Assembly: GCF_041080835.1 (NCBI RefSeq)
Contig: NZ_CP129683.1
Coordinates: 2,363,800-2,427,799 of the forward strand
DNA length: 64,000 nt
Direction: 5' to 3'
Source: Bifidobacterium sp. WK012_4_13
GTDB lineage: Bacteria > Actinomycetota > Actinomycetes > Actinomycetales > Bifidobacteriaceae
This document shows, in pieces, positions 1 through 64,000 of this stretch. The notes under the pieces were generated by a model. That model was not told the DNA's origin, made no database searches, and saw only the letters and a list, made by a program, of their open reading frames with translations. A program made the translations under genes and the position numbers. How positions within the stretch are numbered: the stretch's first letter is position 1; every line of letters begins with the position of its first letter.

Positions 1-1
1 C

Positions 2-646
2 GGCAGGTGGCTCATCAATACGCTCCTTTATGTGGTCGTTGGTGCGGGCGGAGCAACGTTGCTCGCGATCATGGGCGGATATGCGTTGGCAAAGTTCAGA
101 TTCCCTGGCAGAAAGGCCGTGTTCGTAGTCGTCATCGGTGCGATCAGCGTGCCAGGCATCGCCTTGGCCGTGCCTCAGTTCCTGCTCTTTGCAAAGCTCG
201 GACTCACCAACACACCATGGGCAATGATCATTCCAAGCCTTATCAGCCCCTTCGGCCTCTATTTGATGTGGATTTTCAGCGATCAGGCCGTGCCTACAGA
301 GCTGCTCGAAGCGGCGCGCGTCGATGGCGCCGGAGAGTTCCGCACTTTTTGGCAAGTAAGTCTGCCGTTACTGGCACCTGGCATCGTCACAACTTCGCTG
401 TTCACGATCGTCGCCACATGGAACAACTACTTCCTGCCATTGATTATGTTGAAGGATTCCAGCTGGTACCCATTGACGATAGGTCTGAATCAATGGAAGG
501 ACCAGGCCAGCACTGCTGGAGGCCAGGCGATTCAGAACCTTGTCGTCACCGGTTCGCTCGTAACGATCATTCCTCTTGTCATCGCGTTCCTGCTGCTGCA
601 GCGGTATTGGCAGTCGGGTCTCGCCGCTGGCGCAGTGAAAGAATAG
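2..646 (+). CDS. ABC sugar transporter permease, MalG type (5' truncated)
   Basis: Inner-membrane permease of a carbohydrate ABC importer (CUT1, MalG-like). The reading frame is open from the window edge, so the N-terminus is missing; about 214 residues remain. Several hydrophobic helices are visible, and the EAA loop that docks the ATPase is recognisable as ELLEAARVDGAGEFRTFWQV. The typical C-terminal segment with FTIVATWNNYFLPLIML follows. A GH42 beta-galactosidase begins 24 bases downstream, so the imported sugar is probably a beta-galactoside such as lactose or a galacto-oligosaccharide; this is inference from context. The family assignment is firm and the substrate is not. Confidence 0.93.
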   Translation, partial: GRWLINTLLYVVVGAGGATLLAIMGGYALAKFRFPGRKAVFVVVIGAISVPGIALAVPQFLLFAKLGLTNTPWAMIIPSLISPFGLYLMWIFSDQAVPTELLEAARVDGAGEFRTFWQVSLPLLAPGIVTTSLFTIVATWNNYFLPLIMLKDSSWYPLTIGLNQWKDQASTAGGQAIQNLVVTGSLVTIIPLVIAFLLLQRYWQSGLAAGAVKE

Positions 647-649
647 TGA

Positions 650-2962
<2,313 letters not shown>

Positions 2963-3003
2963 CGATTTCGCTGAGTCGAAGGCAATTCCTTCGGCTCTCC
3001 GCG

Positions 3004-3019
3004 CTGTTCGCGCAAACAG
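3004..3019. promoter_or_regulatory. LacI-type operator, upstream copy
   Basis: The 16-bp near-palindrome ctgttcgcgcaaacag has one mismatched base pair and a central CG. It fits the LacI-family operator shape. Its centre is 51 bp from a second, perfect palindrome downstream, about five helical turns, which would suit looping or cooperative binding ahead of the solute-binding protein gene. Confidence 0.6.
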
Positions 3020-3055
3020 GGGAAAGAAGCTTCATCTACGAAAGAAACTCCAAAT

Positions 3056-3069
3056 TGTTTGCGCAAACA
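3056..3069. promoter_or_regulatory. LacI-type operator, promoter-proximal copy
   Basis: A perfect 14-bp palindrome, tgtttgcgcaaaca, 136 bases before the solute-binding protein start. It shares the gcgcaaaca half-site with the copy at 3004-3019. The controlling LacI protein is not in the window. Confidence 0.7.
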
Positions 3070-3205
3070 TATTGGATAATGATATCGTAAACATAGTTGA
3101 TATTCCAATGATTTTAATAAGAATTGAAGAGTTATGGGCTCACGTGGAAAAGAAGCTGAGAAGCAACCGATCTGTGGGGCAAAATATCAATAAGGAGAAT
3201 GAACA

Positions 3206-4546
3206 ATGAAGTTCACAAAACGAGCAGTCGCCTTGGTCGGCGCTATGATCATGCTTGCTCCACTGGTGGCATGCGGATCGGGAAGTTCCTCGAGTTCCAG
3301 CACTGGCACGACCTCGATTACCGTGTGGTCATGGGATTCGACGGTGCCTCTTACCGTGGCCGCATTCGAGAAGGCCAATCCAAACATCAAGGTCAAGGTC
3401 ACCAACGCAGGTACCAACAAGGATGAATATACCGCTCTGAACAATGCAATGTCAGCAGGCAAGGGTGCGCCGGACATTGCCCAGATCGAATATTATGCGC
3501 TGCCTCAATATGTGATCGGTGGGGACTTGGAGAACCTTTCCAGTCTGGGCGCATCGTCTTACAAGAGCTTCTACACCCCTGGCACATGGAGTTCGGTCAA
3601 CATCAATGGCGGAGTATATGCATTGCCTATGGATTCTGGACCAATGGCGCTGTTCTATAACAAGGAAGTCTTTGACAAGGCAGGCATCACCTCGGCCCCG
3701 ACAACGTGGGACGAGTATTACCAGGACGCGAAGAAAATACGTGCAATCGGCTCGTACATCACGTCCGATACCGGTGATGCCGGCTTCTTCGATTCCATGA
3801 CCTGGCAGGCGGGCGCCACTCCGTTCGCAACCAGCAAGGATGGGAAGACCGTAACCATTGATCTCACTTCGGATGCAGGCGTGAAGAAGTGGGTCAGCTA
3901 CTGGCAGAAGATGATTAGCGAAGGCTTGATTGACACCAAGACCGCGGGCTGGTCGGATGACTGGAACAAGAGCCTTGGCGATGGCTCCATTGCGTCCTTG
4001 CTCACCGGGGCTTGGATGCCGAATGATTTGCTGTCGGGAGCTCCTGAGGCATCTGGCAAGTGGAGAGTAGCGCTCATGCCAACGTGGACTTCGGGCAGCA
4101 CGGCTAATTCCGAGAACGGTGGTTCTTCACTCGCGGTCATCAAGTCGAGCGATGACGCGAAGGTCAAGGCCGCATACAAGTTCGTGCAATACGTTACGCA
4201 CAACTCGGCCGGCATCAAGACCAGGGTCGATGCCGGAGCGTTCCCATCCGACACCAAGACGCTTGCATCCAGCGACTTCTTGGATAAGACCACATTGACG
4301 GATTCGAATGGCAAGACCAACGAATACTTTGGCGGTCAGGAATACAACAAGGTGCTGGCACAGGCTGCATCTGATGTGGTTACCGGATACAAGTTCCTTC
4401 CCTTCGAAGTGTATGCCCGCAATGTTTTTGCCGATGATGCCGGTGCCGCGTTCACCGGTAAATCGATTACGCTGAGTCAGGGCATTGCCGCTTGGCAGGC
4501 GAATCTCAAGAAATATGCTGAAAGTCAGGGTTATACCGTGAAGTGA
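3206..4546 (+). CDS. Sugar-binding lipoprotein of an ABC importer
   Basis: Extracellular solute-binding protein (family 1, MalE-like) of 446 residues. The N-terminus has a lipoprotein signal with lipobox LVAC near residue 23, followed by a Ser/Gly linker, so it should be lipid-anchored on the outer face of the membrane. The mature part starts with a typical sugar-binding strand (TSITVWSWDSTVPLTVAAFE). It is preceded by a clear ribosome site (AAGGAG) and by two LacI-type operators, and is followed by a strong hairpin, so it forms its own transcription unit. It probably serves the permease and beta-galactosidase just upstream, making this a beta-galactoside uptake locus. Confidence 0.92.
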   Translation: MKFTKRAVALVGAMIMLAPLVACGSGSSSSSSTGTTSITVWSWDSTVPLTVAAFEKANPNIKVKVTNAGTNKDEYTALNNAMSAGKGAPDIAQIEYYALPQYVIGGDLENLSSLGASSYKSFYTPGTWSSVNINGGVYALPMDSGPMALFYNKEVFDKAGITSAPTTWDEYYQDAKKIRAIGSYITSDTGDAGFFDSMTWQAGATPFATSKDGKTVTIDLTSDAGVKKWVSYWQKMISEGLIDTKTAGWSDDWNKSLGDGSIASLLTGAWMPNDLLSGAPEASGKWRVALMPTWTSGSTANSENGGSSLAVIKSSDDAKVKAAYKFVQYVTHNSAGIKTRVDAGAFPSDTKTLASSDFLDKTTLTDSNGKTNEYFGGQEYNKVLAQAASDVVTGYKFLPFEVYARNVFADDAGAAFTGKSITLSQGIAAWQANLKKYAESQGYTVK

Positions 4547-4559
4547 CGTACGGCAATGA

Positions 4560-4687
4560 CTCGAGATTCCAAGTTTTGAGAGTTCATCAAAGTACAAAGA
4601 CCCTATTTTTGGCTTAACTTCGACGAGAACAAGCCAAAAATAGGGTCTTTGTACTTCCACTAGTTCTCAAAACTTGCAAACTCGAGA
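4560..4687. repeat. Palindromic element, divergent copy A, with strong terminator-like hairpin
   Basis: The inner arms 4590-4615 and 4631-4656 are perfectly complementary over 26 bp with a 15-base loop. An outer imperfect stem (ctcgag, then aagttttgag, against ctcaaaactt and ctcgag) gives the same layout as the other palindromic elements in this window. It lies between two convergent genes, the sugar-binding protein and coaX, and is likely a bidirectional terminator. The outer stem sequence links it to the family; the inner stem is its own. Confidence 0.65.
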
Positions 4688-4733
4688 CGATATCTCTATA
4701 CATTGCTAGAAACGACCACATATCAATGAGAAC

Positions 4734-5504
4734 TTACCGATTTCTGTTCCGATCATAGATCATCTGCATGCCCTTGAAGATCAGATTGGGATCATAGATG
4801 TCAATGACGTCCGTTTCTCCTTCGATGATGCGTCCGAGGCCGCCGGTTGCGACGACCTTGAAGCTTTCGTTGGTTTCGGCTCGGAACTGCTTGACCGTGC
4901 GCTCGATTCCGCCGAGGAAGTTATAGAACAATCCCGCCTGCATGGCCGTTCTCGTATCGGTGGCGAAAACAGACTTGGGTCTGGTGATTTCGACCTCGGG
5001 CAGCTGTGCGGTCTTGTTCGACAGCGCCGAGGCTCCACTTCGGATGCCGACCGAAATGAGGCCGGCTGTTATCGTTCCCTTGTCGGTCACATAGTTATAG
5101 GTGGTGGCCGTGCCGAAATCCAGAACCAGCAGCGGTCCGCCATACGATCCATATGCCCCTACGCAGTCGCACAGGCAATCTGCGCCGAGCGATCGTGGAT
5201 CATCCATGCGAATGTTGATGCCGGTCTTGATGCCAGGGCCAACCACGATTGGCTCAACGCCAAAGAACTTGATGATTGCAGCGCGGAATGAGTGCATCAC
5301 GTTGGGCACCACGGAAGAGATGATCACATCTTCAACATCGTCGTTGGAGTAGCTGCTCATCTGAAGGAATCCGCTGATCATCATGCCATATTCATCGGAG
5401 GTGTGGCTCACCGAGCTGGTCATGCGGTAGTTGGCAACGATGTTGCCGCCTTCGAGAAAGCCGAGCACAATGTCGGTGTTTCCAATATCAACGGCAATCA
5501 GCAT
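4734..5504 (-). CDS. coaX: Type III pantothenate kinase
   Basis: Catalyses ATP-dependent phosphorylation of pantothenate, the first step of coenzyme A synthesis, in the cytosol. At 256 residues it has the normal family length. Visible motifs are the N-terminal phosphate loop DIGNT (residues 6-10), GPGIKTGI, the GAD motif with the catalytic Asp (here GADCLCD, where many family members have Arg after the Asp) and LDFGTATT. A ribosome site AAGGA precedes the ATG. It stands alone, convergent with the sugar-binding protein gene and divergent from the oligopeptide transport operon. Confidence 0.93.
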   Translation of the reverse strand: MLIAVDIGNTDIVLGFLEGGNIVANYRMTSSVSHTSDEYGMMISGFLQMSSYSNDDVEDVIISSVVPNVMHSFRAAIIKFFGVEPIVVGPGIKTGINIRMDDPRSLGADCLCDCVGAYGSYGGPLLVLDFGTATTYNYVTDKGTITAGLISVGIRSGASALSNKTAQLPEVEITRPKSVFATDTRTAMQAGLFYNFLGGIERTVKQFRAETNESFKVVATGGLGRIIEGETDVIDIYDPNLIFKGMQMIYDRNRNR

Positions 5505-5779
5505 AAGCAGTCCTTTTCCAATGCAGGCGCGTGTTCTCTGTCACTGTATCGCAACTTGAAGCGACTGCCGAACGTGAGCCGGCCGATTGCGCATGATGTA
5601 CAAATTCACTTCGCGGGAATTGCCGGGAACGCGCTATCATGGTGGGGTGATGGTCGACCTCATAAGGCGGCCAATCAGCATCACACCGCTAACGTTGACG
5701 GATGCGACGGATTGCCGTGAATGGGGGCGAGTGCGATACATGCAAATAATTCAATATGTAACACACAAGAGAGAGCATA

Positions 5780-7477
5780 ATGGCTGAAAACTCAAACAGC
5801 GGGGATGCGACGAGCACCACGACTGAATCAACGGAACAATTCAAGGCTCAGGGCATTGCGCCAGATTCAAACGATCAGGCAGATCTAGGCAGTCGCAATG
5901 TGTCAGGCGATCAGTCAGGATCGACTGACGAATCACTGAATTCATATCAGAGGCAGCGCAAAGGCATGCCATCCTGGGCATGGATCATAGCTGCGATAGC
6001 AGCTGTGGCGATTGTAGTTGGGGGCGTGTTCGCATATCAACGCAACAATTCAGGCAGCGATGCCGCTGCCGCATCAGACTCGATTGCCATTGGACTGACA
6101 CTGGCTCCAACCAATCTTGACATTCGCAATGAGGCGGGTACCGCTCTCGATCAGGCTCTGATCGGCAATGTCTATGAGGGTCTGGTGGCTCGAAATTCCG
6201 AAAACACCGTCATTCCTGCACTGGCGAAGTCATGGACGGTATCCAGCGATGCCAAGACCTATACCTTCGAGCTCAATGCCGACGAGCATTTCTCGAACGG
6301 CGATGCCTTGGATTCCAAAGACGTTGTCTGGTCGCTCGACTCGGTGATCAAGAACGAATATCAGGATTATCAGGTTCTTGCCAACGTTGACTCCATTGCT
6401 GCAGATGGTGCGAATACCGTTGTCTTGAAGCTCAAGAAGCCTGATGCGACGCTGCTGTGGAACCTCACAGGGCGAGCAGGTCTCGTCTTCGACGAGGACG
6501 CTTCGTATGATGCCAAGACGCAGGCCATTGGTTCTGGCCCATATTTGCTGAAAAGTTTCAAGCAGAACGAATCGTTGACCTTGACGGCCAACACGAAGTA
6601 CTGGGGAAGTCACCAGGCAAAGACCAAGACGGTCGTGCTCAGATACATCACGGACACCAATGCTGCAATCAATGCGCTGAAGGGCAACAGCATTCAGGTC
6701 CTTGCCCCGATAACGGAGAATCTCTCCGCATCGATTGCAAAAGACAGCAATTATGTCGTCAAGGCTGGCAACGACACCGACAAGTTCGTGCTTGCCTTCA
6801 ACGGCAAGGGTTCGAAAACATCGGACAAACGCGTTCGAGAGGCAATTCGCTATGCGATTGACAATAAGGCACTGATTTCTTCGCGTGGTGGTGCGGACGC
6901 AGCTCTAGGCGGTCCGATTCCATCGTTGGATCCCGGATATGAGGATCTCACGAATCTCTATCCATACGATCAGTCGAAGGCTAAGAAGTTGTTGGCCGAG
7001 GCCGGATACAGCACTTCCAATCCATTGAAGCTCAACTTTGAATATGCGAATATCTATGGCACCGATCTTGGCAATCAGCTCCGTTCACAGCTCAAGGCCG
7101 TAGGCATTGACTTGAATGTCAAGGTTGTCGAGTTCTCTGCCTGGCTGCAGGATGTCTATACCAACAAGAACTATGACCTTTCTTTGGTCGACCACAACGA
7201 AAGTCACGATTTCTACAATTGGGCCAATCCCGAATACTACTTCAATTACGACAACAAGCAGGTTCAGGAACTCTATGCCAAGGCTGTCGCGTCCACTTCG
7301 GATGCCGAGTATGAATCGTATCTGAAGAAGGCTGCCCGCTTGGTTTCCGAAGATGCGCCTGCTGACTGGCTGTTCAACTACCGCGTCACCACGGCATATC
7401 GCAAGGGCGTCACCGGCTTCCCGCTCAATCTCAACCAGTCGCTGCTGCCTTTGTGGAACGTTCAATACAAGGCCTAA
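5780..7477 (+). CDS. Oligopeptide/nickel-type ABC substrate-binding protein, membrane-anchored
   Basis: SBP_bac_5 family protein of 565 residues. It opens with an acidic Ser/Thr-rich stretch of about 60 residues, then a single hydrophobic helix at about residues 66-86 (WAWIIAAIAAVAIVVGG), then the periplasmic-binding fold (from IAIGLTLAPTNLDIRNEAG onward). No lipobox Cys follows the helix, so anchoring seems to be by an uncleaved signal-anchor rather than by lipid. Family motifs include TYTFELNADEHFSNGD and RVREAIRYAIDNKALI. It begins a five-gene operon with two permeases and two ATPases. The substrate is probably a peptide; nickel or another small ligand cannot be excluded. Confidence 0.9.
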   Translation: MAENSNSGDATSTTTESTEQFKAQGIAPDSNDQADLGSRNVSGDQSGSTDESLNSYQRQRKGMPSWAWIIAAIAAVAIVVGGVFAYQRNNSGSDAAAASDSIAIGLTLAPTNLDIRNEAGTALDQALIGNVYEGLVARNSENTVIPALAKSWTVSSDAKTYTFELNADEHFSNGDALDSKDVVWSLDSVIKNEYQDYQVLANVDSIAADGANTVVLKLKKPDATLLWNLTGRAGLVFDEDASYDAKTQAIGSGPYLLKSFKQNESLTLTANTKYWGSHQAKTKTVVLRYITDTNAAINALKGNSIQVLAPITENLSASIAKDSNYVVKAGNDTDKFVLAFNGKGSKTSDKRVREAIRYAIDNKALISSRGGADAALGGPIPSLDPGYEDLTNLYPYDQSKAKKLLAEAGYSTSNPLKLNFEYANIYGTDLGNQLRSQLKAVGIDLNVKVVEFSAWLQDVYTNKNYDLSLVDHNESHDFYNWANPEYYFNYDNKQVQELYAKAVASTSDAEYESYLKKAARLVSEDAPADWLFNYRVTTAYRKGVTGFPLNLNQSLLPLWNVQYKA

Positions 7478-7503
7478 GGACCGTTTGCAACCATGGAATA
7501 TAT

Positions 7504-8490
7504 ATGTTGAGATTTCTGCTTCGGCGTCTGGCCCTGCTGCTGGCAGCGTTGTTTGGCATGTCGGTGCTGATTTTTCTGGCACTTCGCATATTGCCAGGCG
7601 ATGTTGCCTCGGTTATGGCAGGGCTTAACGCCACTCCTGCCCGCGTTGCCAGGCTGCGTCAGGAACTGGGGCTGAATCGTTCATATCTGCAGCAATATTT
7701 CGAATGGGCGGGGAATGTCGTGCACGGCAATCTGGGCATTTCCGTGCTGACTGGCCGCGATGTCGGTGTGCAGATTGTCTCGCGCATGCAAATCACTTTT
7801 CCATTGATTCTGATTGGTTTGCTGATTGCATGCCTGATTGGCATTCCACTGGGCGCGGCTTCGATTGTGGCCCGCTCAGCACGCGTTCGCCAGAGCTTGC
7901 ATCTGCTGGCCCTCACAGGCGGTGCGATTCCTGCACTGTGGGGTGCGATGCTTCTCATTCTGCTGTTTTCCAAAGGCTCCGGCCTGATTGCGCTGTTCCC
8001 GTCGCAGGGCTTTCCCGATGCAGGCTGGGCGCAAGCTGGTTCGGCCCTCGCATCGCTGATGCTGCCTGCCGTTACGGTTGGCATCATCGTGGGGTCGAGC
8101 ATCATGCGATACACGCGCTCGGCACTGCAGGAAATGCTTTCATCCGAATTCGTGGACATGGGCATGGCATGCGGCATGACTCGGGTCCAGGCTGTCCTGC
8201 GCATTGGTTTGCGTGTGGTTTCGCCGCAATTGGTGTCGGTGATCGGGCTCACCTTTGCCGAAATGATAACCGGAGTGATGGTGATCGAGAACCTGTTCGC
8301 GCTGCCTGGCATCGGTTCGATGCTGGTGACGGACGTTGGCAATCGCGATTTGCTGACCGTCCAAAGCGAGCTCTTCGTGCTTGCCGCATTCTTCCTGTGC
8401 ATCGGCTTTGTGGTGGATGTGCTTCATCGCGTGCTTGATCCTCGACTCAAAGGTGCCGGTCTGTTGGCAACGGCTGGGGGTGCGCAATGA
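7504..8490 (+). CDS. dppB: Oligopeptide ABC transporter permease, DppB type
   Basis: Inner-membrane permease of 328 residues. The N-terminal segment MLRFLLRRLALLLAALFGMS with LRILPGD is diagnostic for DppB/OppB proteins. The core carries the EAA-type loop (FVDMGMACGMTRVQAVLRI) and the closing MITGVMVIENLFALPGIG motif. An earlier in-frame ATG at 7453 lies inside the preceding gene and would add 17 non-conserved residues, so the start at 7504 is preferred. It follows the binding protein by 26 bases and overlaps the next permease by four bases. Confidence 0.92.
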   Translation: MLRFLLRRLALLLAALFGMSVLIFLALRILPGDVASVMAGLNATPARVARLRQELGLNRSYLQQYFEWAGNVVHGNLGISVLTGRDVGVQIVSRMQITFPLILIGLLIACLIGIPLGAASIVARSARVRQSLHLLALTGGAIPALWGAMLLILLFSKGSGLIALFPSQGFPDAGWAQAGSALASLMLPAVTVGIIVGSSIMRYTRSALQEMLSSEFVDMGMACGMTRVQAVLRIGLRVVSPQLVSVIGLTFAEMITGVMVIENLFALPGIGSMLVTDVGNRDLLTVQSELFVLAAFFLCIGFVVDVLHRVLDPRLKGAGLLATAGGAQ

Positions 8491-9434
8491 ATCGGAGTGA
8501 TATTGGCAGGAAGCCAGGCAAACAGGTGCGATTTGCGAGCAAGCTGCGCATTGTGCTGCGCTCCATATGGCATCGGGGTGAAGGCAAGTTTGCGCTGATG
8601 GTCCTTGGCCTGTGGCTTGCAGTTGCGGCCGTTTCGCTGTTCTGGACTCCATGGTCGCTGTGGTGGACAGACGGATATCATGTGTGGCAGAAGCCGTCGC
8701 CGAGTCACATTCTCGGTACGGACGGTACGGGCGCCGATGTGCTGAGCTGGCTGATGGCGGGCTCTCGGACCAATCTGCTGATCTGTGTGCTGACGGTGCT
8801 GGTGACCGCGGTGTTTGGGCTGCTGCTCTTGGCTGCGATGCTTGCTCGCACCGCATTGTTTGCTCAAGCATCAGTCGTTGTCATCGATGCCTTGATTTCG
8901 CTGCCCACAGTGCTGATTGCCTTGATTCTGGCAGTTCCCTTCGGGCCGAGCGTTGCCGTGATCGTCGCAGCATGCGGTTTTGGATATGGTTTGAATCTTG
9001 CCCGCATCGCACGCCCGCAAGCCATGCTCGTTGCCCGTTCAGGATACGTCGAGTCGGCATTGTCAAACGGCGCGAGTGCGGCAAGCGTGTTCTCTCGGCA
9101 TGTGATACCCAACATCATGCCCATCATGATGGTGCAGCTTTCGATTTCTGCGGGAACGGTTGTCTTGGCCGAATCGGGTCTTACCTACTTGGGGATCGGC
9201 GTGCAGAGTGGGGTACCGTCATGGGGTCATAGCCTGGCGACGTCGGTCACCTTCATCAACGTGTACCCGATTACAGTTGTGTGGCCAGGCTTGATCATTA
9301 CTTGCGTCGTGCTCGCGCTCAATGTGTTCGGCGATGCGCTGCGCGATTGTGCGGATCCGTTGAGCAATCCCGAATTGCGTGCCGTGCGAGGGCGCGTCGA
9401 AGCCTCGAAGGGGAGTGAGGCGGAATATGTCTGA
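8487..9434 (+). CDS. dppC: Oligopeptide ABC transporter permease, DppC type
   Basis: Second inner-membrane permease of 315 residues, forming the channel with DppB. Features include an N-terminal helix after a basic tail, the HILGTDGTGADVLSWLM motif typical of DppC, the EAA loop (GYVESALSNGASAASVFSRH) and the GLTYLGIGVQSGVPSWG signature. The start overlaps the dppB stop (ATGA), which suggests translational coupling. The following ATPase gene overlaps its end by eight bases. Confidence 0.93.
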   Translation: MNRSDIGRKPGKQVRFASKLRIVLRSIWHRGEGKFALMVLGLWLAVAAVSLFWTPWSLWWTDGYHVWQKPSPSHILGTDGTGADVLSWLMAGSRTNLLICVLTVLVTAVFGLLLLAAMLARTALFAQASVVVIDALISLPTVLIALILAVPFGPSVAVIVAACGFGYGLNLARIARPQAMLVARSGYVESALSNGASAASVFSRHVIPNIMPIMMVQLSISAGTVVLAESGLTYLGIGVQSGVPSWGHSLATSVTFINVYPITVVWPGLIITCVVLALNVFGDALRDCADPLSNPELRAVRGRVEASKGSEAEYV

Positions 9435-10275
9435 CAATGTGCATGGGCAGATTCATGGCAATGCGCTTACCGTTCGTGATGTGGATGTCCGCATTGCGTC
9501 CCACCCGATTCTTGATTCAGTCTCGTTGGATGTTGCCCCGCATGAACGTGTCGGCCTGATTGGGTCGTCGGGTTCAGGAAAGTCGATGCTGGCGCGCGCG
9601 ATTCTCGGTCTGCTGCCAGCGAATGCTCATGCTCAAGGTTCGATTGATCTTTTTGGAGACGAACTCATCGGTGCTTCCGAGCGCGAGATGGCCGATCTTC
9701 GCGGTCGAATCGTCAGCGTGGTCTTCCAAAATCCGGCCGTTGCGCTCAATCCGGTGATGAAGGTCGGCAAGCAGATCGAGCTGCCTTTGCGATTGCATTA
9801 CGACATTCCGGCCCACGAACGGTTGCATCGAGTCCAAGCCATGCTCGACAAGGTCGGATTGCCTCACGACGTTCTCAATGTCTATCCTCACGAGTTGTCA
9901 GGTGGCCAGCAGCAGCGCGTGGCCATCGCCACTGCGCTCATCACATCGCCGCGTTTCATCATTGCCGACGAGCCGACCACGGCGCTCGATTCTATCACCC
10001 AGCTGCACATCATCGATGTGCTGGTTGAACTTGTTGATAGGGCGGGTGCTTCGCTGCTGTTCATCACGCATGATTTTGGGGTTCTGGCCCATGCCACGCA
10101 GCGCTGCTATGTGATTGACCGTGGGCGTGTGGTCGAAAGTGGGCCGACCAAGCAGCTGCTTTCCAATCCTAAGCAGTCTGTCACGCGACAATTGGCGGAA
10201 TCGGCTGAAGAATTGAAATTCAATGGCCTGCGCGCTGACCTTGACGAAACGAATGGGAGTGGTGACGATGAATGA
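9427..10275 (+). CDS. dppD: Oligopeptide ABC transporter ATPase, DppD type
   Basis: Cytoplasmic ATPase subunit of 282 residues. Walker A is GSSGSGKS, the signature motif is LSGGQQQRVA, Walker B is FIIADEPTTALD, and the switch His lies in LLFITHDFGVLA. The start at 9427 has a good ribosome site (GGGAGTGAGG) and overlaps the upstream permease; a start 16 codons earlier is possible but lacks one. The C-terminal extension usual in DppD is short here, and no Cys cluster for an iron-sulfur site is seen. Confidence 0.92.
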   Translation: MSDNVHGQIHGNALTVRDVDVRIASHPILDSVSLDVAPHERVGLIGSSGSGKSMLARAILGLLPANAHAQGSIDLFGDELIGASEREMADLRGRIVSVVFQNPAVALNPVMKVGKQIELPLRLHYDIPAHERLHRVQAMLDKVGLPHDVLNVYPHELSGGQQQRVAIATALITSPRFIIADEPTTALDSITQLHIIDVLVELVDRAGASLLFITHDFGVLAHATQRCYVIDRGRVVESGPTKQLLSNPKQSVTRQLAESAEELKFNGLRADLDETNGSGDDE

Positions 10276-11161
10276 TGAGCGTGTAGCGTTGTCTCACAAC
10301 GATCCTGAGTCGGGTGTGCCCTTGCTGGAGTTGAGCCACGCGAGCAAGAATTACCGTGCCCACGGCTCGTGGAGCAGGCTTATGGGTGGTTCGCGAGATG
10401 ACTCATCCAAATCAGGTCAGGCTGGGCGCATCGCTCTCGACGATGTTTCGGTGTCGCTCAACTCTGGCGAATGCCTTGCGATCATTGGCGAGTCAGGGTC
10501 GGGGAAGACGACCTTGACAAGAATCATGCTCGGTTTGCTCGCTCCAACCACCGGGGAGCTCCGTTATCAGGGCAGACCTGCGCCGATTGATGCTGAAGCG
10601 TGGAAACAGTTGCGCCGAGAGTCTTCGATGATCTTTCAAAACCCATATTCATCGCTCGACCCGCGCTGGACTGTTCGAAAATCGTTGAAAGAGGCTTTGT
10701 CGCTGCGATTTGGACGCAGTTTGCACGCTCCTGAGATTGAAGAGCGGTGCGTTGCCATGCTCGATGATGTCGGCCTGGATGGTCGCGTCGTTCTTGACCG
10801 ATATCCAATCGACCTTTCCGGCGGGCAGGCTCAGCGTGTGGCGATAGCACGAGCCATCATCGATGAGCCAGAGATACTGCTGGCAGACGAGCCGATGAGC
10901 GCCGTCGATGTGACCGCCCGCGTCCAGATCTTGCACACCTTGCAAGAGATACGTGATTCACGCAATATTGTGCGAAACGGCGAGCGAAAGGCGCTCAGCA
11001 TGATTTTCGTCTCCCACGATATCGGCATGGTGCAGCATATTGCCGACCGTATCGTGGTGCTGAAGCACGGGCGCATCATCGAACAGGGCACTTGCCGTAA
11101 TCTGCTCGGCAACCCCCAGCATCCCTACACCAAGGAGCTTCTCAAGGCCGCTACGCTGTGA
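10268..11161 (+). CDS. dppF: Oligopeptide ABC transporter ATPase, DppF type
   Basis: Second ATPase subunit, 297 residues. Walker A is GESGSGKTT, the Q-loop segment MIFQNPYSSLDPRWTV is typical of DppF/OppF, the signature motif is LSGGQAQRVA, Walker B is ILLADEPMSAVD, and the tail ends in NPQHPYTKELLKAA. A spacer of about 25 residues after YRAHGSWSRLMGG separates the first strand from the rest of the fold, as in other DppF proteins. It overlaps dppD by eight bases and closes the operon. No strong hairpin follows it. Confidence 0.92.
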   Translation: MNDERVALSHNDPESGVPLLELSHASKNYRAHGSWSRLMGGSRDDSSKSGQAGRIALDDVSVSLNSGECLAIIGESGSGKTTLTRIMLGLLAPTTGELRYQGRPAPIDAEAWKQLRRESSMIFQNPYSSLDPRWTVRKSLKEALSLRFGRSLHAPEIEERCVAMLDDVGLDGRVVLDRYPIDLSGGQAQRVAIARAIIDEPEILLADEPMSAVDVTARVQILHTLQEIRDSRNIVRNGERKALSMIFVSHDIGMVQHIADRIVVLKHGRIIEQGTCRNLLGNPQHPYTKELLKAATL

Positions 11162-11639
11162 AAGCCAGGTGACTGCAATTCTTTCGAATCCGGTGATTGA
11201 AGAGTTCTGAATGGGATTGTTATGCTATGTTTCAGCGCTATGTGATTGACAGACACGCCGAGGTCTTGGGTGTGATACATTGTTTGTCATGACGTTTTTC
11301 TCATGTTGTTGTCGTTAACCGACGCCCTAGGCGAGCGGTTTTCGACGCATAATTTGAGATAGAACGCATTCTTTCATGTGAGTGATTCATGGTTTGCCGA
11401 TTGTTTGTTGGCTGCGAATTTTTGAGAGTTTTCGAATCACGGCATTTGCGTATAAATATTGCAGAATCTATGCACGTTGGTGCATGGATGTGTGTGTGAA
11501 TGTATCTCGTTACCGTTGGTGATTGCTTGTAAGGCGCAGATTGGGACATTGTCGACCGATCTAGGGTGAATACAATTTAAAAAATTTCGTACACCTAATC
11601 AAACAGATAATCATAGATTCGTATAGATAACGAGGAATT
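11162..11639. other. Gene-free interval before the cystathionine synthase gene
   Basis: 478 bases without a credible ORF. It becomes AT-rich toward the right. The only structured feature I see is the inverted repeat described separately near 11470; no riboswitch fold was recognised. Confidence 0.6.
11451..11485 (+). promoter_or_regulatory. Possible promoter with overlapping operator
   Basis: A tataaat box at 11451 is followed by the perfect inverted repeat ATGCAC-gttg-GTGCAT at 11470-11485, where a transcription start would fall. No convincing -35 box was found at standard spacing. It could control the sulfur amino acid genes that follow. Confidence 0.35.
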
Positions 11640-12644
11640 ATGAGCATTGCAAACAGCATTACCGAACTCATTGGCAATACGCCGCTGGTGAGGCTGCACC
11701 ATGTCACGGACGACGTACGCGCTCAGATTGCAGTGAAGGTCGAATATCTTAACCCCGGTGGCTCATCGAAGGATCGCATCGCTGAGCGCATCATCACCAA
11801 GGCAGAAGAGGAGGGGAAGCTTCTTCCTGGAGGCACGATTGTCGAGCCCACGAGCGGCAACACCGGTGTTGGCTTGGCACTGGTCGCCCAGCAGCACGGA
11901 TATCACATGATTTTTGTGGTTCCAGACAAGGTCTCCGAAGACAAGCGTGCGGTGTTGCAGGCGTATGGAGCGCAAGTCGTGGTGACTCCGACGCAGGTCG
12001 AACCGAACGATCCGCGTTCGTATTATTCGGTTTCTGACAGGCTCGCCCAAGAGATACCAGGTGCGTACAAGCCCAATCAATACCAGAACATGAACGGCCC
12101 TGCCAGCCACTATCACACCACAGGCCCAGAGATTTGGGACGCAACCGATCGCAGGATCACTCATTTCGTAGCGGGAATCGGCACTGGAGGCACGATTACC
12201 GGTACGGGCAGATTCTTGAAGGATGCTTCTGGGGCTTCGGTTCAGGTGATTGGTGCCGACCCGCAGGGTTCGATATATTCCAACCCCTCAGACGTGCATC
12301 AGTACTTCATCGAAGGCGTTGGCGAAGATTTCTATCCGAAGACCTATGACCCATCGGTGGTCGATGAAGTCGTTCAGGTGAGCGATGCCGAAGCTTTCGA
12401 GATGACCAGAAGACTTGCGCGAGAAGAGGGCTTGCTGGTTGGCGGGTCTTCGGGGATGGCCGTTGTGGCGGCATTGAAGGCTGCGAGGATGCATGATCTT
12501 GGCCCGGACGATCTGATGGTCGTGCTGCTGCCGGATTCGGGACGCGGGTATCTTTCCAAGATTTTCTCGGACTCGTGGATGCGAAGCCACGGTTTCGGAG
12601 ATGTGGTGGAACGAACGGCAGCGCCTCAACTGGTGCAGCAATAG
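11640..12644 (+). CDS. cbs: Cystathionine beta-synthase / cysteine synthase family enzyme
   Basis: PLP-dependent enzyme of the beta-family, 334 residues. Lys44 in NPGGSSKDRIA should hold PLP, PTSGNTGVGLA binds substrate and GIGTGGTITGTGRFL binds the PLP phosphate. The ending MVVLLPDSGRGYLSKIFSDSWM resembles cystathionine beta-synthases more than plain CysK. There are no C-terminal CBS regulatory domains. With the metB-like gene 111 bases downstream it would make cystathionine from serine and homocysteine for reverse transsulfuration; O-acetylserine sulfhydrylase activity is the alternative. Confidence 0.88.
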   Translation: MSIANSITELIGNTPLVRLHHVTDDVRAQIAVKVEYLNPGGSSKDRIAERIITKAEEEGKLLPGGTIVEPTSGNTGVGLALVAQQHGYHMIFVVPDKVSEDKRAVLQAYGAQVVVTPTQVEPNDPRSYYSVSDRLAQEIPGAYKPNQYQNMNGPASHYHTTGPEIWDATDRRITHFVAGIGTGGTITGTGRFLKDASGASVQVIGADPQGSIYSNPSDVHQYFIEGVGEDFYPKTYDPSVVDEVVQVSDAEAFEMTRRLAREEGLLVGGSSGMAVVAALKAARMHDLGPDDLMVVLLPDSGRGYLSKIFSDSWMRSHGFGDVVERTAAPQLVQQ

Positions 12645-12755
12645 AAGCCGAACGGGCTTGCAATCGGCAGAGAACAGCGTTGCAGAAGGCAATAATAGCA
12701 AGCTTCAACCGAAAACAACGGAATTTGTAAACAACGGAATTATAAGGAAAGAATC

Positions 12756-13925
12756 ATGGCGCACAATTTTGACGATTCAGCTTTGGCAACACGAGCAATC
12801 CATGCAGGTCAGGAACCTGATGCGGCGACGGGCGCGGTCGTGCCGCCAATCTATATGACTTCCACCTTCAAGCAGGATGGCGTGGGCAAGATGCGAGGCG
12901 GATATGATTACAGCCGTTCGGTCAACCCGACCAGAGACGTGTTCGATGCCCAGTTGGCGGCGGTCGAAGGGGCACAATACGCGGTTGCGCTGTCGTCTGG
13001 GCTTGCCGCAATTGATGTGCTGCTACGGTCGACGTTGCAGCCGGGTGATTCGATTCTGTTGGGTGATGATGTGTATGGCGGAACATACAGACTCTTGAGC
13101 AAGGTATTCGTACCGTGGGGCATTCATTTGGAAGTCGTTGACGTGACTGATCTTGACGCGGTTCGCAGCAAATTGTCTGAGCGCCATTTTGCTGTGGTAT
13201 GGGTGGAGACGCCCTCGAATCCTCTGCTGCGAATCACCGACATATGGGCAACTGCATCGTTGGCACATGAGTTTGGAACGAAAATCGTCGTTGACAACAC
13301 CTTTGCGTCACCGGTTTTGCAGCACCCGCTTGATGACGGTGCCGACGCCGTGGTGTATTCGACGACCAAATATATCGGCGGCCATTCCGATGTGGTTGGT
13401 GGGGCGATTCTGCTCAACGACCCACAGGTCTATGAGAAAGTCACCTTCCTGCAGAACGCTGCAGGTGCCGTGCCTTCACCATTCGATTCATGGTTGACGA
13501 CTCGCGGCTTGAAGACTTTGGATATGCGCGTCAAGCGGCACAGTGCGAACGCCTTGGCGCTTGCCCAGCATTTGGAAAATGCTCCGCAGATTGAACGCGT
13601 GCTCTACCCAGGTCTCGAATCCCATCCAGGGCACGACATAGCAGCCCGTCAGATGCATGGCGGCTTTGGGGGAGTGCTGTCGGTTCAGTTGAAGGATGGT
13701 TTGGAAGCGGCAAAGACCTTCGTCTCCCGTACCAAGGTCTTCACGCTTGCAGAATCGCTGGGAGGGGTTGAATCATTGATCGAGCATCCTGCCGCCATGA
13801 CCCACGCCTCGGTATCTGGAACGGCGCTTCAGGTTCCCGATAATCTTGTCCGACTCTCCGTGGGCATCGAATCCGTCGACGATCTCATCGAAGACATCGA
13901 CCAGGCTCTCGATCTGCGCTCCTGA
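12756..13925 (+). CDS. metB: Cystathionine gamma-synthase or gamma-lyase
   Basis: Cys/Met metabolism PLP enzyme of 389 residues. Conserved segments are TRAIHAGQEPD near the start, YDYSRSVNPTRD, ALSSGLAAI, DNTFASPVLQHPL, the PLP Lys205 in YSTTKYIGGHSDVVGG, and SLGGVESLIEHPAAMTHASV near the end. Sequence reading alone does not separate the gamma-synthase (MetB) from the gamma-lyase. Next to a cystathionine beta-synthase, a lyase releasing cysteine is plausible, although bifidobacterial copies are generally named metB. A ribosome site (AAGGAAAG) lies before the ATG. Confidence 0.9.
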   Translation: MAHNFDDSALATRAIHAGQEPDAATGAVVPPIYMTSTFKQDGVGKMRGGYDYSRSVNPTRDVFDAQLAAVEGAQYAVALSSGLAAIDVLLRSTLQPGDSILLGDDVYGGTYRLLSKVFVPWGIHLEVVDVTDLDAVRSKLSERHFAVVWVETPSNPLLRITDIWATASLAHEFGTKIVVDNTFASPVLQHPLDDGADAVVYSTTKYIGGHSDVVGGAILLNDPQVYEKVTFLQNAAGAVPSPFDSWLTTRGLKTLDMRVKRHSANALALAQHLENAPQIERVLYPGLESHPGHDIAARQMHGGFGGVLSVQLKDGLEAAKTFVSRTKVFTLAESLGGVESLIEHPAAMTHASVSGTALQVPDNLVRLSVGIESVDDLIEDIDQALDLRS

Positions 13926-14101
13926 CATCCTGCCCCATTCTGCCCCATCCGTCTCGGCAAGTACGGTGCGGCCTTCTCAGGCATGCCCTCTCAACTGGGC
14001 CTTCTCAGGCCTGCCATGCAATGGTCGCTGCAGTGCTTGGCTGAAACTGTTGCTTGGCGTGGGACTGGAACTTGACCTGGGTCTGACTTAGAGTGAGGTG
14101 C

Positions 14102-16072
14102 ATGGTTGATGATGGTGTTCGCGCGCAGGCTGCGCTGCATCGTTATTTCGGCTATGAATCCTTCAGAAAAGGGCAGAAGGGCGTGGTTTCGGCCATCATG
14201 GAAGGTCGCGACTCCTTGGCCGTGATGCCGACCGGAGCTGGAAAGTCAGTCTGCTATCAGATTCCATCGGTGCTGCTTCCTGGGTTGACGATCGTTATTT
14301 CGCCACTGCTTTCGCTGATGCGCGATCAGGTCGACGCCTTGGATGACGCCGGCATAGCCGCGGCGTTCCTGAATTCGACCCAGACCTTCGATGAGCAGCG
14401 TGAAGTCATGCGGGTGGCGCGAGACAGGGGATGCCACCTCCTCTATGTCGCGCCCGAACGGCTGACCGAGCCTCATTTCGTAGAGACATGCAGACATCTG
14501 GACATATCGGTCATAGCGGTGGACGAGGCTCACTGCATATCGCAGTGGGGACAGGATTTCCGCCCTGCCTATCTTGACATCGGCTCATTCATCGCCGCAC
14601 TTCCCAGACGCCCGGTCGTCGCAGCCTTCACCGCGACCGCGACCGAGAAGGTGCAGGACGACATCGTTCGAATCCTGCAGCTTAGCGATCCTCTCCTCAC
14701 CGTCACAGGCTTTGACAGGCCCAATCTCTTCCTGGACGTTCAACGCATGTCCAAGTCAGAGAAAGAGGCCTGGATCCTGCGCTACGTTTCAGACCATGCA
14801 GACGAATCGGGCATCATCTATTGCTCGACACGCAAGGAAACCAACGAGCTGACAGATCGATTGCAGTCCGAAGGCATTCGTGCTGCCCGATACCATGCCG
14901 GACTGACCCATCAGGAACGCCGTGAATCGCAGCACGCCTTCGTCAACGATGACATCCAGGTCGTCGTGGCTACCAATGCCTTTGGCATGGGCATCGATAA
15001 GTCGAACGTTCGATATGTGATTCACCACAACATGCCTGAAAGCATCGAGGCCTATTATCAGGAAGCGGGAAGAGCCGGGCGAGACGGCGAGATGTCACGT
15101 TGCACGCTGCTGTGGAACGAGTCGGACATCGTCCTGAGAAGACGGCTGCTTCAGTCCGGTGGCGCGAACGACCATCTCACCGAGGAAGAGGAAATGCGGG
15201 TCCAGCAGACTCGCGGCAGGCTGCTTCAGGCCATGATCGGCTATTGCCGCACCGTTTCGTGCCTTCATCGCTACATTCTTGACTATTTCGGTCAGCGCCG
15301 TGCCGGATCGGTTCAGGGGGAGCGCGCGTCTGAAGAGAAGTCTTCGAGTCCGGCTTCGTCTGGGGATGAATCCACATCCATGCAATCGGAGCAGAGCGTT
15401 TCGCCACTGCCATGCGGGCGCTGTTCGAACTGCATGAGTTCGGTGAGAAGCGACGATGTCACGAAGATCGCGCTCGCGATAGGCAGGTGTGTGAGCGCCA
15501 CCAATCAGCGCTTCGGCATGACGATGATCGTGCGCATCCTGCGTGGATCACAATCCCAGCAGCTTCTGCAACTGGGGCTGGAAAGAACGCCCCTTTTCGC
15601 AGCATTGAAGGAGCAGTCCGAGGCCACGGTTCGAGATGTGCTGAACCAGATGACTATTGACGACCTGCTTGCCGTCACACCTGGCCGCATGCCCATCATC
15701 GTTTTCGGAACCGAGGCATCGAGGATGGTCGCACCCGGTTTCCACTATGAGATCAAGCATGCCGTCCGCAGAAAGAGTGCGAGGAAGACTCTTGCTCCAG
15801 GTGCTGCGATTCGTGATGAGCAGGATCGTTCCGGTGAGAATCCGATGGACGAGGATCTCTTCCAACGGCTTCGGGCGGTACGCAAGGAGATCGCCACCGA
15901 GATCGGGAAGCCGCCATATATCGTCTTTTCCGACCGTAGCCTGCGCGACATGGTTCGTCATCGTCCGACGGACAGGGATTCCATGCTTCAGGTCAACGGT
16001 GTCGGCGAGCATAAGTGGGATAGCTACGGACAGCGTTTCGCCGATGCCATCGCTGAGTTCGAGGCGCAGTGA
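14102..16072 (+). CDS. recQ: ATP-dependent DNA helicase RecQ
   Basis: 3'-5' DNA helicase for recombination and repair, 656 residues. Domain order: SF2 helicase with Walker A (MPTGAGKS, about residues 42-49) and DEAH box (VDEAHCISQWGQDFRP); second RecA domain with NAFGMGIDKSNVR and AGRAGRDG; RQC zinc site with Cys in GYCRTVSC and PCGRCSNC, split by a low-complexity insert of about 45 residues; winged helix; and a C-terminal HRDC domain (about 585-655). A GTG nine bases upstream (14093) is the other possible start; the ATG is chosen because GAGTGAGG precedes it at good spacing. Confidence 0.93.
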   Translation: MVDDGVRAQAALHRYFGYESFRKGQKGVVSAIMEGRDSLAVMPTGAGKSVCYQIPSVLLPGLTIVISPLLSLMRDQVDALDDAGIAAAFLNSTQTFDEQREVMRVARDRGCHLLYVAPERLTEPHFVETCRHLDISVIAVDEAHCISQWGQDFRPAYLDIGSFIAALPRRPVVAAFTATATEKVQDDIVRILQLSDPLLTVTGFDRPNLFLDVQRMSKSEKEAWILRYVSDHADESGIIYCSTRKETNELTDRLQSEGIRAARYHAGLTHQERRESQHAFVNDDIQVVVATNAFGMGIDKSNVRYVIHHNMPESIEAYYQEAGRAGRDGEMSRCTLLWNESDIVLRRRLLQSGGANDHLTEEEEMRVQQTRGRLLQAMIGYCRTVSCLHRYILDYFGQRRAGSVQGERASEEKSSSPASSGDESTSMQSEQSVSPLPCGRCSNCMSSVRSDDVTKIALAIGRCVSATNQRFGMTMIVRILRGSQSQQLLQLGLERTPLFAALKEQSEATVRDVLNQMTIDDLLAVTPGRMPIIVFGTEASRMVAPGFHYEIKHAVRRKSARKTLAPGAAIRDEQDRSGENPMDEDLFQRLRAVRKEIATEIGKPPYIVFSDRSLRDMVRHRPTDRDSMLQVNGVGEHKWDSYGQRFADAIAEFEAQ

Positions 16073-16171
16073 CATTTCTCGCAGAGCGTCGTATGCGGCC
16101 TCGCTCCCATGCGCTGTCGAAGCCCGCGTTAAGATTTCATAGAGTAATCCATGTTGTAGAAAGGGAGCATC

Positions 16172-16654
16172 ATGAGTGACAAGCCCGTTGTTGAAAGTTT
16201 CCAACTCGACCATACCAAGGTGAAGGCGCCGTATGTCCGTCTCATCGATGAGGAGCAGGGACCCAATGGCGATGTGATCTCGAATTACGACCTGCGTCTT
16301 GTGCAGCCTAACGAGAATGCCATTCCGACCGCAGGACTGCACACGATCGAGCATACGATCGCCGTGCTGCTGCGCGAACGCATTCCGGGCTACATCGACT
16401 GCTCGCCGTTCGGCTGCCGTACTGGCTTCCACCTGCTGACATGGGGGCGTCACAGCACCGAGGACGTCGCCAAGGCACTCAAGGAATCGCTGTCCTTCAT
16501 TGCTGACGAAGCCACCTGGGACGACGTTCCTGGAACCGAAATCACCAGCTGCGGCAACTATCGCGACCATAGCCTCTTCTCTGCGAAGCAGTGGTCAAGG
16601 GACATCGTGGACGCTGGAATCAGCTCCGACCCATATGTTCGCAAGGTAGTCTGA
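16172..16654 (+). CDS. luxS: S-ribosylhomocysteine lyase
   Basis: Cleaves S-ribosylhomocysteine to homocysteine and the AI-2 precursor; the homocysteine can feed the cystathionine synthases nearby. At 160 residues it has the normal length. The metal ligands are all present: His57 and His61 in LHTIEHT and Cys127 in [10 protein letters not shown]. The segment [12 protein letters not shown] is also conserved. A GGGAG ribosome site precedes the ATG. Confidence 0.96.
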
Positions 16655-16689
16655 TTTTCTCTCGATACGATTTCTAGGAGTTCCATATC

Positions 16690-17226
16690 GTGCAGCAAGA
16701 AGCGCCAAGCAACCGTCATGTTCGTCATGCAACGAGGGCTGATTACGATTCGATTCTGAAGATATATGCCCATGCGCGTGATGTGATGAAGCGCAATGGG
16801 AATCCTTCTCAATGGGGTGACATATATCCGCTGGCGAGTGATGTGCTGCACGATATCGAGCTCAATCGTTCGATGCTTCTGGTTGACGATGATTCTCAGA
16901 ACGGGGTCGAGCGGCTCCTGGGCGTGTTCGCCATATGCAAGGGATCCGATCCGACGTATGCGAGCATCGATGGCGCCTGGCTGGATGACGATCCATACGT
17001 TGCCTTTCATCGGGTGGCATCCTCAGGGTTGGCGAGGCATACGGCCCATGACATGATCGACTGGGCCGTTCGTCACTATCGCAACGTTCGGGCGGATACG
17101 CACGAGAACAACCTTGCGATGCAGCACATCTTCGAGTCCTCAGGGTTCGCACGTTGCGGAATCATCACCCTGCCGCCACGGGAGATAGGAATCCGTGAAA
17201 GAATCGCGTTTCAAAGGCATATCTGA
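16690..17226 (+). CDS. GNAT family N-acetyltransferase
   Basis: Predicted acyl-CoA-dependent acetyltransferase of 178 residues with unknown substrate. The fold is visible from the N-terminal VRHATRADYDSILKIYAHAR, the central strand (LLGVFAICKG), and the C-terminal DTHENNLAMQHIFESSGF, the typical end of the acetyl-CoA site. The start is GTG, supported by AGGAG eight bases upstream. It lies 35 bases after luxS and may be cotranscribed with it. It ends ahead of a palindromic element. Confidence 0.85.
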   Translation: MQQEAPSNRHVRHATRADYDSILKIYAHARDVMKRNGNPSQWGDIYPLASDVLHDIELNRSMLLVDDDSQNGVERLLGVFAICKGSDPTYASIDGAWLDDDPYVAFHRVASSGLARHTAHDMIDWAVRHYRNVRADTHENNLAMQHIFESSGFARCGIITLPPREIGIRERIAFQRHI

Positions 17227-17276
17227 AGGAATGTCTGATTGAATTCGCGCGGCAAGGTGGCCGATTCGGGCGTGCA

Positions 17277-17386
17277 TTCAAGTTTTTGGCACTTGCCCAA
17301 GTAGAAACGCCGGTTTGGGGCTTTATGCCGGTCGACGATTCAACGATTTCACGGCTTTCTACTTGGGCAAGTGCCAAAAACTTGAA
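17277..17386. repeat. Palindromic element, copy B
   Basis: 110-bp element with perfectly complementary 27-bp arms (starting ttcaagtttttggcacttg) and a 56-base loop that opens with gaaacgc. It lies in the gap between the GNAT and alr genes, 50 bases after the GNAT stop. Confidence 0.9.
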
Positions 17387-17442
17387 AACTCGTCGCGCGT
17401 GGCAGATATTCCGTCACAGATTCGTCTCAATATGGGGTCACA

Positions 17443-18810
17443 ATGGTTGCCATGACACTGAGTGCATCCCCGGAATGGGATTTTTCGTCGAAATCAGGCA
17501 AGTCGAACTACGATGCAGCCCGCCGTGGCTATCCGGCGCAGGCCATAGTCGATCTGGCCGCATTGAAAGGTAATATGCAGCACATCGTAGAGGTGTGCGG
17601 AGGTGCGAAATCCTCCACGGCCGTCATGGGCGTCGTCAAGGCGGATGCATATGGCCACGGTCTGATTCCAGCGGCGCTCGCCGCACTCGCAGGCGGCGCG
17701 ACCTGGCTCGGCACAGCCCAGCCGCGAGAGGCTCTGCTGCTGCGAAAGGCGGGTATCGGTCCGGACCGTTGCCATGTGCTGACGTGGATGTACAGCGGTA
17801 TCGAGGCGCCATTCGAGGAGCTGATCGCCAACGACATCGACATATCCGTCGGCTCGCTGGCGGGCATCGATGCGCTCGCCAAGGCCGCACGAACGGTCGG
17901 TACGCCTGCCCGCGTCCATGTCAAGGTCGATACCGGTTTCGGACGCAACGGCTTCACCCCGCAGATCTTCGACCAGGCCCTTGCGCTGCTGAAGCGGTAT
18001 TCGAGCGAAGGATGTCTGCACGTGGTCGCCCAGTGGAGCCATCTTGCCGTCGCCGACATGCCGAAGGTCCCCGCATTCGTCGCGTCCACCGAAGCTCAGA
18101 TCGACACCTTCAATGACTTCACCAGACGCATGGAACGGGCAGGACTGGCACCGGAGATTCGCCATCTCGCCAACACCGCAGCAACCCTGAGCCGACCAGA
18201 AATCCACTTCGAACTCGTGCGCCCGGGCATCGCGCTCTATGGCTATGAGCCGGATCCCTCAATGGGAACGCCGAAGGACTTTGGCCTCAAGCCGGCCATG
18301 ACGTTGCAGGCTCAGCTTTCAACCGTCAAGGACTTGGAAGAGGGACACAGCATTTCTTATGGCAAGACATACCTGACCGAATCGGAAACCAGTTCTGCGA
18401 TTCTGCCTATTGGATACGCTGATGGAGTGCATCGCTCAGCCTCGGGATTCGATCGGGAAGGCTCCATGCACGCCACTCATCTCGGCGGACCGGTGTGCAT
18501 CATGACCAACGACGGGCCAAAGATCGTGCGTGTTTCAGGCCGTGTGTGCATGGACCAGTGCGTCTTGGATTTGCGCGGGAAAGCCGCTGACCTGAACGTT
18601 CATGAAGGCGATACCGTCACCGTTTTTGGACCTGGAAGGGGTGTGCGCTTCAATGAGCCCACGGCAGACGACTGGGCGCAGTCGGCGGATACCATCAGCT
18701 ACGAGATCTTCACATGCCTGAGAAGTCGAATTCCTCGACTATATCTCCATGCGAACGACTCGCTGCCTGCCGATGACATCGCGAAACTGGACCCGAATTC
18801 ACTACTCTAG
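17443..18810 (+). CDS. alr: Alanine racemase
   Basis: PLP enzyme interconverting L- and D-alanine for peptidoglycan, 455 residues. Lys66 in VMGVVKADAYGHG carries PLP. Tyr306 in HSISYGKTY is the expected second catalytic base. RVHVKVDTGFGRNGF, IRHLANTAA and VCMDQCVLD are family motifs. It is longer than typical alanine racemases because of an N-terminal extension of about 30 residues and a C-terminal tail rich in R and D. Starts at 17443 and 17452 are both possible; the first is used. Confidence 0.94.
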   Translation: MVAMTLSASPEWDFSSKSGKSNYDAARRGYPAQAIVDLAALKGNMQHIVEVCGGAKSSTAVMGVVKADAYGHGLIPAALAALAGGATWLGTAQPREALLLRKAGIGPDRCHVLTWMYSGIEAPFEELIANDIDISVGSLAGIDALAKAARTVGTPARVHVKVDTGFGRNGFTPQIFDQALALLKRYSSEGCLHVVAQWSHLAVADMPKVPAFVASTEAQIDTFNDFTRRMERAGLAPEIRHLANTAATLSRPEIHFELVRPGIALYGYEPDPSMGTPKDFGLKPAMTLQAQLSTVKDLEEGHSISYGKTYLTESETSSAILPIGYADGVHRSASGFDREGSMHATHLGGPVCIMTNDGPKIVRVSGRVCMDQCVLDLRGKAADLNVHEGDTVTVFGPGRGVRFNEPTADDWAQSADTISYEIFTCLRSRIPRLYLHANDSLPADDIAKLDPNSLL

Positions 18811-18891
18811 TACGAGACAACTGCATCCTTCGGCAGAACTCTTGTAGCTGAATCCCACGCCATTCATCGGGGTTTGTGGTGATATAGAGCC

Positions 18892-19350
18892 ATGACACAA
18901 TATAAAGGTAATGAACCGAAAAGCATTGCATACACCGCCGTTGCAGATGTGACGGGTGGCCGGAATGGAAGAGGAGTCAGCACAGAGCCTGATCTGGATC
19001 TGAAGCTCGACACCCCTGTCGCGATGGGTGGCAAGGGCGAGGGAACCAATCCCGAGCAGCTCTTCGCCATCGGCTGGGGAGCCTGCTTCCAGGGCGCCCT
19101 TGGCCTTGCAGGCAAGGAGATGCGCATCGCGGGAAGCAAGCTGGCACAGTGCAAGCTGCGCTCGCACGTATCCATCGGCGATGAAGGCGAGTCCTTCGGC
19201 ATCAAGGCAAAGATGGAAGTCTATCTGCCTGGCATCGACAGGGAGACCGCCGAGAAGCTCGTGGATCGCACGCAGCAGCTGTGCCCATATTCCAAGGCAA
19301 CCGCTGGAAACGTCCCAACCGAGATCGTGGTTGTGGACTCGCTTGACTAA
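18892..19350 (+). CDS. ohr: Organic hydroperoxide resistance protein (OsmC/Ohr family)
   Basis: Thiol peroxidase of 152 residues that reduces organic hydroperoxides. Both redox Cys are present: Cys65 in GWGACFQGAL (peroxidatic) and Cys131 in QLCPYSKAT (resolving). The order YTAVADVTGGRNGR then LDTPVAMGGKGEGTNPEQLFA is typical of Ohr rather than OsmC. It is monocistronic by appearance and followed by a terminator-like hairpin. Confidence 0.93.
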   Translation: MTQYKGNEPKSIAYTAVADVTGGRNGRGVSTEPDLDLKLDTPVAMGGKGEGTNPEQLFAIGWGACFQGALGLAGKEMRIAGSKLAQCKLRSHVSIGDEGESFGIKAKMEVYLPGIDRETAEKLVDRTQQLCPYSKATAGNVPTEIVVVDSLD

Positions 19351-19379
19351 TCGGTGACAGCAATTGTGACCGTATCTGA

Positions 19380-19436
19380 GACAAAGGTTGGGGACCCTGT
19401 AAACTTGTGATTCCACGAGTTTATGGGGTCTTTGTC
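19380..19436 (+). terminator. Hairpin after ohr
   Basis: Imperfect inverted repeat (gacaaag, gaccc, taaact against agttta, gggtc, ctttgtc) around an 11-12 base loop. The right arm ends in a short T-rich run. Its acaaagaccc core resembles the inner stem of the hairpin at 4590-4656, suggesting a recurring terminator sequence. Confidence 0.55.
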
Positions 19437-19461
19437 ATTCCGTTCCAAGTGTTCGATGGCA

Positions 19462-19564
19462 TGAATGCACTCTGTTGAATGCACTCAGTTGAATGCACTC
19501 TGTTGAACGCGATTGGATGGATATGAAGTGACGAGTACGACGTGATAAGTGCGACGTGATAAGT
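19462..19564. repeat. Two 14-bp tandem repeats
   Basis: 19462-19503 holds three units of tgaatgcactctgt (one base differs in the middle unit) and a partial fourth. 19537-19564 holds two units of a different 14-mer, acgacgtgataagt. Both lie upstream of the dGTPase gene, in the gap after ohr. Confidence 0.8.
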
Positions 19565-19653
19565 GCAGAAGTTCCCATTAGCCAGCATCGCGTAGTATTT
19601 CCTGTAGATATGGTGTCAGGTCGTGGGCGCATATAACTATGTCGGGAGTGGCG

Positions 19654-20961
19654 ATGCATGAGAACGCGAGTATTCAGGCACATACGTCGGGTGAAGACGT
19701 TCTGATCGCCGAAGGCTATGTCGCCCATGATGAGGAACGATGGGCTCCAGAGCCTCCGAAATCTCGGAGCAGAACGGCGTTCGAAAGAGATCGCGCCCGT
19801 CTCGTGCATTCATCGGCTCTCCGCAGACTCGGTGCGAAGACGCAGATTCTGGTTGCCGGAACCGACGACTTTGCACGAACACGACTCACGCACACCTTGG
19901 AAGTCGCGCAGATCGGCAGACAGATTGGCGGACTGCTGGGCTGCGATCCGGATGTCGTTGACTGCGCCTGCCTGGCTCATGATTTGGGACATCCTCCATT
20001 CGGTCATAATGGAGAGCACGCCCTTGCCGAAGTCGCTGAGTCCATCGGTGGGTTTGAAGGCAACGCACAGACGCTGAGGCTGCTGACACGCCTCGAACCG
20101 AAGATATTCCATCCAGATGGGCGCAGCGCGGGCGTGAACCTCACACGCGCCGCATTGGATGCGACGGTCAAGTATCCTTGGACTCTGGCCGAGGCCGCCC
20201 AACATCCGAAGGGGGAGCGTAGCAAGAAATTCTGCGTATACCCCGACGATGTGGACGTGTTCCGCTGGCTGAAGCAGGGCGCGCCAGTCAATGCACGCCC
20301 GATGGAATGTCAGGTCATGGATCTTGCCGACGACATTGCATACAGCGTCCATGATGTCGAGGATGCGATTGTGTCCGGCTATTTCAATCCTGTCAGTCTC
20401 GCAGATTCCAGGACAGTCGACAGCATCGTGACGATGACCCGAGAATGGTATGGACAGCAATGGAATCCCGACCAACTGGTAGAGGCTTTCACGCGATTGC
20501 GGTCTGAACGGCTCTTCCCGGCACATTTCAACGGTTCGAGGCAATCTCTGGCACAGTTGAAGAACATAACCAGCGCTCTCATAGGTCGCTTCTCCGGCTC
20601 GGTTGAGAATGCGACACGTGAACGCTTCGGCTACTCGAATCTGACCCGCTACTCCGCCTCTGTGGTCGTTCCTGATGAAACGGCATATGAAATCGTCGCT
20701 TTGAAAGGCATCTCCGTCTACTTTGTGATGGCACCTCGCGAGCACGAGCCATTCCATGCCGAGCAGCTTCGCATCGTGACCGATCTGGTCGATGTGATGA
20801 TGCGTGATTCGCCGCGCCCATCGGAAGCCCTGGAAGCGGTGTTCCTCGAGGATTGGAACGAGGCCACGAACGACGACGAACGCCTCCGCGTCGCCATCGA
20901 CCAGGTCGCCAGCCTTACGGACGGCTCGGCACTGGCCCTGCATTCGATTCTGTGCGATTGA
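19654..20961 (+). CDS. dgt: dGTPase-like deoxynucleotide triphosphohydrolase
   Basis: HD-domain phosphohydrolase of 435 residues that splits dNTPs to nucleoside and triphosphate. The start motif SRTAFERDRARLVHSSALRRL, the metal-binding TRLTHTLEVAQIGR and CLAHDLGHPPFGHNGE, and DLADDIAYSVHDVED are all clear. An in-frame ATG five codons earlier (19639) has no ribosome site and sits on a tataac box; the ATG at 19654 follows GGGAGTGGCG and is preferred. Substrate preference (dGTP only, or several dNTPs) cannot be read from sequence. Confidence 0.92.
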   Translation: MHENASIQAHTSGEDVLIAEGYVAHDEERWAPEPPKSRSRTAFERDRARLVHSSALRRLGAKTQILVAGTDDFARTRLTHTLEVAQIGRQIGGLLGCDPDVVDCACLAHDLGHPPFGHNGEHALAEVAESIGGFEGNAQTLRLLTRLEPKIFHPDGRSAGVNLTRAALDATVKYPWTLAEAAQHPKGERSKKFCVYPDDVDVFRWLKQGAPVNARPMECQVMDLADDIAYSVHDVEDAIVSGYFNPVSLADSRTVDSIVTMTREWYGQQWNPDQLVEAFTRLRSERLFPAHFNGSRQSLAQLKNITSALIGRFSGSVENATRERFGYSNLTRYSASVVVPDETAYEIVALKGISVYFVMAPREHEPFHAEQLRIVTDLVDVMMRDSPRPSEALEAVFLEDWNEATNDDERLRVAIDQVASLTDGSALALHSILCD

Positions 20962-21047
20962 GACACCGCTCTGCTTGAAGTTCGGGTCTGAAGGAATGAC
21001 GCGCGGAACTTTCATGGATTTTCCGCCCAATCTGTCGGAATTTCATC

Positions 21048-21169
21048 CGAGTTTGCAAGTTTTTGGCACTTGTCCAAGTAGAAACGCTTGATATGCCCGT
21101 GACGGCGGTCGGTCTGATGCCGTTTTCGCGTGTTTGTACTTTGGCGAGTGCCAAAAACTTGCAAACTCG
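21048..21169. repeat. Palindromic element, copy C
   Basis: 122-bp element starting 87 bases after the dgt stop. Arms (from cgagtttgcaagtttttggc) pair over about 32 bp with few mismatches. Its inner loop holds gacggcggtcgg, the exact reverse complement of ccgaccgccgtc in the loop of copy D, while the neighbouring gatgccgttttc is in the same direction. Confidence 0.9.
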
Positions 21170-21470
21170 CTCTGAGCTTTCCATTTTGGCGCTGTTTCTG
21201 ACATGGAACTCTTCTTCTGAGGTGGTGCTCTGCGAGGCGATTCTGCCGATGGAATACATTATGTATAATGTTGTACATTTGGTATTGATATAAATCTGTT
21301 GTCATGAGTCGGCCTTCGTAAGTTGGCTGTCATGCGTTTGGGATGTCCGGTCGCATGGCACTTGTGGTTTTGTCGGATAGAGCTTGCCGGTTTCCTTCCA
21401 TTTCGCGGGGGGGGGGGCGTTTTGCCTCTCTTGTCTTGTGTGGTGGTGGGTGTGGGTCAGGGGTGTGTGT
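21170..21470 (+). promoter_or_regulatory. Leader region of the giant surface-protein gene, with 11-G tract
   Basis: An AT-rich promoter-like patch includes tataat at 21264-21269. A run of eleven G occupies 21407-21417, 53 bases before the preferred ATG at 21471. Upstream ATGs at 21332 and 21343 open frames that run through the tract but are out of frame with the big ORF at this tract length; a one-base loss or gain respectively would join them to it. The preferred ATG follows CAGGGGTG. Homopolymers this long are prone to slippage. Confidence 0.7.
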
Positions 21471-24400
21471 ATGGTGCGTGGTGCTTTCGGACGGTTCGTC
21501 TCGCTGCTTTGTGCGTGCGGGCGCGTGCTCGCCGGTGATTTCTCCCGTCCTCTCCTGATTTCTCTCCGTTCGTTGCGGTCGCGCTGGCTGGTGACGGTGG
21601 CGGTGTCGTGGGTGGCGCTGGTGATCGGCGTGGTGGGTTTGGTGCAGGTGTCGTCGTTCTTCTCGGATCTGAAGTCGTTGGTTGCGTTCCAGGACACGCT
21701 GCTGAAGACGAGCGTGCCGCTGGACGTCAAGAACCTGAAGCTGGACACACATATCGGGGTGCTCGAGGACGACGATCCCACCGAGGCCGAAACCGATGCG
21801 GCATCCGTGGCGAACGTGGGCTTCGAGCGTCTGGTCTTGAGCGACGTGGCGACCCTCTCGTTCGACGTGGCGTTTGGGGGCGATCCCGGCGATGGCGCGG
21901 CGAACATGAAGGGCAGCATGATCAAGATCGCGTGGGGCGACCCGGATGACGCGCTGCCGGTCAGTGGCTACTTCTACCTGTATCCGTCGAACTGGACGGC
22001 GGCCAACATCCGCAACGACGTGAACAACGGGGCGAATGCTTCGCTGAACAAGACGGACGACGTGCTGGACCTGCCGATGAACGACGGGGACGTGTACGCG
22101 CAGGGCCAGGCGTACGTGTTCCAGGACACGGACGCTTTCCTCGTCCATGCCAGCGAGGTGAACGCATCGGACGGGGACCCGGCCAATGACAGGTCGAGCC
22201 AGACCTTCACGTTCAAGGTGGCGTTCGTGCGCGACTACGCGGCCGGTTCGGACGGCAACAGCCAGTTGCAGGCGGATTTCATGCAGTTCGATGGCAGGCG
22301 CCTGCATGTGGATGTGTCCGCGAACTCGCGGACCGGCATGAACAGGAAGGAACTCGAGCTCAAGGCCAAGATCACGCCCACGATGGTCGCGGGCACGACC
22401 GGCGAGGCTGAGGCCACGAAGTATTGGGGCAACGCCAATGCTGCGCTGAACATCACCAAGGGCAGCACGGAGACCGTGACCTATGTCGATGCGGCAAGCG
22501 CGACGGCGCTCGATTCGTCGGGCAACACCTTCACGGCGGCGGGAGGCACAATCAACACGCTCACCGAGGCGGTCACGGTGCCTACGAGCTGGAACGGCAT
22601 GCCGGTGCTGGGCAGCTGGGACGTGTCCCTCGCCAAGGACCAGACCGCGATGGCGTACTACACGGATTCGAAGGCGGGCACGGCGAGCAAGCATGACCTC
22701 TATGTCGCGGGCCGTCAGGGGGTGCTGGCGAGCAACGCGAACAGTCTGTTCCATTCCTTCCGCTCCATCAGCTTCGACCTTGGCCTGCTCGATGTGTGCG
22801 AGAGCGAGGACATGAGATACATGTTTCATAACGTGCAGATGGTCAGGGACGGCTTCTTCGACATCTCGCACTTCCGCACGCGCAACACGACCACGATGGT
22901 CGAGATGTTCCATTACTTCGGGGATTCGGCGGCTGATGGCGTCAGGCTGAAGCATATCGACATGTCGTATGGCGGGTTCGCCGACCAGAGCAAGCCCAAC
23001 GTGGGTGCGTGGGACACGTCGAGCGTGGTCAACACGTCGAACATGTTCAGATATGTGTATTACGTCGAGAGCATCGACGTGACGGGCTGGGACCTGAGCC
23101 AGAAGACCAACATCGTGCTGAACAACATGTTCGAGAACGCGCAGCGACTCAAGACGCTCACGGGGCTGGGCACATGGAAGACCGACGGCGTGAGCAGCAC
23201 GGCCAGCATGTTCGTCAACTGGGCGACCCAGGTGACGACCTTCACCGAGGCTGACGTGCTTGATCTCGGCGCCGACACCACAAACGGGTATTGGAACGTG
23301 TCCAGGCTCACGGCCGCGAACAACATGTTCGCCGGTGCGAACAAGATCAGAAGCATCGACGTGACGGGCTGGGACCTGAGCGCGGCCAACGCCCGTTCGA
23401 CCATCAGCACCGCTTCCATGTTCCAGAACACGAGCATGCTCTCGAAGATCGTAGGCATCGCTTCGTGGAAGACGGGCGGCGTACGCTACATGAATACGAT
23501 GTTCCAAGGGTGGTGCAGCAACGCTGCTGCATGCGCCGGTGTGACGCTCGACCTGCACGCGCAGGGCGCCGACGTGTGGGACATGTCGACTGTCGAGAGC
23601 ACGTTCGCGATGTTTTCCGGCGCGACCTACGTCACGCAGGTCAATGTCACTGGCTGGCAGACCGTCAAGGTCACCACCATGGCGAACATGTTCGATGCCA
23701 CGACCAGGCTGTGCGTCATCCCCGGGATTTCGGGCCTGAAGACCAACGCGGTGACCAATGTGTCTGCGATGTTCTACCGGTGGGCGCAGGATGCCACCTG
23801 CGCGGGAGTGACCCTTGACCTGCACGCCCAGGCTGGCGGCGTGTGGGACATGTCGAAGGTCACGACGGCGGCAGCAATGTTCAAGGAGGCCACCAGGGTA
23901 GAGGGTCTCGACGTGGCTGGCTGGACGTTTCCCACGCTCAGCGGCACGAACGGCGGCGTGACCCTGGCGGAGATGTTCCGCTCCACCACGATGCTCAGCT
24001 CGTTCACCGGCATCGAGACCTGGGACACCACCGGAGTGTGGAGCACCTCGTACATGTTCGCTGGCTGGGCGAGCGGGGTCACGTTCTCGGCCGCCGTGGC
24101 CTGCGACCTGTGCATTCCGACCAGCGGCAACGCTTGGGATGTGACGAAGGTGACGAACGCGTCATACATGTTCGTCGACGCGGCCAAGGCGCGCACGATC
24201 GACGCGACCGGATGGCAGTTCACCGCGCCGACGAACAACGTGAACCTCGAGGGCATGTTCCAGAACACGTATCTGCTCGAGACGATCACGGGCATCTCCG
24301 ACTGGCCGACAAGCTCGGTGACGAATATCGCGCGCATGTTCTATCAGTGGGGCAACAACGTGCCGACGGTCAGCCTGTCGATCACGCTCGATGCGAAGGC

Positions 24401-27400
24401 TGGCGGCGTGTGGGACGTGTCGCGGGTGACGAACGCCTCGTACATGTTCTATAACGTCGACAAAACGCACACGGTGCATGCGGACGGCTGGGAGTTCATC
24501 GCCCCGTCGAACAACGTGACGCTGAACAACATGTTCAACGAGGCCACGAACCTTCAGACCATCGACGGAATCACGAGCTGGGAGACCACGGCCGTCACGA
24601 ACCTGTCTTCCATGTTCCTCAGCTGGGGCAACGGCCTGACCGCAGCGAGCCTCAATCTGCGCACCAGTGGCGATGCGTGGGACACGGGCAGAGTCACCAC
24701 CGCTGCGAACATGTTCAACAATGCTGCCAAGATGACGCACGTGGACACGACGGGCTGGGACTTCAGCGATGACACGGGGCGGACGGGCATCAACCTCGAG
24801 GCGATGTTCCGAGACACCGCCAAGCTGCAGGAAATAACTGGCATCACGGACTGGCCCACGACCGGCGTGAGCAACATCCTCACGATGTTCTTCCAGGCGG
24901 GCGATGGCGCGCAGACGACTCTGGAGCTCGACCTACACACCAACGGCGACAGCTGGAACGTGGCGCGCGTCACGAATCTGGGTTCGGCGCTGAACTGGAA
25001 CAATCCATACACGCCAAAGGACAACGGAACCTTCACCGGTTCGCGCTTCACCAAAATCGATGTCACAGGCTGGGACGTCTCCTTGGTCACAACGATGGAC
25101 TCGACCTTCAAGGACACGTACCGTCTTGCCGAGATCGATGGCATCAGCGAGTGGAAGACCGCGAGCCTGGTACGCACGCAGGGCATGTTCTGGGGGCATG
25201 GAACCTCGGTCACCTATGATCCTGACGTCGTCAACCTGGACCTGCATTCGCGGGCCGACGGTTCGTGGGACACGTTGAAGCTGACGGACACGTATGCCAT
25301 GTTCAAGAATGCAAGCACGATTCACCGCATCGATGCGACGGGCTGGGACTTCAGCGACACGACAGGGCGCACGGGCATCAGATTCGAGATGATGTTCCAG
25401 AACACCAGCAAGCTGCATGCAGTGGAGGGAATCACCGGCTGGACGACGAGCGGCGTCGCGAACGTTGCTGCCATGTTCATGGCCTCGGGAGATGCTGCGA
25501 AGACGACGCTGGAACTCGATCTGCACACCGATGGTGCCGTATGGAACATGGCGAGGGTGACGAACCTGGGGAGCGATTGGAATTACAATCCGCCTTACAC
25601 CGGCTCGGACAACGGCATGTTCACTGACTCCCGCTTCACCAGGATCGATGTCACGGGCTGGGACGTCACGAACGTGACAACGATGGATTCGCTGTTCAAG
25701 AACATGTACAATCTGACCGACATCGCGGGGATCGGCACATGGAGCACCCCGAGCCTGGTACGGACACGAAGCACTTTCGAAGCCACGAGAGTGCTGAAGA
25801 AACTTGACCTGAGCGGATTCGACATGAGCTCGGTGACGGCCATCGACCGCATGTTCCGATACACGTATGTGCTTGAGGAGCTCAAGATCGGTACCAGCTT
25901 CATTATCGGCGTAAGCACATCCGTCGGCGATGCGGGTACGCAGATGGGGCGGGACGTTCCTGGCTACACGGGCAAGTGGTTCCGCGACCTGCATCCGACC
26001 GATCTGGACACTCCGGTGAACATCTTTGCACAGGGCACGACGGTCGCGCAGGGGACCTGGTATCCAGAGCATACGGTGTCGCTGACCCTGGACGGCAACT
26101 GGACGGGCAAGCCTGCCGATCCGGTGAAAGCCATCAAGTATGGTGACGCGAGCGTGCCAACGTTCGCGAAGCCGACGCGCACGGGCTGGGTGTTCGAGGG
26201 TTACTGGACGGGCAAGGGCGCGGCCGACGGCGAAGTAACGGGCGATCAGGTGGTCGATGACACGGGTGCGTACGTGGACGCGATAGGATACGTCACCTCT
26301 GGCATCGGATGGACACGCTATGCGGATACGACGCTCTACGCGAAGTGGAAGGAGGCGACGTACTCGATCACGGTGAATCTGACCCGTAATGAGACCACGG
26401 CGCAGCGTGTGAACGTGTGGCTGGATTCGGATGGCGTGTCGGGTGACGAGACGTATACCGGCGCAGGCGGCTACTGGCGTGCTGCGTCGGGCACCTACAA
26501 CAGCTTCGTGATCATCGGCGTGCCGTACACGAAGACGAAGGGCAAGGTCATGGCCGAGTACATAGATGCGGGCACCTACAACCTGACCACGGGCGCGCAT
26601 ACGGCCACGTCGACCGGCCAAGGCACGGCCGTGACGGTTGCGACCTATGCAGCGAACGTGACTTCGGCCCAGACCCACGCGCTGAAGATAGCGCAGCTCT
26701 ATTCGATCACGTACTCCCGTTCGACCACGCCGAGCGGCGCGTCGGGCACACTGCCAAGCGCGCAGACCAAGATCCACGGCACGGCCATCACCCTGGGCAC
26801 GAACAACAGCACGGTGACCGGCTACACGAAGAACGGGTGGTACACCACGGCCACCGGCGCGGGCGGCACCGCATACGCCAACGGCGCCAGCTACGCGACC
26901 AACGCCGCGCTGACCCTGTACGAGGCGTGGATCGTGAAGACGAACGTGATCACGCTGGATAGCCAGGGCGCGACCAGCGCGGGTACCACGGGCTATACGG
27001 CGACCTTCGGCACCACGGCTCCGGCGCTTACCGCGCCAACGAAGACGGGTCAGACCTTTGAGGGCTATTACTCTGCTGTTGACGGTGGTGGCGTACAGGT
27101 GCTGACCAGCGCGATGGAGTATCCGACGACGGTGGCTGGATTTGTCAATACGGGCAGATGGGCGCGGACGGACGAGGCTGCGGTAACGCTCTACGCCAAG
27201 TGGACGGTGACTGTAGCATTCAAGTCGTATGACGGCGCCTCGGACGTGCTGAGCAGCGTCGTGCTCGAGCCTGGCAGCAACTACACGATTCCCGCAGCGC
27301 CTGCGGTCATGAACCAGGTGTTCGTGGGGTGGGCGGAAACCGCGAACGTTTCGAGAATAACCGCGTTGTATACCGATGCGGCGAATACGGTGCGGGCGCC

Positions 27401-28211
27401 ACTCAGCGAGCTTGACCGCACGTACATAGGAAACAGCAAAGGTACGGAGCTCACCAACGTGACGGCTCATACGACCCTTCATGCCGTGTATCTCAAGACT
27501 TTGGCGGGAACGTCGACGCCCAGCGAGAGCGCGCCTGAGAATCAGGAGTTCATCTGGGCGAATGCTGTCTGGCGTGTGCTGGCAGCCGATGGACCCAGAC
27601 GCTTGGTGCTCAAGGCGACGGCATTGACATCACTTGAATCCGGGATGGGTACCGCCAACAACGACCGCCCGTATTATCCTTACATAATTTCGAGAGATAC
27701 TTTCTTCAGCTCTAGCGGTTCGAATGGATATGAGGACAGTGGGGGAGCACCGGGGAACGGAATAAGAGGTAGAGTTGATTATTACTACACCAACTATCTC
27801 ACTGCCTATGATTCCAGTGTCTTACCAGTCACATTGAACAACCCGACATTGTCCCAGTGGAACTCTTGCACTGGGAACAGCTTGAACTGGGACAGCTACC
27901 CTGGCATTAGCGACTGGTGGACCAGCTCATGCTTTGCCACGACGGTGGGCAGCGGCGCTAAGCAGGCTTTCCAACTCTCGTACGGCGACATCAACAGCAC
28001 CCCAGGGATGGGACTATCTGGCAAGACTAGCTCCGCACTGTTGCGCTTTACTGGCGACTGGGGTTACTACTACCAAACTAATACCCGATCGTTTGGCGGC
28101 GGATCTACGTATTCGGGAGCCGTCTCCGGGTCGGGAGAACTTGACAGGCGGTATAACTATCTCCAAAGCGACATGATCTGTGCAAGACCTGCCCTATGGC
28201 TTACGTTGTAA
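21471..28211 (+). CDS. Giant BspA-type leucine-rich surface protein
   Basis: Protein of 2246 residues. A basic N-terminus leads into one hydrophobic signal-anchor helix near residues 43-63 (WLVTVAVSWVALVIGVVGLV). Residues about 85-500 look like a beta-rich head. About 520-1480 hold some 30 BspA/DUF285-type repeats with the pattern W-D-x-S-x-V-T-x-x-x-x-MF. About 1530-1920 hold several InlB B-repeat (Listeria-Bacteroides) modules such as GYTKNGWYTT and TLYAKW. The last 220 resemble the DUF6273 module, ending CARPALWLTL. No LPXTG motif or C-terminal membrane helix is seen, so anchoring is probably N-terminal. The likely role is adhesion; ligand unknown. A TTG at 21384 would extend the frame through the 11-G tract. 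Confidence 0.88.
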   Translation: MVRGAFGRFVSLLCACGRVLAGDFSRPLLISLRSLRSRWLVTVAVSWVALVIGVVGLVQVSSFFSDLKSLVAFQDTLLKTSVPLDVKNLKLDTHIGVLEDDDPTEAETDAASVANVGFERLVLSDVATLSFDVAFGGDPGDGAANMKGSMIKIAWGDPDDALPVSGYFYLYPSNWTAANIRNDVNNGANASLNKTDDVLDLPMNDGDVYAQGQAYVFQDTDAFLVHASEVNASDGDPANDRSSQTFTFKVAFVRDYAAGSDGNSQLQADFMQFDGRRLHVDVSANSRTGMNRKELELKAKITPTMVAGTTGEAEATKYWGNANAALNITKGSTETVTYVDAASATALDSSGNTFTAAGGTINTLTEAVTVPTSWNGMPVLGSWDVSLAKDQTAMAYYTDSKAGTASKHDLYVAGRQGVLASNANSLFHSFRSISFDLGLLDVCESEDMRYMFHNVQMVRDGFFDISHFRTRNTTTMVEMFHYFGDSAADGVRLKHIDMSYGGFADQSKPNVGAWDTSSVVNTSNMFRYVYYVESIDVTGWDLSQKTNIVLNNMFENAQRLKTLTGLGTWKTDGVSSTASMFVNWATQVTTFTEADVLDLGADTTNGYWNVSRLTAANNMFAGANKIRSIDVTGWDLSAANARSTISTASMFQNTSMLSKIVGIASWKTGGVRYMNTMFQGWCSNAAACAGVTLDLHAQGADVWDMSTVESTFAMFSGATYVTQVNVTGWQTVKVTTMANMFDATTRLCVIPGISGLKTNAVTNVSAMFYRWAQDATCAGVTLDLHAQAGGVWDMSKVTTAAAMFKEATRVEGLDVAGWTFPTLSGTNGGVTLAEMFRSTTMLSSFTGIETWDTTGVWSTSYMFAGWASGVTFSAAVACDLCIPTSGNAWDVTKVTNASYMFVDAAKARTIDATGWQFTAPTNNVNLEGMFQNTYLLETITGISDWPTSSVTNIARMFYQWGNNVPTVSLSITLDAKAGGVWDVSRVTNASYMFYNVDKTHTVHADGWEFIAPSNNVTLNNMFNEATNLQTIDGITSWETTAVTNLSSMFLSWGNGLTAASLNLRTSGDAWDTGRVTTAANMFNNAAKMTHVDTTGWDFSDDTGRTGINLEAMFRDTAKLQEITGITDWPTTGVSNILTMFFQAGDGAQTTLELDLHTNGDSWNVARVTNLGSALNWNNPYTPKDNGTFTGSRFTKIDVTGWDVSLVTTMDSTFKDTYRLAEIDGISEWKTASLVRTQGMFWGHGTSVTYDPDVVNLDLHSRADGSWDTLKLTDTYAMFKNASTIHRIDATGWDFSDTTGRTGIRFEMMFQNTSKLHAVEGITGWTTSGVANVAAMFMASGDAAKTTLELDLHTDGAVWNMARVTNLGSDWNYNPPYTGSDNGMFTDSRFTRIDVTGWDVTNVTTMDSLFKNMYNLTDIAGIGTWSTPSLVRTRSTFEATRVLKKLDLSGFDMSSVTAIDRMFRYTYVLEELKIGTSFIIGVSTSVGDAGTQMGRDVPGYTGKWFRDLHPTDLDTPVNIFAQGTTVAQGTWYPEHTVSLTLDGNWTGKPADPVKAIKYGDASVPTFAKPTRTGWVFEGYWTGKGAADGEVTGDQVVDDTGAYVDAIGYVTSGIGWTRYADTTLYAKWKEATYSITVNLTRNETTAQRVNVWLDSDGVSGDETYTGAGGYWRAASGTYNSFVIIGVPYTKTKGKVMAEYIDAGTYNLTTGAHTATSTGQGTAVTVATYAANVTSAQTHALKIAQLYSITYSRSTTPSGASGTLPSAQTKIHGTAITLGTNNSTVTGYTKNGWYTTATGAGGTAYANGASYATNAALTLYEAWIVKTNVITLDSQGATSAGTTGYTATFGTTAPALTAPTKTGQTFEGYYSAVDGGGVQVLTSAMEYPTTVAGFVNTGRWARTDEAAVTLYAKWTVTVAFKSYDGASDVLSSVVLEPGSNYTIPAAPAVMNQVFVGWAETANVSRITALYTDAANTVRAPLSELDRTYIGNSKGTELTNVTAHTTLHAVYLKTLAGTSTPSESAPENQEFIWANAVWRVLAADGPRRLVLKATALTSLESGMGTANNDRPYYPYIISRDTFFSSSGSNGYEDSGGAPGNGIRGRVDYYYTNYLTAYDSSVLPVTLNNPTLSQWNSCTGNSLNWDSYPGISDWWTSSCFATTVGSGAKQAFQLSYGDINSTPGMGLSGKTSSALLRFTGDWGYYYQTNTRSFGGGSTYSGAVSGSGELDRRYNYLQSDMICARPALWLTL

Positions 28212-28278
28212 TGGTTGCATCGATTGGTTCACGTTCTCGTAGAGAGGGCATCGGCTGTGTGCGTTCTGCGCATGGTGA

Positions 28279-28551
28279 TGGCGTGACCGTTTCGCTGCTA
28301 CGACAGGTTCTGGGACAAAGCAGGCATTCGCCCTTTCAATTGGCGATATCAGAACTACCTTGGGTCTTCCTTCTGATTTGAATCCGCTGCTTCAAAGTTT
28401 TAGCGATATGACCGGGTACTGGTTGCGCTCACCTGCTCACCATAATAAAGCCACAACGGTTAGTCCGCTTCCTTCCAACGTCAGCGAGAGAAGTGTGCGC
28501 AACGAGACAGCGGCCGCCCGTCCTGCCATGTGGGTCGAGATACCCCAGTAG
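28279..28551 (+). pseudogene. Detached second copy of the surface protein's C-terminal module
   Basis: An open stretch of 90 codons with no start signal of its own, just after the giant gene. It reads RFAATTGSGTKQAFALSIGD, which aligns with CFATTVGSGAKQAFQLSYGD in the main protein. It continues to GYWLRSP and ends AARPAMWVEIPQ, parallel to CARPALWLTL. An in-frame TGA lies directly before it. The middle differs strongly from the intact copy. It is either a decayed duplicate or a silent donor sequence for exchanging the C-terminus. Confidence 0.75.
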
Positions 28552-28786
28552 TTGTGATTGGCAGCTCTCTATCCGTCCCGCTTTGTGGATGGTGCCGACG
28601 CTGTAGCCATGGCCTGGGTGTCTGCGTGGTTGCGGCGGGGTTGCTGCCGTATTGGACGCTAAAATTCCGGTTCGACATGCTTCGATCCGTTTCTCGGAGA
28701 GGGAGGGGTTGTACCCGATTCTGTCCGTTCGGGGTCGTCCGTGCTCCGAAGGGAAGGCAATCCCACTGGCCCGCGCCCAGCCTCTC

Positions 28787-28912
28787 CTGCTGCATCTCCC
28801 TCAGGGCGATGCAGCATCTCTTGGTCTTGAGATGCAGCATCTCTCGTGCAGAGATGCTGCATCTGTCGGTGTGGAGACGCGACTTCTGTGAGTGTGGAGA
28901 TGCGGCATCACT
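28787..28912. repeat. Cluster of gagatgcwgcatctc palindromes
   Basis: Five matches to the 15-bp palindrome gagatgcwgcatctc (near 28787, 28806, 28830, 28851 and 28897), some with one or two changes. Spacing is irregular, so this is not a CRISPR array. It could be a binding-site cluster or a mini-repeat that has spread locally. Confidence 0.7.
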
Positions 28913-29003
28913 CGGGAAGCGATGTGACATGCCGTCGCCGTGCGCAGGCGCATTATCTGCGTTCGCGGGTTGTCTGCTGGCGGTATTTGGCGTGCTTTTG
29001 CAT

Positions 29004-29101
29004 TGTTGTGGCCGGTTTTCAGGAAAGTGCCGGTATCTAGGCGTTTTTGCACCGTAGTTTCAACGTTCTCAAAGGTCGATTCTGAAACAGGGCCACAAAA
29101 A
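29004..29101 (+). repeat. Second hairpin family, copy 1
   Basis: About 98 bp. The termini are inverted over 19 bp with 15 matches (left ttgtggccggttttcagga; right end read in reverse ttgtggccctgtttcagaa). Shares roughly 80 percent of its bases with the copy at 29585 in the same direction, including the stretch caaaggtcgattctgaaac. Confidence 0.8.
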
Positions 29102-29245
29102 TACGATTTCACCTGTTTTCTCCGATATTTCTTCTGGCGCTTCTCCTTTTCTTGCCCGTTTCTCAGCGGCTTCGGCTCTTTGCAGGGCTTTCCGATCTTG
29201 TTCCTCTCGCTTTTGGCGTGCTGTCGAGCTTCTTCCACTCCCACT

Positions 29246-29357
29246 TTGCAAGTTTTGAGAACTTGGCAAAGTATAAACGCCCCAAATCGGCTTGAATCCG
29301 ACCGCCGTCATGCCGTTTCCGACGGTTTGTACTTCGCCAAGTGCCCAAAACTTGCAA
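29246..29357 (+). repeat. Palindromic element, copy D
   Basis: 112-bp element with arms beginning ttgcaagttttgagaacttg and a loop containing gtataaacgc and aaatcggcttgaat. It belongs to a close subfamily with copies E and F, with which it also shares the left flank cccact. Confidence 0.88.
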
Positions 29358-29453
29358 TGCGGACCCGATGGCAAGGTGTGCAGCATCCATTTGGCGTATG
29401 GGTTGGTGAAGATTCTTGAACGATGCTTCCCACGTCATCCCGGGCGTCCCTTT

Positions 29454-29556
29454 GTCATCCCGAGCGAAGTCGAGGGATCTCTCGACTACGGCTACGCCTC
29501 CGCTCGAGATGACGGGGGAAGCATGTGTGGCGTGACGGGGGAAGCATGTGTGGCGT
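29454..29556 (+). repeat. Third palindromic repeat and 23-bp direct duplication
   Basis: 29454-29513 is a hairpin repeat bounded by gtcatcccgagcg and cgctcgagatgac (12 of 13 pairs). Its translation gives the familiar spurious peptide VIPSEVEGS seen in many bacterial genomes. The next bases, 29511-29533 and 29534-29556, are a 23-bp unit (gacgggggaagcatgtgtgg plus cgt) repeated exactly. Confidence 0.75.
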
Positions 29557-29584
29557 GACGGTGTGGTTTGGCTTGAGGGTTTTA

Positions 29585-29683
29585 TGTTGTTGCCGGTTTT
29601 CAGGATAGTGCCGGTATCAACGCATTGGCGCACTGTGGTTTCAACGTTTTCAAAGGTCGATTCTGAAACGAGGCAGCAAAATA
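29585..29683 (+). repeat. Second hairpin family, copy 2
   Basis: About 99 bp, directly repeated with 29004-29101. Its ends also pair with each other (ttgttgcc against a right end reading ttgctgcc in reverse). Both ends differ from copy 1, so self-complementarity has been roughly kept while the sequence changed. Confidence 0.8.
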
Positions 29684-29904
29684 ATGTCCATGTGACCCTC
29701 GTTTTGCTAAGTATCCGACTTTTCAAGGATTGAAAATCCCTTTGGCTCACTTCTAGCAGGTGTGAGCCAATTGCAGACTGGATACTCCTGATTCGAATTA
29801 ACTCGTGTACTATTTTTTATATCCTGTCAAATTATTTTGGTTATGCAATGCAACAATCCAAGGTCAATCTGGCGCCGAGCATTTCTTTCCAAGAAAGATT
29901 CATT

Positions 29905-30090
29905 ATGAGCGATTTGGATTGGTTCTCAGGAGCAGGTCGACGCCCTTGGACAAATTCATCGAATGAACAAGATTCGCTTGCAAAGCAGATCAATTTCTCA
30001 TTTGATTATGTTGAGATCATGGATCTACGCAATCAGAGCCATAGCGGTTATCGTGCGGTGCACCGGGAGGACTCATGGAAGGCATTCTGA
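29905..30090 (+). CDS. Small hypothetical protein
   Basis: 61-residue ORF starting MSDLDWFSGAGRRPW; I recognise no family. It is AT-richer than its surroundings and lies downstream of an AT-rich promoter-like stretch (29800-29850). An earlier ATG at 29848 would add 19 residues but has no ribosome site, whereas AAGAAAG precedes 29905. It overlaps the next ORF by 16 bases, and that overlap is the best argument that the two are a real coupled pair. Function unknown. Confidence 0.5.
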   Translation: MSDLDWFSGAGRRPWTNSSNEQDSLAKQINFSFDYVEIMDLRNQSHSGYRAVHREDSWKAF

Positions 30091-30353
30091 TTAAATACAA
30101 CCGCAAGAACGGCGAACGCATCGTACATGAATTTAAAGGGGACGATGGTTATCTTGAGGCAATGCAGACCAAGACGTTCCTAGAATCCATCTCACAGCCT
30201 CAGGCAGACTGGGAGGTCGTTGTTATCGGATCCGATTCGATAGCGACGGTGGAAAGGACCCATTCGAGATATTTTTCCGGTAGGGATGTCACTTCAGATT
30301 ATGCCGATGTGAAGTACGTATATAGGACTGCAGGGAAACCATCAATCTCTTAG
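30075..30353 (+). CDS. Small hypothetical protein
   Basis: 92-residue soluble protein starting MEGILIKYNRKNGERIVHEF, with alternating charged and hydrophobic residues consistent with a small alpha/beta domain. A strong ribosome site (GGGAGG) precedes the ATG inside the preceding ORF. I recognise no motif. Position among a toxin-antitoxin pair, a broken toxin and many repeats suggests accessory DNA. A role as an immunity or antitoxin-type partner of the upstream ORF is only a guess. Confidence 0.6.
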   Translation: MEGILIKYNRKNGERIVHEFKGDDGYLEAMQTKTFLESISQPQADWEVVVIGSDSIATVERTHSRYFSGRDVTSDYADVKYVYRTAGKPSIS

Positions 30354-30530
30354 AGTGTGACTTTCGAATATTCAATGCTTGGAGTAATCGGATATGATGT
30401 CTCGTCTGACTTCCTCATGGTTGTGATGAAGTGTCGGCGTGGCAACATGCGAAAATGTGGAACTCACCGTTGTGACACAGATGGCGTATAAATACTCCTG
30501 ACCACCGGTGTGAGTGTGGACGCACCCACT

Positions 30531-30642
30531 TTGCAAGTTTTGGGCACTTGTTGAAGTATAAACGCTCCGAATCGGCTTGAATTCGACCGCCGCCATGCCG
30601 TTTTCAGCGGTTTATTCTTTGCCAAGTGCCAAAAACTTGCAA
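30531..30642 (+). repeat. Palindromic element, copy E
   Basis: 112-bp element with arms from ttgcaagttttgggcacttg and a loop nearly identical to copies D and F (gtataaacgctccgaatcgg). It sits between two convergent genes, the hypothetical protein and the TetR regulator. Confidence 0.9.
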
Positions 30643-30809
30643 CTCCGGACCTTCTGCAATGAACGATGCCGCGGATTTCCATACGGATTCAGATTTGAAG
30701 CGCTAAGAGAGCCAATAGGTTTAATCGGTTTAATAAACGGTCTATGACTTCTTGCGTGATATTCGGCGGGTGTGATGGATGCGTCATCGTGACGGTCTGA
30801 ATTGTGGGG

Positions 30810-31367
30810 TTATAGTCGGGCAGGAAGTGCAACGGCAGTTCTCAAGGACAACGAGGCGATGATCTCATCGCTGAGTGCTGCAGGTTTGATGGCGTCTCCA
30901 TGCTGCAGATGGAATCGAAGGATGTTCCATAAGCCGCCGATCATCAGCAGGTCGATGTGCTTTTCATCGCCAAGCTCGCCGTCATGCCAAGGAAGAGGCT
31001 GCAATGGCAACAGTTCGATGAGTCGTCTGGTCTGAACGTCGAGCACTGAGCCCAGGAGGTTGTTGCGCTGCAATACTCTCAGCGTGGGCGCAGATGCGTT
31101 CCAGAACGTGAAATAGTGAATGAGAAGATCTCTGAAATCCACGAACCCGAGTTGTTTCGCCTGAGCCAGGTACTGATCCACCAGTTCACAGATGTACTCG
31201 TCTATCACATCTTGCTTGCCATGAAAGTTCTTGTAGAACGTTTTCCTCGACACGCCAGCCGAGGCGGCGATCTCGGATATCGTGATCTCGTTGAAGCTGC
31301 TCGTCCTCAGCTTGCAGAGCAGCGCAGCCACTATCATGCTTCTGGATCTCATCGCCGTCGAATTCAT
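30810..31367 (-). CDS. TetR/AcrR family transcriptional regulator
   Basis: DNA-binding repressor of 185 residues. The N-terminal helix-turn-helix is clear: ITISEIAASAGVSRKTFYKNF, with the recognition helix near SRKTFYKNF. The C-terminal ligand domain is typical in length and not conserved. The frame stays open to 31460, but that start would sit inside the palindromic operator; the ATG at 31367 has AGAGGCAGGA in front and gives a normal length. It is divergent from an HXXEE membrane protein and probably represses it and itself through the palindromes between them. Confidence 0.88.
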   Translation of the reverse strand: MNSTAMRSRSMIVAALLCKLRTSSFNEITISEIAASAGVSRKTFYKNFHGKQDVIDEYICELVDQYLAQAKQLGFVDFRDLLIHYFTFWNASAPTLRVLQRNNLLGSVLDVQTRRLIELLPLQPLPWHDGELGDEKHIDLLMIGGLWNILRFHLQHGDAIKPAALSDEIIASLSLRTAVALPARL

Positions 31368-31389
31368 CAATCCTGCCTCTTCCGAAAGG

Positions 31390-31413
31390 TTACAGAAGCA
31401 CGAATCTGTAACT
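31390..31413. promoter_or_regulatory. Secondary operator candidate for the TetR regulator
   Basis: Perfect 8-bp inverted arms gttacaga and tctgtaac with an 8-base spacer, just upstream of the regulator start. It shares the g-t-w-a-c core with the main palindrome at 31449. Confidence 0.45.
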
Positions 31414-31448
31414 GTCATCGTCTGATTGCCGGAATCGATCATACAGTA

Positions 31449-31472
31449 AATAGGTAACATATGTAACCTATT
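31449..31472. promoter_or_regulatory. TetR-type operator palindrome
   Basis: A 24-bp palindrome with only one mismatched pair: half-site aataggtaacat and its near-complement atgtaacctatt. It sits between the divergent tetR and HXXEE genes, directly ahead of the AAGGAG of the latter. Confidence 0.75.
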
Positions 31473-31483
31473 AAGGAGTGGAT

Positions 31484-32005
31484 ATGGAAATGTTCCTAAG
31501 CTACTGGATTCTGCCGATTCTGTTCATACTGCATGATTTCGAAGAGATGATAGCGATGCCGATTTGGAAGAGAAGGCACCGTCGGATGCTTTCGACCATG
31601 AGCAAGCCATTTTTCGGCGCAGTCTCCAATGGGCAGGCGTTCTCGTGCGGAGTTCTGGAAGAAATGACGATTCTTCTCGTTGTTTCCGCCATCTGCAGCG
31701 TAACGAACGACAGCACGCTCTATCTTGCATTCTGCATTGCATACGCGTCACATTTCATCATGCACTATCGCATGTGCATGCAGATGAGGGCATATGTGCC
31801 TGGCGTGGTCTCCGCCACGATAGAGATGCCGGTGATGATCTGGCTCATCATCTCATACTGGCATATGGGACAGGCGACGTTGGAGACATTTCTCGCCTAT
31901 CAGGCGGTGGTGCTGCTCTTCGTCTATGCGAATCTCCTGATCATGCACAGGTTGATGCCTGCAATCCAATCAAGGCTCCTGGCTTATGCCAATGACCCTG
32001 CCTAA
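31484..32005 (+). CDS. HXXEE domain membrane protein
   Basis: Integral membrane protein of about 173 residues with four or more hydrophobic helices. The defining motif is present as HDFEE in ILPILFILHDFEEMIAMPIW, and a second acidic pair lies in GVLEEMTILL. Conserved His residues (ASHFIMHYR, LIMHRL) support a metal- or acid-dependent activity known only from the family name; no reaction is established to my knowledge. The ATG at 31484 follows AAGGAG at ideal spacing; a GTG six bases earlier is less likely. The adjoining TetR repressor gene suggests induction by a small hydrophobic compound. Confidence 0.85.
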   Translation: MEMFLSYWILPILFILHDFEEMIAMPIWKRRHRRMLSTMSKPFFGAVSNGQAFSCGVLEEMTILLVVSAICSVTNDSTLYLAFCIAYASHFIMHYRMCMQMRAYVPGVVSATIEMPVMIWLIISYWHMGQATLETFLAYQAVVLLFVYANLLIMHRLMPAIQSRLLAYANDPA

Positions 32006-32222
32006 TGCGCGGACCTGATTCGTGGGACGGACAGCGCTGATCTGTTGCCTATACTCATGCTGGTGGAAAGCCGGTGAACGGGGCGATTGTCCGCGACTGC
32101 CATGCATCGTCCGGTCGTTACACGGCGACTGAACTCACCGCCATGCACCTGTCTGCACACTCGGCATGCTCTCTCGAACGCATGAAGTTCATCGGCGGAA
32201 CCTCCATGATCGCGGCCAGCGC

Positions 32223-32576
32223 CTAGCCATTCGTGAGCTGAACATACTCAACCACATTCCCATCGGGATGCCTGGCGACCAGCCGCGGGCCATTCGGACC
32301 TGGATCGGGCCCCTCCAGCAGTTCTCCGCCAGCACGGGCGACTGCTTCCACGACCCTGCCCATATCGTGAACATTGACCGTGGCGACATGGGCACGCACC
32401 TCGGCATCGGCACCCTGCAGCAGAAGGAACGCCCCCACCTTTGCCAGACGAACCCCGTCATGGGAAAACATCAGAGGAGAGTCATCTCCGGTCAATTCCT
32501 CATACAATGGCAAAGCGCCATCCAGATCGTCCACATAGACACGAGCAAGCACGCTGATAATATTGTCATCCATCAC
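32223..32576 (-). CDS. VOC family protein (glyoxalase/bleomycin resistance fold)
   Basis: 117-residue protein with one vicinal-oxygen-chelate module: VLARVYVDDLDGALPLYEEL at the start, a central HVATVNVHDMGRVVEAV, and the C-terminal GPRLVARHPDGNVVEYVQL where the closing Glu should bind metal. Such proteins act as dimers in detoxification or isomerisation; the substrate cannot be told. Two adjacent ATGs follow GGGAGG. It is a single gene, apparently not in an operon. Confidence 0.87.
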   Translation of the reverse strand: MMDDNIISVLARVYVDDLDGALPLYEELTGDDSPLMFSHDGVRLAKVGAFLLLQGADAEVRAHVATVNVHDMGRVVEAVARAGGELLEGPDPGPNGPRLVARHPDGNVVEYVQLTNG

Positions 32577-32660
32577 GCCTCCCTAGACGTGCTTCCATCT
32601 TCCCACGGCGTTCCCGTGTCCGCCCAGTCTGCACGGGAACAGCGCGAGCCCAGCGACAGT

Positions 32661-32814
32661 ATCCTGCTGGATGGTCGGTATAGGGATCGCCAGTTGAAGG
32701 GCGATGCGCGCAGATTCAGGGAATTGCATATTCAGGGTGATTGGCTTCTGGTATACCGAGTCGAAGGGGAGCAAGTCATCCTCGCACGCACCGGCACGCA
32801 TGATGGCCTCTCGC
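32661..32814 (+). pseudogene. 5'-truncated YafQ-type toxin remnant
   Basis: In the plus frame this encodes LDGRYRDRQLKGDARRFREL, then HIQGDWLLVYRV and ARTGTHDGL. That matches the second half of the intact YafQ at 33511 (ALKGELAGFRELHIQADWLL, TTGSHDDLF). The first 45 or so residues of a toxin and any antitoxin are missing, and the frame runs on beyond the usual end. It is a dead copy from a second toxin-antitoxin locus. Confidence 0.75.
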
Positions 32815-33033
32815 AAGGGTGGACTGTTCGCGATTATCGTGCCTTTGCAACGCTCGATTCTTCCCGCCGTGTGATATGTCCGTGTGACTCGACCGTCTGA
32901 TGTGCCGGTTGTTCAGATGTTGTCGTTCCAAGCCGTGCTTCTCGCGTTTTGTGAACTTGGCGTATGACTGAGGGGCATGAATCGCGCAGATTACCGTGAT
33001 TCGTTCCAATTCCATCGTATGGTGAGCCCACTT

Positions 33034-33145
33034 TGCAAGTTTTTGGCACTTGGCAAAGTATAAACGCTCCAAATCGGCTTGAATCAGACCACCGTGATGC
33101 CGTTTTCGCCGGTTTGTACTTGGCCAAGTGCCAAAAACTTGCAAG
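33034..33145 (+). repeat. Palindromic element, copy F
   Basis: 112-bp element with arms ttgcaagtttttggcacttg against caagtgccaaaaacttgcaa and the same loop subfamily as D and E. It ends about 120 bases before the dinJ start, close to that operon's control region. Confidence 0.92.
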
Positions 33146-33177
33146 TTGAGTCTGTTGAATGCGAAATCTGAAATTTA

Positions 33178-33238
33178 TTGTATGTTCAATGTATAAGTAT
33201 CATATGTATAAATGGTATACAATAGCATTGTAAATGCA
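33178..33238. promoter_or_regulatory. Control region of the dinJ-yafQ operon
   Basis: Strongly AT-rich. It holds an ATTGTAT (33178) and ATACAAT (33218) inverted pair, direct repeats of tgtataa, and a perfect short palindrome gcatt-gta-aatgc at 33226-33238. DinJ-type antitoxins bind such palindromes to repress their own operon, so these are candidate operators. Confidence 0.5.
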
Positions 33239-33266
33239 TGACGAGTGAGGAAAGGAGGTGAGAGAA

Positions 33267-33518
33267 ATGAGTACTACGACGATTGCGATTCGTACCGACG
33301 AGGAGACGAAGCGCGAGGCTCAGAAACTGTTCAAATCAATGGGAATGGACATGAGCACCGCGATCAACATGTTCCTGCGTCAGACCATCAGCGAGCATCG
33401 CTTGCCATTCCGGCCTGGCTTGAGTCGATTCGAGCGTGAGGTTCTCGATGCTGCAAGCGAACCGGCGCAGAAAGTTGAAAGCCTGGAGGAATTTATCAAG
33501 GAGATTCGTGATGCTTAA
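33267..33518 (+). CDS. dinJ: Antitoxin of the RelB/DinJ family
   Basis: 83-residue antitoxin. The N-terminal ribbon-helix-helix DNA-binding domain is clear (TTIAIRTDEETKREAQKLF followed by GMDMSTAINMFLRQ), and the C-terminal segment should wrap the toxin. A very strong ribosome site (AAAGGAGGTG) precedes the ATG, as expected when antitoxin must be made in excess. It overlaps the toxin gene by eight bases. Confidence 0.93.
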   Translation: MSTTTIAIRTDEETKREAQKLFKSMGMDMSTAINMFLRQTISEHRLPFRPGLSRFEREVLDAASEPAQKVESLEEFIKEIRDA

Positions 33519-33792
33519 ATACATCAAGCGCCCCGCTTCTTTCCTGCGACAAGTGAAAAAGCTGAAACGTAAGCACTATGACATAGCTCTTTTGAAAAAT
33601 GCCATTCGTAGCATCATGCTGAATAATGCTCAGAAGCTTGCTACTAAGTACCGCGACCATGCGCTCAAAGGTGAGCTCGCGGGCTTCAGAGAGCTCCATA
33701 TCCAAGCCGACTGGCTTCTGATCTATAAGATCGAGTATGACACGCTGACTCTGGTGGTCATCACCACCGGAAGCCATGACGACCTATTCTGA
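33511..33792 (+). CDS. yafQ: mRNA interferase toxin, YafQ family
   Basis: 93-residue RelE-fold ribonuclease that cuts mRNA in the ribosome. Its expected functional residues are present: His in RDHALKG, His and Asp in RELHIQADWLLIY, and the terminal TTGSHDDLF with its catalytic His. It overlaps dinJ, so translation is coupled. The frame is open upstream, but the ATG at 33511 matches the family N-terminus (MLKYIKRPASFLRQVKKLKR). A broken relative lies about 0.7 kb upstream. Confidence 0.93.
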   Translation: MLKYIKRPASFLRQVKKLKRKHYDIALLKNAIRSIMLNNAQKLATKYRDHALKGELAGFRELHIQADWLLIYKIEYDTLTLVVITTGSHDDLF

Positions 33793-33929
33793 CCCGAGTG
33801 CGATTGACCCCGGGCAATCCCAAGCTGCGCTTGATCATCGTGCCTCGCCACGGTCATCTCGTTCTACCGTATGTTGATGATGCCTAGGCTGCCAGGCCTC
33901 CTTTGGATGGGACCTGGCAGACGTAGAGC

Positions 33930-35372
33930 TCAGTTCTGTTGAATCTCTTGACGGTCAGTATCGGCCCATAGCGTATGGAAAACACCTGGTACGCCGACTT
34001 TGCGATACGTGTGAGCGCCGAAAAGATCACGTTGCCCCTGAATGAGCGATGTTGGCAAACGCGGTGAGCGCAAGCCGTCATAGTAGGCCAAGGAGCTGGT
34101 GAACCCTGGTATCGGGATTCCTCCTTGGGTGGCGAGAGAGATCACTGCGCGCCATGAGTCTTGCGCCTTGCCTATCACCGTTCTGAAGGAGGAGTCGAAT
34201 AGGAGAGAGGTTGTTTGCCTGCCCGAGGCATACGCATCTGAGATCCGGTCCAGGAATTCGGCACGGATAATGCAGCCTCCACGCCAGATGCGGGCTACCG
34301 CTCCCAGGTCTATGTTCCAGCCATATTGTTGCGCTCCGGCGGCGATCTCATCAAATCCCTGAGCATATGCGACTATCTTTGATGCATACAAGGCCTTGCG
34401 CACTTCCTCCACGAAAGTCCCCTCGTTCTGTTGTGCTATCGAAAAATCAGGACCTGGCAGGTTGATCTTGCGGGCTTCGGCACGCTGGGCGCTCTGGCCC
34501 GACAATCCTCTGGCGAACACTGACTCGGAGATGCTCGTTACCGGAATGGCAAGGTCCAAGGCTGTCTGCACCGTCCACGTGCCTGTGCCTTTCATGCCAG
34601 CCTCATCGAGTACGACATCCACGAATGGCAATCCTGTTCGTGCATCCACCTGTCGTAAGACATCGGACGTTATCTCAATCAGATACGAATTCAGTTCTCC
34701 CAGATTCCACTGTGCGAACACGTCAGCGATCTGTGATGGCGTCATTCCCATACCACGGCGGAGTAGGTCATAGCTTTCTGCGATCAATTGCATGTCAGCA
34801 TATTCGATGCCATTGTGCACCATTTTCACGAAATGGCCGGCGCCGTTCTCGCCGATATGCGTTACACACGGTTCCCCTTCTGCGACTGCTGCAATGGACT
34901 TGAGGATCGGTTCAAGGACCTTCCAGGAATCCTCCGTGCCTCCGGGCATGATGGATGGACCATTGAGCGCTCCTTCCTCCCCACCTGAGATACCCATGCC
35001 GACGAAGTGCAATCCTTGGGCACGAGCTTCTTTCTCTCGACGGATCGTGTCTTTGAAATACGAGTTTCCACCATCTACGATGATGTCTCCTGGTTCCATT
35101 GCGTCTGCAAGTTCCTTGATGACCGCATCCGTCGCCGCTCCCGCTTTGACCATGATGATAACAGTGCGCGGCCGTTTCAGTGCTGCCAAAAAATCTTCGA
35201 TTGTCTCTGCTGGGACGAATGTTCCCTCCGACCCGTGAGCTGTGATCAGATGACGCGTTCGTGTGGGAGTGCGATTGAATACAGCGACCGAATTGCCATG
35301 ATGAGCAAGATTTCTTGCGAGATTTCCTCCCATCACTCCGAGTCCGTACACGCCGATTTGTGCTTGCACCAT
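33930..35372 (-). CDS. gnd: 6-phosphogluconate dehydrogenase, decarboxylating
   Basis: Oxidises 6-phosphogluconate to ribulose 5-phosphate and CO2 with NADP. At 480 residues it has the normal size. Visible are the dinucleotide motif GLGVMG (residues 10-15), VDGGNSYFKDT, GISGGEEGA and the catalytic Lys region GHFVKMVHNGIEY, plus the C-terminal IWRGGCIIRAEFL. The start at 35372 follows GGAAAGG; the frame is open further upstream but not conserved. It is the last gene of the sugar-acid set, where it would complete conversion of gluconate into the pentose phosphate pool. Confidence 0.95.
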   Translation of the reverse strand: MVQAQIGVYGLGVMGGNLARNLAHHGNSVAVFNRTPTRTRHLITAHGSEGTFVPAETIEDFLAALKRPRTVIIMVKAGAATDAVIKELADAMEPGDIIVDGGNSYFKDTIRREKEARAQGLHFVGMGISGGEEGALNGPSIMPGGTEDSWKVLEPILKSIAAVAEGEPCVTHIGENGAGHFVKMVHNGIEYADMQLIAESYDLLRRGMGMTPSQIADVFAQWNLGELNSYLIEITSDVLRQVDARTGLPFVDVVLDEAGMKGTGTWTVQTALDLAIPVTSISESVFARGLSGQSAQRAEARKINLPGPDFSIAQQNEGTFVEEVRKALYASKIVAYAQGFDEIAAGAQQYGWNIDLGAVARIWRGGCIIRAEFLDRISDAYASGRQTTSLLFDSSFRTVIGKAQDSWRAVISLATQGGIPIPGFTSSLAYYDGLRSPRLPTSLIQGQRDLFGAHTYRKVGVPGVFHTLWADTDRQEIQQN

Positions 35373-35454
35373 GATTTGACCTTTCCATATGTGTGCCTGG
35401 GGGCAGGTTTTCTGATGGATGCCCTGCCTGATGACTGTTATTCGTGACAATGAC

Positions 35455-35493
35455 GGCTTGGGGTGCACGAGGCTGTCTCATGCACCCCAAGCC
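35455..35493 (-). terminator. Hairpin between the FAH hydrolase and gnd genes
   Basis: Perfect 13-bp arms ggcttggggtgca and tgcaccccaagcc with a 13-base loop. It follows the stop of the FAH-family gene on the minus strand, but no T-run follows, so it may reduce read-through or stabilise the transcript rather than end it. Confidence 0.5.
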
Positions 35494-35516
35494 TTGATCC
35501 GATAATCCTGCAGTAT

Positions 35517-35540
35517 TCAAATACTCAAATACTCAAATAC
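35517..35540. repeat. 8-bp tandem repeat
   Basis: Three exact units of tcaaatac, a few bases beyond the stop codon of the FAH-family gene. Confidence 0.8.
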
Positions 35541-35544
35541 TCGA

Positions 35545-36306
35545 TCAGGATTGTGATGCTGAACCCGAAAGTGCGACAACTGGATTCTCGAGCGTCCCGA
35601 TCTGGGGGATGGTGATGCTTACATTTTGCCCCGGCATAACCGGCGCAGCGGTCTGCGGCGAACCTGTGAGAAGGACATCTCCTGGCCCGAATGTCAGATA
35701 CTTGGTGAGGTAGGACACCTGCTCGGCAATGGTCCATGCGAGGCCGGCAGTCGATCCCGACGCTGCCTGCACACCATCGATGGCAACGTCAATCGGCGCA
35801 TTATCCCAGGAAATATCCGTCTCGATAACGGGACCAAGAGGGGTAAAGCCATCTCCATTCTTGACCTGCGTCATTTTCTCATCAAGGGGAATCTGGTCAA
35901 TGGCAGTGACGTCGTTGCCTATCGTTGCTCCGAGTATTGCTGCAGGGACTTCTTCCGGTGAAAGTCTACGTGCAAAGTTCCGAAACACGATGGCCAGTTC
36001 ACCTTCGATATTGACTGCGCCTAAGCCGGTATCAATCTCAATCGGACTTCCCGGGCCGACAACGGTGCGTGACGACTTGGAAAATGCCTGAGGAGGGATT
36101 TTGCGATCTTCTGGTCCTGAGTTATGGGCCATTCCAAGAACGATACGTGGAACGGTGGGGGCCAGGAGCCGTGCCTGCGCTAGAGGAATCCTTTCTCCAG
36201 TCTTGATGAGCTCTGTATCGAACATATCTCGTATCACAGCCCATGATTCTCCTTCAAGAACCGCCGGAGCTGGACCATGAACAGTGCTGATGCGTGCAAG
36301 TTTCAT
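35545..36306 (-). CDS. Fumarylacetoacetate hydrolase family protein
   Basis: 253-residue member of the FAH superfamily, metal-dependent hydrolases, decarboxylases or isomerases of beta-diketo acids. The metal site is visible as NIEGELAIVF with its paired Glu and GNDVTAIDQ with the Asp, and LLTGSPQTAAPV is the usual GTP-like turn. In this cluster it may process a keto-sugar-acid or a lactone, but the reaction cannot be fixed. It sits 15 bases after idnD in the same direction, so it belongs to the operon. Confidence 0.88.
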   Translation of the reverse strand: MKLARISTVHGPAPAVLEGESWAVIRDMFDTELIKTGERIPLAQARLLAPTVPRIVLGMAHNSGPEDRKIPPQAFSKSSRTVVGPGSPIEIDTGLGAVNIEGELAIVFRNFARRLSPEEVPAAILGATIGNDVTAIDQIPLDEKMTQVKNGDGFTPLGPVIETDISWDNAPIDVAIDGVQAASGSTAGLAWTIAEQVSYLTKYLTFGPGDVLLTGSPQTAAPVMPGQNVSITIPQIGTLENPVVALSGSASQS

Positions 36307-36321
36307 TTGAATTCTTTCTTG

Positions 36322-37389
36322 TTATCTTTTGTCAATCGTCGGTGTCGATGGTTCGGAAAGGTCAATGACAACTTTTCCTGATGCTTTCGCATCCGCGGCT
36401 CGGTCAAATGCGGCGACGACTTCGTCGAGACCGAAGACATCCGTGACAATCTGCTCGAGATCGTCATCAGAGGCGAGCAGCGTAACAGCCTCGGTAATCT
36501 CATCGTTGAAGCGGAATGCTCCACGCACGTCGATTTCGCGCGAGATGAGTTGGGACAGGTCTACGGAAATCAATCCCGCTGGTAACATGCCTACCTGAAC
36601 GACGACTCCTCCCGGCACTGCCGATGCAATGGCAGTTGAGACGGCTGACGGTGATCCAGAGCATTCGATTACGAGGTCGAAGGATTGCTTCGGCGGGTTG
36701 CCGCCATTCCTGTCAATGAGGTATGTGTCGGTAACACCGAGGGCTGCCGCTCGAGCAAGAGGCTCAGGAATGACATCACTCGATGCGACCTGTGACGCGC
36801 CAAGTGCAACGGCTGCTCCCGCTGCGAGCAATCCCACGGGTCCGGCACCTGAGACAAGGACCCGTTTGCCCCTTACCCCACCACCGCGGTTGAGTGCATG
36901 AAGAGCCACGCCAAGAGGTTCGGCGAGAACGGCACGACGTAATGGCAGGCCAGCGGGGAGTGCCCTGATTTGATCCGAGCGGACAACGATGAATTCGCTC
37001 ATCCCGCCCTGGGTGTGCGGCTGTGTGGCGGCACTTCCCAGATAGCGGCTTCCAGGCCAGATGCTCGGACGATCCTCGAGACCGGGTAGCGCCATCCCTG
37101 GAGTTGCAGGATGGATGGCTACCGGGGTGTTGTGGGGAAGGGTATCCGCGCCGGAACGGGTATCGCGTTCGACCGTGCCAACGATCTCATGGCCAACGAC
37201 AAGCGGTTCCCGTATTGCGAACGCACCCACGCTTCCTTCGTGATAGTAATGGAGATCGGATCCACATATTCCAGCGTATTTTACGCGGATAAGTACTTCA
37301 CCTGTGTGTGGTATCGGGATCGGGCGCTTTTCGATTTGCAAATCGCCTGCACCACGGACTACGACAGCGTTCATTGATTGAGAAGACAT
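36322..37389 (-). CDS. idnD: Zinc-type alcohol dehydrogenase, L-idonate 5-dehydrogenase-like
   Basis: MDR-family dehydrogenase of 355 residues. The catalytic zinc ligands are Cys42 (GICGSDLHYY) and His67-Glu68 (VVGHEIVG); the Rossmann motif is VSGAGPVGLLAAG. The segment YLGSAATQPHTQGGMSEF resembles L-idonate 5-dehydrogenase. The four Cys that hold the structural zinc in most relatives are absent: that lobe reads HPATPGMALPGLEDRPSIWP. It would oxidise idonate to 5-ketogluconate; a related polyol or sugar acid is possible. One base separates it from the SDR gene. Confidence 0.85.
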   Translation of the reverse strand: MSSQSMNAVVVRGAGDLQIEKRPIPIPHTGEVLIRVKYAGICGSDLHYYHEGSVGAFAIREPLVVGHEIVGTVERDTRSGADTLPHNTPVAIHPATPGMALPGLEDRPSIWPGSRYLGSAATQPHTQGGMSEFIVVRSDQIRALPAGLPLRRAVLAEPLGVALHALNRGGGVRGKRVLVSGAGPVGLLAAGAAVALGASQVASSDVIPEPLARAAALGVTDTYLIDRNGGNPPKQSFDLVIECSGSPSAVSTAIASAVPGGVVVQVGMLPAGLISVDLSQLISREIDVRGAFRFNDEITEAVTLLASDDDLEQIVTDVFGLDEVVAAFDRAADAKASGKVVIDLSEPSTPTIDKR

Positions 37390-37390
37390 G

Positions 37391-38167
37391 TCAGACCACC
37401 GCCGTCATTCCGCCGTCAACGAATAGGGTCTGTCCATTGACAAAGTCAGATGCCGGTGAGGACAGGAACAGGAGTGTCCCGACAAGATCCTCGACTTGGC
37501 CCCAGCGAGCTGCCGGAGTGCGTCCTTGTACCCAGGCGGTAAATGCAGGATCCTCTACAAGACTCTTGGTAAGTTCCGTTTGGATATATCCCGGTGCAAG
37601 CGCATTGACCTGGATTCCAGAGGGCCCCAGGTCGGCGCACAGTCCGCGAGTGAGCATGACTATTCCACCCTTGGTGGCGGAATATGGCGTTATCCCTGGG
37701 CGGGCGAGACGACTCTGAACAGAAGCGATGTTGATTATCTTGCCTGATTTCTGTTCTATCAGCGTCTGAGCTGCACGTTGAGCGACAAGGAAAGCACCGG
37801 TGAGATTGACGGATACCACGGCATTCCAGTCCTTTGCAGGAAATTCTGTCAAAGGATGACGGATCTGTATTCCAGCATTATTGACGAGAATGTCGAGTCC
37901 GCCAAGTGCCTCGATCGCTGAATCCACTCCATCCGCGACGGCATGCTCATCCGTGATATCAAAAGTTGCCGTCCGTACCGTTGCCTGTGTCTCGTCGCGG
38001 ATAGATTGGGCTGCCCTCTCTACTTCCTGTGCATGACGCCCATGGATGACGACATCCGCTCCAGCCTTGGCGAGTCCGCGTGCAAGGGCAAATCCAATGC
38101 CGCGACTCGATCCTGTGACGAGTGCCTTGCGCCCGGCAATGTTAAATGATGATGATGTTACTTTCAT
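37391..38167 (-). CDS. idnO: SDR oxidoreductase, gluconate 5-dehydrogenase-like
   Basis: Short-chain dehydrogenase of 258 residues. The cofactor motif is TGSSRGIGFALARGLA, with NNAG at LDILVNNAGIQIRHP, the active site Ser in NIASVQSR, and Tyr/Lys in PYSATKGG. The GIQIRHPLTEFPAKDWN stretch is typical of 5-keto-gluconate reductases. Its role here would be to reduce 5-ketogluconate to gluconate. It overlaps the transporter gene by four bases and precedes idnD, which supports a shared pathway. Confidence 0.87.
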   Translation of the reverse strand: MKVTSSSFNIAGRKALVTGSSRGIGFALARGLAKAGADVVIHGRHAQEVERAAQSIRDETQATVRTATFDITDEHAVADGVDSAIEALGGLDILVNNAGIQIRHPLTEFPAKDWNAVVSVNLTGAFLVAQRAAQTLIEQKSGKIINIASVQSRLARPGITPYSATKGGIVMLTRGLCADLGPSGIQVNALAPGYIQTELTKSLVEDPAFTAWVQGRTPAARWGQVEDLVGTLLFLSSPASDFVNGQTLFVDGGMTAVV

Positions 38168-39699
38168 GCGATCTGCTCCTTTGCAGCGTTCTTGATATCA
38201 GTGTGTTCTGCGGTGGTGATGGCGGGGATGGGATTCTCTATGGTGCCAAGAATCGCGGTGCGAGACTCCTCTGCCATCGACGTCTTCTTAACGGCGATGT
38301 TGGTAAAGGCGATGCTTTCATTGGAAGGGGATGCCTTGCTCGTCTGCCCGGCATCTTCAACGGCAGACAGGTCCCGGCCCTTCGTTTCTGGAACGAAGAA
38401 AGTCGTGACAAAGGTGATCAAGCCCAGCACTGCCACATAGACGGCCGGCGCGATCCACGACTCGTGCGTCACGTAGAGAAGCCAAGAACCGAGAATCGGT
38501 GCAATGCCACCTGCGAGAACTGCTGACACTTCGCGTGAAACGGCAACGCCGATGTATCGACGTCTGCTGCCGAACAGCTCTGGCATGAATGCGCATTGCG
38601 AGCCGAGCATGATGCATACACCGAAACTGATCGCTATGGTGATAATCACCATAGCTGCGGCTATGCTCCCCTTAGTAAGCAGATACCATCCAGGGAACGA
38701 CACGAGGACAACTACTGCTGCACCAATTCTGTATACGATACGACGACCATATATGTCAGAGAGATGCCCTGCCCAAGGCACGGTGAACAAAGCAACGACG
38801 GAGGCGACTGCAACGGCAAGCGATCCCCAGGTCTTTGTCAGCCCGTAGGTGACGGCGAACGATACCGCAAGTGTCTGGAAAAGGTATGAGCCACCATTCT
38901 CGGCCATGCGCAGCCCTATTCCCTTGAGGACCATTCCCTTTGAATCTGCAAGAAGTTCTTTGAGTGGATGTTCCGAAACATTGTCTTCACTCTTGAGCGT
39001 TTCGAATGTCGGACTTTCGGCCAGCCTCTCTCTGATCCATACGCTTAAGACAATCAGCATGATTGAGACCAGGAAGGGAACGCGCCATAGCCACGACATG
39101 AGTACCGAATCGGGAGCGAGCGAGACCAGTGCGACGACGCCGGACGATAGGAGAGTTCCAAGATAGATGCCGACGAAGGGGAGCGCTGAAATAAAGCCCC
39201 GACTCCTGACTGGCGCATATTCAGCCATCAAAGTCGTAGACCCCGCCTGTTCCGCACCCGCGCCGAAGCCCTGAATCAAACGCAGGAGCACAAGAAGAAT
39301 TGGAGCCCACATGCCGATCTGTTCGCCGGTGGGAAGCAGTCCAATAAGTGTAGTGGAACCTCCCATCAGCAGAATGGTAGTGATGAGCACTTGTTTACGG
39401 CCAAGGCGATCACCTATGGAGCCAAAGACGAGGGCCCCGAGGGGACGGGCGAGAAAGCCGACCCCGAATGTGGCGAACGATGCTATCAGTGCGAGGCTGG
39501 AAGGGAGAGCAGGAAAGAACAGCTTCCCAAAAATCAGTGCCGATGCCAGACCGTACAGTGCAAAATCGTAGTATTCCAGAGCGCTTCCGGCTGATGTGGC
39601 AAGCGTTGCTCTTCTGAGATTGGCCTCATATTCGCGTTCTTTATCAGTAGGTGCATCTGAGCCTTCAAGCGGATTCGATTGCGTTCCATAACCGTTCAT
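38164..39699 (-). CDS. MFS transporter, metabolite:H+ symporter (MHS) type
   Basis: Twelve-helix major facilitator of 511 residues. Family marks are SALEYYDFALYG in helix 1, RPLGALVFGSIGDRLGRK after helix 2, RLIQGFGAGAEQAG, and LSDIYGRR in the second half. The C-terminal 75 residues are a polar tail. MHS members carry organic acids; in this setting a sugar acid such as idonate or ketogluconate is likely. The ATG at 39699 has AAGGAGG in front. It is the first gene of the minus-strand operon, with a candidate regulator site 123 bases upstream. Confidence 0.9.
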   Translation of the reverse strand: MNGYGTQSNPLEGSDAPTDKEREYEANLRRATLATSAGSALEYYDFALYGLASALIFGKLFFPALPSSLALIASFATFGVGFLARPLGALVFGSIGDRLGRKQVLITTILLMGGSTTLIGLLPTGEQIGMWAPILLVLLRLIQGFGAGAEQAGSTTLMAEYAPVRSRGFISALPFVGIYLGTLLSSGVVALVSLAPDSVLMSWLWRVPFLVSIMLIVLSVWIRERLAESPTFETLKSEDNVSEHPLKELLADSKGMVLKGIGLRMAENGGSYLFQTLAVSFAVTYGLTKTWGSLAVAVASVVALFTVPWAGHLSDIYGRRIVYRIGAAVVVLVSFPGWYLLTKGSIAAAMVIITIAISFGVCIMLGSQCAFMPELFGSRRRYIGVAVSREVSAVLAGGIAPILGSWLLYVTHESWIAPAVYVAVLGLITFVTTFFVPETKGRDLSAVEDAGQTSKASPSNESIAFTNIAVKKTSMAEESRTAILGTIENPIPAITTAEHTDIKNAAKEQIA

Positions 39700-39821
39700 A
39701 TTGTCTGCCTCCTTGCAGAATGTATACAAACTCACAGAGTGCCGACTGTTCGCTGAGAGCTACGTCGTCGCGAAGCATCATCGTCTCCGTGGTAACGTCA
39801 GTGTATACCCTATTGAATGAC

Positions 39822-39838
39822 GTACAACATATTGAACA
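39822..39838 (-). promoter_or_regulatory. Candidate IclR site upstream of the transporter operon
   Basis: Minus-strand sequence tgttcaatatgttgtac. It matches tgttcaacatgtagaac at 41563 in 14 of 17 positions. Both lie upstream of sugar-acid genes. It is the only structured signal I see in the 310-base gap between the transporter and the IclR gene. Confidence 0.55.
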
Positions 39839-40009
39839 TTTGGATCATCGAGTCTTCATTCGAAGGCAGGCTGTGCGATGTTCGAAGAGCTTCATGCGTC
39901 GATGATGTTGCAAGCTGCGATGATTGCATGAATCAGATATGCCTCTGCTGAGGCAACAGTCTCTCAGAGTGAGTGGAGATGCGTCCTGAGCCGCTGCCCG
40001 ATGACCGAA

Positions 40010-40822
40010 CTACTTCATTGCATTACAAGACATTGGATTGCCGAGTGCGTGGGCCATGTCTTGTAGGGCGGCGACGGTTTCATCGATGGTGGCCTGGTCT
40101 GGTATGGAATCGCGCCTGCGTTCGATGATTGAAACGCCAACGGCCATGGGCTGACCATCCCTAAGCTGCGGTCGGATGGGAACCGCAATGCCGAAAACGG
40201 TGGAGAACACCTCGCCGTAGTCAATGCTGTATCCGCGGTCTCTGGCAGATTGCACCTTCGCTTGAAGGTCCTTGACCGTGGGGGTCGAATGCTCCGTGAG
40301 AATGGGGAGATTCTGTTCGCCCTCATATCGCATCGCAATCTGTTCCGGTGTGAGCACCATAAGGAGTGCGCCGCCTAATGCGGTGGCGGACGCAGGAAAA
40401 CGATCGCCAACCGCAGCAGTCAGAACGAGGGGCGTCGCACCTTCATACCGGGCGAGGTAGAGAACGTCATGTCCTTCGAGGGTAGCAAGCTGTACAAGCC
40501 GATGACGCAAGACCTCGGATTCCGTGCACAGCCTATAAAATTCCCGGATCTCGTCGAAGGATGATAGGTATGCGCCACCTAATTCCACGGTACGCAGACC
40601 GAGCACGAAACCTCGTGAGTCTCGTCGGATCATTCTGGCAGCTTCAAGAATGACACAGATATTTGAGGTCGAGGATTTCGCCGCACCGATACGATCGGCG
40701 ATCTCCGTAAGCGACAAGGCGGTTCCTCGTGATTCGGCGAGCACATCGAGAATTCGCATTGCACGAGCAGCGGCAGGTGCCAAATTCGCTACATTGTCGG
40801 AATCTCCTCTGTCCGCCGTCAT
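40010..40822 (-). CDS. IclR family transcriptional regulator
   Basis: 270-residue regulator. The N-terminal winged helix is clear (AMRILDVLAESRG, LSLTEIADRIGAAKSSTSNI), and the C-terminal effector domain ends with VGVSIIERRRDSIPDQATID. IclR proteins usually sense small acids, which fits a sugar-acid locus. The start at 40822 is chosen for the GGGAGC before it; an ATG 16 codons upstream lacks a ribosome site. It lies between the transporter operon and gntK and likely controls both. Confidence 0.9.
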   Translation of the reverse strand: MTADRGDSDNVANLAPAAARAMRILDVLAESRGTALSLTEIADRIGAAKSSTSNICVILEAARMIRRDSRGFVLGLRTVELGGAYLSSFDEIREFYRLCTESEVLRHRLVQLATLEGHDVLYLARYEGATPLVLTAAVGDRFPASATALGGALLMVLTPEQIAMRYEGEQNLPILTEHSTPTVKDLQAKVQSARDRGYSIDYGEVFSTVFGIAVPIRPQLRDGQPMAVGVSIIERRRDSIPDQATIDETVAALQDMAHALGNPMSCNAMK

Positions 40823-40924
40823 ATCGGTGCCGCTCCCTAAGTGTCGTCCTGTGCCTCGCAGTGTGCGCATGGCATCTTTTTCAGTATACGTGGACGCTAA
40901 GAGTGGAATCGATAGGATGCCAAC

Positions 40925-41524
40925 TCATTTGTCTTTCGAAGCCAGCCAGGTGACAACGGCATCGATGATGCGTTCCGGTGGCCATTGTGCCGCAATGATG
41001 CAACCAGACTCGTCACTCCGCAGAGGTTCGAGAGTTGCCAATTGCGATTTCAAAAGGGAGACGGGCATATAGTGTCCAGTCCGTTGGGTCATCCGATTCT
41101 CTGCCATGGCTGGATCGAGATCCAATTCGATGAAACACACGTTTCCAGATGTTCCGCGCAGAACATCACGGTAGCAGTGGCGTAAGGCGGAGCAGGCGAT
41201 GACGCTGCCATGGCCTTCGAGTTCCTGTTCGTCCATCCATGTCCGGATGCGATGCAGCCAAGGCCAACGATCTTCATCGGTGAGTGCAATCCCGCGAGAC
41301 ATCTTGGAGCGCGCGTAGTCAGTGTGATAGTCGTCACCTTCCGCAAATGGCACGTTAAGACGTTCGGCGAGCAGGGTCGCGACCGTCGTTTTGCCTACTC
41401 CCGACGCGCCCATGATGACAACATGCCGGATTGACTTCTGACGCGGAGCTGCGTGGCTCGTCGAAAGTCCCTTGGAAGTATGTGATGCCAAATGTGAAGG
41501 ACCGATTCCTCTTTGATAGGTCAT
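40925..41524 (-). CDS. gntK: Gluconokinase
   Basis: Phosphorylates gluconate to 6-phosphogluconate. About 199 residues: Walker A GASGVGKTT near residues 39-47, the family motif FAEGDDYH, GIALTDEDRWPWL, and CSALRHCYRDVLR. The N-terminal 30 residues before RHVVIMGASG are longer than usual and have no good ribosome site, so the true start may differ or the message may be nearly leaderless. It is divergent from the hydroxyacid dehydrogenase, with a candidate regulator site between them. Confidence 0.92.
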   Translation of the reverse strand: MTYQRGIGPSHLASHTSKGLSTSHAAPRQKSIRHVVIMGASGVGKTTVATLLAERLNVPFAEGDDYHTDYARSKMSRGIALTDEDRWPWLHRIRTWMDEQELEGHGSVIACSALRHCYRDVLRGTSGNVCFIELDLDPAMAENRMTQRTGHYMPVSLLKSQLATLEPLRSDESGCIIAAQWPPERIIDAVVTWLASKDK

Positions 41525-41562
41525 GGAAAAAATCATATCACAAAAAACAACATACAGAACGT

Positions 41563-41579
41563 TGTTCAACATGTAGAAC
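41563..41579 (+). promoter_or_regulatory. Candidate IclR site in the divergent gntK promoter region
   Basis: Sequence tgttcaacatgtagaac, with inverted halves tgttc and gaaca (extending one base to 41580). It shares 14 of 17 positions with the site at 39822. It lies between divergent gntK and the hydroxyacid dehydrogenase gene, so one bound regulator could control both. Confidence 0.6.
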
Positions 41580-41653
41580 ATCGAGTATGATGAAGGCATC
41601 CGCTCCACAGCGGACATGTCCCAAAGATGCAACATGAAGAAAGCCGGATTACA

Positions 41654-42700
41654 ATGTCACACTTACGCGTCGTGGTAGCCACACCACTCAAGGATGAAGA
41701 CCTGCACATTATTGAGTCTCGTGAACCCCGTCTGGAACTCATCAAGGACGACTCCCTCCTGCCGCCGATGAGATGGGCCGCAGATTATGAAGGTGATCCT
41801 TCGTTCCATCGAACCCCCGAACAGGAACAGCGCTTCCACGAACTCATTGATTCCGCTGACGTTCTCTATGGAATCCCAGACGTCAAGCCCAAAGAATTGG
41901 CCCGTGCCATTCGATCGAATCCGCGTCTTCGCTGGGTCCAGATCATGGCAGCAGGCGGTGGCTCGCAAGTCAAGGCAGCAGGGCTTACTCAGGAGGAACT
42001 CAATCGCGTAATCTTCACCACAGGTTCTGGAGTCCATGCAGGGCCTCTGTCAGAATTTGCTCTTTTCGGACTGTTCGCTGGAGCGAAGAACCTTCCTAAG
42101 CTCCTCAGTCAGAAGAAGAGCAAGGAATGGTCCGGGCGCTGGCCGATGGAACAGGTCAGTGAACTGACCATCCTCGTTCTTGGGCTCGGCCATCTTGGAC
42201 GTGAAATTGCCCGCAAGGCAGCAGCTCTTGGAGCCACGGTCATCGGCGTCGACCGTGGGACTGATTCTGTGCCGTTCGTAGATAAGGTGTTTGATTCGAG
42301 TCACATTTTGGAAGCGGCATCTCACGCCAATGCAATTGTGAATACACTTCCCGGAACTGCTGCCACCAACGGACTCGTAAACGCAGACGTATTTGCGGCG
42401 CTTCGACCGGGAACGATTCTCGCATCAATCGGTCGTGGCACGGTCATCGATGAGCCTGCGCTCATCGATGCCCTGCGTTCAGGGCAGATTGGCTTCGCGG
42501 CCCTCGATGTTTTTGCGGTTGAGCCACTTGCGCAATCGAGTCCATTGTGGGATATGCCCAACGTGATCGTCAGTCCTCATACGGCAGCGAACAGTCCTCA
42601 CGAGGAACGACTCATTGCCGAACTGTTCGCGGATAATGCCACTCGATTCCTCGATGGAAAACCGCTGAAGAATGTTGTCAACACAGTCGAATTCTACTGA
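41654..42700 (+). CDS. D-isomer-specific 2-hydroxyacid dehydrogenase
   Basis: NAD(P)-dependent oxidoreductase of 348 residues. The dinucleotide-binding motif is VLGLGHLGREIARKAAALGA. The catalytic Arg lies in LASIGRGTVIDE, the Glu in DVFAVEPL, and the His in VIVSPHTAANS. Relatives act on glyoxylate, hydroxypyruvate, 2-ketogluconate or similar acids. A ketogluconate reductase role would fit the cluster but is not proven. An in-frame ATG nine codons earlier is possible; neither start has a strong ribosome site. Confidence 0.88.
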   Translation: MSHLRVVVATPLKDEDLHIIESREPRLELIKDDSLLPPMRWAADYEGDPSFHRTPEQEQRFHELIDSADVLYGIPDVKPKELARAIRSNPRLRWVQIMAAGGGSQVKAAGLTQEELNRVIFTTGSGVHAGPLSEFALFGLFAGAKNLPKLLSQKKSKEWSGRWPMEQVSELTILVLGLGHLGREIARKAAALGATVIGVDRGTDSVPFVDKVFDSSHILEAASHANAIVNTLPGTAATNGLVNADVFAALRPGTILASIGRGTVIDEPALIDALRSGQIGFAALDVFAVEPLAQSSPLWDMPNVIVSPHTAANSPHEERLIAELFADNATRFLDGKPLKNVVNTVEFY

Positions 42701-43155
42701 TATTTGATGATTCCGGCGGAGCGCAATCGACGTGATTCATTGCGCGCCGCTGAAATCGGGCCTGCATGAAAACTGGCAGAACTGAACGGATATGCACATG
42801 CTGCATTCACTCGCTCAACGAGTGCTTCGAGATGCCTGTATTTTCCCTGATCTGCTCATGTTGCGCCATTTCTCATGGACATCACCAACGTGGACATCAC
42901 CAACGTGGGCATCACCAATGTGGGCATCACCAATGTGACGTGAATTCAAAAACTTGCATGCCCATCTCCTTCGTGGATGGGAAGAGCCGTTCGTTCGCAA
43001 GAACCTTCGCATTAGGCCAGTCTCCTGCATGGATCTTCAATATTGATGGAACGCATGCGAATAACGGCATTCGCATGCTTGCGACCATGTGTGACGGATG
43101 AAGCCCATCTCGAATGCGCCGCGCGGTATCCGAATATTCGGCTAAGGTGAAGCGT
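42701..43155. other. Gene-free interval with a 15-bp tandem repeat
   Basis: No convincing gene. 42877-42936 holds four units of a 15-bp repeat (two of ggacatcaccaacgt, two of gggcatcaccaatgt). An ORF across it would give four HHQxG peptides, but it lacks a ribosome site and resembles no family. Confidence 0.65.
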
Positions 43156-45219
43156 ATGGCAGGGATGATTGTTAAAGAGGATATCGAGAAGGTGCGGGCA
43201 TCCGCTGACCTGTATGACATCGTGTCTGCAGACGTGACCTTGAAGGCTTCCGGCGCGGGCACTTTCATGGGACTCTGCCCATTCCACGACGAGAAGACGC
43301 CGAGCTTTTCGGTGCGTCCCACGATGGGCGTCTGGCACTGCTTCGGCTGCGGGCGCGGCGGCGATCTGTTCGGCTACGTCGAGGAGCACGAGAATGTCGG
43401 TTTCGGCGAGGCCGTAGGCATTCTGGCCGACAAGTACCATATCGAACTGCATTACGATTCCGAAGGTCCGCAGAAGCCTCAGGGCTCGACCCGTTCAAGG
43501 CTTCTGGAGGCGAACGAGGAGGCGCAGCGCTTCTTCGTCTCGCAGATCATGACGAGTGACGCGCTCGCGGCGCGAAAGCTGCTTGGGGGCAGAAACTTCT
43601 CTCAGGCTGATTCCGAGCAGTTCGGATGTGGCTTCGCGCCTCGTGGCTGGGACAATCTCGTGCGCCACTTGGCTTCCAAGGGATTCACGCAGAAGGAGAT
43701 GCTCGATGCAGGTTTGGCCCGTCAGGGTCAGCGCGGCATCTATGACTATTTCCGTGGGCGGGTAACCTGGCCGATTCGTGATTCTACGGGCCGGACCCTC
43801 GGTTTCGGCGCACGCATGCTGTTTGACGACGATACGATTCAGGCGAAATACATCAACACCCCTGATACCCAGCTCTATCGCAAAAACCAAGTATTGTACG
43901 GGATTGATCTGGCTAAAACGGCGATTGTGAAGAAGCGCCAGGTCGTGATCGTCGAAGGCTATACCGATGTGATGGCTTGTCATCTGGCAGGCATCGACAC
44001 GGCTGTCGCCACATGCGGCACTGCCTTCGGGTTGGAGCACGCGAAGATCGTGCGGCGCTTGATCGCCGACGATTCGCTTGGTGGCATTCAGCTTGTCGGT
44101 CCTGTCAAGGGATCCCGCGTCATCTTCACCTTCGATGGCGATGCGGCGGGGCAGAAGGCGGCGCTTCACGCCTTCGGGCTTGACGGCTCCTTCCTCACGC
44201 AGACCTTCGTCGCCGTGGCGGACGACAATCTCGACCCATGTGACCTGCGCATACAGCGAGGCGACGCTGCGGTGCGGGCCTTGGTCGAGAAGCCACAGCC
44301 CCTCTATGACTTTGTGATCGACACCGCCATCGACGCCTTCGGCACGCAATACACGACCGGGCGCATGGGCGCGGTCAAGGCTGTGGCGCCGATCATCGCC
44401 CAGATTCGCGACCGATCGCTGGTGGATATGTATGCTCGCAAGGCCGCAAGACACATTGGTGTTGAAGGCGAACTCATGTCGCGGGAGACCATGGCTGCCA
44501 GGCGACAGGCCCATGTGCGCGACGAGGATGCCTATGCAGTGCGCCCTTCCCGGCAACGCTATGAGCCGGAGCGCGGTACTCAGGCGATGGCGAATGCGCA
44601 GATGGCTCAGCGCAGAGGACTGCAGCGGCAGGACGCCATGCAGCAAGGGTATTTCAAGATCGACGATGCCGTGTTCATCTGCGAACAGCAGTTCATGGGC
44701 ATCCTGATTCAGATTCCGCGCGCTGTGAATGCCGACATGGCGCAGCAGCTTTCGGAGGAGAGCTTCGTCACGCCGGTATTCCGCTCATTGTTCCAAGTGT
44801 TCGAAACGGTTGGAGGACTTCCCGCTGAAGATATGCCGCAAGGTCTGTGGATGCATAATCTGATCAAGGGGGCCGGGCCGGCGCTTGAACCGGTGATCAA
44901 TGAGCTTGCGGTCATGCCGTTGCCATTGCCGCAGCCTGACACTGAAAATACCTCCGAACGCGCGAGCGACGAGCAGCCTGCCCACACAGCCGCGGCCGTG
45001 CAGTTGCGTCCCGCAAGCGACACTGAGAAGCAATACGCCTCAGAGCTGCTCGTCCGACTTCTCGACATGGGATTCATGAGGAAAATCGCCTACGCCAAGT
45101 CACGCATGAACCGTCTGCCCGATGGTGAGGAGAAATTCAAGCTTCTGGGTAGCATCACGACGATGGAAACCGCCAGGAAGGATCTTCAGGCACAGATTTT
45201 CGGCAATACCGTCGGCTGA
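43156..45219 (+). CDS. dnaG: DNA primase
   Basis: Synthesises RNA primers for replication, 687 residues. The N-terminal zinc finger is complete (Cys41, His44 in LCPFHDEKTPSFS; Cys62, Cys65 in WHCFGCGRGGD). The catalytic core follows with RVTWPIRD, and the TOPRIM domain shows VVIVEGYTDVMA and FTFDGDAAGQKAA. The C-terminal 200 residues form the helicase-binding region. The ATG at 43156 is chosen because AAGGTG precedes it; an ATG three codons later and an open frame upstream exist. Confidence 0.94.
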   Translation: MAGMIVKEDIEKVRASADLYDIVSADVTLKASGAGTFMGLCPFHDEKTPSFSVRPTMGVWHCFGCGRGGDLFGYVEEHENVGFGEAVGILADKYHIELHYDSEGPQKPQGSTRSRLLEANEEAQRFFVSQIMTSDALAARKLLGGRNFSQADSEQFGCGFAPRGWDNLVRHLASKGFTQKEMLDAGLARQGQRGIYDYFRGRVTWPIRDSTGRTLGFGARMLFDDDTIQAKYINTPDTQLYRKNQVLYGIDLAKTAIVKKRQVVIVEGYTDVMACHLAGIDTAVATCGTAFGLEHAKIVRRLIADDSLGGIQLVGPVKGSRVIFTFDGDAAGQKAALHAFGLDGSFLTQTFVAVADDNLDPCDLRIQRGDAAVRALVEKPQPLYDFVIDTAIDAFGTQYTTGRMGAVKAVAPIIAQIRDRSLVDMYARKAARHIGVEGELMSRETMAARRQAHVRDEDAYAVRPSRQRYEPERGTQAMANAQMAQRRGLQRQDAMQQGYFKIDDAVFICEQQFMGILIQIPRAVNADMAQQLSEESFVTPVFRSLFQVFETVGGLPAEDMPQGLWMHNLIKGAGPALEPVINELAVMPLPLPQPDTENTSERASDEQPAHTAAAVQLRPASDTEKQYASELLVRLLDMGFMRKIAYAKSRMNRLPDGEEKFKLLGSITTMETARKDLQAQIFGNTVG

Positions 45220-45241
45220 GTGATCGGCTGAGTGATCCATG

Positions 45242-45352
45242 TTGCAAGTTTTTGGCACTTGCTGAAGTATAAACGCGCAAAAACCTTGATGCGGCGTACG
45301 GAACGAAGCCGATCTGAGGCTGTTATATCCGAACAAGTGCCAAAAACTTGAA
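45242..45352 (-). repeat. Palindromic element, copy G, opposite orientation
   Basis: About 111 bp, starting 22 bases after the dnaG stop. Arms ttgcaagtttttggcacttg and caagtgccaaaaacttgaa pair closely. The loop carries aagccgat and, at its left side, gtataaacgc; read on the minus strand the order atcggctt then gcgcgtttatactt matches copies D-F, so this copy is inverted relative to them. Confidence 0.88.
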
Positions 45353-45510
45353 GGTCCGATGCGATTGCTCTCCGAATATGCAGAGCGATGGAAGATTCTG
45401 TGGCATAATGCTTGCAAATGTTCGCATATGTTCGAAAATGCAGTCCCATCCACGCATATGAAACTCGCGCACGCCTCTATCCGTGGGTGTGACTACAATA
45501 GTTCTGGTTT

Positions 45511-45584
45511 GGCCCCGTAGCTCAGTTGGATAGAGCGTGTGACTTCTAATCTCAAGGTCGTCGGTTCGAACCCGACCGGGGTCA
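45511..45584 (+). tRNA. tRNA-Arg (anticodon TCT)
   Basis: The cloverleaf can be drawn: acceptor GGCCCCG with CGGGGTC (one G-U pair), D arm GCTC...GAGC, anticodon loop CTTCTAA with anticodon TCT, T arm GTCGG-TTCGAAC-CCGAC, discriminator A. CCA is not encoded. The anticodon stem TGTGA/TCTCA contains a central T-T mismatch, so four of its five pairs are normal. It reads the AGA and AGG codons. Confidence 0.93.
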
Positions 45585-45788
45585 CGATTCTTTCTGCATC
45601 AATGATTGCAAGGCAAGGCATTCGCTTGGATGGAGCCTGGGATTTGGGTGTAGCTTGGGGTTTCGTGCCCGATGCCCGATGCATCAGGACTTTGGCCACT
45701 TCTTTGCAAGGCCGCCACTTTTTATAAGACAGTCGCTTGTTTGTATGACAATCGCTTCTTTGTAAGACTGAGGCATTACACTTCAACT

Positions 45789-47717
45789 GTGCATACCAAA
45801 AGCCGCGCCTGGCCATGGACTCTGATGGCAGCCATCGCAGTGTTGACAAGCGCAATTCTTCAGATTTCGTTCGCACTGACCGCCAAGACTCCTTCATTTC
45901 CCTTCGATGAACTCACATTGCTGCAATACTCGAAGTACTTTTCGGGAACGGGAATGAATCTACCGGTTTCCGGACCAGGATATTTCCCGGGCTGGGCCAT
46001 CGTGATGGCACCATTGTGGTGGATCACATCAGACCCCTTGACGATGTACCGCTACGCCATCGGACTCGGTGTGCTCATCGGCGTTGCGACGATCTGGCCG
46101 CTGAGTCATGTAATTGAACGTTTGAAGCTTCGACGTCCGCAGGCGATTGCCGTTGCAGGCGTAGTGATGTGCATGCCTTCCCGCGTCGTGCAGGCCGGAT
46201 ACGCGATGAGCGAGAAGCTTCTGTGTCTTCTCATCGTCTGCACTGCCCTCGCCGCATATCGCCTGTGGGAGGAGACGACCTATCGGCGCGCGGCGATGTT
46301 CGGCATACTGGTGAGCCTGACTGTCCTTACGCATGCAAGGGCGATCGTGGTGCTGCCCATCTCGGTGGCATGGCTTCTGATCTTCTTCAGGCGAGACAGG
46401 AGACTCGCGATAATCTCCTCATGCGCCACAGCGCTGCTCGGAGCGTCGGCTTTCGCACTATCCATTGAGGTGAACCAGCACCTGTTGCAATTTCAGTTCA
46501 CCCAGGGCTACAGCGTCGCAGGTAACCTGTTTTCCGGAGCGAGCATCATCCTGCGCACATTTCTTGGGCAGTCCTGGTACCAGATCGTATCGAGCCTTGG
46601 CATTGTCGTCGTCGGCCTGGTCGCCATGGTGAGATGGGTTGCGTCGGATTGGCGTAGCAACAAGCAGATCGGCGCTCATGCGTGGATGCTCACGGTCAGT
46701 GTCGGCGCATTCATGCTATCGGTTATTGCCTGGTCGAATTCCGATGGATTGTTCCCCCAGACAGGAAGGGGACGATTGGACGCAGCGATATATGGAAGAT
46801 ACGGCGACCCGTTCACGATGCTGCTCGTGGCGGCAGGGCTTGCCGCCATAGTACGTGGTCTGCGCTACGCGCCTCTGATATGGTCGCTATGCGTCAATGG
46901 CGTGATCTTAGCCGCCACCGTACTCTGGGTGGCTCCGAATGCCAATACATGGGGGATCGTCACTCCCGCCCATATCCCCGGAATCCTACCGTGGGGCTCA
47001 TCGCTGCCATATCCGCAGAGTCTGGAACCAGGATGGCTTCCCTCCGTGTATCAGAAATACGGCACATGGAGCTGGATGATGCCCAGCTGGACGAATCGGA
47101 ATCGATTCTGGCTTCATGCTTCGTCAGCGACCCTGGTCTTTCTTATCTTGCTCTGCATTGCCGTGATCTGCGTGAACCGATTGCGAAGGCATGCACAGTC
47201 TGGCAGCGATGTTCCATCAAGGTCATCGGTTCCGGGGGCGTCGAATCCCTTGGAGGCGCAATCCAAGGGCCTCTCACGATCGCGTCTTCTGCATTCAGCC
47301 ATGACGAAGACCCTCTGCGTCATGTTGATTCTTGCCTGCTGTGCAGGAAGCTATGCCGCGATTCCCATGGTCCGCAACTTTCAGCTGAAGGATGGCGGCA
47401 AGCCGAGCGTCGTTCAATCCATTCAAGACATTGACAGGCGATACGGTACGATGAGCGTGGCGTTCGACACCAGCTGCACCCCACATCGCGGCAGCAAGGG
47501 GTGGGCGATGAACGCGTTCTCATTCTGGCTTCAGTCGGATGACTTCTCCCTGACCTCCCATCCACGGCGTACGAAGGCCCAACTGTTGATCAGCTGCAGC
47601 GACTTCAAGGAAACGACTCATATGGATGTCAAGGCGGTCTCTGGTGCGAACAGCATCGGATATCAGCTTTGGGTGCTTCCGGGCGACCAGCAGAGTCTTC
47701 TCAGTGAACTTGAATGA
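45789..47717 (+). CDS. Polytopic membrane protein, GT-C glycosyltransferase-like
   Basis: About 642 residues with some ten hydrophobic helices and a polar C-terminal domain of about 130 residues after a last helix (LCVMLILACCAGSYAAIP). An early extracellular loop after helix 1 has FPFDELTLLQYSKYF, where GT-C enzymes carry their acidic catalytic residue. That layout suggests a lipid-linked sugar transferase for cell wall glycans, but no motif proves it. The start is uncertain: a GTG at 45789 is used, since the upstream open frame would run from near the tRNA. Confidence 0.65.
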   Translation: MHTKSRAWPWTLMAAIAVLTSAILQISFALTAKTPSFPFDELTLLQYSKYFSGTGMNLPVSGPGYFPGWAIVMAPLWWITSDPLTMYRYAIGLGVLIGVATIWPLSHVIERLKLRRPQAIAVAGVVMCMPSRVVQAGYAMSEKLLCLLIVCTALAAYRLWEETTYRRAAMFGILVSLTVLTHARAIVVLPISVAWLLIFFRRDRRLAIISSCATALLGASAFALSIEVNQHLLQFQFTQGYSVAGNLFSGASIILRTFLGQSWYQIVSSLGIVVVGLVAMVRWVASDWRSNKQIGAHAWMLTVSVGAFMLSVIAWSNSDGLFPQTGRGRLDAAIYGRYGDPFTMLLVAAGLAAIVRGLRYAPLIWSLCVNGVILAATVLWVAPNANTWGIVTPAHIPGILPWGSSLPYPQSLEPGWLPSVYQKYGTWSWMMPSWTNRNRFWLHASSATLVFLILLCIAVICVNRLRRHAQSGSDVPSRSSVPGASNPLEAQSKGLSRSRLLHSAMTKTLCVMLILACCAGSYAAIPMVRNFQLKDGGKPSVVQSIQDIDRRYGTMSVAFDTSCTPHRGSKGWAMNAFSFWLQSDDFSLTSHPRRTKAQLLISCSDFKETTHMDVKAVSGANSIGYQLWVLPGDQQSLLSELE

Positions 47718-47841
47718 CCCATGATGTGTGTTCGGCATCATGCGATTGGTTCCCGACGCTTCGCAATCAACGTAGTTCACGTCGTTTTCTTCACTCGTGC
47801 GTAGAGTAGGCAGGGTCACATCGTTCGGATTGCGAGGTCAT

Positions 47842-48375
47842 ATGTCGTTATTGAATCGGAATGAACATAAATCAACGCCCTCAACTGACCAGCCAGTGGT
47901 TGCTGTGGTGATGGGATCGTCGAGCGACTGGGAAACCATGAAGCATGCTTGCCAGATTCTCGATGATTTTCATATTCCTTACATGAAAAAAGTCATTTCT
48001 GCACATCGCACGCCTGAGCTCATGGCAGATTTCGCGCACCATGCACGAGAGAATGGGCTGAAGGTCATCATTGCGGGAGCAGGTGGCGCCGCGCACTTGC
48101 CGGGCATGGTGGCGGCTCAGACGACGCTTCCAGTGATTGGAGTTCCCGTTCAATCCCATGCATTGAGTGGTTGGGATTCGCTGCTTTCCATAGTGCAGAT
48201 GCCTGGAGGCATACCGGTCGCAACGACGGCCATCGGCAATTCCGGGGCGACGAACGCGGGAATCCTGGCAGTGAGCATCCTTTCGACGAGCGACTCCACT
48301 TTGGCCGATGCGCTCGCGGCATTCCGTGAAGAGCTCAAGGAGAAGGTCGAGGAATCAAATGCCGAGCTTAAGTGA
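47842..48375 (+). CDS. purE: N5-carboxyaminoimidazole ribonucleotide mutase
   Basis: Purine synthesis step converting N5-CAIR to CAIR, 177 residues. The substrate site [13 protein letters not shown], the catalytic His in [11 protein letters not shown], and [26 protein letters not shown] are all clear. The ATG at 47842 follows GAGG. It is followed immediately by purK, its usual partner. Confidence 0.95.
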
Positions 48376-48397
48376 AGAGACCAAGGGACGAATCACG

Positions 48398-49531
48398 ATG
48401 CTTCAGCCTGGTGCCACGATAGGCATCGTCGGCGGAGGTCAGCTTGGTCGCATGATGGCTCTGGCCGCGAAATATCACGGATTCCGAATCGGCGTTCTCG
48501 ATCCGACACCGGACTGTCCGACGGCGCAGGTCGGTGACTTCCAGATCACCGCGGACTACGACGACAGACACGCCATACACGAGCTTGCCGAACGCAGCGA
48601 TGTGCTGACCTATGAGTTTGAGAACGTCGATGCCGATGCCCTTGACGAGGTTCGTGGCAAGACCGCCGTTCCACAAGGCACAGATCTCTTGCGCGTCACC
48701 CAGGACAGAGTCTTCGAGAAGCAGTTCATCAACGATCATGGAACGCAGACGGCACCGTGGCGCCAGGTAGACGATCTCGGTCAGTTGTCTGCTGCCATCA
48801 GGGATCTCGGATACCCCGCAGTGTTGAAGACGCGGCGTGGCGGATACGATGGGCATGGGCAGCTGGTGCTGCGCAGCGATGACGACCTTGACATAGTACG
48901 AAAGCGCGAGAAGGATACCGGCATATTCCCTCCGTCGATCCTGGAAGGATTCGTCGACTTCGCATTCGAGGCTTCGATTCTGATCTCTGGCAATGGCAAG
49001 GATTTCGTCACCTTCCCGATCGTGCGCAACGAGCACCGTCACAACATCCTTCATCTGACCATCGCTCCGGCAATCGTCGACGAGGAGGTAGCCGAAGAGG
49101 CCGAGGCACTTGCATTCAGGCTTGCGAAGGGCTTCGAACTCGCAGGGACGCTCGCAATAGAGCTGTTCATCACGCGGGACAACAAGGTCATCGTCAACGA
49201 GCTCGCCCCACGTCCGCATAATTCCGGGCACTACACCATCGAGGCTTGCTCGATGAGCCAGTTCGACGCGCATATCCGAGGCATAGCCGGATGGCCGCTG
49301 CCCAAGCCGGAACTGCTCAGCCCAGCGGTCATGGCCAACGTCCTCGGTCAGCATGTCGCTCCCACCAGGGCACTGATAGGAGCGCACCCGGAATGGAATC
49401 TGCACGATTATGGCAAGGCAGAGGTGAAGCAGAATCGCAAGATGGGTCATATCACCGTGCTTGCTGAAGACACGGATGCCGCGGTCGAGGAACTGGAAGC
49501 CACAGGATGCTGGTCAGATCTTGAGGATTGA
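48398..49531 (+). CDS. purK: N5-carboxyaminoimidazole ribonucleotide synthase
   Basis: ATP-grasp enzyme of 377 residues making N5-CAIR from AIR, bicarbonate and ATP. Family marks are IGIVGGGQLGRMMALAA, VLKTRRGGYDGHGQ, FVDFAFEASILISG and NELAPRPHNSGHYTIEA. The start at 48398 matches the family N-terminus. An ATG at 48359, overlapping purE and with GAGGAA ahead of it, would add 13 residues and is a real alternative. Confidence 0.94.
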   Translation: MLQPGATIGIVGGGQLGRMMALAAKYHGFRIGVLDPTPDCPTAQVGDFQITADYDDRHAIHELAERSDVLTYEFENVDADALDEVRGKTAVPQGTDLLRVTQDRVFEKQFINDHGTQTAPWRQVDDLGQLSAAIRDLGYPAVLKTRRGGYDGHGQLVLRSDDDLDIVRKREKDTGIFPPSILEGFVDFAFEASILISGNGKDFVTFPIVRNEHRHNILHLTIAPAIVDEEVAEEAEALAFRLAKGFELAGTLAIELFITRDNKVIVNELAPRPHNSGHYTIEACSMSQFDAHIRGIAGWPLPKPELLSPAVMANVLGQHVAPTRALIGAHPEWNLHDYGKAEVKQNRKMGHITVLAEDTDAAVEELEATGCWSDLED

Positions 49532-49646
49532 AGCCTTATGATCGCAGGCGCATGGGGCACGCCTGCGATCAGCTTCAGGCGAGTCGATTGATTCCTGATG
49601 CGTGTCTGCGATACATTGGAACGGAAGGCAGAGCATAAGGAGCGAT

Positions 49647-50042
49647 ATGACCGAGCATGTAATACGGCAGACGAAGCAGAAGGATGCAGTTCGAAAAGCT
49701 CTCCGCGCCTCAGGCGACTTCGTGACCGCCCAGGAATTGCATCGTCAGCTTGAGGATGATGGTTCGACGATCGGTCTGGCAACGGTCTATCGGCAATTGA
49801 ACCTGCTGGCAGAGGTCGGGCAGGCGGACACGATTCAGCTCAATGGCTCTCAGATGTTCAGAATGTGCGAGGATACGAGCCATCATCATCATCTGGTATG
49901 CACGCACTGTGGCAAGACGGTTGAAATCGAGCCGCCCGATGAGACGTGGCTGAGAAAGACCGCTGCCGCGCACGGTTTCACGGTGAGCTCCCATACTTTG
50001 GAACTGTTCGGACTCTGCGAAGACTGTCAACAGGGTCAATAG
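49647..50042 (+). CDS. Fur family metal-responsive regulator
   Basis: 131-residue repressor. The winged helix includes TIGLATVYRQLNLL. The metal region has four consecutive His (79-82) followed by Cys85 and Cys88 in CTHCGK and Cys124 and Cys127 in CEDC, a structural zinc site. Whether it senses iron (Fur), zinc (Zur) or peroxide (PerR) cannot be settled. AAGGAG precedes the ATG. A perfect hairpin element follows the stop. Confidence 0.9.
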   Translation: MTEHVIRQTKQKDAVRKALRASGDFVTAQELHRQLEDDGSTIGLATVYRQLNLLAEVGQADTIQLNGSQMFRMCEDTSHHHHLVCTHCGKTVEIEPPDETWLRKTAAAHGFTVSSHTLELFGLCEDCQQGQ

Positions 50043-50053
50043 CGGGTCCTGGA

Positions 50054-50183
50054 AAATCGAGATTGCGAGTTTTGCGGCAATTTCAAAGTATCAACCGCTG
50101 AAATCGGCTTTCTGCCCATGGCACTTCAACGGTTTTGCACCTCGTATACTTTGAAATTGCCGCAAAACTCGCAATCTCGATTT
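50054..50183 (+). repeat. Palindromic element, copy H, with perfect 38-bp stem
   Basis: 130 bp. The arms 50054-50091 and 50146-50183 are perfectly complementary over 38 bp. Arm sequence (attgcgagttttgcggcaat) differs from other copies at many positions, always matched by the opposite arm. The loop keeps caaagtat and aaatcggctt. It lies between the convergent fur-like and MprF-like genes, 12 bases after the former. Confidence 0.92.
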
Positions 50184-50218
50184 AAAAGCCTCATGAACAG
50201 GGCAATATCTTCGAATTT

Positions 50219-52975
50219 TCAGTGATTCAGCATGTTTCGAATCTGGCTTGGCTTCAGATCTGGCAGATATGCCTCCAGAACCGCCAGCCCCATCGGCAGC
50301 AGCCTCGAGACATCCGGATAGCAGATGTAGACAGGCTCTTCATGAGGTTGGAATCGCTTCTTGAACTGGAACAGTGAGTTAAAGCCATATGACGGTTCCA
50401 TGATGTCGGCAACGATCTGCAAGGCATGATGCAAGGCGGCTGAATCTTCCCCGTCATCGACCGGAGATCCCGCCAGCGGAGCCGCGGAAAGACTCATGAA
50501 TTCCGCAGTGCCACCCTCTTTCAGGCGTTGGGCCATGCGTGCGATGAGGAATTCCATTATTCCATTCGGACTGTCGATGCGATGACGCATGAAGTCAAGC
50601 GTCCAACCGACGATCTGGCCGTTCCTCCATGTGGGCAGCCAGCTTGTCACACCCTGCACCACGTTATCGGCATCGATCGCATACAGCATCATCACGCGAG
50701 GGTCACGAAGCTCATCGATGCCGCCAAGCGTGAATTTCATCTCAGGCAGCGATTTCAGGTTCGCCCACTGCTCGGAGATGTCGACGATCTGCGACTGAAT
50801 TTCGCGCGGACTGCCGCTGAAGTCAGCATAGACATCACGGATTCCTTCGCGGTTGGCCTTGTTGATGGCGGTTCGTATCGCCTGCCACTTCTTTCCCTTG
50901 GTCTGCCACAGACGAGGATCGACCACCATCTCGCTGCCGACCTGAATCGAAGACCATCCCTGGTCCAGAAGAGCCTGCCGCGTGGCATCGTGCACACTGT
51001 AGAACACGGGTGAGAGCGAGTGCTCATAGCAGAAGTGGGTGAATCCCTGAAGATCGTCGAGGTACTCACCGGGATCTCCGAATGGCCCCGTCGTCGTGAG
51101 TGCTATTCCGTGGGAGACGCGGTATGCGACGGAAGAGCGGCCCGTGGGGGAGAACCAGTACCTGTTGCCCTCCCATGTGGTCATGAATGACATGGACTCT
51201 CCGCCAAGTTCCACAAGAGAGCCTGCGAGCTTTCGCTCGCCTGCATTCTCCGCAACCGAGGTTCGCATCCATCTGGAGACCACGACTATCAGCACCAGCC
51301 AGAAGATTATTCCAATGCATTGCCGGACGAGTTCAGCCGCGAAGGTGGTCGTCCGCAGCACTGCCTGCGAGGTGTTGAGGAATCCCATCGGGATGAATGT
51401 CTGTGGCAGTTGTGAAAGCAGTGAGGACCAGTGGGCGTGAGGAAGGAATGAGGTCGGGTTGAGCAGACCGAAGCCCAGATAGAATGCGCTCAGTGCAAGA
51501 GCGGTGGCTATGATCGCAGACAGTCCTCTCCACAGCGCGCCGCGTTCGGTCGGAACGTTGAACAGCCGAATGTTATGCCGAATGACGATGGCGAAGGCAA
51601 GCGGCGGGAGCACTGTCATGAGCATCGAGGGAAGCAGTCCATGCCGGTATGCCTGGAATGCCACCATGTCGTTCTGGACGCTGGACAGAAGATAATAGAG
51701 GAACGAGAAGAGCACGATTCCGGAATTGACGATGATCGCAGACCATGCCGCCACGCGCCGTCCCCTATACATGCCCCAGCTGATGATGAGCAGCACGATC
51801 GTCGGGAGTATGGCGCGTATGATGCTTCCCGAAGTCGAAATGTGATAGAGATTGAATTCCTGGTAGCAGCTGCTTTTCGACGCCGTTCTCAGACAGGCCA
51901 TGAGTCGGGCGTCGTTGATGGTTCCGGGGCCGGTGAGCAGACCAAGGGCGCTCAAGGCGCCCCTGTGGGCATGGGATACGGTTGCCACGATCGGTCCGAG
52001 GGACAATACGACGGATATCGAAGAAAGTAGACTCCGGCGTTCATGGGCGCTGCTCGAAGCCCAGTGCTCTCTGCTGTCTTGCGGGCCATGCCATACGTAG
52101 CCGATGAATTGCCCGACCAATGCAGCCACGAGAAGGCAGTAATCCCCAGGGTCACCGGTATATAGCAGAGCGATGAGAACTGCCATGTAGCCAATCAGCC
52201 GTATTCTTCTTCTCCAGATGAAGCTGCTGAAGGCGCTTGCCGCCATCAAGGCCCCGAATATCATCACCAAGGGGCTCATCGTCATCCGTGCGTGGGATGC
52301 GTTCTGCCACATGCCACCAAGCCAGTTGATGAACAGGCAGAGGAACAGCCCGATGACTGCGCCTGACATTCCCGAAATCAGGCATGCCAGGAGCGTCCGT
52401 CTGCGACCAAGCCTTGGTTCCGCAATCGCAAGAATGGTGAAGATGATGATGACATCCATTATTAGGCGATATGTGCTTGTGGAAATGAACAGCGTTGCGA
52501 TGAGTCCGATCATCTGCAGCGTGACGCTCGGCGGCTGTGGGGAGACGGCACCATTGGCGATGTGCCCGCCCGTCATGAGGAGCTGATCGTATGTCGTGGA
52601 AAAATACAGACTGTCTTGCGGAATTCGGAAAAGCACGCGCCAGAGCAGAAAGACGATGTTGATCACGGCGACGCTTCCGGATACCCACACCGCGAGCTGA
52701 CGCTTGAGCAGCCAGCTGCGTGCATCCTGAACCAATCCTGTCCATCCGTTGCCGGACTGTGACCGCTGATCCTCGTATCGGGCTTTCCCTGGGTCCGTGC
52801 TCCTCTGGGCGTTCGCAGCGCTTGATGCGGCCCCTGAACTCTCCGCCTGCTCGCGATGCTGCGCCGCATCGGCGCCTTCATCATGCTCAGATACGGAATC
52901 AGGCATATGCCTTTCAGATTCTGCCATATGTGTTGGTGCTTCCCTTGCTCTCTGTGGATGCGGATGCCGGACCAT
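50219..52975 (-). CDS. MprF-like phosphatidylglycerol lysyltransferase-domain membrane protein
   Basis: About 918 residues. A polar N-terminal tail of about 95 residues is followed by about twelve hydrophobic helices (from QLAVWVSGSVAVINIVFLLW) and a cytosolic DUF2156 domain over the last 320 residues (MSFMTTWEGNRYWFSPTG, RTAINKANREG, GYNSLFQFKKRF-like end). Such proteins transfer an amino acid from tRNA to membrane lipid and flip it, lowering surface charge. The first possible start is a TTG in a tandem repeat; ATGs at 52975, 52927 and 52906 are better, and 52975 follows GAAGG. It is grouped with an esterase and an LTA-synthase-like gene. Confidence 0.85.
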   Translation of the reverse strand: MVRHPHPQRAREAPTHMAESERHMPDSVSEHDEGADAAQHREQAESSGAASSAANAQRSTDPGKARYEDQRSQSGNGWTGLVQDARSWLLKRQLAVWVSGSVAVINIVFLLWRVLFRIPQDSLYFSTTYDQLLMTGGHIANGAVSPQPPSVTLQMIGLIATLFISTSTYRLIMDVIIIFTILAIAEPRLGRRRTLLACLISGMSGAVIGLFLCLFINWLGGMWQNASHARMTMSPLVMIFGALMAASAFSSFIWRRRIRLIGYMAVLIALLYTGDPGDYCLLVAALVGQFIGYVWHGPQDSREHWASSSAHERRSLLSSISVVLSLGPIVATVSHAHRGALSALGLLTGPGTINDARLMACLRTASKSSCYQEFNLYHISTSGSIIRAILPTIVLLIISWGMYRGRRVAAWSAIIVNSGIVLFSFLYYLLSSVQNDMVAFQAYRHGLLPSMLMTVLPPLAFAIVIRHNIRLFNVPTERGALWRGLSAIIATALALSAFYLGFGLLNPTSFLPHAHWSSLLSQLPQTFIPMGFLNTSQAVLRTTTFAAELVRQCIGIIFWLVLIVVVSRWMRTSVAENAGERKLAGSLVELGGESMSFMTTWEGNRYWFSPTGRSSVAYRVSHGIALTTTGPFGDPGEYLDDLQGFTHFCYEHSLSPVFYSVHDATRQALLDQGWSSIQVGSEMVVDPRLWQTKGKKWQAIRTAINKANREGIRDVYADFSGSPREIQSQIVDISEQWANLKSLPEMKFTLGGIDELRDPRVMMLYAIDADNVVQGVTSWLPTWRNGQIVGWTLDFMRHRIDSPNGIMEFLIARMAQRLKEGGTAEFMSLSAAPLAGSPVDDGEDSAALHHALQIVADIMEPSYGFNSLFQFKKRFQPHEEPVYICYPDVSRLLPMGLAVLEAYLPDLKPSQIRNMLNH

Positions 52976-53022
52976 ACGAACAGCCTTCGTCCAGAATTCC
53001 CTGTTCCACCCCTTGTGATCTA

Positions 53023-53090
53023 GACTTTCATGCAAGCTTGACTTTCATGCAAGCCTGACTTTCATGCAAGCCTGACTTTCATCCAAGCTT
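53023..53090. repeat. 17-bp tandem repeat between esterase and MprF-like genes
   Basis: Four units of gactttcatgcaagcyt, the last with one change, and a partial fifth. The esterase stop codon (53079) lies in the fourth unit. Each of the first three units carries an ATG on the minus strand, and because 17 is not a multiple of three they fall in all three frames. Confidence 0.85.
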
Positions 53091-54467
53091 GACTTCCTCA
53101 AGATTCGAATACTCGCTGACCGGTCTGCTGTCGGATCCGAGACCCATCTGCGCGCACAACCAATAGATTCCCGGGACTAGCGCGCTTTTCACGGTATGCC
53201 AGTCATGACCGCTTCCCTTGGTGATGATGGCCTGAACCTTCATGCCTGCCTTTTTGGCCGCAGCTCCGATGACCTTGATGTTCTCGACCGATTCTGAATC
53301 CTGATCTCCGGCAGCGCTGAACATCGTCTGCGTCGAAGGCGAATGCTGCGCTATCGCATTCACGGGGATCTGTGCCTCGTAGGCTTTTCGATCGCCGTTG
53401 AAGAAGCGTCTTATCATGCTCTTCTCACTCCCGTCGGTCGGTTTCATCTCGCCATCGACGGGGAACATGTGCCCATATATCTTCGGATTTCGAGGGCCAA
53501 GCTGCGTGGTGCAGGTTCCGCCCTGTGAAAATCCACCAATGGTCCAGTACTTGGCCGAGGTCTCGACTGGAAGCGTGGACTTTATCCAATCGGTCACATC
53601 CTTGGTGATGAATGTGGCCGCATTGCCATACACTGTTGAATCCACGCATAAGGTATTATGCAATGCCGAGCCGTTCTGATCCGGAGACACGACGATTGGT
53701 GCAAGACCGTCATGTGCCTGCGCATATTCGTTCATGACACGCGAGATGCCGCTTGCCGTGAACATTCGGTCGGGGCTTCCTGGCTGGCCACCGAGCATGA
53801 TCATTACCGGAAGCCTCGGGGGAGTGCTCGAAAGCGCCGCTGGAGGCAGATAGATATCGGCCTCGCGTGCATCGAAGTGGGAGATCGTTGCGGGAATCGC
53901 ATACGATCTCTCGATGCCGTGCTGTGGATGTGCAGGAGCCTTCCCCTCCGCGGCAAGTGTCTTCCATTGGGCCATGCTCATGTCTGCGTTGTGAATCGTG
54001 GAGGGTTTCAGCTCAGCATAGGTCGGTACTCCGAGCACGCTGCCGACGATGGTGTATTCGCCATAGGCCGCATTCACGCGAATCGCAGTGTTGAGAATCG
54101 CGATTGGAATCATGATGCAGGCGAGCGTTCGTCTCCAGTTCCGGGAGAGCACGCAGCAGGAGATGGACAGCGCAACGATTCCAAAGCCAATGGCGACATT
54201 GCGGATCACATCAAAGCCAAGACTCACGCCGAACAGCACATATACGTCCGAAACGAGCCACGTCGCTGTCCAACCTATAGCCGCGCTGGCAAGGGTGACG
54301 ACCAATTCCAAGAGCAGACGCCTGGCATTCCCCAGCCGACCCTTGCGGTTGGAAAAGTCAATTATCTGGCTTATGACGAGAATCGCGAATCCAATGATGC
54401 TCACCCATAGAACGGTGCTTGGAAACCAGCCGCTGAGCAGCCTGATCTTCGCTATTTCCTCCAGCAT
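53079..54467 (-). CDS. Membrane-anchored alpha/beta-hydrolase esterase
   Basis: 462 residues: four hydrophobic helices in the first 130, then an extracellular alpha/beta-hydrolase domain of the esterase D / antigen 85 type. The nucleophile is Ser314 in GGFSQGGT; strand motifs LPVMIMLGGQPG and PIVVSPDQNG precede it, and the likely His is in GSGHDWHTVKSAL near the end. Possible roles are acyl transfer or deacylation on cell envelope lipids. Its gene lies 103 bases before the MprF-like gene on the same strand and divergent from the LTA-synthase-like gene. Confidence 0.85.
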   Translation of the reverse strand: MLEEIAKIRLLSGWFPSTVLWVSIIGFAILVISQIIDFSNRKGRLGNARRLLLELVVTLASAAIGWTATWLVSDVYVLFGVSLGFDVIRNVAIGFGIVALSISCCVLSRNWRRTLACIMIPIAILNTAIRVNAAYGEYTIVGSVLGVPTYAELKPSTIHNADMSMAQWKTLAAEGKAPAHPQHGIERSYAIPATISHFDAREADIYLPPAALSSTPPRLPVMIMLGGQPGSPDRMFTASGISRVMNEYAQAHDGLAPIVVSPDQNGSALHNTLCVDSTVYGNAATFITKDVTDWIKSTLPVETSAKYWTIGGFSQGGTCTTQLGPRNPKIYGHMFPVDGEMKPTDGSEKSMIRRFFNGDRKAYEAQIPVNAIAQHSPSTQTMFSAAGDQDSESVENIKVIGAAAKKAGMKVQAIITKGSGHDWHTVKSALVPGIYWLCAQMGLGSDSRPVSEYSNLEEVKLG

Positions 54468-54587
54468 TGCACCCCATCTCCCTTGGGCAGACTGAATCTA
54501 TCCACATCACGAGGATAGTGCGCTGGATATGGAATCGATCGAATATGTGAAAGCGAAGGCTGTAAATCTAGCATTTCCTTCACATTC

Positions 54588-56912
54588 ATGGCGTCCTTTA
54601 AGATTTATTGTCGTGGTTGCTTGAAAGAATTGGCGCTTATGCCTAAGTTTTTTGAATGGGGACATGCTCATAGAGACGCACAAGTGAAAAAGGATCAGGA
54701 CGCGCCGGCACAGGAGACGTCAAAGGAGACCGTGAATGAGAAGGCGAAGGAGACCGATGCCCGAAGAGTGAGGATTTCCCTCGGCGCATCGCGATTCTCG
54801 AACTGGACATATGCGATTCTGTTTCTGATCGTAGATATCGTCGGCGTTGCGATTCTCCAGTGGGCTGTCACGATTTCAAGCTCAAGGGTTGCGCTTTCCA
54901 GCCCACTCATAGGGCTGTGGGGCTTCATATCGACGATGTGGACCGATCGCAGATTCGTCTTCATCCTGAATCTGATCGTTCTTGGCCTTGTCTATGGCAT
55001 CATTCTGTTCATAACCAACAGGTTCTGGGTGGCGTCGCCGATCTTCATCATCGGGTGCACGGTTGTGGGCATTATCGAGCATATGAAGGTGATCTCCCGA
55101 TACGAGACCGTGCTTCCCTCGGATATGGACTTTCTTCATTCCGATGCAGGAACGGTCGCGACCTTCCTTCCTGCCGGATCTCAATGGACCATCCTATGGG
55201 CGGTCGTTGCCCTGCTGGTCCTTGTCGGACTGTGCATCTTCATCAACCATATGGATTTGCGACGTGGACGCGTCCTCACTGTGAAGAGCAGAGCCCTGAA
55301 TGCGACCGGACGGATCGCCGGCATCCTTGTGTCCGGACTGATCCTCACGCTTTTCTCGATTGCGGTCGGCACTGTCGGAACATGGGCAAATACGACGGCG
55401 AAGTTCATGGGAGACATCCCCTCGATGTGGGATTCCGTCTATGACGCTCAGCGCAACGGTACGCTGATAGCCTTCCTGCGTCAGCTGAATCCCAAGGTGA
55501 TGGACGAGCCAAGCGGATATAGCGAAGCCACGATGAAGCGCATCGCCAAGCGATACGAGGCAGAGGCGAACTCCATCAATGCGAGCAGGAAGAACTATGA
55601 GAACGACAGTTCGGTCATCTATATACTGTCTGAGTCATTCTCCGACCCCACCCGCGTTCCCGGATTGAGCATCAATCAGGATCCGATGCCAAAGATCAGA
55701 GCCATCAAGCAGAAGACGACCAGTGGCCTGATGCTCTCAAGCGGCTATGGCGGAGGCACCGCAAACCTTGAATTCCAGGCACTGACTGGCCTGAGCATGG
55801 CAAACTTCGATTCCTCACTCACAAGCCCATATCAGCAGCTGATTCCCTCACTGTCCTGGACTCCCTCGGTGAACCAGAGTTGGAGCTCCAAGAATGCAGT
55901 CGCCTTCCACCCGTATGAGTCCTCCATGTATTCTCGTTCCACCGTGTACAAGAAGTTCGGCTTTTCGAACTTCTACACCCTTGAGAAGCCCGATGTCATC
56001 AAGTACCAGAACAAGCTGGACAACAGCCCATATGTGAGTGACGAGTCGGCGTACAAGAGCGCTTTGGAGGAGATGCAGTCGACGAAGAGCAATCAGTTCG
56101 TGCAGATCGTGACCATGCAGAATCACATGCCATACAACAACTGGTATGCCAACAATCAGTTCCAGGTTTCGGCATCCTCGGGCTCGGCCGCCCTGGGCAG
56201 CGACGAGGCCACGGCCATCGACACCTATGCGAAGGGAATGAGCTACACCGATTCCTCGACGCAGGCGCTGCTGGATTCGCTCAACAAACTGAGCAAGCCA
56301 GTCACTGTGGTGTTCTATGGCGACCATCTTCCCGGCATATACACGACCGCGGGCGCGGATTCGAGCAACGCCATCGCCCTGCATGAGACGGATTACTTCA
56401 TCTGGTCCAACAAGGCTTCCGCGACGTATAACAACAAGATCTCCAACAGCAGCTATACCTCCCCGAACTTCTTCAGCGCTCAATCGGCTGAATACATGGA
56501 TGCCAAGGTTTCGCCATACACGGCTTTCCTGACTGAAATGCATGCGAAGGTCTCCGCGATGGAACCTCCCGTCGTGAATCAGATCCAGGGCTGGGACAGG
56601 ATTCCTGCGGGACAGACCATCTATCTCGACAGTTCCGGCAACCCCATGGACGCCCGTAAATTCGATAAGAAGACCAAGCAGCTGGTACAGGACTACAAGC
56701 TGATTCAATATGACATCACAGCGGGCAAGCATTATCTGAAGGGCACCGGCTTCATGAAGACTCCGACAGCCAAATCCGATGCCGCTAAGGCTGCGGCTCA
56801 GAAATTGGCCGCAGAGAAGGCAGCCGCCAAGAAGAAGGCCGATGTTGCAACGGCTCCTTCGTCCTCGCCTTCGCAGTCCCAGTCCACGTCGAACACCACT
56901 TCCGGGAAGTGA
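54588..56912 (+). CDS. LTA synthase family phosphoglycerol transferase-like sulfatase-fold protein
   Basis: 774 residues with an N-terminal polar region, five hydrophobic helices (from YAILFLIVDIVGVAILQW), and an extracellular sulfatase-fold domain. The likely nucleophile is Thr391 in SSGYGGGTANLEFQ, with metal ligands in VYILSESFSDPTR and Asp579-His580 in FYGDHLPGIY. Relatives move glycerol-phosphate from phosphatidylglycerol to glycolipids. The last 50 residues are Ala/Lys/Ser rich. The first ATG has no clear ribosome site, so a start at 54639 is possible. Confidence 0.88.
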   Translation: MASFKIYCRGCLKELALMPKFFEWGHAHRDAQVKKDQDAPAQETSKETVNEKAKETDARRVRISLGASRFSNWTYAILFLIVDIVGVAILQWAVTISSSRVALSSPLIGLWGFISTMWTDRRFVFILNLIVLGLVYGIILFITNRFWVASPIFIIGCTVVGIIEHMKVISRYETVLPSDMDFLHSDAGTVATFLPAGSQWTILWAVVALLVLVGLCIFINHMDLRRGRVLTVKSRALNATGRIAGILVSGLILTLFSIAVGTVGTWANTTAKFMGDIPSMWDSVYDAQRNGTLIAFLRQLNPKVMDEPSGYSEATMKRIAKRYEAEANSINASRKNYENDSSVIYILSESFSDPTRVPGLSINQDPMPKIRAIKQKTTSGLMLSSGYGGGTANLEFQALTGLSMANFDSSLTSPYQQLIPSLSWTPSVNQSWSSKNAVAFHPYESSMYSRSTVYKKFGFSNFYTLEKPDVIKYQNKLDNSPYVSDESAYKSALEEMQSTKSNQFVQIVTMQNHMPYNNWYANNQFQVSASSGSAALGSDEATAIDTYAKGMSYTDSSTQALLDSLNKLSKPVTVVFYGDHLPGIYTTAGADSSNAIALHETDYFIWSNKASATYNNKISNSSYTSPNFFSAQSAEYMDAKVSPYTAFLTEMHAKVSAMEPPVVNQIQGWDRIPAGQTIYLDSSGNPMDARKFDKKTKQLVQDYKLIQYDITAGKHYLKGTGFMKTPTAKSDAAKAAAQKLAAEKAAAKKKADVATAPSSSPSQSQSTSNTTSGK

Positions 56913-56984
56913 AGTCGTTCGGCTCGATTTGGAACAGATGCGACGCATTCACAGTCTGCAGTCCGGGCATTGGCCGGTGACTGC

Positions 56985-57069
56985 GATTGTGTGGTGTACT
57001 CGATCGTGTGGTGTAGCTGATCGTGCAGTGTACCCGATCGTGTGGTGCATGGAATCGGGTGATGCATGG
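56985..57069. repeat. 17-bp tandem repeat
   Basis: Four units of gatcgtgtggtgtacyc with scattered changes, and a weaker fifth, in the gap between two convergent genes (LTA-synthase-like and TIGR03943-type). Confidence 0.8.
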
Positions 57070-57116
57070 GATTGGCTGTGTCCATTTGGCCATCAGATGC
57101 CTTCGGCCGTGAACGG

Positions 57117-57857
57117 TCATTGATAGTAGAAGTATCCGCTTGCCGTATCCGTGGATGAGGCTATCTTCGCGCCGCTGAGCACCAGACCCTGATAGCTGTG
57201 CGACTTCGTTCCAATGGTGCCTTTCGCAAGCGTCCCCGTGACCGTGACCCAGCTGTCGTCCTTCGGGATTCGGGAAGTTCCTGCATCGACCACGAATCCG
57301 AAGGAAGTCATGTCCAGCACGCAGCATGTCATCAGCATGCGGGATGCGGTGAATTGCGAGGCACCCACGGAGGAGTCCTGTGAGACGAACCCGTTGAGGA
57401 CGATCGTATATCCAAGATACTGGTTGGAATTTCGATCGATGCGATCATACCAGGCACCGAACTGATCGTCGCTTATCGTGATGGTCCTTTTCGACGCATC
57501 GAGACCCGAGAGGCGTGTGGACGCAGAGCCTGAGACTGCAATGGCACGGTTCAGTCCCTCGCTGCTTGCCGAACTCGTCTGAACGGGAATCACGAGCATC
57601 AGCGTGGGGACGATCAGCACCACCATGATTTTCCCGAGCGCATTCACACTGGTGTGGAACGTTCCGCAGAATGACGCGATTGCGAAGGATGCAAGCACGA
57701 AGACGGCGACGAGCACGTATGGCACGGTTCTTGGCGTCACGTAGTTCACGTATCGGCCTGATGCGATGAATGCCACCATCGCGAGTGCAAGAAGCATGAA
57801 CAGCGCGCCTTGGATGACGTCAAGGCTGTTGATTTCATTGGATTTCCGTCGTTTCAT
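57117..57857 (-). CDS. TIGR03943 family permease-associated membrane protein
   Basis: 246 residues: two hydrophobic hairpins in the N-terminal 95, then a soluble domain with YTIVLNGFV, MLMTCCVLDMTSFGFVV and WVTVTGTLAKG, characteristic of the YcgQ-like family. It always travels with a DUF318-type permease, which here lies three bases upstream. The pair is thought to transport a small ligand or metal; the substrate is not established. The Cys pair in MTCCVLD could bind metal. Confidence 0.82.
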   Translation of the reverse strand: MKRRKSNEINSLDVIQGALFMLLALAMVAFIASGRYVNYVTPRTVPYVLVAVFVLASFAIASFCGTFHTSVNALGKIMVVLIVPTLMLVIPVQTSSASSEGLNRAIAVSGSASTRLSGLDASKRTITISDDQFGAWYDRIDRNSNQYLGYTIVLNGFVSQDSSVGASQFTASRMLMTCCVLDMTSFGFVVDAGTSRIPKDDSWVTVTGTLAKGTIGTKSHSYQGLVLSGAKIASSTDTASGYFYYQ

Positions 57858-57860
57858 GCT

Positions 57861-58937
57861 TCACAGCCCCATGATTCCAGCGAGCGCAAGCATGACGCCG
57901 AAGCACACTGCGATGGTCGAGAGAGCAATGCGCAGCACGAATCGTCTGGTGAACATCGCACGCAGCATCAATACGTTCTTGATGTCAAGGATGGGGCCGA
58001 ACACGAGGAATCCGAGCACGGCAGGAACGGGGAACAAGGTTCCGAAGCCGCGAGCGATGACGGCGTCGGAGGATGAGCAGAGGGAACTCACGAATGCCAG
58101 CGCCATCATGAATGCGATCGCGATGGCTGAACCATGGTCCTGAAGCCAGGACGGCACGTTCGAACCGCCGATCACACGGATGCATGAGGCCAGAAGTATG
58201 CCCGTCAGCATGTAGGGGACGATCTGGAACATGTCGTGATATGCATGCTGCATGAAGCATCGGATGCGAAGCGTCGCACCGTTCCTGGAATCGTCATGCG
58301 CCTCGGCCGAAGCTTCGGGGGCGCGCAGTCCCTCATGGACTACGTGGCCGCGCCCCTGTTCTGGAAGGCTCGCAGCGTTGCGAAGCACCTCTTCTCGGTG
58401 TGGGAAGATGACGAAGCTCAGCCCTATGACGATGGACACGATGATGCCGAAGATGAATCGGAGTATGGGCATCTCGGGCTTGTCGGGAAATGCGAACCAT
58501 GTGGACCAGATGACCACGGGGTTGATGATCGGCGCCGCGCACAGGAATGTCACAGCCGAGGCAAGGGGGACGCCCTTATGGACGAGTCGTGCGAAGACCG
58601 GCACCGTCGCACAGTCGCACACGGGAATGCACAGGCCCGCAAGGATCGCCGCAATCAGCCCTCCCATGGTCGAACGCGGAAAGTGCCTTGCGATGAAGTC
58701 GTTGCTGATGAACGTTTCGATGGCCGAAGAGACGAGAATTCCGATGAGCAGAAACGGACACGCCTGCAGCATCAGGCCTATCGAGCCAGAGAGTATGGAA
58801 GAGACCGGTATTCCGGTCGCATCGAGCAGTGGCGCCGCCGTGATGAGCATGGCAGTGACGAGAGCAGTTACGAGAAACTGTTGAAAATTAAGCCCACGCC
58901 GTGGCCTTTGCCTTTCTGCCTGAATCACATCGGTCAT
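57861..58937 (-). CDS. Permease of the DUF318/ArsP-like family
   Basis: 358 residues with about eight hydrophobic helices in two similar halves. The conserved GLCIPVCDCATVPVFARL in the first half and FVSSLCSSSDAVIARGF in the second are the family's paired Cys/Ser motifs. A polar loop near residues 190-220 joins the halves. Related proteins export organoarsenicals or move metals. The ATG at 58937 lies 50 bases from purD on the same strand, so it may be read from the purine transcript. Confidence 0.85.
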   Translation of the reverse strand: MTDVIQAERQRPRRGLNFQQFLVTALVTAMLITAAPLLDATGIPVSSILSGSIGLMLQACPFLLIGILVSSAIETFISNDFIARHFPRSTMGGLIAAILAGLCIPVCDCATVPVFARLVHKGVPLASAVTFLCAAPIINPVVIWSTWFAFPDKPEMPILRFIFGIIVSIVIGLSFVIFPHREEVLRNAASLPEQGRGHVVHEGLRAPEASAEAHDDSRNGATLRIRCFMQHAYHDMFQIVPYMLTGILLASCIRVIGGSNVPSWLQDHGSAIAIAFMMALAFVSSLCSSSDAVIARGFGTLFPVPAVLGFLVFGPILDIKNVLMLRAMFTRRFVLRIALSTIAVCFGVMLALAGIMGL

Positions 58938-58987
58938 TGTACTACCCGTTTGATGATGCAGGCCGAAAGCCCATCCTGCCGGTGGAG

Positions 58988-60265
58988 CTATGCCTCAAGG
59001 GCCTTGCTGCCAATGTCATGTCGGAAGAATAGCCCGGAGGCATCGATGCCGTCGAGTATCGCATACACCTTCTTCTGGGCATCTGCGATATCCCGGCCGC
59101 TGGTTTCTACCAGCAGCACACGGCCGGAAGAGGCGACCAGCTCACCCTTGCCATCGGCATCGCCGGAAACGCCTGCATAGAATACATGCGAATCGTCGTC
59201 AAGATCGATGTCGGGAACATGTGCGCCCTTCACGACCTGGTCGGGGTATCCGTCAGAGGCAAGAACGACGCCGATCGTCGTGGAATCGCCATTCCATGCG
59301 AAGGTCGGAGCCTCTCCATCGAGGATCGCGGACAGTGCGGCTCCAAGATCCGAAGTGAGCCTCGGCAATACGACCTCGGTTTCCGGATCGCCGAATCGCG
59401 CGTTGAACTCAATGACCTTCGGTCCTTCCACCGTATCGATCAATCCTGCATACAGTATGCCTTGGAATGCAACGCCCTCGTCGACCATGGCCTCGACCGT
59501 CGGCCTGACGATCGTCTCGATGGCCGCGTTCACACTTGCATCGCTGATCTGGGGGACTGGGCTGTACGCTCCCATGCCACCCGTGTTCGGTCCCTTGTCG
59601 CCATCGTAGGCGCGTTTGTGATCCTGGGAGATGGGCATGGGCCAGAACTCATTGCCACGCACGAAGCTCATCAGGGAGAATTCCTGTCCCTCAAGATATT
59701 CCTCGATGACAACCTTGGCACCGGCAGCCCCGAAGCGATGATCGAGGAAGATCTGCTTCAGAGCTTCCTGCGCCTGGTCGTCATCCATCGCGACCGTGAC
59801 GCCCTTCCCGGCGGCGAGACCGTCTGCCTTGATCACGATCGGGGTTCCATGTTCGCTGACATACATGCTCGCGCGTTCAAGGTCGTCGAACGTCTCGTAT
59901 TTCGCAGTTGGAATCCCGTGACGCTCCATAAGCTGCTTGGCATAGTCCTTGGATCCCTCGATCTGCGCGGCAGCCTTGTTCGGGCCGAAGGCCTTGATGC
60001 CCGCCGCCTCGAAATCATCGACTATTCCCTCGATCAGGGGCACCTCGGGTCCCACGAAAACCCAATCGATGTCATTGTCCTCGACGAAATCTATGAGAGC
60101 GGCGTGATTGCTGGGGGAGAGCTGAGTGGTTCTGATGCCATCGCGCTCCATTCCCGGATTGCCCGGTGCACAGACGACCTCATCGACGCTTCCACCCTTG
60201 AGAAGCGTGTGGGCGACGACATGCTCACGAGCACCCGAACCGATAATCAACACTTTCTGTCCCAT
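58988..60265 (-). CDS. purD: Phosphoribosylamine-glycine ligase
   Basis: Second step of purine synthesis, making GAR; 425 residues of ATP-grasp fold. Motifs: VLIIGSGAREHVVAHTL, FGPNKAAAQIEGSKDYAKQL, PIVIKADGLAAGKGVTVA, RAYDGDKGPNTGGMGAYSP and VIEFNARFGDPETEVVL. It follows purM by 155 bases on the minus strand, and a 10-bp tandem repeat lies in that gap. Confidence 0.96.
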   Translation of the reverse strand: MGQKVLIIGSGAREHVVAHTLLKGGSVDEVVCAPGNPGMERDGIRTTQLSPSNHAALIDFVEDNDIDWVFVGPEVPLIEGIVDDFEAAGIKAFGPNKAAAQIEGSKDYAKQLMERHGIPTAKYETFDDLERASMYVSEHGTPIVIKADGLAAGKGVTVAMDDDQAQEALKQIFLDHRFGAAGAKVVIEEYLEGQEFSLMSFVRGNEFWPMPISQDHKRAYDGDKGPNTGGMGAYSPVPQISDASVNAAIETIVRPTVEAMVDEGVAFQGILYAGLIDTVEGPKVIEFNARFGDPETEVVLPRLTSDLGAALSAILDGEAPTFAWNGDSTTIGVVLASDGYPDQVVKGAHVPDIDLDDDSHVFYAGVSGDADGKGELVASSGRVLLVETSGRDIADAQKKVYAILDGIDASGLFFRHDIGSKALEA

Positions 60266-60377
60266 GATGTTCCTTCCCGCGGATTTCCGCGAAGTTATGG
60301 CATCGAAGCTGCCTGTCTGCGTCGGCCAGCACGATCATGAAGGCATCGCCGCCTATGGACGACGCCCTATCCGATAT

Positions 60378-60430
60378 CGTTCAGTACCGTTCAGTACCGT
60401 TCAGTACCGTTCAGTACCGTTCAGATACCG
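60378..60430. repeat. 10-bp tandem repeat between purM and purD
   Basis: Four exact units of cgttcagtac and a near-complete fifth. The purM stop codon (60421-60423) falls in the last unit, so unit number would change only the intergenic spacing. Confidence 0.88.
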
Positions 60431-61461
60431 TGGCGCAGTTCCACCCTTGCCCCATTATCCTTGATTATTCGACCGACTATGAAGTGGGGTTCATCCTCAG
60501 CGTCAAGGATGCGGACGACCTGGGCGACGGATTCAGGTGCGACCATAAGCACCATGCCGATGCCCATGTTGAAGATGTTGTACATTTCCAGATCGTCGAC
60601 ATGGCCATATCGCTGCAGAATCCTGAAGATGGCTGGCACATCCCAGCTGTCGATGTCAAAGGCGGCTGCGAGTCCTTCGGGTATGATGCGTGGCACCTTT
60701 TCGACGAAGGAACCGCCTGTGATGTGTGCGATGCCGTGGAGGGCATCCGTTGCGAACAGAGGCTTGAGAGCCTTCGCATAGATTCTGGTGGGCTTGAGAA
60801 GCTCCTCGCCCAGCGTCTCGCCGTCAAGCTCGTCGAGCTTGGAGTTCACATCGAGGCCGCCGTCCTTGAACAGCGCCTTGCGAATGAGCGAGAATCCGTT
60901 GGAATGCACTCCGGAAGAGGGCAGACCGATGATGACGTCACCCTGTCTGATCGCGCTTCCATCGATGACCCGGTCCTTCTCCACGACACCGACGGTGAAC
61001 CCTGCGAGGTCGTATTCGTCGGCATCGTACATATCCGGCATCTCTGCGGTCTCGCCACCGACCAGCGCGGCTCCGGCCTGAACGCAGCCGTCTGCGACGC
61101 CCTTGACCACCTGTTCCAGCAGTTCAGGGTCATTCTTGCCGCATGCGATGTAGTCGAGGAAGAACAGCGGCTCTGCGCCCTGTGCGACGATGTCATTGAC
61201 GCACATCGCGACGCAGTCGATGCCTATGCTGTCATGCCTGCCAGCCGCCTTGGCGACCATCAGCTTCGTGCCGACGCCGTCCGTGCCCGAGACCAGCACC
61301 GGCTGGCTGTATCCGAGAGCAGATAGGTCAAAGGTCCCGCCAAAGCCTCCGATGCCGCCAGCGCCCTTTCGGGCGGTTCGAGCAACATGCTGCTGAATTC
61401 GTTGAACTACTTCGTACCCAGCCTCGACGCTGACCCCTGCATTCTCATATGCTGTGGGCAT
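60421..61461 (-). CDS. purM: Phosphoribosylformylglycinamidine cyclo-ligase
   Basis: Makes AIR from FGAM; 346 residues. Family marks are [66 protein letters not shown] and [20 protein letters not shown]. The order purF-purM-purD on the minus strand suggests one operon with purL. Confidence 0.96.
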
Positions 61462-61545
61462 GACGTGTGTCTCCTATCGCTTCTGTTGGAATTGTTTCTG
61501 GAAATGCTATGCACCGCTGCCGAGCCGCCCTGGGGACGGCTTCAT

Positions 61546-63054
61546 CTATGCGGTCGCATACGAACGTGCGAACTCGTTATCCGTGTAGTTGCTGTTGCTC
61601 TTGGCAAAATGAGTGATCCGCTTGCGGTCTTCGGGGGTGATGGAGGCAAGGAAGTCGTCTTCATAGTCGTCGAGTCTGGTGGGGTAGTCGCCGTTGAAAT
61701 AGGCAACGCACAGGCCGCCGTATGGAGCCGGATCATGCATGCCGATGCAGTCGACAAGGCCTTGCACGCTCAGGAATTTGAGGGAATCGGCACCGATGTA
61801 TTCGCGTATTTCCTCGACGGACTTCTTCGCTGCGATGAGTTCGGAGCTGCGCTGGATGTCAATGCCGTAGTAGCAGGGATATTTCAATGGAGGAGAGGCG
61901 ATGCGCATATGGACTTCAGTGGCGCCCGCCTCCTTGAGAAGCTGGACGATGCGTCGTGAGGTGGTGCCGCGCACTATGCTGTCGTCGATTACGATGACGC
62001 GCTTGCCTGCGACCACTCCTCGCACTGCGGCAAGCTTCATGCGCACGCCCTGCTCACGCAGCTCCTGAGTCGGCTGGATGAAGGTGCGGGCGACATACTG
62101 GTTCTTGATCAGACCCATTTCGTTGGGAATGCCGCTTTTTTCAGCGTAGCCGGAAGCTGCGGAAAGCGAGGAGTTCGGAACTCCGATGACCATGTCCGCA
62201 TCCACCGGGTCCTCTTCTGCGAGTCTTGCTCCCATGCGCTTTCTCGCGGAATGCACGTTGATGCCATAGATATTGGAATCGGGACGTGCGAAATAGATGA
62301 ATTCCATCGAGCATATGGCTAGCTGGGTATTCTGGGTATATTTTTCAATGCGATATCCGGAATCGTCGACTATGACGATTTCTCCAGGACGAATGTCACG
62401 CACGAGCTCTGCGCCGACGATGTCGAGCGCACATGTCTCCGATGCCAGAATGTATGCGCCGTTTTTCATCTGACCCAGGGAGAGTGGACGGAAGCCATTC
62501 GGATCGAGTGCGCCGATCATGCTGTCTTCGGTCATCAGCAGATAGGCGAAACCTCCATGGACCTGGTTCAGGGCGACCTTCAGCTTGTCGATGAAGTTGC
62601 GTCCCGGCGCGCGTCGGATCAGATGCATCAGAATCTCTGTGTCCGAATTGGAATGGAATATCGCACCCTGACTTTCCAGGGTCTTTTTCAGCGTCGTGCA
62701 GTTGGTGAGATTGCCGTTGTGGCACAGAGCCACATCGCCATCGTGGAAACGGAAGATGAATGGCTGAATGTTGTCGATCGAACCTGAACCGGCCGTTGCA
62801 TATCGCACATGGCCTATGGTTCTTGAGCCCTTCAGCCTGGTGATTTCAGCCTCGTCGGAAAAGACCTGGGTAAGCAGACCGAGGCCGCGATGGCCAATCA
62901 GCTTGCCGTTGTCATTGGATACGATGCCTGCACCTTCCTGTCCGCGGTGCTGCAGGGCGTGCAAGCCGAAATATGTAAGCCGAGCCGCATCTGGATGATC
63001 CCAGACACCGAATACGCCACATTCTTCATGCAGGCCTTCAAGTTCAGCGGACAT
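61546..63054 (-). CDS. purF: Amidophosphoribosyltransferase
   Basis: Commits PRPP to purine synthesis; 502 residues. Starting at 63054 (GGAAGGAG ahead of the ATG) gives an 11-residue leader before Cys12 in [10 protein letters not shown], the glutaminase nucleophile after processing. [19 protein letters not shown] and [11 protein letters not shown] belong to the glutaminase domain; [20 protein letters not shown] is the PRPP-binding loop. Cys residues in [11 protein letters not shown] and GGLCVAYF could form part of an iron-sulfur site, but one of the usual four seems absent. Confidence 0.95.
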
Positions 63055-63182
63055 GACACCAGCTCCTTCCAATAAATGAGGGAATAGAAGGATTTCGCTT
63101 CCTTCCAAACGATACCAAAAGCGTGTTACAACCCCTTGAGGGCAGCTGCGCGGATGCATGCGTGGAGCGCCCTGATGTCAAT

Positions 63183-64000
63183 TCATGCCCTGAAATAGTC
63201 GACTCCACTCTCGATAAGCGGCTGGCGGCCATCTGCTCCCGGTACGTTCTGATACAGACCATCGCCCGAGCGTTCGGTATGCGCCATCTTTCCGAGGACA
63301 CGGCCATCCGGACTTGCTATGCCTTCGATTGCCATGACGGAACCGTTCGGATTGACGCTCAGATCCATGGAGGGGATGCCGCTTTCGTCGACATATTGCG
63401 TTGCGATCTGACCATTGTCCCGCAGGAGGTCAAGCATGTCGGACCCGGCGACGAATCGACCGTCTCCATGTGAGATCGCAATCGTGTGGATGTCTCCACG
63501 CTCGCATCTTCTCAGCCAGGGTGACATCGTCGAAGCGACGCGTGTGCGAACCAGTCTGCTCTGATGACGTCCGATCGAATTGTAGGTAAGGGTCGGGCTT
63601 GCCTTGGTCATGGGAACGATATCGCCATAAGGCACCAGCCCGAGCTTCACCAGTGCCTGGAAGCCATTGCAGATGCCGAGCATCAGGCCGTCCCTGTTGT
63701 TCAGAAGATCGCGGACCGCCTCGGTGATTGCGGGAGAGCGGAAGAAGTCGGCGATGAATTTTGCCGATCCGTCTGGCTCATCGCCGCCGGAGAAGCCGCC
63801 TGGAAGTATGACGATCTGACTGCCTCGTATGGCCCTTTCGAGAGCCTGCGTGCTTTCAGTGACATCATGCGGTGTGAGATTTCGAATAACCAGCGTCGAG
63901 ACTTCCGCGCCGGCGCGTTCAAAGGCACGGGTGGTGTCGAATTCGCAGTTCGTTCCAGGAAACACCGGAATGATCACACGGGGATGCGAGGTGTGCGATG
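63183..64000 (-). CDS. purL: Phosphoribosylformylglycinamidine synthase, glutaminase end (cut by window edge)
   Basis: C-terminal part of the large single-chain PurL; about 272 residues are in the window and the frame is open past the edge. This is the glutamine amidotransferase domain: VIIPVFPGTNCEFDTTRAFE, VILPGGFSGGDEPDG, nucleophile Cys in MLGICNGFQALVKLGL, and His in ISHGDGRF. The codon at 63977 is GTG and in frame with upstream residues, so it is not a true start. purF begins 128 bases downstream, continuing the purine gene order. Confidence 0.93.
   Translation of the reverse strand, partial: SHTSHPRVIIPVFPGTNCEFDTTRAFERAGAEVSTLVIRNLTPHDVTESTQALERAIRGSQIVILPGGFSGGDEPDGSAKFIADFFRSPAITEAVRDLLNNRDGLMLGICNGFQALVKLGLVPYGDIVPMTKASPTLTYNSIGRHQSRLVRTRVASTMSPWLRRCERGDIHTIAISHGDGRFVAGSDMLDLLRDNGQIATQYVDESGIPSMDLSVNPNGSVMAIEGIASPDGRVLGKMAHTERSGDGLYQNVPGADGRQPLIESGVDYFRA

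Follow-up and report, generated by a model that had tools for sequence, protein, structure and literature searches.

Palindromic elements of about 122 bp in Bifidobacteriaceae as a probable family of REPIN-like, non-autonomous mobile repeats

In the genome of Bifidobacterium sp. WK012_4_13 (G000) and in the two nearest relatives compared (G005 and G006), intergenic palindromes of about 122 bp form a family which we judge, somewhat more probably than otherwise, to consist of non-autonomous, REPIN-like mobile elements of the Bifidobacteriaceae. This grading is a joint one, covering together the REPIN-like mobile family, a putative trans-acting protein, the correction of arms by template switching, and length steps of one helical turn. 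The window, meaning the whole stretch of 64,000 nt under analysis, corresponds to positions 2,363,800-2,427,799 of the forward strand of NZ_CP129683.1 (GCF_041080835.1).

The eight elements of the window

All eight palindromic elements of the original prediction proved real, lying at or a few bases from where they had been placed. Element A (4562..4684; 123 bp), with CAAGTTTTGAGA-type arms outside and a separate perfect inner stem, is of unclassified loop orientation and is assigned to no strand; the orthologous site in G005 carries an element of another subfamily. The other seven are each 122 bp long, and the strand given for them is the loop orientation. Element B (17271..17392, minus) has CAAGTTTTTGGCACTTG arms that pair perfectly over 31 bp, where 27 bp had been predicted at 17277, and its site is empty in both G005 and G006. 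Element C (21048..21169, plus), with a loop orientation opposite to that of D-F, is inside a 12-kb block missing from the syntenic place in both relatives. The arm blocks are two bases apart in D (29241..29362, minus; GAGAACTTG / GGGCACTTG) and one base apart in E (30526..30647, minus; GGGCACTTG / TGGCACTTG), and F (33028..33149, minus) has TGGCACTTG in both arms and a D/E-like loop. Element G (45237..45358, plus) shows 17 bp of perfect core arms and a reversed loop, and its orthologous site in G005 or G006 is without an element. Element H (50058..50179, minus) carries CGAGTTTTGCGGCAATT arms, a G006 type; its perfect pairing extends 4 bp beyond each side (50054-50183), the 38-bp perfect arms predicted at 50054 being confirmed. 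G006 has an orthologous copy of H (loop identity, 0.70) and G005 has none.

The predicted loop reversal at 45242 (element G) held, but C (21048) is also reversed when compared with B, D, E, F and H, and reversal of its whole loop would explain the 12-base inverted block that had been described in C. The RNA-fold z-scores of the eight hairpins ranged from -4.7 to -13.2, and for each of them none of 200 shuffles folded as well.

Copy number and distribution

The ends conserved across the family are CGAG-N4-C(A/G)AGTTTT, and each arm contains an AAGTA block further in. Across 59 copies of the own genome and 45 of the relatives, the border of conservation coincides, to within a base or two, with CGAG/CTCG, which gives the element length of 122 bp. 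The loop is nearly free in sequence and nearly fixed in length, and the arm subfamilies are lineage-specific. The original prediction, to be given up if only its own copies existed, had counted a family of eight; this was a large undercount, and copies occur well beyond these, 98 places in the own genome matching one of two disjoint exact arm-pair patterns (57 the first and 41 the second).

The catalogue, built with a model that rewards pairing, comprises 148 copies in stretches of the own genome, G005 and G006, most stretches of the relatives having been chosen because they contain elements. It includes two weak matches (L160:2919 and L063:636) and omits an element cut by the end of a stretch (L064:1-109), the short G021/G002 matches (L100, L101) and two copies of the third arm type found later (L146:10294 and L149:332). 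Copy sets differed between analyses: 59 + 45 copies of modal length for covariation by position, 140 for G.T/A.C counts and arm class, 141 for target-site duplication, and 14 of 24 same-site pairs for same-site changes. Where copies overlap predicted genes, the overlap never exceeds 60 bp. The own-genome CAAG subfamily was found in one of 27 genus genomes, the exact arm-pair pattern gave no match in named genomes, and the family was found at none of 20 named Bifidobacterium loci reached via the dnaG product of the window. No such Bifidobacterium family is described in the titles and opening parts of abstracts of the open-licence papers that the literature searches retrieved.

Mobility

Many copies are missing, or the site is differently filled, at the orthologous place in sister species. 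The original interpretation was in part supported: the high copy number, the lineage-specific subfamilies and the sites empty in relatives bear out a REP/MITE-like family, whereas its other suggestion, bidirectional terminators or structured 3' RNA, fares badly on T-runs and on mismatch type (below).

A Y1 (RAYT/IS200-type) transposase, sought as PF01797 at E <= 0.001 with a control that was positive in 5 of 14 known genomes, was detected in none of the 27 genus genomes, and a RAYT partner was rejected on this ground. The GTAG-tagged REP core is likewise absent, the conserved ends being CGAG. The element population is REPIN-like in a genus in which a RAYT-type gene was not found (27 genomes).

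An ordinary MITE, derived by deletion from an IS that encodes a DDE transposase and sharing its terminal inverted repeats, would have such repeats, the size of about 122 bp, the high copy number and the intergenic location seen here, but it is improbable. No target-site duplication of 1-12 bp was supported among 141 copies, the highest value being 0.298 at 4 bp, where 0.244 was expected (z about 3, with 12 lengths tested). Among the 31 best-paired copies z never exceeded 1.6, and exact flanking repeats of at least 3 bp were absent. No arm pair enclosing a gene was found in about 1.37 Mb of the three genomes, in which lone arm matches numbered six, one in each of six stretches. The arms, moreover, differ greatly among subfamilies with pairing maintained.

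Covariation of the arms

The predicted covariation of the arms was borne out, 23 copies exceeding all 500 shuffles in all five measures; pairing in these copies was 92.7% in register and 24-49% when the partner was shifted by 1-3 columns. By position, most of the variable pairs within positions 3-27 showed covariation of pairing, with z exceeding 2 and rising to 9 (59 + 45 copies). The prediction was also to fall if compensation were not in excess. Between orthologous copies, compensation exceeds what simple independence would give: 25 Watson-Crick double changes were counted against about 7.5 expected (462 pair cells from 14 of the 24 same-site pairs); eight of the 25 represent one position-16 change in G005, and 17 remain. 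Orthologous copies persist and stay paired while changing. Loops are nearly saturated, and own-genome CAAG copies have a loop identity of 0.61 (shuffled, 0.57) versus a core arm identity of 0.94. The earlier statement that the fold and not the sequence is kept is only half right.

Compensatory changes are usually read as the mark of a functional RNA fold. Transcribed hairpins under selection on the RNA fold, acting as bidirectional terminators, 3'-end stabilisers or RNase III sites, would account for the compensatory changes, for the very stable folds, and for the location of elements shortly downstream of genes (median distances to the gene 3' end of 80, 32 and 43 bp, and to the 5' end of 223, 197 and 146 bp, in the own genome, G005 and G006, respectively). 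On the transcribed strand of 76 co-directional copies, however, G.T mismatches (100) do not outnumber A.C mismatches (109; p = 0.58), and therefore RNA folding does not explain the arm covariation. A T-run follows the element in only 10 of 141 gene-end cases, and at L069:5986 the element comes directly after a T-run hairpin that was interpreted as a conventional terminator. The only Rfam family above the gathering score in the window is a tRNA, with no match to an element, and gene ends with and without elements did not differ in terminators, in a comparison of low power (7-8% detected without elements). The stepping of lengths by the DNA helical turn and the flipping of loops also speak against selection on RNA, which we regard as unlikely.

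Flipped loops and mixed arms suggest that the process acts on DNA. Between L070:7924 of G000 and L135:5525 of G006 the interior is reversed while the flanks and outer arms are not (0.74 vs 0.60; 0.38% of 5,049 null pairs reach 0.74), and at L161:3395 the loop is reversed in G005, with G000 and G006 alike (0.79 vs 0.51). Of five apparent flips, these two (0.79 and 0.74) lie above 0.69, the 95% point of the null distribution, one (0.68) is just under it, and two (0.65 and 0.64) are well inside; the flip is clear at two sites. Ten of the 24 same-site pairs have unlike loops or differing lengths and may be separate insertions. Loop orientation showed no replichore bias (21+/13- vs 16+/19-, Fisher p = 0.23), as counted by hand with the genome split at about 1.2 Mb, from which the true origin position may differ. 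Arms of different class occur in 31 of 140 copies, with AATT and CTTT blocks combined in seven; among the 31, eight have one unassignable arm, and in 12 the two arms are one base apart, a difference that point mutation explains. These data fit a process in which one arm of the DNA is copied onto the other, as published for template switching, which at inverted repeats both homogenises the arms and inverts the spacer (PMC8604942; PMC8794818); the cases described concern yeast genes and RNA genes and not, as far as these reports go, a bacterial repeat family.

Element length

With 31 gap lengths permitted per arm-type pattern, listed spans of three arm types took either a base length or one longer by about 10-11 bp, with none between: 101-103 (52 copies) or 112 (5) for the first type in the own genome (n = 57), 101-104 (75) or 112-114 (5) for the second among 80 listed of 139, and 99-100 (49) or 109-111 (21) for the third (n = 70). 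Five longer copies in G006 fit such steps less well: two have a span of 120 (+19, which falls 2 bp below two turns) and three a span of 132 (+31). Single outliers of 127, 146 and 156 occurred in the stretches analysed. The step of about one helical turn suggests that a putative protein holds both arms on duplex DNA. A single recent founder of the long class was rejected: the loops of 13 long copies are no more alike than shuffled ones (median identity, 0.58 vs 0.56; none of 78 pairs at 0.68 or above), and therefore the class is old or has formed repeatedly.

These steps in three arm types would also be expected of duplex sites used by the host, where a chromosomal DNA-binding protein (related to the nucleoid, supercoiling or transcription) would link the two arms at gene ends and each resident copy would be under selection for its arms, spacing and pairing. 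At core pairs 8-22 a mismatch is found in 0-10% of copies, a rarity for which purifying selection accounts as well as correction does, orthologous copies persist, and one position changed in step across G005 copies. Elements lie between convergent genes in 22/75, 10/24 and 16/42 copies of the own genome, G005 and G006, against 23, 14 and 10% of intergenic bases, an excess that is clear in G005 and G006 and slight in the own genome. Nevertheless, the many orthologous sites of sister species that lack a copy and the restriction of the CAAG subfamily to one genome in 27 make host use rather unlikely, and covariation inside a single genome extends to positions beyond the core, which the specificity of one protein does not explain.

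Discussion

A REPIN-like mobile family would explain the data without any host function. A putative trans-acting protein requiring both ends would make new copies; the palindrome may fold at the replication fork, one arm serving as template for the other, and such templating would correct the stem and sometimes invert the loop, giving rise to arm covariation. Exchange between copies would spread new arm types, and total length would be stepped by about one helical turn because the protein has to contact the two arms from one side of the double helix. Tentatively, the elements may belong to an undescribed transposition or DNA-bridging system, in which a protein binds both duplex arms in strict helical phase, so that length is quantised, and copies or maintains the palindromes without a Y1 transposase or target duplication, template switching keeping the arms identical and flipping the loop.

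ERIC, RUP and Correia elements are intergenic palindromes of 107-130 bp and uncertain mobility that insert at TA with duplication; the present family differs from that description in showing no target-site duplication. The REPINs of Pseudomonas and others, which are served by RAYTs, are described as extragenic, with inverted conserved ends and with spacer length and hairpin capacity outweighing sequence (PMC3116915). The Bifidobacterium family resembles that description in its two conserved inverted ends, fixed-length spacer, long hairpin, frequent compensatory changes and extragenic location. It differs in that none of the 27 genus genomes gave a Y1 match, the GTAG tag is lacking and the ends are CGAG; it also has flipped loops, copies with mixed arms and a length class exceeding the base length by about one helical turn. 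CGTC-tagged REPs are described as units of 20-40 bp, mostly downstream of coding regions, reported from five phyla with Actinobacteria not among them (PMC3733652); they too are high-copy palindromes without a dedicated transposase, while the Bifidobacterium element is a single 122-bp palindrome without the CGTC tag.

With more than 100 copies in three species, a cause in RNA folding can be separated from one at the DNA level. The stepped length hints at the putative DNA-binding protein and makes it testable, and a REPIN-like population is shown in a genus without a detected RAYT-type gene.

Distribution of the palindrome family

The eight hairpins of the window were upheld by sequence and RNA-fold checks, and the family extends beyond them, since whole-genome scans with an arm pattern, a covariance model and arm pairs all matched more copies. 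The 17-base arm pattern, with at most two mismatches, was found at 60 forward and 59 reverse places of the 2.47-Mb genome to which the window belongs (G000; from the named relatives of its dnaG product, a member of Bifidobacterium or closely allied to it), against none for the reversed pattern used as control; with at most one mismatch, it was absent from the 26 other genus genomes examined. A covariance model built from 23 G000 copies matched in 5 of 27 genus genomes, giving on both strands at least 135 rows in G000, at least 122 in G005 and at least 134 in G006 (the two nearest relatives), together with 6 rows in G021 and 3 in G002, where the elements are shorter. Under stricter filters the model matched 7 of 151 family genomes, including G126, a member of another genus, with CAAGTTTTGAGAACTTG arms. 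Genome-wide, exact arm-pair patterns occurred at 57 + 41 places in G000, 34 + 38 in G005 and 64 + 32 in G006. The stretches examined yielded a catalogue of 148 copies (78 from G000, 25 from G005 and 45 from G006), of which the densities are not to be read as estimates because these stretches were mostly selected for containing copies.

The G126 copies (stretches L252-L255) carry the GAGAACTTG arm type, as do window copies A (4562) and D (29241), which suggests old spread or transfer. Other species have long palindromes of their own, repeated within the short stretches seen (L095, L096, L100, L101 and, from named Bifidobacterium, L172-L191): one of G016 (L095, L096), for example, is GATAACTGCACTAAAAGGACAGC, those of G002 (L101) and G021 (L100) are CAATTTTGGGCACTTT-like, and those of B. 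subtile (L180) and B. tibiigranuli (L183) resemble each other. Hairpins of the type GTCATCCCGAGCG...GGGATCTC, a motif widespread in bacteria, coexist with the family in G005 (L091:4678, L091:19924 and L094:12976).

Anatomy and genomic position

Conservation ends no more than 1-2 bases from CGAG/CTCG in both species groups, the border being less sharp in the relatives. Each arm begins with the CGAG end and four bases under looser constraint, followed by C(A/G)AGTTTT, a block characteristic of the subfamily, three variable positions and then AAGTA. Weak motifs (AAATCGTTGAAAT and AAGCC) mark the asymmetric loop, which was seen in either orientation. Element length was 121-123 bp in 128 of the 148 copies and 131-133 bp in 9; the remaining 11 measured 113-120, 124, 128 and 143 bp, 7 of them being copies of the third arm type, whose ends the covariance model does not know. 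Overlap with predicted genes did not exceed 60 bp in any of the 148, the genes being predicted with a simple script that missed some. Copies lie close to gene 3' ends and more distant from 5' ends, and for 141 copies the neighbouring genes were convergent in 48 cases, co-directional in 81 and divergent in 12. Two elements of G005 adjoin with less than 30 bp between them (L117:5902-6174). Element F (33028) is flanked by two genes matching YafQ/RelE-type toxins (window 32166-32897 and 33436-33789).

Element length in steps of about one helical turn

Spans, the distances covered by arm-pair matches, were scanned in whole genomes with 31 gap lengths permitted and tallied by hand. The 57 G000 copies of the first arm type showed spans of 101 (3), 102 (47), 103 (2) and 112 (5). 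For the second type, which accounts for 41 places in G000 and whose spans were listed in G005 and G006, the 34 G005 copies had spans of 101-104 (32), 113 and 114, and the 46 of 64 G006 matches listed had 102-104 (43), 112, 113 and 114. The third type, of which the arm-pair scan found none in G000 or G126, gave 99-100 (29) and 110-111 (9) among 38 copies in G005, and 99-100 (20) and 109-110 (12) among 32 in G006. No span between the two modes was present among the matches listed, despite loops close to saturation (identity 0.61 versus 0.57 when shuffled). A turn of B-DNA is a step of 10-11 bp, and the two modes differ by about one helical turn. A scan for longer spans detected five copies, all in G006, at 120 (two, +19) and 132 (three, +31); the +19 spans do not match an exact second turn. 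The stretches examined, with up to 3 mismatches and 60-200 bases permitted, showed the same modes and single spans of 127, 146 and 156. By loop similarity, 13 long copies do not form one recent lineage; a single old origin could still account for them.

Co-variation of the arms and its probable cause

The arms had been described as differing between copies while staying complementary within each. Co-variation of arm pairs exceeded z = 2 at the majority of variable positions between 3 and 27, with values up to 9; positions from 28 inward and the loop were in the main without it. Both sides had changed in 38 cells against 11.4 in shuffles (23 copies). Orthologous copies bore this out, with 25 double Watson-Crick changes against about 7.5 expected from a simple independence sum (14 orthologous pairs out of 24 same-site pairs). 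These pairs were taken at loop identity of at least 0.64. As the best of two orientations, 20% of null pairs also reach 0.64, so that the less similar pairs depend on their common flanks. Eight of the 25 represent a single change at position 16 in G005; T at this position of GAGTTTTG arms was found in 25/32 cases in G005, 17/79 in G006 and 0/27 in G000.

If RNA folding were under selection, G.T mismatches should exceed A.C on the transcribed strand. They were no commoner, either in 76 copies oriented by co-directional neighbours (100 versus 109) or in the subset lying 150 bp or less from a stop (87 versus 92), and the structured 3' RNA that had been suggested as one possibility was not supported.

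The inside of the element is reversed between unflipped flanks and outer arms in one comparison of orthologous copies (L070:7924 / L135:5525); at L161:3395, G000 and G006 share an orientation that is reversed in G005. The remaining apparent loop flips are weak. The two arms belong to different classes in 31 of 140 copies: 8 have one unassignable arm, 12 differ by one base and 11 by two or more. Seven of these 11 bring together an AATT and a CTTT block, a mixture that can hardly be put down to point mutation. Of the window copies, D has arms that disagree by two bases and E (30526) arms that disagree by one, beside F, whose arms match and whose loop is very similar. Loop flips and mixed arms need DNA-level events. 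Template switching between inverted repeats is described in PMC8604942 as homogenising arms and inverting the spacer, and PMC8794818 indicates that it can keep stems intact. Template switching between the arms at the DNA level would homogenise them and sometimes invert the loop. There is good evidence that arm co-variation arises at the DNA level, most likely through template switching. Alternatively, selection on each resident copy may keep the arms paired, given that mismatches at core pairs 8-22 occur in no more than 10% of copies.

Turnover and relation to known repeats

The syntenic region of G005 lacks B, G and H (50058) and, where the window has A, carries an element of another subfamily; H has an orthologous copy in G006. 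At site 657 of stretch L069, the element is present in G000 and G006, and G005 retains its apparent last bases, so that loss by deletion is suggested there. With sites in relatives empty, differently filled or apparently reduced to a remnant, copies are therefore both gained and lost.

About 12 kb of the window (20974-33163), which comprise elements C-F and an ORF of 2275 codons, have no counterpart at the syntenic location of either G005 or G006. Within it, 30817-32027 was probably transferred recently, judging from 98% identity with G006 C1:305983-307193 as against about 74-80% for the matches which this query gave in syntenic parts of G006, and from its TetR-like and HXXEE-domain genes. L075:3707-4177 and L171 align over 487 bp (93.6% identity) with an identical element at one edge, and this duplication ends almost exactly at the outer end of the element.

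As first noted, no transposase lies nearby: among ten window proteins near copies, none had a transposase match over the cut-off, and one had a helix-turn-helix match below it. A Y1 transposase was not matched in the 27 genus genomes. No target-site duplication was seen in 141 copies (lengths 1-12), and no arm pair enclosed a gene in about 1.37 Mb of the three genomes; the REP/MITE-like family first proposed was supported. CGTC REPs, as treated in PMC3733652, likewise have no dedicated transposase. The palindrome family is a real and sizeable repeat family, here termed REPIN-like rather than a REPIN.
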